From IMG/VR virus record IMGVR_UViG_3300022074_000343, positions 1-25,394 of that record: a stretch of 25,394 nt of DNA. The stretch is one strand, 5' to 3'. Within the stretch, counting starts at the first letter, position 1; each line of letters starts with the position of its first letter. The notes beneath the pieces are model-generated. The model had not been told where the DNA came from and ran no database searches. It saw only the letters and a list, made by a program, of their open reading frames with translations. The translations under genes were made by a program, and so were the position numbers. The stretch comes from a virus. Shown here in pieces: positions 1-25,394 of this stretch.

Positions 1-141
1 ATTCTTAAGTTTGAACCTATAATCGAAGAAGAACAAGAAACAAGAACGACAACTACAGCAACTACCACTCAACAAAGCGGGGGCTCGGGCGGTACCGTTT
101 CGCGCAAGCCCGCTCCCGATCCCACCTTCCCAAACCCTTAA
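1..141 (+). CDS. 3' end of an upstream protein, Thr/Gln and Ser/Gly-rich tail (partial)
   Basis: Frame 1 is open from the window edge for 46 codons and ends with TAA at 139-141. The visible tail starts with an acidic patch (IIEEEQE), continues through a Thr/Ala/Gln-rich low-complexity run and a short Gly/Ser stretch, and ends in a proline-rich tip (KPAPDPTFPNP). It looks like a disordered C-terminus. Nothing identifies the protein itself. Position directly upstream of virion genes suggests a structural protein, but that is only context. Confidence 0.6.
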   Translation: MLKFEPIIEEEQETRTTTTATTTQQSGGSGGTVSRKPAPDPTFPNP

Positions 142-158
142 CCAGAGAGATATAAGAA

Positions 159-560
159 ATGGATACCAAAACAGCCTTAAATATAGCTAAAATTCTTGTA
201 GAAGACGACTTGGTAGAAGAAGCAGCTGCCGAAACTATTGATTTTTACAACAACAATGTTCGTCGCTTTATTAGACCAAAGGCAAGTACCACAACTCTAA
301 TTGCCAATACTCACCTTAACGCTACATTTTCTCTTTCAGACATAGTTACTAAAGAACAAATTGATAATCCAAAAATCATAACTGACGATGGCAGGATGCT
401 TAATAAATTAAAGCCAAGACTTGACGTTAATTTCAACGATAGCGATGCAATTTTTGATTTAGATGATAGCCCAGACAGCCTAGTTTTAAAAAAACCCGTA
501 AAGAAAAAAAGTATACCAATAAAAATAAAAAACACTAAAACAAGAACAAAGTATAAATAA
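159..560 (+). CDS. Hypothetical protein, 133 aa, basic C-terminal tail
   Basis: I do not recognise a family. The ATG at 159 follows a purine-rich stretch (AGAGAGATATAAGAA) that can serve as ribosome binding site. The first 40 residues look helical and acidic (KILVEDDLVEEAAAETIDFY). The middle is mixed, and the last 25 residues are strongly basic (KKPVKKKSIPIKIKNTKTRTKYK), which could bind nucleic acid or another virion protein. The gene ends two bases before the next ATG and lies in a run of virion genes, so a structural or assembly role is the best contextual guess. Confidence 0.7.
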   Translation: MDTKTALNIAKILVEDDLVEEAAAETIDFYNNNVRRFIRPKASTTTLIANTHLNATFSLSDIVTKEQIDNPKIITDDGRMLNKLKPRLDVNFNDSDAIFDLDDSPDSLVLKKPVKKKSIPIKIKNTKTRTKYK

Positions 561-562
561 AT

Positions 563-1426
563 ATGGCAGCATCAACAGAAAAAAAAGACGCAACATCAGC
601 ATCAGCTCACAAGGCCCCAACTGAGACTCGGCCTGGGCCAAGTTTTGATGATATCTTTGCGCCCACCGGGAGAGGGGGAGATAACGATGAGATTGAATTA
701 CTAGACAATTATGAATATGAAGGAGCAAGACGACACGGATTTATCAATAATCTGCCAAGCTTTATTGGTAAAAGGCGTTATACAACAGCGGAAGATTTTG
801 AATTTGGAAACTTATCAGTATCACTCACCAACCCCCAAAACACAGACACACAAAATATTATCATCGATTTTGTTCACCATTTATTTAGTGAATTTGGCAA
901 TATAGACGCCTTCCTTCAAATCTCTACTCCTTTTAAAGCTATTACTTTAGATGACTCTTTTAATATGGCAACCGCTGCGTCGGCACTCGGTACTAGTGGT
1001 TTTGGAAGATACTTGGTGACAAAGGACAGTATAGAGCCGAAGATAACACCCTCCACAAGAGGAGCAAAAAATGTTGTTGTTGGCTATAGTTATGGGCCAA
1101 CAACATCAAAAGAGCTACAAAGACTGGCATTTAAAAATTCCTCAATAGCAGTATCAAAAGATATAATTTCAAGAATTTACGAACCACCTAAACCAAAAAG
1201 ATTCTCAAATTATTTTTCGGTTACCGACGAGCCCAGCGAGCAACTAATTATTCAAAGAAAAATTGAAGGTCAGGCGTTTAATGGTTCAAATTTTGAACAA
1301 ACTATTGTAGAATCTTACACGCAATCCTTAGTACAAGACGTAGAAAGTCCGCCAGAAGGACCTACGGAGGTAGATATAGGCTCTTTTACTTATAGTACCC
1401 CCACTACAAACACATCAACTTACTAA
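563..1426 (+). CDS. Putative virion protein, 287 aa
   Basis: No family is recognised. The first 50 residues are low-complexity and probably disordered (Ala/Ser/Lys, then Pro/Gly/Asp). A folded central part runs from about residue 55 to 240, and the C-terminus is a Ser/Thr/Pro/Tyr tail. The composition, rich in S/T/N/F with few charged catalytic-looking clusters, resembles phage structural proteins. The upstream bases are A/T only and give no Shine-Dalgarno match, so the start rests on frame and spacing. It sits 2 bp after the previous gene and 3 bp before the large 1048-aa gene, so these are probably co-translated virion components. Confidence 0.75.
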   Translation: MAASTEKKDATSASAHKAPTETRPGPSFDDIFAPTGRGGDNDEIELLDNYEYEGARRHGFINNLPSFIGKRRYTTAEDFEFGNLSVSLTNPQNTDTQNIIIDFVHHLFSEFGNIDAFLQISTPFKAITLDDSFNMATAASALGTSGFGRYLVTKDSIEPKITPSTRGAKNVVVGYSYGPTTSKELQRLAFKNSSIAVSKDIISRIYEPPKPKRFSNYFSVTDEPSEQLIIQRKIEGQAFNGSNFEQTIVESYTQSLVQDVESPPEGPTEVDIGSFTYSTPTTNTSTY

Positions 1427-1429
1427 CAA

Positions 1430-4400
1430 ATGACATTAAAAACTTCATACATTATTGATTCTAACCTTATCTCTGGTTCTTCCGAGGGCTTTCGGGGTCT
1501 TTTTTCATCTGGTATTGTTATTAGTGGTAGTAGTGGTTTTTACGCAGGCACGCAAAGACCTGCAGAGCTTAAGAATGTTGAACTTCATAGAAATGATGTT
1601 AGAGTAACTTCTAGCGATTCTTCACTTTTGCCTAGCTATGGGTATAATGTCAGGCTAACAGCATATCAAGAAAGTTTTATTAATGACGATTTTTGGAGAT
1701 ATTTCTTAATAGGCGGCGAATACGCAGATACAACTTATTCATCAAAATTTGATGAAGTGGTTTATAGTTCGCATTTAATTGATGCAGAGTTGCCGTACAC
1801 GTCAAGAGACGCTGTTAGACTGCCGACGACCTTTAATAGCTCGCTTACAGTTAGCTCAGAGTACTATAATTATTTAAAAAGATATCAAAATTATATCGCT
1901 ACAGTGGGTTCGCCTTCCCAAATAGCTAACTTTTATCTTCTTAGTGATAGCTTACTACAGCGAACATCTACAGAAACTGGTCGCTATGCTTTTTATACAA
2001 ATGCCGATCTTGAAGATTATCTCAATATAGAGTTTGTAAATTCGGCCTCGGCGGCAATAGTTGAACATAATCACATATTGTCTGCAGACCCAACGGATAT
2101 TCTTTCTGAATACAAAAATAGAACAATAAATACAAACGATATTTCAAACAAAAAAATTGATAGTGATTTAGAATCATTTAAGGCTAACATGCCATTTGGT
2201 GCTAAAATCAATATAGACGCCACACACACCGACAGCAATCAATCTTATAGAGCTGCGATTTCTTCTAGCAATGCACAAGTTGATTTTATTAGGCACTTAA
2301 AAGAAACCTTTATGGGTGAAAACAATGTTCAAGTCGCTGAAAACAACTTTGTTATTCTTAATATAGCATCATCTGGATCGGACGGAATCTCATATGTGGA
2401 AGACAAAGCATCTGTCTCTACTGTCAATGTGAGATTGGTAGATTATATTGATATGCTATCACAAATGTCCTTAAACCCAATTGCAAAAAGCACAGACTTT
2501 CTAATCCTAGAGTCCTCTTCTTATCAAGAACTGGTAAAGCAAGCATCAGACCCAACCGGATTTTATAGTCTGCTTCAATCGGCAAGAAACGATCAAATTC
2601 TTGAAAACACAAAAACACTCATTGATAACAACTATAATTCAAAAATTTTGCAACTTGAAGAGGCTTCTGAGTTTTTTACTAATTTTTACAACAAAACGAA
2701 TTCTGAAACTTACAAAGAAATAATTGCCTATAGAGTAGAAAAAATTGGTGGATCACCAACCGGCGATAACAGACAAGACTCTGTCCTACAGAACTTCTGG
2801 TTCTTCAATAAATCTAATGTGATTGAATACTTTGATTCGCAAGTAAAGTATAATCAAGATTATACCTATAATGTTTATGCATATATGTTAATCGAAGGCC
2901 TTAGTTATCAAACAAAAGACCTAAGAACAACCAGAAAATTAGCAGAGGAGAATTTTGATAACCTAGATGGTTCAGGTTTGTTAGGAACAAAATACTGTTT
3001 AGAGTTCTATGATCCATATACAAACGATACTAAAGAACAACTTTTTTCTCTCAATAACAGATTAACAGGTAGCAAAAGTGCAATAGAAGCGGAAAGAGAT
3101 TCTATAATTGACAATGACATACCAGCACTCCAGGCACTAATTTCTGGTTCTTTGGCTACAATGACAACAGCATTTTCTACCACCGCAACAAGCCCACCAA
3201 ATCCTAAAGTAACCCTTACAGGTATGAAATACCCTAATGGAAGTTCACCATCTAGTGCCGCAGCGCCTAGGATTTATTCAACTTATTATTTCTTGCTTAC
3301 AGGTAAACCGTATTCACGAGAACCCTTAGCTGGAAACCAGTTGTTTAACTTTGCTGAAGAGCCAATCTATTACCAAACTGCTGCCGAACTAATAGATTTT
3401 CATTTTAACAGTTCAACGTCGGGGTCCGTGCCGCGCCCAATGATCATGCCAGAAATTAATGAGCTAGAAGGCCTGGATTACTACAGAGAATATTTGAACA
3501 ACTTGCTCTGGCAAGTGGACCGAGATGCCCAAGAAGCCGGCGACTCTGAGGGAGTTGAACAAATAGCTCATCTTTTCCTGGATTTTATTTATACCGATCT
3601 GACAACCGTTTATATACCTGAGATGCAAGCCCGTCTTGATAACATTCAAGAACTAAATAACCTTTATGTCTCAGCGTCTTTGCTGGACGCGGAAGCAAGA
3701 GCCCAAAACTCTCTTGCCACTAATGCACAAGTCTTTTCTTTTGAAAGATATATGGCCGATTTTACATTGGATATAGAGCCATCCATAAAACTAGTTGAAG
3801 TTCCTCTAGAACAAAAACTAATCACAATTATAGATAACCCACCTAATACCGCCTTAGTACAGCCTACATTTGTTAAAGATGCATCCAGCAAGCTTGTATT
3901 TAATCTAAAACACGATGTGTTTTCTTATAACAATTTAAATTATCCTGTAAGCATAACAGCACAAGATGAAGAGAGGAGAGATGATTACTTTAGAAGCAAA
4001 GATTACATTGACATTTCTACATTAAAAGAAGCCACCGTCTCTCCTGCTGAATCGGTAGAAATATTTAGAACCAACGAGAGGCCAACATCATATTCTGACT
4101 TTTTTGGTAAGTCTTTAGCTTTGAAACAGATGAGGGATGGTGTTGATAGTACAATTTACAATGAACAGGTTTTTTACATATCGGCTAAAGAAAACACAAA
4201 GTACTACTTTGCTTTTAGGTTTATAAACTCTAATGGTGTTGCGGGTCCTTTGAGTAAAATTTATGAATCTGAATTAATTAATGATGGTGGATATAGGTAT
4301 GCGAACTTTTCAATTGTTGACCTAGACGAGAAAGTTGACGATCAAAGACCCTCAGTAGATTTTAAAAAGCTAGTTGCGTTGATTCCAAAAACATCTCAGC

Positions 4401-4576
4401 TTGAACTAAGCTTAGAAAATCTAGACTTCACCAAGACAGCTCAAGAGGAGCTTTCCAAAGTAACCCTGGCACCAAGCGTAGATGATCCGATATGGGGTAA
4501 AACCTTCAAAATCAGACTAACCTCTAGAAAAACACAAAAGAGGCTGGACTTAAACATTCAGTTTAAGAAACAATAA
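1430..4576 (+). CDS. Large virion structural protein, 1048 aa (probably tail, baseplate or neck)
   Basis: This is the longest gene of the window. The N-terminus is beta-rich with Ser/Gly turns (ISGSSEG, ISGSSGFY). A helical stretch near residues 540-570 (SKSAIEAERDSIIDNDIPALQ) could be coiled coil. Around residues 910-940 the segment TKYYFAFRFINSNGVAGPLS resembles a fibronectin-III-like or immunoglobulin-like beta domain with a following strand pair. The C-terminus is basic (SRKTQKRLDLNIQFKKQ). Size, Ser/Asn/Tyr-rich composition and lack of enzyme motifs point to a tail or baseplate protein. I cannot name an equivalent T4 gene. There is no clear Shine-Dalgarno before the ATG at 1430. A T4-late-like promoter follows the gene at 4591. 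Confidence 0.8.
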   Translation: MTLKTSYIIDSNLISGSSEGFRGLFSSGIVISGSSGFYAGTQRPAELKNVELHRNDVRVTSSDSSLLPSYGYNVRLTAYQESFINDDFWRYFLIGGEYADTTYSSKFDEVVYSSHLIDAELPYTSRDAVRLPTTFNSSLTVSSEYYNYLKRYQNYIATVGSPSQIANFYLLSDSLLQRTSTETGRYAFYTNADLEDYLNIEFVNSASAAIVEHNHILSADPTDILSEYKNRTINTNDISNKKIDSDLESFKANMPFGAKINIDATHTDSNQSYRAAISSSNAQVDFIRHLKETFMGENNVQVAENNFVILNIASSGSDGISYVEDKASVSTVNVRLVDYIDMLSQMSLNPIAKSTDFLILESSSYQELVKQASDPTGFYSLLQSARNDQILENTKTLIDNNYNSKILQLEEASEFFTNFYNKTNSETYKEIIAYRVEKIGGSPTGDNRQDSVLQNFWFFNKSNVIEYFDSQVKYNQDYTYNVYAYMLIEGLSYQTKDLRTTRKLAEENFDNLDGSGLLGTKYCLEFYDPYTNDTKEQLFSLNNRLTGSKSAIEAERDSIIDNDIPALQALISGSLATMTTAFSTTATSPPNPKVTLTGMKYPNGSSPSSAAAPRIYSTYYFLLTGKPYSREPLAGNQLFNFAEEPIYYQTAAELIDFHFNSSTSGSVPRPMIMPEINELEGLDYYREYLNNLLWQVDRDAQEAGDSEGVEQIAHLFLDFIYTDLTTVYIPEMQARLDNIQELNNLYVSASLLDAEARAQNSLATNAQVFSFERYMADFTLDIEPSIKLVEVPLEQKLITIIDNPPNTALVQPTFVKDASSKLVFNLKHDVFSYNNLNYPVSITAQDEERRDDYFRSKDYIDISTLKEATVSPAESVEIFRTNERPTSYSDFFGKSLALKQMRDGVDSTIYNEQVFYISAKENTKYYFAFRFINSNGVAGPLSKIYESELINDGGYRYANFSIVDLDEKVDDQRPSVDFKKLVALIPKTSQLELSLENLDFTKTAQEELSKVTLAPSVDDPIWGKTFKIRLTSRKTQKRLDLNIQFKKQ

Positions 4577-4590
4577 GAAGCAAGAAACAA

Positions 4591-4603
4591 AATAAATACT
4601 ATT
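4591..4603 (+). promoter_or_regulatory. T4-type late promoter candidate, AATAAATACTATT
   Basis: The 13 bases AATAAATACTATT differ from the T4 late promoter consensus as I recall it (TATAAATACTATT) only at the first base. They lie in the 47-bp gap between the 1048-aa and 335-aa structural genes. A start point a few bases beyond the motif would give a short leader holding the AGAGG ribosome binding site at about 4612-4616 and the ATG at 4624. T4 late promoters need only this -10 element plus phage factors (gp55, gp33, gp45). Those factors are not visible here, so their presence elsewhere in the genome is an inference. Confidence 0.55.
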
Positions 4604-4623
4604 TAGAATACAGAGGTAAATAC

Positions 4624-5631
4624 ATGGCTTTTTTAGATAACTCAGGCGATATCATCCTTGACGCCGTTTTGACAGATTTAGGCAGAAAGAGAATGGCAGA
4701 AGGAAGATTCTCTATTTCTAGTTTTTCTGTTGGGGATGATGAAATCGATTACTCACTTTTTAACGCAAATCACCCCAGCGGTTCTGCATATTTTGATTTA
4801 GAAATCATGCAATCACCAGTCATGGAGGCTGCGACAAAGCAAGTTTCATCAATCAAGTACGGTTTAATGAGCATTCAAAGAACAGATTTGTTGTTCATGC
4901 CCAGCATGGTTGTTAATGATCAATTGAACGAATCGGCGGTTAAGCACAATAATGTTTTTGTTATAGCTGTTAACAGAAAAACATATGATTCTATTAAAGG
5001 TCTAATTGGAGAATCAAAAGTGCTCGACCCCACTTCTAGAAACCCCAGCAAGAGTATAATTGTTGAAACAGGTGTTGAAGATTCCGAAAGACAGCCAACT
5101 CTAGAAAACAGAGAGTCAATTCTTTCCAACAATGGCCTTTTGGATAGAAATCTACAAATCAAGTTTGATTCTAGATTTATTTCTGGCATTAGAACCATAA
5201 CATCTGGTAAATTTGCTAACCTTTCTGACGGCGGTAAAGACATTGTATTAAATGAATTTAGAGATCAAGCACCAACTGGACTAACTGATTTTATCGATAA
5301 CTATGTAACATCTTTTGCCACGACTATACCAAACCTAATTAAAGTAAATCCAGATGGCTCTGGCGCTGGCGTTACTCTTTCTAAGATTGCAGGCCCAAGA
5401 GGGATGGCCTCAGCATTTATGTTGACCCCTTCAATTGAGATAAATGCAGAGGGAACCACTTCTCCATCTTTTTACACACTATATGGAAAAACAAATGTTA
5501 CTGAATCATCATTATTTGGCACTGGTGGTAGTAGCAAGTTCGACCATATTGATACAAATGTATATGTTGTTGGAACCACGAGTGGTGCCCAAATACAAGT
5601 GCCAATAAGACTAATAAGGCTAAGAGGTTAA
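4624..5631 (+). CDS. Conserved virion structural protein, 335 aa (MAFLDNSGDIILDAVLTD type)
   Basis: The N-terminus, MAFLDNSGDIILDAVLTD followed by LGRKRMAEGRFSI and VGDDEIDYSLFN, matches a type I recall as common next to structural genes of marine myoviruses, where it is labelled as a structural protein of unknown function. The rest is beta-rich with Ser/Thr/Gly turns and ends in a short basic strand (IRLIRLRG). It has a good AGAGG ribosome binding site and its own late-promoter candidate, fitting high late expression. The next gene starts one base after its stop codon. It could be a neck, tail-tube-associated or baseplate protein; the sequence alone does not decide. Confidence 0.8.
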   Translation: MAFLDNSGDIILDAVLTDLGRKRMAEGRFSISSFSVGDDEIDYSLFNANHPSGSAYFDLEIMQSPVMEAATKQVSSIKYGLMSIQRTDLLFMPSMVVNDQLNESAVKHNNVFVIAVNRKTYDSIKGLIGESKVLDPTSRNPSKSIIVETGVEDSERQPTLENRESILSNNGLLDRNLQIKFDSRFISGIRTITSGKFANLSDGGKDIVLNEFRDQAPTGLTDFIDNYVTSFATTIPNLIKVNPDGSGAGVTLSKIAGPRGMASAFMLTPSIEINAEGTTSPSFYTLYGKTNVTESSLFGTGGSSKFDHIDTNVYVVGTTSGAQIQVPIRLIRLRG

Positions 5632-5632
5632 T

Positions 5633-6670
5633 ATGCCAATATACTATGAACCAATAGACTCCACAAGCGATGTCGCAACAACACGAACACTTTTACATGA
5701 AGTTATACCACTTACCGGCACCATCATCAGCGGCACATATTCTGATAACAACGTAAAGAACTATTCTCACGGAATGTTCCAGTCCGTTTATGACTACCCA
5801 TTTCTAAGTTCTTCTGCAAATCATATTTTTGATCTAACAGTTGCGTATGATGAAAGCTCTCCTCTTTCAAGTTCTGCAAATGCAGTATTGAGAAGCAAGA
5901 AGATTAATCTTTACAATCAGTACTCTCAAGTATTGCTTGGCTACACTGGCAGTTCCAATCAGGTAAGAAAGTTTGAAAAAGATTTGACACTTGACGCTGC
6001 TGCTGCCGATCTTATGAAAGAGGTTTTTATCATTAACTTCTCAAGACTTCTTACAAAAGATGAAATAAAAAAGGGTTCTGTTTCAATTAGAATTGGCACA
6101 GGGTCATATGCAAATGCGGACCACCGCAATGAAGCAAGAATCTATACCGATTCTGCTGCTTCAAGCACTTCTGGTTTTCTTAATACTGTTGGTGGCGATT
6201 ATGGCATATTAAGCCACTCTTCTGGAGTTGGTGGAATTATTTTTTATCAAGCTGGAATTGCAATCATGTCAGGTTCAGTTTTTGATAGTACTCCTCAGTT
6301 TCATAGTGATTCTGCCGGCGTAAAAAGTTTTAGAAATGCTATGGTTAGTAGTTCAATTAGCGGAGCCTGTGATTCATTAAGGCGAAGACTGCAAGATATA
6401 CAATTTAATAACACAACAGAAATCAACTCTACGATTTATTTTTGCAGAATGGCAAACAATAAGTTCAACTATTCTTCCAATCCTACCTACACAAATCAAG
6501 GTAAAATTCGTGTGAAGAATGGGCTTAGGTCCAATCCACCTGTTTCATATGTTACTACAATTGGCCTGTACAACTCTCAAAATGAACTTTTGGCCGTGGC
6601 TAAGCTCTCAGAGCCTCTTAGAAAAGATCCAACAAACGAGCTTACTTTACGTGTACGTCTAGATTACTAA
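5633..6670 (+). CDS. Virion structural protein, 345 aa, paralogous C-terminal domain with next gene
   Basis: A beta-rich, Ser/Asn-rich protein without enzyme motifs. Residues about 130-155 hold FSRLLTKDEIKKGSVSIRIG, and a Gly-rich strand region (GVGGIIFYQAGIAIMSGS) follows. The last 75 residues hold NKFNYSSNPTY, then a strand with IGLYNSQNELLAVAKLSEP and the end LTLRVRLDY. The same elements occur in the same order in the 444-aa product of the next gene, so the two are paralogs at least in the C-terminal half. The ATG follows AGAGG at proper distance. A tail, fibre or baseplate role is likely from composition and context only. Confidence 0.8.
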   Translation: MPIYYEPIDSTSDVATTRTLLHEVIPLTGTIISGTYSDNNVKNYSHGMFQSVYDYPFLSSSANHIFDLTVAYDESSPLSSSANAVLRSKKINLYNQYSQVLLGYTGSSNQVRKFEKDLTLDAAAADLMKEVFIINFSRLLTKDEIKKGSVSIRIGTGSYANADHRNEARIYTDSAASSTSGFLNTVGGDYGILSHSSGVGGIIFYQAGIAIMSGSVFDSTPQFHSDSAGVKSFRNAMVSSSISGACDSLRRRLQDIQFNNTTEINSTIYFCRMANNKFNYSSNPTYTNQGKIRVKNGLRSNPPVSYVTTIGLYNSQNELLAVAKLSEPLRKDPTNELTLRVRLDY

Positions 6671-6676
6671 AGGAGG
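6671..6676 (+). promoter_or_regulatory. Strong Shine-Dalgarno AGGAGG deciding a GTG start
   Basis: AGGAGG, part of AAGGAGGT at 6670-6677, lies four bases upstream of the GTG at 6681. No ATG is near in this frame, so this site fixes the GTG start of the 444-aa gene. It is the best anti-16S match I see in the window and implies a host with ordinary Shine-Dalgarno initiation. Confidence 0.7.
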
Positions 6677-6680
6677 TCTA

Positions 6681-8015
6681 GTGTCCTTCAAGAAGTTTTC
6701 AAAAAACGACAAAACATTAAGCACAGTCAGAACTTATCCGCATAATTCATTTTTTATTTATTCGGGCAGTGTGGTCTACAACAACCACTCAGTTGAGTCC
6801 GGCTCCTTTTCTAATGATGTTAAGGGTACTAGTGGCGGCATAAGTCTTTATGAATTTAATATTGACAAAGCCGGCACTACTGTGTTTACTGGTAGCGTAG
6901 GCAACGAAGATATTGGCACAATAACGACCGGTAAGAATCCGCCAATTATACCATTTGTTATAAAAGGCTCTTCTAACCAACTATTAAAATCAACAAATAG
7001 AAAACTAACATTAGTTGGTTTTCCGACAGCCTCAGATGGCAGTGCTGTTATTCAAGCATCTGGTCCCTCTGTAGACGTAAGTAGAGAATACGCTTCCAAA
7101 GAACGTGGTGATATCTTGACTGGCTCAGCATATACACTCAGCTCGTCTATTTTTAGAGAGCTACTGGTTCAGCCAGGAGTGTTAAGTTCGGCAGGAGTTC
7201 CAAACAGTCGTGAATTCTTCGCATTAAAAAACACATTGGATTTTTATGGAACGAGAAGCACTCATTATAGAGTTACTTCATCTTTTGGGAATAAAAATAC
7301 TCAAACTATAAATCTTATAAAGATACCAAAAATATTCTACGGAACTAAAATAAAACCAGGAAGTCTGTCTTTAAAGTTTTTCTATACGGGCTCCTTGGTA
7401 GGCGAGCTAAGTGACTCTAAGTATAACGGCGAATTAATACAGACAGGCCCAACAGGGTCAACTGGCTCAGGGTCTGTTGCTGGTGTTGTACTCTACGAAG
7501 AAGGGTTTATTCTACTAACCGGTAGCTGGGGACTGACACAAAAAATTAGCCTAAAATCAGGATCATCAGATGTTTCTGGATCTTGGTTATATTTTGGTGC
7601 AGGAGCAAATGATGGGATTGCTGCTATCTCGGGGATAGTTAGCTCTTCATATCACAGCGCATCTTTTGATTTATCTTTCAAGGGTATGTCAGATGTTCAT
7701 GTTAGTACCCTATACACACACGCCAGAAGAGGCGAGGTTAATTTTTCAAACAACCCAACATTTATTGAATATGGCCAAACTTATACATCACTGACTTCTT
7801 CTAACATTTACCAAGAAAACGATAAACTAACTATAAAGAACACAGTATCATCTAGCTTCTCAGATCATACTGCTGACTTCAAAAGACAAGTATACATATC
7901 AAGAATTGGCGTGTATGATAAAGACAAGAACCTTCTGGGTATTGCTACATTATCTAACCCAATCTTAAAAGAAGAAGGGCAAGATATCTCATTTAAACTA
8001 AAAATGGATTTTTGA
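6681..8015 (+). CDS. Virion structural protein, 444 aa, paralog of preceding gene (GTG start)
   Basis: It starts at GTG with a strong AGGAGG. The N-terminal 120 residues are specific to it. The C-terminal half repeats the architecture of the 345-aa neighbour: KIKPGSLSLKFFYTGS matches KKGSVSIRIG, VAGVVLYEEGFILLTGS matches VGGIIFYQAGIAIMSGS, VNFSNNPTF matches FNYSSNPTY, and IGVYDKDKNLLGIATLSNP matches IGLYNSQNELLAVAKLSEP. A small Gly/Ser/Thr run (TGPTGSTGSGS) sits between strands. It is probably an appendage or baseplate protein that arose by duplication. Its stop codon overlaps the next ATG (TGATG). Confidence 0.8.
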   Translation: MSFKKFSKNDKTLSTVRTYPHNSFFIYSGSVVYNNHSVESGSFSNDVKGTSGGISLYEFNIDKAGTTVFTGSVGNEDIGTITTGKNPPIIPFVIKGSSNQLLKSTNRKLTLVGFPTASDGSAVIQASGPSVDVSREYASKERGDILTGSAYTLSSSIFRELLVQPGVLSSAGVPNSREFFALKNTLDFYGTRSTHYRVTSSFGNKNTQTINLIKIPKIFYGTKIKPGSLSLKFFYTGSLVGELSDSKYNGELIQTGPTGSTGSGSVAGVVLYEEGFILLTGSWGLTQKISLKSGSSDVSGSWLYFGAGANDGIAAISGIVSSSYHSASFDLSFKGMSDVHVSTLYTHARRGEVNFSNNPTFIEYGQTYTSLTSSNIYQENDKLTIKNTVSSSFSDHTADFKRQVYISRIGVYDKDKNLLGIATLSNPILKEEGQDISFKLKMDF

Positions 8016-8353
8016 TGTTTCCAATTGTAATAGTGTCACCATTCTTTACAAAACTAATGTCAGTTTTTATTGATGTTTATGCGATTACACTTTTTCCATT
8101 TATTATTTCAAAAGAAAAGATGGACGAGGTAACCCTTAATCATGAAAAGATACACATAGAACAACAGAAAGAACTGCTTGTTGTTTTCTTTTATCTTCTA
8201 TATGCTTACTACTACATTGAAAATTATTACTTCTTTAGAGATACACACACAGCCTATATGATGATACCATTTGAAAGAGAGGCATACGAATACGATGGTG
8301 ATTTAGATTATCTCTCAAAAAGAAAAAGATATAGGTGGTTACATTTTAGATGA
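8015..8353 (+). CDS. Small HExxH putative membrane metallopeptidase-like protein, 112 aa
   Basis: I chose the ATG at 8015, inside the TGATG overlap with the previous stop, over the TTG one codon earlier. Residues 1-32 are hydrophobic (PIVIVSPFFTKLMSVF, YAITLFPFII). Next come H43-E44-K-I-H47 (NHEKIHIEQQKELL), an aromatic probable membrane segment at 54-72, and FEREAYEYD at 86-94, whose Glu could be a third zinc ligand as in gluzincin peptidases. I recall similar proteins (NHExIHxxQQxE plus FEREAY) as short hypotheticals in Bacteroidota and some marine phages. It is far shorter than known HExxH proteases, so activity is unproven. It overlaps the resolvase gene by ATGA. Confidence 0.65.
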   Translation: MFPIVIVSPFFTKLMSVFIDVYAITLFPFIISKEKMDEVTLNHEKIHIEQQKELLVVFFYLLYAYYYIENYYFFRDTHTAYMMIPFEREAYEYDGDLDYLSKRKRYRWLHFR

Positions 8354-8883
8354 TACTTGGTATTGATGTATCGACAAGCATTACAGGATTTTCTGTTATA
8401 GACCATACAGGAACGCTACAACACTTCAGCAATACAGATCTTAGAAAACACAAAGACTTTTTTGTCAAATCCATTCTTGTAAAAGAGCATTTACTTGACA
8501 TATACGAAAAATTTGATATAACTGATGTGTATATCGAAAAGCCATTTGCTTTCTTCAACTCTGGTGGTTCTAGTGCCGCGACTATGGCAAAACTACAGAA
8601 GTTTAATGGTGTTGTCTCTTGGATATCTTTTGAAGTATTCCAAGTAAAGCCAGAATATCTGACAGCAGGCCAAGCTAGGAAGTTGGTAGGTATTTCTGTA
8701 CCTAGAGGCAAAAAAGCTAAGAAAGTTGTTATGGAACACTTGATAGAGCACGAACCTGATTTCGAAGTTGAATGGACAAGAAATGGTAACCCAAAGCCCT
8801 GCTACTTTGATATGGCCGATGCTATCGTAGTTGCTAGGGCAGGCTTTGAGACGCAGAAGAAAGAGGTTGACGGGACCGCTTAG
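8350..8883 (+). CDS. RuvC-like Holliday junction resolvase, 177 aa
   Basis: The fold and acidic residues of the RuvC/RNase H superfamily are visible: D6 in ILGIDVSTSITGFSVID, E63 in VYIEKPFAFF, and D154 plus D157 in YFDMADAIVVA. A lysine-rich segment (RGKKAKKVV, 119-127) precedes the last motif. The length is normal for RuvC. Such enzymes cut four-way junctions so that branched replicating phage DNA can be packaged; T4 uses the unrelated endonuclease VII (gp49) for this, so this phage would have the alternative solution. It lies between the HExxH gene (ATGA overlap) and the primase gene, forming a small DNA-metabolism block within late genes. Confidence 0.85.
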   Translation: MILGIDVSTSITGFSVIDHTGTLQHFSNTDLRKHKDFFVKSILVKEHLLDIYEKFDITDVYIEKPFAFFNSGGSSAATMAKLQKFNGVVSWISFEVFQVKPEYLTAGQARKLVGISVPRGKKAKKVVMEHLIEHEPDFEVEWTRNGNPKPCYFDMADAIVVARAGFETQKKEVDGTA

Positions 8884-8901
8884 GCTGGATACAATCAGGT
8901 C

Positions 8902-9840
8902 ATGGACCAAGCCCGCGCTACAAACATATTAGAATCCATACTCGGTAGATTCAGAGATCAAGGCTCAGAGAAGCTGTTCTACTGTCCCGAGTGTGGTCAC
9001 CATAAGCGCAAGCTATCTATCAACCTTGATAGAGGCGCGTTCAAGTGTTGGATTTGTGATTACCGTGGTAAGTCCATTAGAAGACTTGTCAGGAAGCACG
9101 GAACTTACAACAATCTAAAAGATTGGGATGAGATTTATGGCAGACCAAATATTGCCAACTTTGATTTTTTGTTCTCAGAGAAAGAAGAAGAGGTCAAGGT
9201 CAATGTCCAAATGCCTCAATTTTTTCGTTCGCTTTTAAGAAAAGACTTGAAATTTGTAGACAAGGAGCCATTTAACTATTTGGCTAACCGTGGCTTGTCT
9301 AAACAAGACATAATGAAATGGAAGATCGGATACTGCAACTCTGGAGAATATAAGAACAGAATTGTTGTTCCATCTTTTGATGATGCTGGCGATCTTAACT
9401 ATTTTATCGCTCGTAGTTATCGTGGCGATTACTTTAAATACAAGAATCCCAAGGCCAGCAAGGATGTCATTTTTAATGAACTATTTATCGACTGGGATAA
9501 AGATCTCACAATTGTAGAAGGAGTATTTGATGCAATTAACGCAGGAAACGCTGTGCCTATCCTTGGGTCTACACTATACTCAGGGTCCAACCTATTACGA
9601 AAGATTGTACGAAATGACACCCCATGCTACATCGCCCTCGATGCTGATGCGTCTAAGAAAGAGCGCAAAATCATTACGACACTTCTTCGTTACGATGTTG
9701 AGCTTTACAAAATAGATACAACTGGCTTTGACGACATTGGCACAATGCCAAAAGATGTTTTTAAAGACAGAAAAACAAAAGCTAAGTTTATCGATCGTGA
9801 CAACTATTTATTGCTAGATTTACTAGCAGGTATCCAATAA
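8902..9840 (+). CDS. DNA primase, zinc ribbon plus TOPRIM, 312 aa
   Basis: The N-terminal zinc ribbon has C28-P-E-C31 and C49-W-I-C52. A basic linker follows (RRLVRKHG). A central region contains ANRGLSKQDIMKWKIGYC and RIVVPSFDDAGDLNYFIAR, typical of DnaG-type catalytic cores. TOPRIM residues are E206-G207 in LTIVEGVFDA and D247-A-D249 in YIALDADASKK. There is no C-terminal helicase part, and the length is close to T4 gp61, so this is probably a stand-alone primase that makes RNA primers with a separately encoded helicase. The start at 8902 has an AGGT upstream. The stop codon overlaps the next ATG. Confidence 0.85.
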   Translation: MDQARATNILESILGRFRDQGSEKLFYCPECGHHKRKLSINLDRGAFKCWICDYRGKSIRRLVRKHGTYNNLKDWDEIYGRPNIANFDFLFSEKEEEVKVNVQMPQFFRSLLRKDLKFVDKEPFNYLANRGLSKQDIMKWKIGYCNSGEYKNRIVVPSFDDAGDLNYFIARSYRGDYFKYKNPKASKDVIFNELFIDWDKDLTIVEGVFDAINAGNAVPILGSTLYSGSNLLRKIVRNDTPCYIALDADASKKERKIITTLLRYDVELYKIDTTGFDDIGTMPKDVFKDRKTKAKFIDRDNYLLLDLLAGIQ

Positions 9841-10709
9841 TGAACATTACTTTAACTTCTGAGCAATTACACCTTCTTATCAAAGAAGAGATTAAAAGAG
9901 AACTACTTGAACAACAAGCGATAGAAGAAGGTGTTAAAGATTTCTTAAAAAGAAATGCTTTTCCTGCAGCCGTAGCAGGTATAGCTATGGCAGTTTTAGG
10001 CCCTATTTACAAGATAACATCTGACCATCAGCAACAAAGAAAAGTTCAGGGTATAGAACAAGCTCTAGAAAATACGATCGAATCAAACACAAAAGTAGAA
10101 ACGCAAAAACAATTTGCCGAATATCTTAATAACAACTCTGCATTCAGATGGGGCAAGGGCGGTCAGAGAATGATGATCGATAAAACAGAGGAAGTGGCCA
10201 TTATGCCGTTAAGTTTTACGATCGCTATGATGGCTTATGAAGACAAGCAGCAAGGAAATGCCCCAAGATTTGGTATACCCGATAGATTAATGAAATTAAA
10301 TGCTGAGCCGACAGTACCCCCTGAGCAAGCAACAAGAAATTTAGATAAGTTTTTTGATGACTTTGGTTCTAACTATGTTATGGCATTTGATGTTGTTGGT
10401 GGTGTTGTAACTTCACTACCAACAGATGTCGATAGCAAAGGTAAGTATTATAATGTTGCAATGGTCGATCCTTCTGTTATAGCAGACGGCAGCTTGGCCA
10501 ACTATATTCTTCCAGAAAATGCTAGAACAGTTCAAGAATATTATAACTGGGTATACTTCAGCGAGTACCTTAGCATAGAAGATGTGCAAACAATCACAGG
10601 CAAGATTAGTGCTGATGATCCGGCTGCTAGAGAAAAAGTTCAGCAACTATTCATTGATGCAAACCCAAACTTAGTAAAACTCCAAAAACAAGTTCAAAGC
10701 TTCAAATAA
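9840..10709 (+). CDS. Leader-bearing protein with one hydrophobic segment, 289 aa
   Basis: The body is not recognised. The N-terminus, MNITLTSEQLHLLIKEEIKREL, is a divergent form of the class A leader and carries the same LIKEE core. An (I/L)xE-type site lies at I28-E29-E30 before G31. A hydrophobic stretch at 41-57 (FPAAVAGIAMAVLGPIY) may span or insert in a membrane or pack as a helix. The rest is soluble, with GKGGQRMMIDKTEEVAIMPLSFTI near residues 105-128. If the leader is a prohead-targeting tag, this would be an internal head protein of medium size. The gene is TAATG-coupled to the primase and followed by a promoter. Confidence 0.75.
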   Translation: MNITLTSEQLHLLIKEEIKRELLEQQAIEEGVKDFLKRNAFPAAVAGIAMAVLGPIYKITSDHQQQRKVQGIEQALENTIESNTKVETQKQFAEYLNNNSAFRWGKGGQRMMIDKTEEVAIMPLSFTIAMMAYEDKQQGNAPRFGIPDRLMKLNAEPTVPPEQATRNLDKFFDDFGSNYVMAFDVVGGVVTSLPTDVDSKGKYYNVAMVDPSVIADGSLANYILPENARTVQEYYNWVYFSEYLSIEDVQTITGKISADDPAAREKVQQLFIDANPNLVKLQKQVQSFK

Positions 10710-10715
10710 GATCCC

Positions 10716-10743
10716 TCGACAGAAGATCAAAACAGGCTATAAT
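10716..10743 (+). promoter_or_regulatory. Sigma70-type promoter, TCGACA - 16 bp - TATAAT
   Basis: TCGACA (10716-10721) matches five of six bases of the -35 consensus and TATAAT (10738-10743) is a perfect -10 box; the spacer is 16 bp. It lies in one of the few real gaps in the window, directly before the 38-aa peptide gene and the Mre11-Rad50 fusion. This would let host RNA polymerase transcribe the recombination gene separately from the late structural operon. I see no MotA-box-like element. Confidence 0.65.
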
Positions 10744-10761
10744 AGAGTCATGGAGAGAACA

Positions 10762-10878
10762 ATGAACTTCGCTTGGCTTGTATGTGATGCCTTCTTTAAG
10801 GCACTTATGATTATATTTTGGTACGCTATTGGTACCGCCTTGATTACCCCCGTGTACACTTACATGGGTATTCTATGA
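10762..10878 (+). CDS. Small hydrophobic membrane peptide, 38 aa
   Basis: The ATG at 10762 follows GGAGAG at 10752-10757. The 38-residue product (MNFAWLVCDAFFKALMIIFW and so on) is almost wholly hydrophobic, with only two acidic or basic residues (D9, K13), and would form one membrane helix. Its TGA overlaps the ATG of the fusion nuclease (ATGA). An in-frame ATG at 10750 is possible but would overlap its own ribosome binding site. It may be a real micro-protein, or a leader peptide that couples translation into the downstream gene. Coding status is not certain because of its length. Confidence 0.5.
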   Translation: MNFAWLVCDAFFKALMIIFWYAIGTALITPVYTYMGIL

Positions 10879-13217
10879 ATATTGCGCATTTAGCAGATAC
10901 ACATATCAAAAACCTGCGCTACCATAGTGATTATAGAAAAGTATTCAATTGTCTCTTTCGGATGTTGAAGGATGACAATCCTGACATTATTGTGCATTGT
11001 GGTGATATCGCCCACACAAAGACACAAATATCTCCAGAGTTTGTTGAGATGACAAGTTGGTTCTTGTCGTGTCTTTCTGACATTGCACCACTGTATATTA
11101 TTCTTGGTAACCATGATGGCAATCTAAAGAACAAAAATAGGCAAGATGCAATCACACCCATTGTCGATGCTCTTAGCAATGATAACATTCACCTACTGAA
11201 GAATTCTGGTGAAGTTATTGTTGATGATAAGGTGACACTGAATGTGTTGTCCATCTTCGATAGAGATAACTGGACTAAGCCTACAAACCTTGACAAAATC
11301 AATATTGCACTCTATCATGGCACTATCGCAGGTGCCAAGACAGACCTTGGTTATGTTCTGAACGAAGGCCAGGATGAAATTGATATTTTTAAAGATCACG
11401 ACTTTGCCATGCTTGGAGATATCCATAAGCAGCAGTCGTTAGATCCCGATGAGCGTGTTTGGTATTGTGGCTCCACAATTCAACAAAACCACGGAGAGGG
11501 TAAATACAAAGGGTATCTTTATTGGGAGATCAAAGGTAAAGACGATTGGAGTGTCTATCCTGTAGATATCTACAACCACCATACCTTTGAAACCATCCAT
11601 ATTGGCCCTGATGGCGAGATTATTGAAAGAGTTAACATTGAAGATAAGCGAGTCAGAGTTGTTGATACTCACGGTCACCCAAAGCATGTAATCAAAGAGA
11701 TACTGTCCAATCTTAGACAAAACAAGCCAAAATCGCTTAAATTCATACCTAAAAAGGCACAATTTTCCCTCAAGCAGGTAGAGAATAAGGCCCTAAATGT
11801 GCGCGATGCAGGGATCCAGAGGACTCTTTTGGCCTCGTTCTTGGCTTCTAAAGGGCTTTCTCAGTCACAATTTAGCAAGATTTATGAACTAAATGATCAA
11901 ATTAACACCGATCTTGACGAGAATCACCTTGCTAGAAACACAACTTGGGCGATTAAGAGCTTCAAATGGGCTGGTTTGTTCAACTACCAGGAAGAGTCCA
12001 GCTTAAATTTTGCTGATTATCGTGGCCTTGTTGGCATATTTGGTAAGAATTTTACAGGCAAGTCGTCTGTTATTGACTCCATCCTATTCACTATCTTTGG
12101 CACAACGTCAAAGAAAGAGAAAAAGCTTGTCAATGTTATTAACAATCACTGCAAGAAAGGCTTTGGCGAAGTTGTTATCCAGTCTGGCGACAGGTTGTAC
12201 ACAATTAGACGAGAGCTTAAAAAGGTCAAGAGGAAAGGTATTGATGCTGCTACATCTACTGTAAACTTTACTTACACCAAAAACGGCAGAGAGACATCCT
12301 TAAACGAGAACACAAGAGTTAGGACTGACAAGGCCATCCAATCTTACTTTGGAACCTATCAGGACTTTGCTATGTCATCACTTGCGTCACAGACCGACAG
12401 CTTAAACTTTATCTCTGAGGGTTCTACAAAGCGTAAGGAGATTGTCGCCAAGTTCCTAGACCTTGAGCACTTTGCCAAGAAGACCAAGCTTGCCAAAGAA
12501 GAAGCTAGCCAGACCAAGGCACTCGTCAGAAAGCTATCTACTCGCGACCATTCCGAAGCAAAGCGTAAACTTGCAGAAGAGATCAATGCTATCAAGGGCA
12601 AGCTAAAGCATCTTGAGATTGGTGTTAAATACTCAATGACGAAGAAACAGATTGAGTATTACAAGACTCTTGGCTCTGCGCAGCAACGTGTTGAGATTCT
12701 AAAAGCAGAGCACCAAGAACTCAAAGAGCTTGAGAGAAAAGCATATCTGTATGATTGTTACATCGAAGCCGTAAACACAAATGGCATCCCTTACCAGATT
12801 ATCCAAGAAAAGATTCCTGTCATCAACCAAGAGATAGCATCTTTTCTTGTTGGTGTTGTTGATTTTGATATCTACTTTGAGTGCAACGATAAGAATCTAG
12901 ATATCTTTATCAAGCACCCAGAACAAAACCCAAGGCCAATTGAAATGGCTTCGGGAGCAGAGAAAACTATGGCCTCTATGGCGATCAGGTTGGCTTTGCT
13001 GTCTGTCTCTTCGCTTCCAAAGGTAGATCTTTTTATTCTTGACGAACCAGGAACTGCTTTGGATGAGGACAATTTATCTGGTTTTATTGATATATTGGAA
13101 CTAATTAAGATGAATTTCTCTACAACTCTTTTGATCTCGCACTTGCAAAGCTTGAAAGATTCTGTAGATAAAGAAATAGCAATCCAGAACACCAACAAGG
13201 GAGCAAGAGTATTATGA
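10875..13217 (+). CDS. Single-chain Mre11-Rad50 (gp47-gp46 / SbcD-SbcC) fusion nuclease-ATPase, 780 aa
   Basis: I took the ATG at 10875, giving MNIAHLADTH, the normal start of an Mre11 fold; upstream in-frame starts add only the translated peptide region. Residues 1-230 are a calcineurin-like phosphoesterase with D8, H10, D44, N79-H80-D81, H148 and D182-x-H184. About 255-350 looks like the Rad50-binding helical part. From 360 comes the Rad50 ATPase: Walker A G390-KNFTGK-S397, signature SGAEKT at 693-698, Walker B LFILDE at 719-724, and H756 of the switch. The coiled coil between the ATPase halves is only about 95 residues (530-625) and has no CxxC zinc hook. In T4, gp46 and gp47 are separate and process DNA ends for recombination. 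Confidence 0.9.
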   Translation: MNIAHLADTHIKNLRYHSDYRKVFNCLFRMLKDDNPDIIVHCGDIAHTKTQISPEFVEMTSWFLSCLSDIAPLYIILGNHDGNLKNKNRQDAITPIVDALSNDNIHLLKNSGEVIVDDKVTLNVLSIFDRDNWTKPTNLDKINIALYHGTIAGAKTDLGYVLNEGQDEIDIFKDHDFAMLGDIHKQQSLDPDERVWYCGSTIQQNHGEGKYKGYLYWEIKGKDDWSVYPVDIYNHHTFETIHIGPDGEIIERVNIEDKRVRVVDTHGHPKHVIKEILSNLRQNKPKSLKFIPKKAQFSLKQVENKALNVRDAGIQRTLLASFLASKGLSQSQFSKIYELNDQINTDLDENHLARNTTWAIKSFKWAGLFNYQEESSLNFADYRGLVGIFGKNFTGKSSVIDSILFTIFGTTSKKEKKLVNVINNHCKKGFGEVVIQSGDRLYTIRRELKKVKRKGIDAATSTVNFTYTKNGRETSLNENTRVRTDKAIQSYFGTYQDFAMSSLASQTDSLNFISEGSTKRKEIVAKFLDLEHFAKKTKLAKEEASQTKALVRKLSTRDHSEAKRKLAEEINAIKGKLKHLEIGVKYSMTKKQIEYYKTLGSAQQRVEILKAEHQELKELERKAYLYDCYIEAVNTNGIPYQIIQEKIPVINQEIASFLVGVVDFDIYFECNDKNLDIFIKHPEQNPRPIEMASGAEKTMASMAIRLALLSVSSLPKVDLFILDEPGTALDEDNLSGFIDILELIKMNFSTTLLISHLQSLKDSVDKEIAIQNTNKGARVL

Positions 13218-13465
13218 AAATCACAAAAGAAACATTAAAGAAACTAATCAAGGAAGAACTTGAAGCAATGCAAGCTGAAGCATCTCTCGGTGAAGAGGAA
13301 ACTCTCTCAGAAGAAGATGCAGGCATGGTTGAAATCGATGGCAGTCAAGCAGAAAAAATCAAGAAGCTTGCCTTCCAACTATACAATGCCACCATGAATT
13401 TGCCAACCTCACCTGAGAATCAAGAATACCGTCGCAGCGTTGCTGATTATATGAAAAACCGTTAA
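13214..13465 (+). CDS. Class A leader protein, 83 aa
   Basis: The N-terminus MKITKETLKKLIKEEL fits the class A leader. After it comes an acidic stretch (LGEEETLSEEDAGMVEIDG) and a helical tail with the sequence AEKIKKLAFQLYNATM. Possible protease sites are MQAE before A23 and the LSE in the acidic stretch. The body is not recognised. The ATG overlaps the fusion nuclease stop (ATGA). It is the first of three leader genes in a row, and the shared leaders with unrelated bodies argue for a targeting tag rather than for common function. Confidence 0.75.
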   Translation: MKITKETLKKLIKEELEAMQAEASLGEEETLSEEDAGMVEIDGSQAEKIKKLAFQLYNATMNLPTSPENQEYRRSVADYMKNR

Positions 13466-13480
13466 AGGGGCTAAAGTAAT

Positions 13481-13726
13481 ATGAAAATTACCAAAGAAAG
13501 AATAAAGAGACTAATCAAGGAAGAGGTGAATAAGGAACTAGCCGCTGACTTTGTGGAAAACGATATTGTTGACTATCTGATTAAAATCGGATCTATCAAG
13601 GCTCCAAACGACGAGGTGGGCTACGACTCAGATATGGACAGAGTCTATCGTGATGCAGCAACATTTTTGGAAAAATTTGCAATTCCCTATTTGAGAGAGA
13701 TGGCAGATATTATAGAGAGAGCCTGA
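13481..13726 (+). CDS. Class A leader protein, 81 aa
   Basis: It starts MKITKERIKRLIKEEV after an AAGGGG ribosome binding site. This leader has no later LxE before Ala or Gly; the only such site is the IKE within the leader core (residues 12-14). The body has an acidic N-terminal part (ADFVENDIVDYLIKIGS) and a C-terminal helix (DAATFLEKFAIPYLREMADIIERA). I do not recognise it. It lies 15 bp after one leader gene and 2 bp before another, consistent with one transcript and stepwise duplication or acquisition of tagged genes. Confidence 0.75.
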   Translation: MKITKERIKRLIKEEVNKELAADFVENDIVDYLIKIGSIKAPNDEVGYDSDMDRVYRDAATFLEKFAIPYLREMADIIERA

Positions 13727-13728
13727 AT

Positions 13729-13977
13729 ATGAAAATAACTAAAGCAAGACTAAAGCAGATCATCAAGGAAGAGCTTCTTAAAGAGGCCGACTTTTCTGCG
13801 CTTCAAACCAAGCTCCTTAAGCACATCAAGGATAATCCAGGTACAACACTAAAAGGTGCTGTTCCCGAGCTTGATGGAGAAGAGCTTACTGGTGCTATCC
13901 AAAACCTGTTAAGAGATAAAAAGATAACAGATAAAGGAACGAAAGGCGCAAAATATTACCCAACTAAGGAAGATTAA
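13729..13977 (+). CDS. Class A leader protein with winged-helix-like body, 82 aa
   Basis: Leader MKITKARLKQIIKEEL, then L17-K18-E19 before A20, a textbook (L/I)xE-type site. Residues about 27-80 have the pattern of a winged helix-turn-helix: a helix (LQTKLLKHIKDNPGTTL), an acidic turn, a recognition-type helix (EELTGAIQNLLRDKKI), and a wing with a Lys/Gly-rich turn (TDKGTKGAKYYP). Cleavage would leave an almost bare DNA-binding domain of about 63 residues. Family assignment is by pattern, not search. If packaged, it could be a DNA-binding protein carried in the head. Its stop codon overlaps the ATG of the tubulin-like gene. Confidence 0.75.
   Translation: MKITKARLKQIIKEELLKEADFSALQTKLLKHIKDNPGTTLKGAVPELDGEELTGAIQNLLRDKKITDKGTKGAKYYPTKED
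13753..13776 (+). repeat. Leader-coding 24-nt identity, copy 1
   Basis: This segment of the winged-helix leader gene is identical over 24 bases to 24533-24556 in another leader gene. It encodes the KQIIKEEL part. The identity includes every third codon position, so it is not only protein-level conservation. The two genes lie about 10.8 kb apart and their bodies are unrelated. Confidence 0.75.
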
Positions 13978-15107
13978 TGTCAGAGTTTGATTTTATACCA
14001 CCGTCAATGCCAACGCCAGCATTTGAGCATAAAGACGAAAATAGATTTGATGAAGAATTAGAGGCCGAAGACTTCGGCCTTATGTCTGATTTTGGAATTA
14101 TGAATGAAGAAGTTAATGAAGATCTATTACCAGACAACAGTGCTCCATCATCAATTAACATTGGTTTCATGGGTGTTGGTGGCGCTGGAAATAAAATGGC
14201 TGCTGCGTTTATCGCTCAAGGTTTTACAAAAACCCTTCTCGTAAACACAACCGGCAAAGACATTCCAGACGAAGTTGAGGAACAGCATGTTGCTCTTATC
14301 CCGAATGCTGATGGCATTGGTAAGGACACAAGGCTTGGTAAGTCTGTTCTTGAAGGAAACTCTGCTGTTGTTGAGGATGCCTTGAGAACTAAGCTTGGTA
14401 AAGTTGACTGGCTATTTGTGATGGCAGGTGGAGGGGGCGGTACAGGCTCCTCAGTGGCCGCACTACACGAAGCTACCCAAAGATACATGAAGTCTGTACA
14501 AGCTCAAGGAGAGGTCGTCTACATCGTTTCCTGGCCCACTTCTCAAGAACTCTTAAACCCAACCATTGCTAAGAATGCACTTTCACTTCTTAACGACGTA
14601 TCTGAGTATCCTCATATTGTAATTGACAACGAAAGACAGTTGAGATTGTTGAGATCACAAGTCGGTATGCTCGGCCTTTATCCAAAGGCAAATACAGGAC
14701 TTGCCAAACTCCTAGGCCAAGTTCTCAAGCTATCCACAGAAGCATCTCCAATCCAGTCTTATGACAGCAAGGATTTAGAAACTTGCATTGGACAATCTGG
14801 TCGCATGTTCCTTGGTTCTACAATCATCAGAGACCCTGCAACACCCAAGCTTGGCTCTATGATTCTACAGAACTGTCTTAACGTATCTGCCTGTCCTCCA
14901 CCAAAGGGCAAGCCAAAGACTGGTACACTTTTACTTGTTGTGTCAGAAGATATGGTTAATGACCCAAGACTATCAAAACATCTAGAAGCTGCGGTTTCTT
15001 ATGTCGGTGGTAGGTGTGAAACTCTTTTCTCTGGTATTTATATCAGAAAGAACGTTCCTGGTCTTATTGCCATACTTACTATGGGTGGATTACCACAAGG
15101 AAGATAA
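13977..15107 (+). CDS. FtsZ/tubulin-family GTPase, 376 aa
   Basis: After an acidic, probably disordered N-terminal extension of about 58 residues comes the nucleotide-binding start INIGFMGVGGAGNKMA (60-75). The tubulin signature is GGGGGTGSS at 151-159. The T7-loop region, SYDSKD at 261-266, keeps the two Asp of the FtsZ NxDxxD motif at D263 and D266, with Ser for Asn, so GTP hydrolysis on polymerisation is plausible. Phage relatives such as PhuZ form spindles that position DNA or the phage nucleus; FtsZ-like forms are also known. There is no FtsZ-type C-terminal tail, and it ends TMGGLPQGR. A cytoskeletal role is inferred. Confidence 0.85.
   Translation: MSEFDFIPPSMPTPAFEHKDENRFDEELEAEDFGLMSDFGIMNEEVNEDLLPDNSAPSSINIGFMGVGGAGNKMAAAFIAQGFTKTLLVNTTGKDIPDEVEEQHVALIPNADGIGKDTRLGKSVLEGNSAVVEDALRTKLGKVDWLFVMAGGGGGTGSSVAALHEATQRYMKSVQAQGEVVYIVSWPTSQELLNPTIAKNALSLLNDVSEYPHIVIDNERQLRLLRSQVGMLGLYPKANTGLAKLLGQVLKLSTEASPIQSYDSKDLETCIGQSGRMFLGSTIIRDPATPKLGSMILQNCLNVSACPPPKGKPKTGTLLLVVSEDMVNDPRLSKHLEAAVSYVGGRCETLFSGIYIRKNVPGLIAILTMGGLPQGR
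15081..15107 (+). repeat. 27-bp direct repeat, copy 1 (end of tubulin-like gene)
   Basis: These bases encode the last residues MGGLPQGR and the stop codon of the GTPase gene and contain its neighbour's ribosome binding site (AAGGAAG). They match 15730-15756 at 26 of 27 positions. The two copies flank the J-domain gene. Confidence 0.85.
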
Positions 15108-15727
15108 TGAAGCTAATATTAGAAAATTGGAATGGCTTTTTGAATGAAAATCAAGAGAATTTGTATTCTATATTTGAATTAACGCCAACCGACAACATAG
15201 ATATGATTAAAAAAGCCTACATAGCAAAGGCAAAAAATGCTGGCTCTAATGAAGATGTAAGACAAAAGCTTGCGAACGCGTATGAAACACTTTTAGATCC
15301 AGAAGAAAAACAAGAATACGATAAAAAACTATACGCCGATGCTGTGTCTTTTAAGAAGCAACGCCCTGATGCTAGATTTAATGCAAACAACGGATTGCCT
15401 TTAGACGATCAAACAATGAAAAAATTAAAAGATATGGCAGGGACTAAAATGTCTTCTACAATGAAGCAGAGGTCCTCTGATGTAAAAGCAAGTTTTGACC
15501 CTGATACTGGTATGCCTTTAAGTGCCGAGGCTATGTCAAAATTGATTAAAAACGATCCCGAAAGAATAAAAACAGACATAATGCCGCTTGCTCAAAAAGT
15601 AATCAATAACATCAAGAATGACTATGGAAATCCAGTAGCTATGATGTTAGTTTCTGCTTTTCAAGTGGCAGACAATAAAGGTGAAATTCTTTTTGCACTT
15701 ATGCAGGCATCACAAAAAAATAAATAA
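15107..15727 (+). CDS. Class B leader protein with degenerate J domain, 206 aa
   Basis: The N-terminus MKLILENWNGFLNE is the class B leader, with L12-N13-E14 as a possible protease site. Residues 18-75 match the J-domain pattern (LYSIFELTPTDNIDMIKKAYIA, then LANAYETLLDPEEKQEYDK), but the HPD loop that stimulates Hsp70 is absent (AKAKNAGSNED is there instead). So it probably keeps a J fold without DnaK activation. Two internal repeats follow, near 91-99 (F-N-A-N-N-G-L-P-L) and 130-138 (F-D-P-D-T-G-M-P-L), each followed by an MxKL element. The gene is flanked by a 27-bp duplication, suggesting insertion. It appears richer in A than its upstream neighbour. Confidence 0.75.
   Translation: MKLILENWNGFLNENQENLYSIFELTPTDNIDMIKKAYIAKAKNAGSNEDVRQKLANAYETLLDPEEKQEYDKKLYADAVSFKKQRPDARFNANNGLPLDDQTMKKLKDMAGTKMSSTMKQRSSDVKASFDPDTGMPLSAEAMSKLIKNDPERIKTDIMPLAQKVINNIKNDYGNPVAMMLVSAFQVADNKGEILFALMQASQKNK
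15719..15726 (+). promoter_or_regulatory. T4-late-like promoter element AATAAATA
   Basis: AATAAATA at the very end of the J-domain gene differs by one base from the T4 late octamer TATAAATA. A start a few bases downstream would lie in the 27-bp repeat and give a short leader to the ATG at 15758. The bases overlap the codons AAT AAA TAA, so chance is a real alternative. Weaker than the 4591 candidate because the downstream CTATT extension is missing. Confidence 0.35.
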
Positions 15728-15729
15728 AT

Positions 15730-15756
15730 ATGAGTGGATTACCACAAGGAAGATAA
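15730..15756 (+). repeat. 27-bp direct repeat, copy 2 (relic of tubulin-like gene end)
   Basis: This copy could be read as the mini-frame MSGLPQGR plus stop, one residue different from the end of the tubulin-like protein. It supplies the AAGGAAG ribosome binding site of the leader gene at 15758. Its only mismatch with copy 1 is the fourth base (A for G). Confidence 0.85.
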
Positions 15757-15757
15757 A

Positions 15758-16027
15758 ATGAAACTTACAAAACAAAGAATTAAAGAAATTATCAAGGAAG
15801 AGCTTGAAGGTATGAATGAAGAGCCGATGGAAGAGCAAACTCTTCAAGAAGGTTTTGACATGAGCAACCTCCCACTGGTGATGGATGCAATTGCCAAAAT
15901 GGCAACCGATCCTTATATGGGTCCTTTGATTGCTGCTGTTATAGCCGGTATGCCAATCATGGCTGCTATAGAGAAACATATGCTAAGCAAGCTTCCACAA
16001 GATAAGGACAGCGGAGGTGGCATGTGA
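15758..16027 (+). CDS. Class A leader protein with hydrophobic segment, 89 aa
   Basis: The ATG at 15758 gives MKLTKQRIKEIIKEEL. The GTG in frame at 15734 would read through the duplicated repeat and is rejected. An acidic, Met/Glu-rich linker (17-31) ends with L29-Q30-E31 before G32, a good (L/I)xE-type site. After it, residues 53-71 are hydrophobic (YMGPLIAAVIAGMPIMAAI) and could span a membrane, and the end is Gly-rich. If cleaved, the product is a small, mostly hydrophobic protein. It is TGATG-coupled to the holin-like gene, so a link to lysis or membrane penetration is conceivable but unproven. Confidence 0.75.
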   Translation: MKLTKQRIKEIIKEELEGMNEEPMEEQTLQEGFDMSNLPLVMDAIAKMATDPYMGPLIAAVIAGMPIMAAIEKHMLSKLPQDKDSGGGM

Positions 16028-16227
16028 TGTCAACCGAACAGAAACAGGCATTGCTTGATAGAGGCATACAAAAGCTTACTTCACGCAAGCTTCTTGTTTG
16101 GATTGTAGCAACCGGCCTTATGGCTTGGGGTGGTCTTGAATCTGGAGACTGGGTAATTATCTCAGGTCTTTATCTCGGTGGTCAGTCCGTAATTGATGCT
16201 ATTGTAAAGCTTAAGGGACTTGAGTGA
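16027..16227 (+). CDS. Putative holin, 66 aa, two membrane segments
   Basis: Chosen start is the ATG at 16027 (TGATG overlap), not the GTG one codon earlier. The N-terminus is polar (STEQKQALLDRGIQKLTSRK). Two hydrophobic segments, about 21-35 and 41-57, are joined by a short turn (GLESGD) and followed by a basic end (KLKGLE). This hairpin layout and size fit small phage holins, which permeabilise the inner membrane at lysis. I recall similar KLTSRKxLVW proteins in marine phages. Next to it are two coiled-coil membrane proteins, supporting a lysis group. No endolysin gene is visible in the window, so the assignment stays tentative. Confidence 0.55.
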   Translation: MSTEQKQALLDRGIQKLTSRKLLVWIVATGLMAWGGLESGDWVIISGLYLGGQSVIDAIVKLKGLE

Positions 16228-16604
16228 AAGAAAAGATTATTGCATTTTGTGTGACACATTGGAAGGAGATTGGACTTGTCCTTCTCCTTCTTGTCGTATT
16301 TAGCAAATCACAATATGACATGCGCAACATCATCAAGGCGCATGAGATATCCCAGCAGTCTCTTAAGACACAGATCGAAACCCTTAAAGGTCTACACTCT
16401 GAAGAACTTAAGAAAAGAGACGATGCAATAAAAGAATATCAACAAGAATTACAAAGACTTGAAGAGCGCTACGAAGCTAAACTTGTTGAGATAGAAGACT
16501 TGACACAAGATGAAATCGATGTTATTGTAAAAGAGTTTAAGGAAGATAAAGATCTTCTAATAGAACGTTTTATAGAAACCTACGGATTTACTTATGTTGA
16601 ATAG
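16224..16604 (+). CDS. i-spanin-like protein, 126 aa (GTG start)
   Basis: GTG start at 16224 overlaps the preceding stop (GTGA) and follows AAGGGA. One N-terminal membrane segment at about 15-27 (EIGLVLLLLVVFS) is followed by a long charged coiled coil at about 33-95 and an acidic C-terminus. This is the topology of inner-membrane spanins such as Rz: N-in, with a periplasmic coiled coil that helps fuse inner and outer membranes. Position after a holin-like gene fits. It could equally be another coiled-coil membrane protein; there is no sequence signature beyond topology. Confidence 0.5.
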   Translation: MKEKIIAFCVTHWKEIGLVLLLLVVFSKSQYDMRNIIKAHEISQQSLKTQIETLKGLHSEELKKRDDAIKEYQQELQRLEERYEAKLVEIEDLTQDEIDVIVKEFKEDKDLLIERFIETYGFTYVE

Positions 16605-17010
16605 TTTATTGATTGCTCTCGCAATCTCTACCGCTCATGCTAGTGATGCAGAGTTTACCATTCTTGCTGAAGAACAGCCTGCGCCATTTGAAGGCGTGTT
16701 GCTTAACCCACAAGCAGCCGCTGAAGTATTGGCAACACATGAAGAACAACAGGCCAAGTGCGACTTGACTATTGAGTTTGAGTTGGACAAAGCTGGCACA
16801 CAGTGTAAGCTAGATAAAGAGTTGCTACAAATTAGAATTGAAGCCATCACAGAAGAACTGATAGTAACGACAGAGCAAAAAGATTTAGAGATTGCTGCCT
16901 TACAAGAAGCTATCAAGAAACAATCACCGCAACGTAAGTGGTGGTGGTTTGCTGGTGGTGTTGTGCTTGGTGGCGCAACTTACTACGGAATTCAGCAGGC
17001 AGCAAAATGA
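16594..17010 (+). CDS. Secreted coiled-coil protein with C-terminal membrane anchor, 138 aa
   Basis: A signal peptide is visible (MLNSLLIALAISTAHA, likely cleaved after A16). The periplasmic part contains APFEGVLLNP (30-39), two cysteines (C56, C71) that could form a disulfide, and a coiled coil at 72-110. The C-terminus has a membrane segment at 116-132 (KWWWFAGGVVLGGATYY). I recall proteins with APFxGxLL, CDL and a C-terminal anchor as common phage hypotheticals. It overlaps the i-spanin-like gene by 11 bp, as spanin pairs often do, but it lacks a lipobox, so it is not a normal o-spanin. A lysis or envelope role is inferred. Confidence 0.6.
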   Translation: MLNSLLIALAISTAHASDAEFTILAEEQPAPFEGVLLNPQAAAEVLATHEEQQAKCDLTIEFELDKAGTQCKLDKELLQIRIEAITEELIVTTEQKDLEIAALQEAIKKQSPQRKWWWFAGGVVLGGATYYGIQQAAK

Positions 17011-17384
17011 GCAAAGATCCAAATTACGCCGTAAAGGTTGAGCAGGCCGTCGAAAAGAAGTATGGCAAAGATACAATCAAGAATCCAGCTTCTTCTTGGG
17101 ATGAATTAAAAGAAAAGAAGTTTCTCAAAGAACGAGCCGATTTCTATAAGAAAAAGAACAAGATAGACACTTCTAACGCAAAAGAAGATGTAAATGGTAT
17201 AAAGGTAACTAAAAAACTACTTAATAGAGAATCAGCTTCTTTTTGCCCTGTTTGTTCTAAACAGACTAGTTCTGTAAAAGATGATGTAATGCTCGTTAAG
17301 TTTGATTGCTGTAATGATTGTTATATCAAATGGGTTGAAGGTCGAGAAGAAAGATGGAAAACAGGATGGCGACCACATGAGTGA
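17007..17384 (+). CDS. Zinc-ribbon-like protein, 125 aa
   Basis: I use the ATG at 17007 (ATGA overlap with the previous stop), because the frame upstream is a shadow of the membrane anchor. The first 75 residues are charged and helical (lysine/glutamate-rich). Then come C80-P-V-C83 and C101-C102-x-x-C105, a four-cysteine zinc ribbon or knuckle, followed by CYIKWVEGREERWKTGW. Such ribbons bind nucleic acids or mediate protein contacts. I do not recognise a named family. The gene runs 8 bp into the next one, which suggests translational coupling. Confidence 0.7.
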   Translation: MSKDPNYAVKVEQAVEKKYGKDTIKNPASSWDELKEKKFLKERADFYKKKNKIDTSNAKEDVNGIKVTKKLLNRESASFCPVCSKQTSSVKDDVMLVKFDCCNDCYIKWVEGREERWKTGWRPHE

Positions 17385-17937
17385 AATTAACACAAAAGAT
17401 TTGAGAAGACTCATCAGAAAAGTACTTTTAAGTGAGCAAGAAGGTATTGATTTTTCTGCTGCTTCTTCCACTTCAGATTTAAAAAAACAACAAGTCAGTC
17501 AGCAATCTAGAAAAGATATTGCATCATTAACTAAACGAGAAAGAGCAGTAAAAGAGTTTATAATGTCACTTGATTCTCTAATGGCCCAAAAAGGCGAATC
17601 AATATCACCAAAAGTTATTAAGTATCTTGAGATAGCAAAACAAGAACTTGAGCGCAAAACAACAATGCAAGAAGCTGGCATGATGATGGATGATGAAGGC
17701 AAGATTCATGATGATGGTCATGAAGTTGATATGGCCGAATCCCAACTCTACAAGCTCGCACAGTACGCACCCGAAGTATATGGAATGGTCGATAACTACG
17801 CTGACCTTCCTGGCTGGGTACAAAAGAAAATTACTCTAGCTTCAGATTATCTTGGTTCTGTTAAGCACTATTTAGAGCACGAACATTTTAAAGCCAAAAA
17901 CCACTTAGGAGAAAACGAAGATGGCAACGACCTATGA
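17377..17937 (+). CDS. Leader-like protein with a conserved C-terminal phage domain, 186 aa
   Basis: The ATG at 17377 gives MSEINTKDLRRLIRKVLLSEQ, a diverged class A leader (LRRLIRKVL core) with L18-S19-E20 before Q21, the same LSEQ found after the leader of the gene at 24946. A Gln/Ser/Lys-rich linker follows. The C-terminal domain, about 118-172 (SQLYKLAQYAPEVYGMVDN, then WVQKKITLASDYLGSVKHYL), is one I recall from many large marine phage proteins, without known function. The tail is acidic. If the tag is removed, the remaining protein could be an internal or head-associated component. It overlaps the next gene by 17 bp. Confidence 0.75.
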   Translation: MSEINTKDLRRLIRKVLLSEQEGIDFSAASSTSDLKKQQVSQQSRKDIASLTKRERAVKEFIMSLDSLMAQKGESISPKVIKYLEIAKQELERKTTMQEAGMMMDDEGKIHDDGHEVDMAESQLYKLAQYAPEVYGMVDNYADLPGWVQKKITLASDYLGSVKHYLEHEHFKAKNHLGENEDGNDL

Positions 17938-18457
17938 AATTGTACAGGGCTTAGCACAAGCCGCTGCTAACGCTTATGATGGAGCCCTTGATGATAAGGG
18001 TGAACTACTAAAAGTAGGACTCAATAGAGAAGAGGGTCGCATTATGTTTGACTCTCGTAAGATGGACGGCTTTGGTGTCAAGTTTGAAGGCAACATGCTT
18101 TGCATTCATTACCATGGCGAGTGCTCTCTCAGAGAAGTCATCCAGAATGACTTTGAAGGTGAGATGGAGCAAAGACTCGCTGACATTGCTTCTTACCTTA
18201 AGAAAGAATACAAGAAAATCAATGGGGGCTCTGTGTCCCTATCTCCAGAAGGTGAAGTCGATGTTCTTGTACAAAACATCTCAAGACAGCGTTCCATGGT
18301 TCAGGCACAGCGTTACTACAAGATTGGTGGCACCGAAGCACAGCCACTTGTTGGTGAAGCCACTGAAGACAAGCTAGCTGCTGGTTGGGAAAAGTTCATG
18401 TCTCAGGGTGGTCTTGGTACACGCGCACCAAACGATAAGAGAACAAACAACTCATAA
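17921..18457 (+). CDS. Conserved hypothetical protein, 178 aa, directly upstream of terminase
   Basis: Start ATG at 17921 follows AGGAG at 17907-17911. Residues 15-75 hold YDGALDDKGELLKVGL and GFGVKFEGNMLCIHYHGEC, a mixed alpha/beta domain. A helix-rich section (EMEQRLADIASYLKKEYKKI) comes next, then strand-like segments and a Gly-rich, disordered end (LGTRAPNDKRTNNS). In T4 the gene before the large terminase is the small terminase (gp16), and position allows that here, but I see no helix-turn-helix or coiled-coil core that would support it. It may instead be a head or packaging-associated protein. Confidence 0.7.
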   Translation: MATTYEIVQGLAQAAANAYDGALDDKGELLKVGLNREEGRIMFDSRKMDGFGVKFEGNMLCIHYHGECSLREVIQNDFEGEMEQRLADIASYLKKEYKKINGGSVSLSPEGEVDVLVQNISRQRSMVQAQRYYKIGGTEAQPLVGEATEDKLAAGWEKFMSQGGLGTRAPNDKRTNNS

Positions 18458-18463
18458 AAATGA

Positions 18464-20044
18464 ATGTCCAGATTAACCAAGAAAGAAATACTGAAGGAAA
18501 TCGTAAAGTGCGGTAAAGATCCAGTTTACTTCTTAAAGAATTATGCAAGGATCTCACACCCACTTAAAGGACAGATATTATTTAACCTCTTCGATTATCA
18601 GGAAGATCTTCTACAAGATTTCAATGACTATCGTTTTAATGTAATCAATAAAGGCCGGCAGTTAGGTATTTCTACCTTGACTGCCGGTTATATTGTTTGG
18701 ATGATGCTTTTCCACAAGAACAAGACGGTTCTTGTTATGGCAACTAAGTTTGAGACAGCAGGTAACTTGGTCCGTAAGGTCAAGAGTATTATGAAAAACT
18801 TGCCTGACTGGATTACTATATCTGACATTACAGCAGATAACAGAACTTCTTTTGAACTTTCTAACGGATCGTCAATTAAGGCTGCTTCTACTTCTGGCGA
18901 TGCTGGTCGCTCTGAAGCGTTGTCCTTGCTTGTCCTTGATGAGGCCGCACACATTGATGGTCTTGACCGCCTTTGGACTGGTCTGTATCCAACACTATCC
19001 ACAGGTGGTCGTTGTATAGCAATCTCTACTCCTAATGGTGTTGGCAACTGGTTTCATAAGACATGCGTTGGGGCTGAGAATAATGATAATGATTTTCACC
19101 CCACAACGCTTATGTGGTGGGTTCATCCTGAGAGAGACAGAGAATGGTTTGACAAAGAAACCAGAAACATGTCAAAGCGACAGATCGCACAGGAGCTAGA
19201 GTGCAACTTCAATACCTCTGGTGAGACCGTTATATCGTCAGAAGATATGGAATGGCTTGGCTCACTTATTGAAGAGCCAAAGCATAGAACAGGCTTTGAC
19301 AGAAACTTCTGGTTATGGAAAGAAAAAGAACCAAGCTGTAACTATCTTCTCTGTGCTGATGTAGCCCGAGGCGATGCCGTTGATTATTCTACTTTTCAGC
19401 TACTTGAGCTAGAAACAATGGACTTTATAGGCGAATACAAAGGCAAACCTACTCCTGATTTATATGCCAACATGCTTAATCAGGTTGGTAGAGAGTTTAA
19501 CAATGCCATGCTTGTGGTCGAAAACAACTCGATTGGCTACACGGTTCTTGACAAGCTGCAAGAAGCAGGCTATCCTAATATTTATTACTCAACAAAATCT
19601 ACACATGAATATGTTGAACAATATCTGGCCGAGCAAAGATCATCTGTGACCGCTGGATTTACAAACTCTATGAAGACAAGACCGCTGATTATAGCTAAGC
19701 TTGAAGAGTTCATCAGAAATAAAATGATCAAGGTTCATTCTTCTAGACTAATTAATGAGTTGAGAACTTTTGTTTGGCAGGGCGGTAAGCCCAGAGCTAT
19801 GCGAGGATATAATGATGATTTAGTTATGGCTCTTGCTATTGCATGTTGGGTCAGAGACACAGCAATACAAGCAAGCGGCAGAGACCTTAACTATCAAAAA
19901 GCATTTGTTGATTCGATCATAGTTAGTAGTAGAAAGTTTGAGACAAGAATAAAAGGACAAGAAGGCTACAAGAAAGATAATATTCTTGATAAAATGTCTG
20001 AAGCTAAGTCCTTATACAGTCAATACAAATGGATAATTAAATAA
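18464..20044 (+). CDS. Terminase large subunit (TerL), 526 aa
   Basis: This is the DNA-packaging motor of tailed phages: an ATPase plus an RNase-H-like nuclease. ATPase: a P-loop-like GRQLGIST at 64-71 and Walker B LLVLDEAAHID at 155-165 with D159-E160; the coupling segment is near AISTPNGVG (187-195). Nuclease: D299 in CADVARGDAVD, E353 in LVVENNSIGY, and D451-D452 in YNDDLVMALA. The length is close to the usual T4 gp17 family range. The P-loop has Ile where T4-type has Lys. The ATG at 18464 is preceded by an out-of-frame ATG at 18460. The stop codon overlaps the portal start (TAATG), matching standard terminase-portal order. Confidence 0.93.
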   Translation: MSRLTKKEILKEIVKCGKDPVYFLKNYARISHPLKGQILFNLFDYQEDLLQDFNDYRFNVINKGRQLGISTLTAGYIVWMMLFHKNKTVLVMATKFETAGNLVRKVKSIMKNLPDWITISDITADNRTSFELSNGSSIKAASTSGDAGRSEALSLLVLDEAAHIDGLDRLWTGLYPTLSTGGRCIAISTPNGVGNWFHKTCVGAENNDNDFHPTTLMWWVHPERDREWFDKETRNMSKRQIAQELECNFNTSGETVISSEDMEWLGSLIEEPKHRTGFDRNFWLWKEKEPSCNYLLCADVARGDAVDYSTFQLLELETMDFIGEYKGKPTPDLYANMLNQVGREFNNAMLVVENNSIGYTVLDKLQEAGYPNIYYSTKSTHEYVEQYLAEQRSSVTAGFTNSMKTRPLIIAKLEEFIRNKMIKVHSSRLINELRTFVWQGGKPRAMRGYNDDLVMALAIACWVRDTAIQASGRDLNYQKAFVDSIIVSSRKFETRIKGQEGYKKDNILDKMSEAKSLYSQYKWIIK

Positions 20045-22032
20045 TGGCACCAAATAATAGAAAACCACCTGGGCGCAATCCGGCTAATACACAGTCTGAA
20101 TTGTTTAAGTCCCTAACAAGGTTGTTCTCTGGACCTATCATTTCTTACAGAACACAAGCTGGTAGAAAGATACGCAGACAGCACCTTGACAAGTTCTCTT
20201 CTCGTTTCCGCTCTGCCTCTGGTCAGCAGTTTAAGAAGACAACATACAACCCGCTTGACACTATAGCTGTCAATGCTATCAACAACCAAAGACGCTCTGA
20301 GCGTTATGTTGATTTTGATCAGATGGAGTATATGCCAGAGATTGCGTCTGCTCTCGACATCTATGCTGATGAGATGACAACGTATTCTGATCTTAGGCCA
20401 ATGCTAAGCATTAATTGTCCTAACGAAGAGATTAAGGCAATGCTTAGCATTCTTTATCATAACGTTATGAATATTGAGCACAACCTGTTTGGCTGGTGTA
20501 GAACACTTGCCAAGTACGGTGACTTTATGCTTTATCTCGATATTGATGAGAATGTAGGCATTCAAAGCACTATCTCTCTACCGATTCAAGAAGTAGAGAG
20601 ATTGGAGGGCCTTGATGCAACAAACCCCAACTATATTCAATATCAGTGGAACTCTGCAGGAATGACGCTTGAAAACTGGCAGCTTGCTCACTTCCGTATA
20701 CTTGGCCATGACAAGTATGCCCCATATGGCTCTTCTGTTCTTGAGCCTGTTCGTAGGATTTGGCGTCAGCTAACCCTTATGGAAGATGCAATGATGGCTT
20801 ACCGCATTGTTCGATCTTCGGAACGCAGAGTGTTTAAGATTGATGTTGGCGCTATTCCTCCTAACGAGGTCGAACAGTATATGGAAAAGACTGTTACTGC
20901 CCTTAAGCGACATTCCGTAATTGACCCAGATACAGGTCGTGTTGATTTGCGATATAATCCACTATCAGTTGAAGAGGATTACTTTATCCCAACCCGTGCA
21001 GGGTCAGCAACAGAAATTTCATCGCTTGCTGGTGCTCAGAACATCACCGCAATTGATGACATTAAGTATCTCAGAGACAAAATGTTCTCTGGCCTTAAGG
21101 TTCCACAGTCTTATCTTACAATGGGTGAGGGAGCCACAGAAGACAAAACAACGCTTGCACAAAAGGATATTCGTTTTGCCCGCACCATTCAGAGACTACA
21201 AAGAGTTGTCATATCAGAACTTGAAAAGATTGGTATTATACATCTTCACACACTTGGTTTTAGTGGCGACGACCTTCTTTCTTTTAAACTTTCTCTTAAC
21301 AACCCATCTAAGATAGCGGAACTTCAAGAGCTTGAACACTGGAAGCAAAAGTTTGATGTTGCTGGATCTGCCACGGAAGGCTACTTCTCTCGTCGTTGGG
21401 TTGCACAAAATCTATTTGGTATGTCTCACGAAGAGTTTATCAGAAACCAAAGAGAAATGTACTACGACCGCAAGCATGATGCTGCACTTCAGGGTGTTAT
21501 CGAATCTGCTGCTGCCGGTGAAACCGGCATGGGCGGTGGAGGCGGTGGAGATCTAGGTGGCCTTGATCTTGGCGGCGGTGAAGAGCTTGGTGCAGTTGGT
21601 GCCGCTCCTGATATTGGTGGTGATGCTCTTGATGCCGGTGGTGATGCTGGTGCTGATGCTGGTGGCGAAAGCCCACTACTAGCAGCACCTCCCGGCTCTC
21701 GTAATGCTCCAAGACTTACCCCTGGCGCTAACGGCAAAGTCTATTATCCTAAAAAGCGTGACAGTAGACCAGCCGGTGCCAGAAGCAGAGCATACTCGTC
21801 TGTTGGAAAAACAGAAATTGGTACAGTGCGAACCACTATTCCTGGTTATGCTGACGGACTAAGAACTTTAGCAAATGGTGTTTATACAGAAGATGTTTCT
21901 AGTTATAGTATAAACGAATCAAAAGAAGAGCGGGCCTTGTTTGAGAGAAGCGAGACCGTTGTTAGTTTGATTGAGAGTTTAGATGAAGCTAAAGAAAAGG
22001 AACTACTTACTGAGTCGGAGAAAGTATCATGA
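20044..22032 (+). CDS. Portal protein with long Gly/Ala/Asp-rich C-terminal extension, 662 aa
   Basis: The portal vertex protein forms the dodecameric DNA gate to which the terminase docks. Core residues 65-480 contain YVDFDQMEYMPEIASALDIYADE and VRRIWRQLTLMEDAMMAYRI, and ending near LAQKDIRFARTIQRLQRVV, all typical of T4 gp20-like portals. The core alone would be of normal gp20 size. Beyond it is a low-complexity region at about 490-550 of Gly, Ala and Asp repeats, then a basic stretch (YYPKKRDSRPAGARSRAY) and a helical, acidic end (VVSLIESLDEAKEKELL). The extension could extend into the head or bind scaffold; this is inference. It is ATGA-coupled to the next gene. Confidence 0.9.
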   Translation: MAPNNRKPPGRNPANTQSELFKSLTRLFSGPIISYRTQAGRKIRRQHLDKFSSRFRSASGQQFKKTTYNPLDTIAVNAINNQRRSERYVDFDQMEYMPEIASALDIYADEMTTYSDLRPMLSINCPNEEIKAMLSILYHNVMNIEHNLFGWCRTLAKYGDFMLYLDIDENVGIQSTISLPIQEVERLEGLDATNPNYIQYQWNSAGMTLENWQLAHFRILGHDKYAPYGSSVLEPVRRIWRQLTLMEDAMMAYRIVRSSERRVFKIDVGAIPPNEVEQYMEKTVTALKRHSVIDPDTGRVDLRYNPLSVEEDYFIPTRAGSATEISSLAGAQNITAIDDIKYLRDKMFSGLKVPQSYLTMGEGATEDKTTLAQKDIRFARTIQRLQRVVISELEKIGIIHLHTLGFSGDDLLSFKLSLNNPSKIAELQELEHWKQKFDVAGSATEGYFSRRWVAQNLFGMSHEEFIRNQREMYYDRKHDAALQGVIESAAAGETGMGGGGGGDLGGLDLGGGEELGAVGAAPDIGGDALDAGGDAGADAGGESPLLAAPPGSRNAPRLTPGANGKVYYPKKRDSRPAGARSRAYSSVGKTEIGTVRTTIPGYADGLRTLANGVYTEDVSSYSINESKEERALFERSETVVSLIESLDEAKEKELLTESEKVS

Positions 22033-22841
22033 AGCATAACAAGAAAAGAAATACAGCATTTATGTATGAAGCCCTTATACGGGTAATGACTGACTCTGTT
22101 GTCTGTGGCGACGTAGAGCGCAGGAAGAAGGTAGTTAAGATTGTCAAAGAGCACTTTGGTTCTAACTCTTTATTAAAGAAAGATTTAGATTGCTATCGGT
22201 CTATCTATGAAAATCACAATCTTGACACAACTAGAATTCTTACAGAAGCTAAGATATCTAAAAGATTGATTGACCCCGATGGTCTTTTTAAGGCCCAGAC
22301 CAACGCAATCCACACAATTAACAAAACTATTGGACCACAGACATTTAATGTTTTTGTTCCAAACTATAAGACTCTTGCCACTATATCTCAGATATTCTCT
22401 CCTGACACTTCTCCAAAAGATAAAGTCCTCCTAGAAAATCAACTAATTCAGGCCCTCTCCAGTTCAACTGTCGATAGTCCAGAGATGATGCCTATCGACA
22501 ATTTAGTTTATAAATCTTTTGTGAAGAAATTCAATTCTGAATATGGTGGCAAACTTCTTGAAGAGCAAAAGACTTTGCTCACAAATTACATTATATCTTT
22601 TGTAGATAACGCCGTTGAGCTTAAGCTATACCTTAACGAAGAAGTAACCAGACTCAAGACAGCACTTAACGAAGCAAAAGAAAAGCCAGAGATCAAGAAC
22701 GACTCCATGCTTCTCGCTAAGACCGATAAGGTCATTAACAAGCTTGAGAATCTAAAAGAAACAAACATCAACGAGTCTGTCCTTAGAACTGTGCTTTCCA
22801 CTCAGAAGCTTGTAAAGGAACTTAGCGACGATGCCAATTAA
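22029..22841 (+). CDS. Conserved hypothetical protein downstream of portal, 270 aa, helical
   Basis: The N-terminus, MKHNKKRNTAFMYEALIRVM, is one I recall from other marine phage genomes next to portal genes; no function is known to me. The protein is largely helical, charged and soluble, with NVFVPNYKTLATISQIFS near 115-132 and an acidic, lysine-rich helical C-terminus (LNEEVTRLKTALNEAKEKPE, then KTDKVINKLENLKET). In T4 the genes after portal are gp67 and gp68, prohead core components, so a scaffold or core role is possible by position. It is ATGA-coupled to the portal and overlaps the next gene by 11 bp. Confidence 0.75.
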   Translation: MKHNKKRNTAFMYEALIRVMTDSVVCGDVERRKKVVKIVKEHFGSNSLLKKDLDCYRSIYENHNLDTTRILTEAKISKRLIDPDGLFKAQTNAIHTINKTIGPQTFNVFVPNYKTLATISQIFSPDTSPKDKVLLENQLIQALSSSTVDSPEMMPIDNLVYKSFVKKFNSEYGGKLLEEQKTLLTNYIISFVDNAVELKLYLNEEVTRLKTALNEAKEKPEIKNDSMLLAKTDKVINKLENLKETNINESVLRTVLSTQKLVKELSDDAN

Positions 22842-23370
22842 AGTAAAGATTGGAGACGCCAATCAATCCAAGGAAGTCACTCTTGAGCTAAACATTAGAA
22901 AGTCGTTAAACGGTGATCTAATGATCTTTGATCATGGCGATGTAGATATCATCCTATCTCAGAAGAACAACAAGGTAATTGTATTTCCAAAAGACACAAT
23001 GTCGGATATTGCTTATGGGGCACAGAATAGACTTTTTGCACATCTCAAGCGTAGAGGCATCATTGTTCCCGAGTCTATCCAGGCCGGCTCTTTCTATGGC
23101 TCTATGGAAGCAACAATGCAAGAAGCATCCAGGCCAGAGATTGTGCCAGCCAAGTATGCGATCATAAATATCAGTAAGTTTATTGACGAAGAGCGTCCAT
23201 ACTTTGAGCGCGTCGAGGCCGTCACTACGCTTGACAAGGGTAGAATCACAGAGCCTAGTAAGGAAGACTCTACTGAACTTGGTGAAGTACCACACGAAGC
23301 AGAGAAGGGCAACATCAGAAATTCATTCCTTAGAGATCCTTATTACTATTCATATATGTACACAATGTAG
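22831..23370 (+). CDS. Conserved hypothetical protein, 179 aa, beta-rich
   Basis: Residues 1-50 look like a beta domain (MPIKVKIGDANQSKEVTLEL, then GDLMIFDHGDVDIILSQKNNKVIVFPKD). A central segment follows (AYGAQNRLFAHLKRRGIIVPESIQAGSFYGSMEATMQ). The C-terminal third is acidic and ends in an aromatic tip (RDPYYYSYMYTM). I do not recognise the family. AAAGGAA about 10 bp upstream of the ATG serves as ribosome binding site. Its location between the portal-linked hypothetical and a leader gene suggests head assembly, maybe a prohead or core-associated protein. Confidence 0.75.
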   Translation: MPIKVKIGDANQSKEVTLELNIRKSLNGDLMIFDHGDVDIILSQKNNKVIVFPKDTMSDIAYGAQNRLFAHLKRRGIIVPESIQAGSFYGSMEATMQEASRPEIVPAKYAIINISKFIDEERPYFERVEAVTTLDKGRITEPSKEDSTELGEVPHEAEKGNIRNSFLRDPYYYSYMYTM

Positions 23371-23379
23371 GTGATCAAT

Positions 23380-24147
23380 ATGTCTAATGAGATGAAAGTC
23401 ATAATGGAGCGTTGGGACAAGTTTCTCATAAAAGAACAAGAGCCAGACGCAAGCACAGAACCACAATCTGTAGGACAATTAATAAAATCGATAGATGACT
23501 TAATCCTGATCAAAGGAGATAAAACTAAAAGAGTTATATCGAATGTCATTGAAGCACTTAAAGTATTAATTGATTCAGCGCAGGATCTTGATTATCTATC
23601 TGAAGATATACAAAAAATCATTGAATGGTTTGAAGAGGCGCTTGAAGGTCAGTGGGCCGAAGCGATTTCAGCAATACCTGTAAAATCTGTTATCAACATA
23701 ATAGCGCGAGATCCGGTAAAAAGCTTTTTAATACAAAAAATTGGAGAACAGGCTCTTACAGCTCTTGTAAAAGATATATTGCCCGCAGGAAATACAGTTA
23801 TTTCGGCTGCCAAGTGGGCTGGTAGGATTTTTTCTTTTGCAAAAAATGCCAAACAGGCATTTGACACAGGTAACGCTGAGCCTGATGAACTATTCAGCTT
23901 AATAGTTAAGGACATAATGGCGGCCCCAGACAACAAAGACACTACCAAGGGTTTTTTATCAAAAATGAATGTAGATGATGAATGGGCTAAAATGTTAGAT
24001 GATAAAGTAGAAATCAAATTTATTCAAAAAATGTTAGAAACCTTAAGGTCACTACCGCCAGACACTCCTATTGACTCTATAGATGTTAATCAACAATTAG
24101 TTAATTTTTTACAATCCAATTTTGATGGAAGGACAGTAACAAGATAA
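23380..24147 (+). CDS. Class B leader protein, 255 aa
   Basis: I prefer the ATG at 23380, six bases after AGGTG; GTG 23371 would put that site inside the gene, and ATG 23392 begins the leader motif itself. MKVIMERWDKFLIKE fits class B (MKxIxExWxxFLxE), with I17-K18-E19 before Q20 as a possible cleavage site. The body has an acidic helix (EDIQKIIEWFEEALEGQWAE), a central hydrophobic part (ALVKDILPAGNTVISAAKWAGRIF), and a C-terminal domain with FLSKMNVDDEWAKMLDDKVE and FLQSNFDGRTV. I recall this C-terminal pattern in other leader-bearing marine phage proteins. No function is known. Confidence 0.75.
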   Translation: MSNEMKVIMERWDKFLIKEQEPDASTEPQSVGQLIKSIDDLILIKGDKTKRVISNVIEALKVLIDSAQDLDYLSEDIQKIIEWFEEALEGQWAEAISAIPVKSVINIIARDPVKSFLIQKIGEQALTALVKDILPAGNTVISAAKWAGRIFSFAKNAKQAFDTGNAEPDELFSLIVKDIMAAPDNKDTTKGFLSKMNVDDEWAKMLDDKVEIKFIQKMLETLRSLPPDTPIDSIDVNQQLVNFLQSNFDGRTVTR

Positions 24148-24509
24148 TGGAACTATTATTATTTATACTCGCCGCTTACGGCCTAACACAGATTCTTGTC
24201 TATAGCGACATGCCAATACTTAAATGGCTAAGACCAGCTAAAGACTCATTAAGAGGATACGGAAAAGTATTTCATTGTCCAATGTGCATGGGTTTCCATG
24301 TAGGTTGGTTTTTAATGCTACTTTCTCCGTTCACAGATCTATTTAGTTTTGACGTTGGGTTATCTAACTTTATACTTTTAGGGTCTTTGTCCTCGGCCAC
24401 ATCATATGTCCTTAATATGGTGTTCTCAGATGAAGGCATAAAGATAGCAAGTCAGAACACCTATAAGCCAGTATCAATAGAAGACGATTACTTCATAAAG
24501 GAAGAATAA
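24147..24509 (+). CDS. Membrane protein with CPMC motif, DUF1360-like, 120 aa
   Basis: A hydrophobic N-terminal segment (about 2-18) is followed by a charged loop, then FHCPMCMGFHVGWF with C44 and C47, a second hydrophobic segment (about 50-66) and a third (73-90). The C-terminal tail is acidic. The CPMCxGFxxG pattern with membrane helices is like DUF1360-type proteins, small membrane proteins found in bacteria and phages with no defined role. That assignment is by motif memory. It sits between two leader genes with TAATG overlaps at both ends, so it is co-translated with putative cargo proteins. Confidence 0.65.
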   Translation: MELLLFILAAYGLTQILVYSDMPILKWLRPAKDSLRGYGKVFHCPMCMGFHVGWFLMLLSPFTDLFSFDVGLSNFILLGSLSSATSYVLNMVFSDEGIKIASQNTYKPVSIEDDYFIKEE

Positions 24510-24835
24510 TGAAAATTACAAAACAAAGACTTAAGCAGATCATCAAGGAAGAGCTTGATGCAACTTTAAATGAGGCTTCCAGAAAGGCGGGCAAAACAAC
24601 TGCCTACCAAATTAAAAAACTTGATCCAAATTTTAATTTCCAAACTCAGCCATCTGATGAATTTGCTGGATTAATGGCACTTCAAGACATCGATAATTCA
24701 AACACTGCAACTGTGTATGATGCGAATGACAATATAGTTGGCACGCTTGATTTAACCTCATCTCCAAAATGGCTAGATTCGGTTATCAAATACAGTCCAG
24801 ATCTGGTCCGTCGAGCTATGGGACAATATGGGTGA
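24509..24835 (+). CDS. Class A leader protein, 108 aa
   Basis: MKITKQRLKQIIKEELDATL is followed by N21-E22 before A23, so L20-N21-E22 is a clear (L/I)xE-type site. The body is not recognised: a basic Tyr/Lys segment (RKAGKTTAYQIKKLDPNFNF), then strand-like parts (TATVYDANDNIVGTLDL) and a helical end (WLDSVIKYSPDLVRRAMGQYG). A TAATG overlap joins it to the CPMC membrane protein, and AAGGAAGA before it serves as ribosome binding site. Its leader shares 24 identical bases with the winged-helix leader gene, though the bodies differ. Confidence 0.75.
   Translation: MKITKQRLKQIIKEELDATLNEASRKAGKTTAYQIKKLDPNFNFQTQPSDEFAGLMALQDIDNSNTATVYDANDNIVGTLDLTSSPKWLDSVIKYSPDLVRRAMGQYG
24533..24556 (+). repeat. 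Leader-coding 24-nt identity, copy 2
   Basis: Identical over 24 bases to 13753-13776, with divergence starting immediately after the shared leader codons. It ends at codon L16, exactly where the protein-level leader similarity ends. Confidence 0.75.
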
Positions 24836-24945
24836 AATAATGAACAACTTTCTACTATCTAAATGGGGACTACAACCAGTCCGTCGTTGTTGTAAAGGCT
24901 CTTAGCTCGCGCGGGTAGCGCCCGCACAATTAAAAGGATAACAAA
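24836..24945 (+). other. Structured intergenic region with a GC-rich hairpin and a tRNA D-arm-like segment
   Basis: This 110-bp gap is the largest non-coding stretch in the window. It can form GGACT/AGTCC (24867-24871 with 24878-24882) or, alternatively, ACAAC/GTTGT (24872-24876 with 24886-24890). At 24911-24925 GCGGG-TAGCG-CCCGC is a strong hairpin. The bases from 24903, TAGCTC then GCGCGGGTAGCGC, resemble the D arm of a tRNA, but no anticodon or T arm follows. A 21-codon ATG frame at 24840-24905 is possible but has no other support. The AAAAGGATAAC just upstream of 24946 is the next gene's ribosome binding site. Without a T-tract after the hairpin, a classical terminator is unlikely. Confidence 0.4.
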
Positions 24946-25305
24946 ATGAAAATTACAAAAACTAGATTAAAGCAAATCATTCAAGAAGAGATGACAAAGG
25001 TTCTAAGTGAACAAATGTTAAATATGGATATGGTTTCCGATGCTTTTACAATGGCTGTGTCTGAAAGACCACCTAAGATGGGATTACCTGTTGAGTTCAC
25101 AATTGATGCAGTAAATAAGAAACTAGCCGACAAACTTGGCAAAGCTCCCGATGAAAATCAAGTATCAAGATTTTTAAGAAAGATATTGATGGATCCAATG
25201 GAATTAGAACGCTTAGGGATTGAAAAAATTGAATTAGGGTCAAAGATAACGCGTACCAGGGATGGTATGGTTTTTAGAAATAAACAAATGGCTGCCAAGG
25301 TATAA
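24946..25305 (+). CDS. Class A leader protein, 119 aa
   Basis: MKITKTRLKQIIQEEMTKVL is the leader, with Gln for Lys at position 13. L20-S21-E22 before Q23 is the possible cleavage site, the same residues as in the gene at 17377. The remaining part, about 97 residues, has a helical region (MVSDAFTMAVSERPPKMGLP) and a soluble end with KLADKLGKAPDENQVSRFLRK and RTRDGMVFRNKQ. I do not recognise it. It follows a structured intergenic region with an AAAAGGATAAC leader and immediately precedes the partial gene at the window edge. Confidence 0.75.
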   Translation: MKITKTRLKQIIQEEMTKVLSEQMLNMDMVSDAFTMAVSERPPKMGLPVEFTIDAVNKKLADKLGKAPDENQVSRFLRKILMDPMELERLGIEKIELGSKITRTRDGMVFRNKQMAAKV

Positions 25306-25306
25306 A

Positions 25307-25394
25307 ATGAAATTACTACGAGAATACTACGAACTATGTGAAGGCGGTGTCTGTAAAGATCTGCTAACAGAAGAAGAGAAGCGCTTTGTTGCAG
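25307..25394 (+). CDS. N-terminus of a possible prohead protease (gp21-like), cut by the window end
   Basis: Twenty-nine codons are visible: MKLLREYYELCEGGVCKDLL and then TEEEKRFVA. T4-like prohead proteases often begin with a short MKLxRE-type sequence, and in T4 the protease gene (gp21) follows the portal region before scaffold and major capsid, so both start and position agree. The catalytic residues would lie beyond the window, so this stays unproven. The ATG follows the previous stop by one base. If correct, the enzyme expected to cut the leaders lies beside the tagged genes. Confidence 0.45.
   Translation, partial: MKLLREYYELCEGGVCKDLLTEEEKRFVA

Follow-up and report, generated by a model that had tools for sequence, protein, structure and literature searches.

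Proteins injected together with phage DNA are hard to detect, because they have no common sequence. Those of the T-even phages were found via their leader, and the ones tested block restriction enzymes. Capsid-targeting sequences (CTS) have been described for IPI, IPII, IPIII and Alt of this group (Mullaney and Black; Repoila 1994; reviewed in PMC9026906, PMC3012670 and PMC12373910), and leader-directed cargo is an established principle for T-even internal proteins (PMC12373910, PMC3012670). In T4 IPIII, residues 4 and 7 serve targeting and residues 8 and 10 serve processing (PMC9026906). The first 30 residues of P1 DarB are enough to carry a reporter into the capsid (PMC9024508), and among the SPN3US/phiKZ head proteins gp53 and gp54 share an identical N-terminal stretch of 15 residues followed by diverged bodies (PMC5694885).

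We showed that in large uncultured marine phages related to T4, hundreds of otherwise unrelated proteins begin with one of a small number of short N-terminal tags. The window analysed (the whole stretch of 25,394 nt of IMG/VR record IMGVR_UViG_3300022074_000343; Table 1) contains six genes (13214, 13481, 13729, 15758, 24509 and 24946, named by their first nucleotide) starting with the canonical 16 residues of tag A, MKITKxRLKxIIKEEL. The near identity of these six starts had been noted in the preliminary description and was confirmed at the same positions, as was the claim that similarity stops at about residue 16: among 168 representatives, each with a distinct body, the per-column information drops from 2.2 bits at residue 16 to 0.57 at residue 17. 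Genes 9840 and 17377, previously regarded as carrying diverged versions, have homologues with the canonical tag, which bears out this assignment. The body of the former shares 34% identity over 169 aa with a protein of L112 starting with MNIKKEKLKRIIKEEV, and that of the latter 42% identity with an L190 homologue starting with MKITKTRLKEVILEVI. Many tag A proteins possess a second, weaker LxE site at residues 20-22; [LI]xE lies inside residues 19-26 in 76 of the 168 proteins, versus 11 at residues 39-46. A search of the PDB with the tag gave chance matches only, and the tagged proteins of the window had no match in Pfam and PHROGs apart from DnaJ.

Table 1. Features of the window relevant to the tagged proteins
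Feature	Sequence	Position	Strand	Remarks
Diverged tag A protein	MNITLTSEQLHLLIKEEI	9840..10709	+	289 aa; body homologous to L112 protein
Tag A protein	MKITKETLKKLIKEELEAMQAEA	13214..13465	+	83 aa
Tag A protein	MKITKERIKRLIKEEV	13481..13726	+	81 aa
Tag A protein	MKITKARLKQIIKEELLKEA	13729..13977	+	82 aa
FtsZ/PhuZ-like protein		13977..15107	+	PHROG tubulin PhuZ, E=2e-5; cassette hotspot at 3' end
28-nt direct repeat, copy 1		15080..15107	+	3' end of FtsZ-like gene
Tag B protein	MKLILENWNGFLNE	15107..15727	+	206 aa; DnaJ-like body (DnaJ, E=5e-6)
28-nt repeat, copy 2		15729..15756	+	27/28 identical; directly 5' of tag A gene 15758
Tag A protein	MKLTKQRIKEIIKEEL	15758..16027	+	89 aa; body family n=19
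Degenerate tag A protein	MSEINTKDLRRLIRKVLLSEQ	17377..17937	+	186 aa; homologue in L190
Terminase large subunit, T4 gp17 type		18464..20044	+	
Portal protein, T4 gp20 type		20044..22032	+	
Tag B protein	MKVIMERWDKFLIKE	23392..24147	+	Portal-protease interval; 17-member family; alternative upstream ATG at 23380 possible
Tag A protein	MKITKQRLKQIIKEELDATLNEA	24509..24835	+	108 aa; in L120 tag retained, body replaced, neighbours conserved
Tag A protein	MKITKTRLKQIIQEEM	24946..25305	+	119 aa; protease gene directly downstream
Prohead protease 5' end, Peptidase_S77/T4 gp21 type	MKLLREYYELCEGGVCKDLLTEEEKRFVA	25307..25394	+	Truncated by contig end; read from translation

A second leader, tag B (MKLLLENWRxFLxE), was found in the window on genes 15107 and 23392, and a third, tag C (MARRKNxKRIDPRYFLxE), in relatives. 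Tag B, the start of the protease gene, the 28-nt repeat and the second LxE site had gone unnoticed in the preliminary description. Tags A and B are both short, basic and, as judged by sequence, amphipathic; information falls past residue 16 in the former and past residue 14 in the latter. In IMG/VR we identified 308 proteins with tag A and 227 with tag B, which together form 273 body clusters (205 of them singletons). The tagged bodies are small, and those behind tag B include enzymes (Nudix, AAA/zeta-like kinase, SAM lyase, GNAT acetyltransferase, DnaJ, exonuclease), with two tag B proteins matching the SAM lyase family. Some tag B bodies, such as an M23 peptidase, are not obviously suited to the head, which speaks against capsid cargo.

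Chance is excluded as the source of the tag A similarity, because a scan of eight near-complete relatives (PSSM without the Met column, score 18) gave 46 N-terminal and three internal matches, and none in shuffled proteins; for tag B there were 35 N-terminal matches, one internal and none in shuffled proteins. All three internal tag A matches have a Met just before them, and such matches are probably wrongly called starts; genes were called with a simple in-house program, and a few starts may be wrong. Stretches with the tag A pattern numbered 114 in viral contigs, against a single one in 257 Gb of prokaryote genomes. Since roughly half of the tag A sample was retrieved through a DNA pattern in which the tag is fixed, the conservation values of this sample are partly circular. 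Searches of cultured phages with single tags (tblastn) were uninformative, since 20-23 residues cannot reach significance, and profile searches of chosen records were used instead. No paper mentioning either tag string in connection with phages was found in the open-access literature (subscription papers were outside the scope).

The residues of the tags follow a spacing known from T4. Both A and B have the arrangement hydrophobic-x-x-hydrophobic-hydrophobic-x-Glu at positions 8/11/12/14, which is the spacing of residues 4/7/8/10 in T4 IPIII; the T4 ipII, ipIII and Alt leaders are hydrophobic at 4/7/8 and have E at 10. In tag A (253 bodies), positions 8, 11 and 12 are hydrophobic in 100/100/100% of cases and position 14 is E in 99%, while in tag B (296 bodies) positions 11 and 12 are hydrophobic in 95/95% and position 14 is E in 83%; these percentages come from sets selected with only other positions fixed. 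Profiles of tags A and B had no match in T4, KVP40, Aeh1, S-PM2, Syn9, P-SSM2, HTVC008M and phiM12. At the level of sequence, the likeness to the T4 CTS is one of spacing and residue class only, without homology.

Several tagged genes lie in the interval between gp20 and gp21, the slot of gp67/gp68 in T4, and this portal-to-protease interval is enriched in tagged genes (6/31 versus 60/1776). Abundance of the tag in genomes without a prohead protease would have contradicted the preliminary description, and this was not observed: Peptidase_S77 (PF03420) is present in 17 of 22 long tag-bearing records, the other five being fragments that miss the protease region or end at the portal, and all 17 records spanning the head region have a gp21-type protease. 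The homologue of the window protease in L120 (6970-7569), the closest relative, is 79% identical to the G002 protease. The major capsid propeptides of eight relatives end with a conserved LL[RK]E. AlphaFold gave no usable model for the 23392 family (mean pLDDT 53). The T4 late-promoter octamer was not found upstream of tagged genes, a point against the T4 parallel; the genomes of these phages contain hardly any copies of the motif, which is why the test failed.

Several families contain one body with tag A in one phage and tag B in another, the switch falling at residue 14. Body clusters were built by single linkage, and the seven mixed A/B clusters then had to be checked by alignment, so only the clear swaps are used here. 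The DnaJ-like body has tag B in the window (15107) and tag A in L020 (6893-7471), a protein of 74-76 aa with about 70% identity has its leaders exchanged at E14, and a body 80% identical was found with either tag. An enzyme body begins right after the leader in three phages and is leaderless, as M-GGNVF, in Flavobacterium phage vB_FspM_immuto (NC_055915), the nearest cultured relative (terminase 46% identical). The reverse was seen in L120, in which the two tagged genes beside the protease keep the tags of the window and differ in their bodies, amid neighbours up to 97% identical. The sequences show that leader and body are independent modules: a body can change its leader, and a slot with fixed leaders can change its body. 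It follows that the cargo set would be changeable, with roughly 5-14 tagged genes per genome. The earlier idea of a modular cargo system is thus supported, and corrected in that there is not a single tag but an interchangeable set of leaders; incorporation into virions remains undemonstrated.

A second hotspot for such cassettes was found at the 3' end of the FtsZ-like gene. In relatives, tag starts occur within 1.3 kb of it in 23 of 25 distinct flanks, compared with 110 of 2000 random stretches. In the window, the copies of a 28-nt repeat flank gene 15107, and copy 2, which matches the end of the L122 FtsZ-like gene, resembles an insertion scar.

The parallel with T4 capsid targeting drawn earlier holds for almost all features open to a sequence test, and gains support from the N-terminal position of the tags, the unrelated bodies, the spacing of critical residues, the gp21-type site that ends the tag, the gp21-type protease and the location of tagged genes between gp20 and gp21. 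We consider it likely that all three tags (A, B and C) serve as capsid-targeting leaders of the T4 IP/Alt kind, modular and interchangeable, although packaging, cleavage and ejection are inferred without virion data. The amphipathic leader would bind the scaffold core during prohead assembly, with the hydrophobic residues 8 and 11 playing the part of IPIII residues 4 and 7. The gp21-type protease may then cleave after Glu14 of the hydrophobic-hydrophobic-x-Glu site (the site itself is seen in the sequence), often with a further cut after the second LxE near residue 22, releasing the cargo, which would stay beside the DNA inside the mature head and enter the host together with it. Since the tags share the T4 capsid-targeting layout, every such phage probably loads its head with a variable set of helper proteins, which the tag makes recognisable.

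The presence of several tagged genes in the gp20-gp21 slot, where the 23392 family is conserved, and the tag A-like start (KSQLKKLIKPVVKECIQEVL) of a conserved protease-adjacent gene, would also fit prohead-core parts comparable to T4 gp67/gp68/gp22, which the leader would recruit and which would mostly be degraded or stay behind in the head instead of being delivered to the host. This is unlikely, as the bodies are mostly rare or unique (205 singleton clusters) and are exchanged among close relatives, a variation not expected of essential core parts, and enzymes are found among the tag B bodies. Alternatively, the leader might be an amphipathic helix for the membrane, or for another cell site or partner, without a role in the capsid. 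Membrane association is among the known fates of N-terminal amphipathic helices, and the basic, short and amphipathic nature of both tags agrees with it; however, a membrane helix has no need of an invariant Glu at position 14, and the spacing that ends hydrophobic-hydrophobic-x-Glu is common to tags A, B and C and the immuto leaders, different as their sequences are. The leaders also replace one another, and the tagged genes cluster beside the protease, which makes this possibility very improbable.

It could also be argued that the shared 5' end is conserved at the DNA or mRNA level, as a recombination handle or a module for translation initiation, and not for its peptide. Tag copies within a genome share codons in 65% of cases, above the expected 43% (in the untagged control, 39% against 37%), and the 28-nt repeat around gene 15107 is compatible with this view. 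Nevertheless, about one third of identical residues have different codons, upstream DNA is no more similar than for random genes, and the residue pattern persists across leaders unrelated in DNA, so that we find this explanation hardly credible; selection on the peptide is compatible with DNA exchange at the tag.

Beyond the proposed role of the tags as capsid-targeting leaders, the data raise a broader proposition, on which we are evenly divided: that a widespread clade of marine T4-like phages has an open protein-delivery system, in which at least three interchangeable leaders, recognised by a single prohead core and protease, load hundreds of effector families (among them kinases, Nudix hydrolases, SAM lyase, a DnaJ-like protein and nucleotidyltransferases), new cargo being captured by recombination at leader DNA in dedicated hotspots, one beside the FtsZ-like gene and one beside the prohead protease. 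The leader can be read directly in raw metagenomes and singles out about 270 candidate cargo families in a clade for which function searches are nearly empty, giving a short list of likely virion-delivered effectors. The tags also constitute a natural leader set for programmable packaging, and offer a clear test of cargo exchange between phages by leader swapping.

Among known systems, P1 also has an N-terminal capsid-targeting signal (DarB) and an injected anti-restriction system as cargo (PMC9024508), but its Dar proteins have no common leader consensus, the protease is a different one and there is apparently no separate scaffold. The head propeptides of SPN3US/phiKZ are likewise cleaved after Glu by a prohead protease (PMC5694885); they differ in being long, in the motif A-x-E, in the small number of proteins and in the absence of reported leader-type swapping. 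Phage immuto, for which no description of the virion was found in the open-access literature, has the same head cluster as the tag-bearing phages and short leaders, MENFDLKKFLVEN (three genes and one variant) and MKKSQLRQIIKEAL / MKKSELVKLIKEEL, ending hydrophobic-hydrophobic-x-Glu, although these are unlike tags A and B and some homologous bodies are leaderless.

The T-even phages share with the phages described here a short N-terminal leader on unrelated bodies, the hydrophobic/Glu spacing, the gp21-type site closing the leader, hypervariable cargo and a gp21-type protease. The suggestion that the motif was not known as a system therefore has to be qualified, because the principle of leader-directed cargo, established for T-even internal proteins, is not new. 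Three differences count against the capsid-targeting reading. T4 internal proteins are basic, whereas the tagged bodies are acidic (median charge -4 for A and -7.5 for B); the residue after the cut is usually Ala in T4, but most tag A proteins have Glu there and tag B proteins vary; and nothing in T4 corresponds to the near-invariant K2, K5, E15 and L16 of tag A. The tag-bearing phages are uncultured and distant from T4, their leaders are of several interchangeable types not homologous to that of T4, and the range of body families behind the tags is far wider and includes recognisable enzymes.

The repertoire of N-terminal leaders in this phage is larger than the preliminary description had it. 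The six genes named there begin with tag A (MKITKxRLKxIIKEEL), and the two presented as diverged versions are genuine, since the canonical tag is found on their homologues. The end of similarity, placed at about residue 16, was also confirmed, since column information falls past this residue from 2.2 to 0.6 bits and the bodies are unalike. The window additionally encodes proteins with a second leader, tag B (MKLLLENWRxFLxE), past whose residue 14 column information is 0.8 bits or less.

Features of the window discussed in the text
Feature	Position	Remark
Tag A genes	13214, 13481, 13729, 15758, 24509, 24946	
Diverged tag A genes	9840, 17377	
FtsZ/tubulin-like gene	13977-15107	
Tag B gene	15107	DnaJ-like body
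Terminase	18464-20044	gp17-type
Portal	20044-22032	gp20-type
Tag B gene	23392	
Membrane-protein gene	24147	
Micro-ORF and hairpin	24840-24905	
Prohead protease	from 25307	first 29 codons (MKLLREYYELCEGGVCKDLLTEEEKRFVA), at the extreme end of the window

When N-terminal 6-mers were counted without bias, pieces of tags A and B ranked with the most frequent starts in the majority of eight near-complete relatives. In each of eight genomes, 2-9 genes carry tag A and 1-7 carry tag B, with the tags N-terminal rather than internal (46 vs 3 for A, 35 vs 1 for B; 0 in shuffled proteins). The DNA pattern for tag A recovered 114 stretches in viral contigs versus 1 in 257 Gb of prokaryote genomes, and that for tag B at least 120 stretches. 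A third leader, MARRKNxKRIDPRYFLxE, precedes approximately 15 bodies in the relatives. Another repeated start, MKVGDLV (4-6 proteins per genome in the relatives G002, G008, G016 and G020), might represent a small domain shared by paralogues instead of a leader.

The window, a complete IMG/VR contig, is a fragment of a T4-like myovirus, whose nearest cultured relatives by terminase identity are Flavobacterium phage vB_FspM_immuto (NC_055915; 46%) and Microcystis phage Mel-JY01 (44%). Primase, RuvC, SbcCD-like and FtsZ/PhuZ-like genes are also present. The last of these, 57-96% identical among relatives, matches PhuZ weakly and gave no tblastn match in cultured phages. The viral record L120, the closest relative found with the protease region (terminase 97% identical), has a full protease gene at the position equivalent to the truncated one. 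The small basic gene 3' of the protease (L120:10416-10664; G002:132531-132779) may encode a bS21 (RpsU) ribosomal protein homologue; in Mel-JY01, RpsU is annotated at the equivalent place.

The proposed association of the tags with a prohead protease held: Peptidase_S77 (the gp21-type family) occurs in 17 of the 22 long records that bear tags. Of the remaining five, two stop shortly past the portal and three are without portal or major capsid protein. The interval from portal to protease is enriched in tagged genes (6/31 vs 60/1776, Fisher p = 7e-4, a value which ignores kinship, as orthologues are not independent). In eight relatives, the propeptide of the major capsid protein has a conserved LL[RK]E ahead of the mature region. 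Four head-cluster genes located 3' of the protease (L141:11473, L046:5070, L050:9724, L139:15961) carry a form of tag B that is preceded by the constant extension M-S-x-W-S-S-F/Y.

Two tag A genes lie between the membrane-protein gene (97% identity between window and L120) and the protease, in the window and in L120 alike. Their bodies are unrelated, and the first pair shows a near-perfect alignment of the tag DNA; bodies are thus exchangeable in place, upstream of the protease. The window's two genes have between them a micro-ORF of 21 codons (MNNFLLSKWGLQPVRRCCKGS) and then a GC-rich hairpin, without a match in Rfam. The micro-ORF's motif KWGLQPVRxCCKGS is near-invariant across 32 distinct copies, which mostly sit directly ahead of the protease or of a tagged gene. 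A second hotspot lies 3' of the FtsZ-like gene, where tag starts occur within 1.3 kb in 23 of 25 distinct flanks, compared with 110 of 2000 random stretches. There, a 28-nt repeat of the end of this gene flanks the window's DnaJ-like tag B gene, which looks like an insertion scar; the second copy matches the end of the FtsZ-like gene of another record, L122, in which a tag A gene comes directly after it. Tag copies of one genome have 65% of codons in common (43% expected) and unrelated upstream DNA, indicating that tags are partly copied as DNA.

Among the loci collected, 308 distinct proteins with tag A and 227 with tag B fall into 273 body clusters. The leaders are interchangeable, in that a body with tag A in one phage may bear tag B elsewhere. 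The DnaJ-like body has tag A in the record L020, a protein of 74-76 aa exchanges leaders at E14 between phages, and one pair of proteins with different leaders (A/B) is 80% identical. The body of a nucleotidyltransferase-like enzyme starts directly after the leader in three phages, and its immuto homologue starts M-GGNVF, without a leader. Comparison places the leader/body boundary at the residue expected as the cut site of a gp21-type protease. Tag-like stretches were also seen inside longer proteins (L243:6356-8320, from the relative G003, and L093:1860-2369); in G003 a tag B protein is fused to a tag A unit, which L038 encodes as a gene of its own. Such proteins are possibly polyproteins with internal protease sites.

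For tag A, the bodies are small and almost none has a known function; for tag B, they have matches to Nudix, AAA/zeta-like kinase, SAM lyase, GNAT, DnaJ, exonuclease, protein-kinase and M23-peptidase, among others. The T4 internal proteins tested inhibit type IV restriction enzymes and have only the leader in common (PMC12373910). By inference, an anti-restriction role would suit a SAM lyase body, provided that it is delivered together with the DNA.

Both tags keep the spacing of the T4 capsid targeting sequence (CTS), at positions 8, 11, 12 and 14. The T4 head proteins IPII, IPIII and Alt have Glu at 10 and hydrophobic residues at 4, 7 and 8, and the T4 major capsid protein is cut within its site FGSFLTE-A, between E and A. 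With only the other positions fixed, residues 8, 11 and 12 of tag A are hydrophobic in 100% and Glu14 is present in 99% of 253 distinct bodies; for tag B (296 bodies) the values are 95% (11 and 12) and 83%. The tag A values are partly circular, as the search pattern for part of the sample included these positions; the tag B pattern likewise fixes some positions. The sampling did not select for a second LxE, near residues 20-22 ([LI]xE at 19-26 in 76 of 168 tag A proteins, compared with 11 of 168 at the control residues 39-46). After removal of A/B proteins, the motif rate in tag-bearing genomes remained higher N-terminally than internally (slightly in some), as in immuto, which has leaders of its own (MENFDLKKFLVEN in three genes and one variant; tag A-like MKKSQLRQIIKEAL). 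In IPIII, targeting depends on residues 4 and 7 and processing on 8 and 10 (PMC9026906).

The suggested parallel with T4 cargo tags is therefore supported by tag position, modularity, spacing and genomic setting, all established here together with the tags themselves and their swapping. Descent from the T4 CTS is not shown, because the tag A and B profiles match nothing in T4 or the other cultured T4-like phages tested; core binding, cleavage, packaging and ejection of the tagged proteins are inferred. Leader-directed cargo is a principle already known; the open literature, as far as we searched it, describes neither the interchangeable leader set nor the range of cargo nor the hotspots. By function, these tags most likely work like the T4 CTS.

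Follow-up and report, generated by a model that had tools for sequence, protein, structure and literature searches.

Short copies of a tubulin-like gene end as probable scars of gene swapping in uncultured T4-like phages

The 28-base repeat described here is probably one scar of a widespread swapping of genes in a group of uncultured T4-like phages, in which small genes with interchangeable N-terminal tags are gained and lost beside conserved genes, leaving or reusing short copies of the conserved genes' ends. The repeat lies in an IMG/VR record of 25,394 bases, the whole of which is referred to as the window; it is a fragment of a T4-like phage with a portal and a terminase of the T4 type. 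We put at about 0.78 the probability that the repeat marks cassette turnover at the boundary between conserved and variable genes, the tagged genes being gained by recombination at the ends of core genes.

A tubulin/FtsZ-like gene (13977-15107; PF00091, E = 4.5e-8; PHROG tubulin PhuZ, E = 2.4e-5) forms the left edge of the variable cargo block, and the duplicated segment is its 3' end. This and the other window genes and repeat elements named below are on the forward strand. Behind it are a gene for a J-like cargo protein of 206 aa (15107-15727), which matches DnaJ (PF00226) with 27.0 bits against a cut-off of 27.8, a tagged gene beginning MKLTKQRIKEIIKEEL (15758-16027), and a small conserved gene of the KLTSRK..W family (16024-16227) that is kept behind the block in relatives and is the right-hand anchor of the variable block. 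The other variable block extends from the Rad50-like gene to the tubulin gene and contains three tagged genes in the window (13214-13977, beginning at 13214, 13481 and 13729), whereas the related locus L002 has one different tagged gene there. The small genes in both blocks beside the tubulin-like gene are exchangeable and carry conserved N-terminal tags. Thirty-three loci with a tubulin-like gene were found. We note that this gene sits in a T4-type phage, yet it had no match in any named phage record searched, and nucleotide searches of named phages likewise gave none; the nearest named-phage terminase, that of Flavobacterium phage immuto, is 46% identical at best.

The initial annotation reported a 27-nt duplication with one mismatch (15081-15107 and 15730-15756; G in copy 1, A in copy 2). 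This is confirmed, and the match reaches one base further 5', giving 28 nt with one mismatch. Copy 1 (15080-15107) is the last 28 nt of the tubulin-like gene, TATGGGTGGATTACCACAAGGAAGATAA, and copy 2 (15729-15756) is TATGAGTGGATTACCACAAGGAAGATAA. The ungapped score of the repeat is 25 (+1/-2), the best repeat in each of 200 first-order Markov windows scoring 19 or less. The repeat is not frequent elsewhere, the pattern occurring just twice in the record, and for the terminal 30 nt of the tubulin gene the next best match there is 19/30, which is at chance level. Copy 2 also supplies, as had been proposed, a putative ribosome-binding site for the next tagged gene, the Shine-Dalgarno-like AAGGAAG (15746-15752) 5 nt upstream of the ATG at 15758. 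It had been described as belonging to no large reading frame, which is not wholly correct since it is inside a GTG-started 5' extension (15734-16027) of the next gene; the same kind of overlap is seen in L002 where tubulin meets its tagged neighbour. A promoter or hairpin role is unsupported, as neither repeat copy contains a sigma-70-like site and the repeat RNA does not fold clearly better than shuffled sequences (z = -0.2, -1.6 and 0.6). Ahead of copy 2, the segment TAAATAAATATG (15715-15747) is similar to 548-580, and the stretch at 552 holds TATAAATA, which resembles a T4 late promoter.

Comparison with the two closest relatives (L001 and L002; tubulin 95% identical) provides a history for this arrangement. 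Neither has the J gene, and each has its tubulin end only once, identical base for base to copy 2, with A where copy 1 has G. Both carry a tagged gene directly behind tubulin; the genes up- and downstream are otherwise collinear with the window. Because other clades also have A, the G in copy 1 is derived and copy 2 represents the ancestral junction, a displaced tubulin end. The J gene and both repeats are thus not common to all relatives, and the proposal that the J gene was inserted between the tubulin-like gene and its former neighbour is supported. The gene directly behind tubulin in L001 and L002 is tagged but is not the window's 15758-16027 gene. No relative was found in which tubulin is followed by the MKLTKQRIKEII... 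gene, as it would have been in the window immediately before the insertion; in the nearest case (L036, which is close in terminase) a 43% identical relative of that gene sits behind another small gene. That the J gene was gained, not lost, we infer from the relatives and from the ancestral base. The scar in the window is seen directly and its path is reconstructed; the event could have been an illegitimate crossover instead of one using a pre-existing repeat.

The start codon of the J gene overlaps the tubulin stop codon (TAATG). Its predicted product begins with an ENW-type tag, MKLILENWNGFLNE (15107-15148), which ends in L-N-E, a candidate prohead-protease site, and continues with a J-like domain and then FDxxTGxPL-type motifs. 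The HPD motif between helices II and III, a test of the DnaJ family, is deleted in the window protein, so its J-like domain should not stimulate DnaK in the usual way; the motif is intact in a relative in L019. Searches with peptide patterns in viral and genome contigs gave no relatives of the J gene, and the L019 gene, 48% identical over 120 residues, was later obtained by tblastn against the loci of relatives. It lies on the opposite side of tubulin and has an MKITK tag in place of the ENW tag; judging from this difference in position and tag, the J cassette itself has moved. We note that the FDxxTGxPL-type motif is repeated in a few cargo proteins (in the window, L302 and L019), the window J protein having two. 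An AlphaFold model of the J protein had a mean pLDDT of 44 and was set aside.

More extensive duplications are seen in a sister clade, whose tubulin gene ends with ATACTAAGTATGAATGGATTAGCAACAT. In half of its distinct loci (38 of 76) the locus's own tubulin end occurs two to five times, and in the other half there is no extra copy; the extra copies lie behind tubulin, almost always at the boundaries of tagged genes. Two contigs (G028 and G030) have five copies each between tagged genes, and in the 194-kb contig G030 all five are within 1.4 kb of tubulin, while a four-copy array with equal spacing is present in contigs from two samples (L237 and L243). The downstream anchor gene is reached in 42 loci; extra copies are present in 24 of these, and the mean block length is 2147 nt with copies and 1386 nt without. 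The copies have sharp edges: identity to the locus's own tubulin end is 0.3 just 5' of the extra copies and 0.48 just 3', and within the 28-nt repeat is, with few exceptions, 0.9 or higher from position 5 onward, although the repeat core was part of the search pattern, such that conservation within the repeat is partly ascertained and edge sharpness and breakpoints are less affected. In a third clade, in which tubulin ends with MNGIEKGK, no exact extra copies were found in 17 contigs, each having one copy; its cargo nonetheless varies, showing that tail duplication is not required for turnover. L114 contains what looks like a larger duplication scar (1-912), with a 126-nt fragment of the tubulin GTPase region preceding another gene and a full tubulin gene.

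Scars are also present at other core genes. The 3' end of the Rad50-like gene is duplicated around tagged genes in L304 (26/30 nt); L291 has such a duplication in the form of a longer, degenerate remnant, and 13/14 nt of the end are found behind the J-gene relative in L019. In L002 the 5' end of the terminase gene (54 nt, score 45) occurs twice around a tagged gene that is absent from the window; among the terminase loci examined, this scar is confined to the two contigs of the L002 lineage with enough upstream sequence. Repeats in G032 (at 4034 and 4240) and promoter-like and fibre-type internal repeats have no tie to tagged genes and were set aside, and in the early regions of G005 and G032 a promoter-like unit (TTGACA...TTACATTACAAGAGTAAGGAGAG) is repeated many times ahead of small genes.

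It could be argued that the tail copies are mainly functional junction elements, packing a stop, a ribosome-binding site and a start into 26-28 nt, and are kept for the translation of tightly packed genes, with recombination secondary. Stops and starts do lie inside the copies: 46 of 66 upstream cargo genes have their stop inside or at the edge of a tail copy, 32 of them at the copy's TAA, and about half of the downstream genes use an ATG inside the copy as their start; in the window, copy 2 provides the Shine-Dalgarno sequence. However, many tagged genes have no preceding copy (42 extra copies for 129 tagged genes in the 42 anchored loci), the sequence of the copies tracks each clade's own tubulin end, and the Rad50-like and terminase scars differ in sequence. 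The degenerate L291 remnant in particular makes a poor candidate for a functional adaptor and agrees with displacement by an insertion, and we think it improbable that translation is the main reason for the copies.

Copies of core-gene ends lie at cassette boundaries, and homology between phages starts and stops there. Homologous blocks start at 34 of 63 extra copies (54%) and at 3.2% of control positions, and run through 9.5% of the extra copies compared with 21.8% of the controls; these statistics use extra copies only, and raw HSP-end counts were excluded because the conserved tubulin gene inflates them. In the partner locus the same block lies about as often directly behind tubulin (146 pairs) as behind a later copy (148 pairs). 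Near-isogenic phages exchange whole gene blocks between two tail copies. In the pair L252 and L292, identity is 97.5% as far as the tubulin end and 98.7% from the start of the tail copy, but the stretch in between holds two tagged genes in L252, and in L292 an endonuclease VII/HNH-like gene together with a tubulin end that is recoded; similarly, G029 and G030 (94.5%, then 97.3% identical) differ mainly in the block between tail copies.

The L292 slot raises the possibility that a homing endonuclease cuts the 3' end of tubulin, gene conversion then bringing in cargo and a substitute tail. Its endonuclease VII/HNH-like gene (7913-8584) carries the recoded tubulin 3' end before it and has the displaced normal end behind it, and another gene of this kind is located upstream of tubulin in both L292 (6088-6750) and L252. 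The L292 contig might seem chimeric, but the L252 comparison shows that an endonuclease gene occupies the slot instead. Nevertheless, in tblastn searches L292 is alone among the tail-copy loci in having such a slot gene, and the window, where the insert is the J gene only, and most arrays have no endonuclease. Searches of 48 contigs for GIY-YIG and HNH_3 domains gave one GIY-YIG match and one sub-threshold HNH_3 match, and with a single match above cut-off these were rejected as general drivers. Homing is thus an unlikely account of the group as a whole.

The suggestion of the initial annotation that tagged genes may enter as cassettes through short repeats finds support in the arrays, the breakpoint statistics, the near-isogenic swaps, the relocated and re-tagged J gene and the Rad50-like and terminase scars. 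The favoured scenario is that a donor segment consisting of the 3' end of a core gene and a cargo gene recombines upstream of the recipient's own core-gene end, such that the core gene would stay intact and its old end would be displaced downstream. Recombination would probably follow the RecA/UvsX route of the phage, acting at short homology or microhomology; a RecA-family recombinase (RecA/UvsX) is present in nine of 12 large contigs, and T4 is known to duplicate segments at 6-10 bp of microhomology (PMC9391042). Breaks may trigger the process, given that one phage has an endonuclease gene in this slot. The old end, once displaced, would survive because it carries the ribosome-binding site of the next gene and, in the sister clade, often also holds the stop of the preceding gene and the start of the following one. 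Later exchanges may then use displaced ends as 26-28 nt of homology, and arrays with as many as five copies would result.

Integration into tRNA 3' ends leaves direct repeats that restore the gene, and the repeats here resemble these in restoring a gene's 3' end, such that site-specific recombination of an integron- or satellite-like kind might be considered, with the repeat as attachment core. This is very unlikely, as no tyrosine or serine recombinase domain was found in the 12 large contigs, the repeat sequence varies among clades and genes, and the cassettes are single small genes with no integrase. Every sequence is a metagenomic contig, but chance or misassembly is hardly credible given the score of the repeat relative to the random windows, typical reads longer than 28 nt, and the equally spaced array in two samples.

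The tags themselves are exchanged, with more than one kind in nine of 48 multi-member clusters of cargo bodies. An L/I-X-E motif occurs within residues 8-22 in 98% of K-tag proteins, a figure partly built in by a search expression that contains the motif, in 49% of ENW and 54% of RKN proteins (100% of the latter if M is allowed), and in 22% of control ORFs. A gp21-family prohead protease (PF03420) is encoded in nine of ten large contigs of relatives, a count separate from the window record. In T4 the gp21 site is L/I-X-E and N-terminal propeptides are capsid-targeting sequences (PMC9026906), and by analogy the cargo proteins, the J-like protein included, are probably packaged in the head and injected, with the tags acting like those of T4. 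As in the T4 internal proteins (PMC9026906), short N-terminal L/I-X-E tags are borne by small, variable, dispensable-looking proteins, and a gp21-family protease is encoded alongside; unlike them, three unrelated-looking tag kinds are swapped between bodies, and there are arrays with duplicated core-gene ends. In L286, L289, L302 and others, some tagged proteins look like chains of cargo bodies linked through LNE-like motifs, as though each were cut into several proteins. A broader proposal, to which we give about even odds, is that in these T4-like phages with tubulin the genes for injected proteins form a cassette array that can be expanded. Copies of the core-gene end at the cassette boundaries would provide 26-28 nt of homology and also act as stop-and-start adaptors, and cargo bodies and tags would be swapped independently.

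The mobile regulatory cassettes (PeSL) of T4-type phages, attributed to Arbiol in 2010, are reportedly shuffled as modules through short intergenic repeats. These share with our case the short intergenic repeats and modular shuffling in T4-type genomes; they reportedly combine an early promoter with a stem-loop, whereas the repeat here is a displaced core-gene end with no promoter-like site or strong hairpin. Short conserved boundary sequences have been proposed in phage mosaicism and are seldom visible (PMC3029335); here, too, homology at gene boundaries serves exchange, but its source, the end of the neighbouring core gene, can be seen and the copies multiply into arrays. The start-associated sequences (SAS) of cluster K mycobacteriophages, which are short repeats preceding gene starts and have been proposed as possible targets for recombination (PMC3203893), are dispersed along the genome and thought to be regulatory, whereas the tail copies are confined to the cargo block beside their source gene. 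Segmental amplification in T4 (PMC9391042) likewise involves T4-type recombination and duplications at short homology, although it occurs within a genome under selection, and here different genes accumulate between the copies. In the part of the literature searched, we found no boundary repeat derived from the end of a neighbouring core gene and arrayed with shuffling of tags and bodies.

Whether phage mosaicism arises by boundary homology or illegitimate joining is an old question that can seldom be resolved, because the boundary sequences are usually invisible. In these phages they are visible and can be traced to their source gene, and breakpoints cluster at them. The findings also suggest that phages hold a large store of tagged proteins, probably injected, which are easy to find by their tags.
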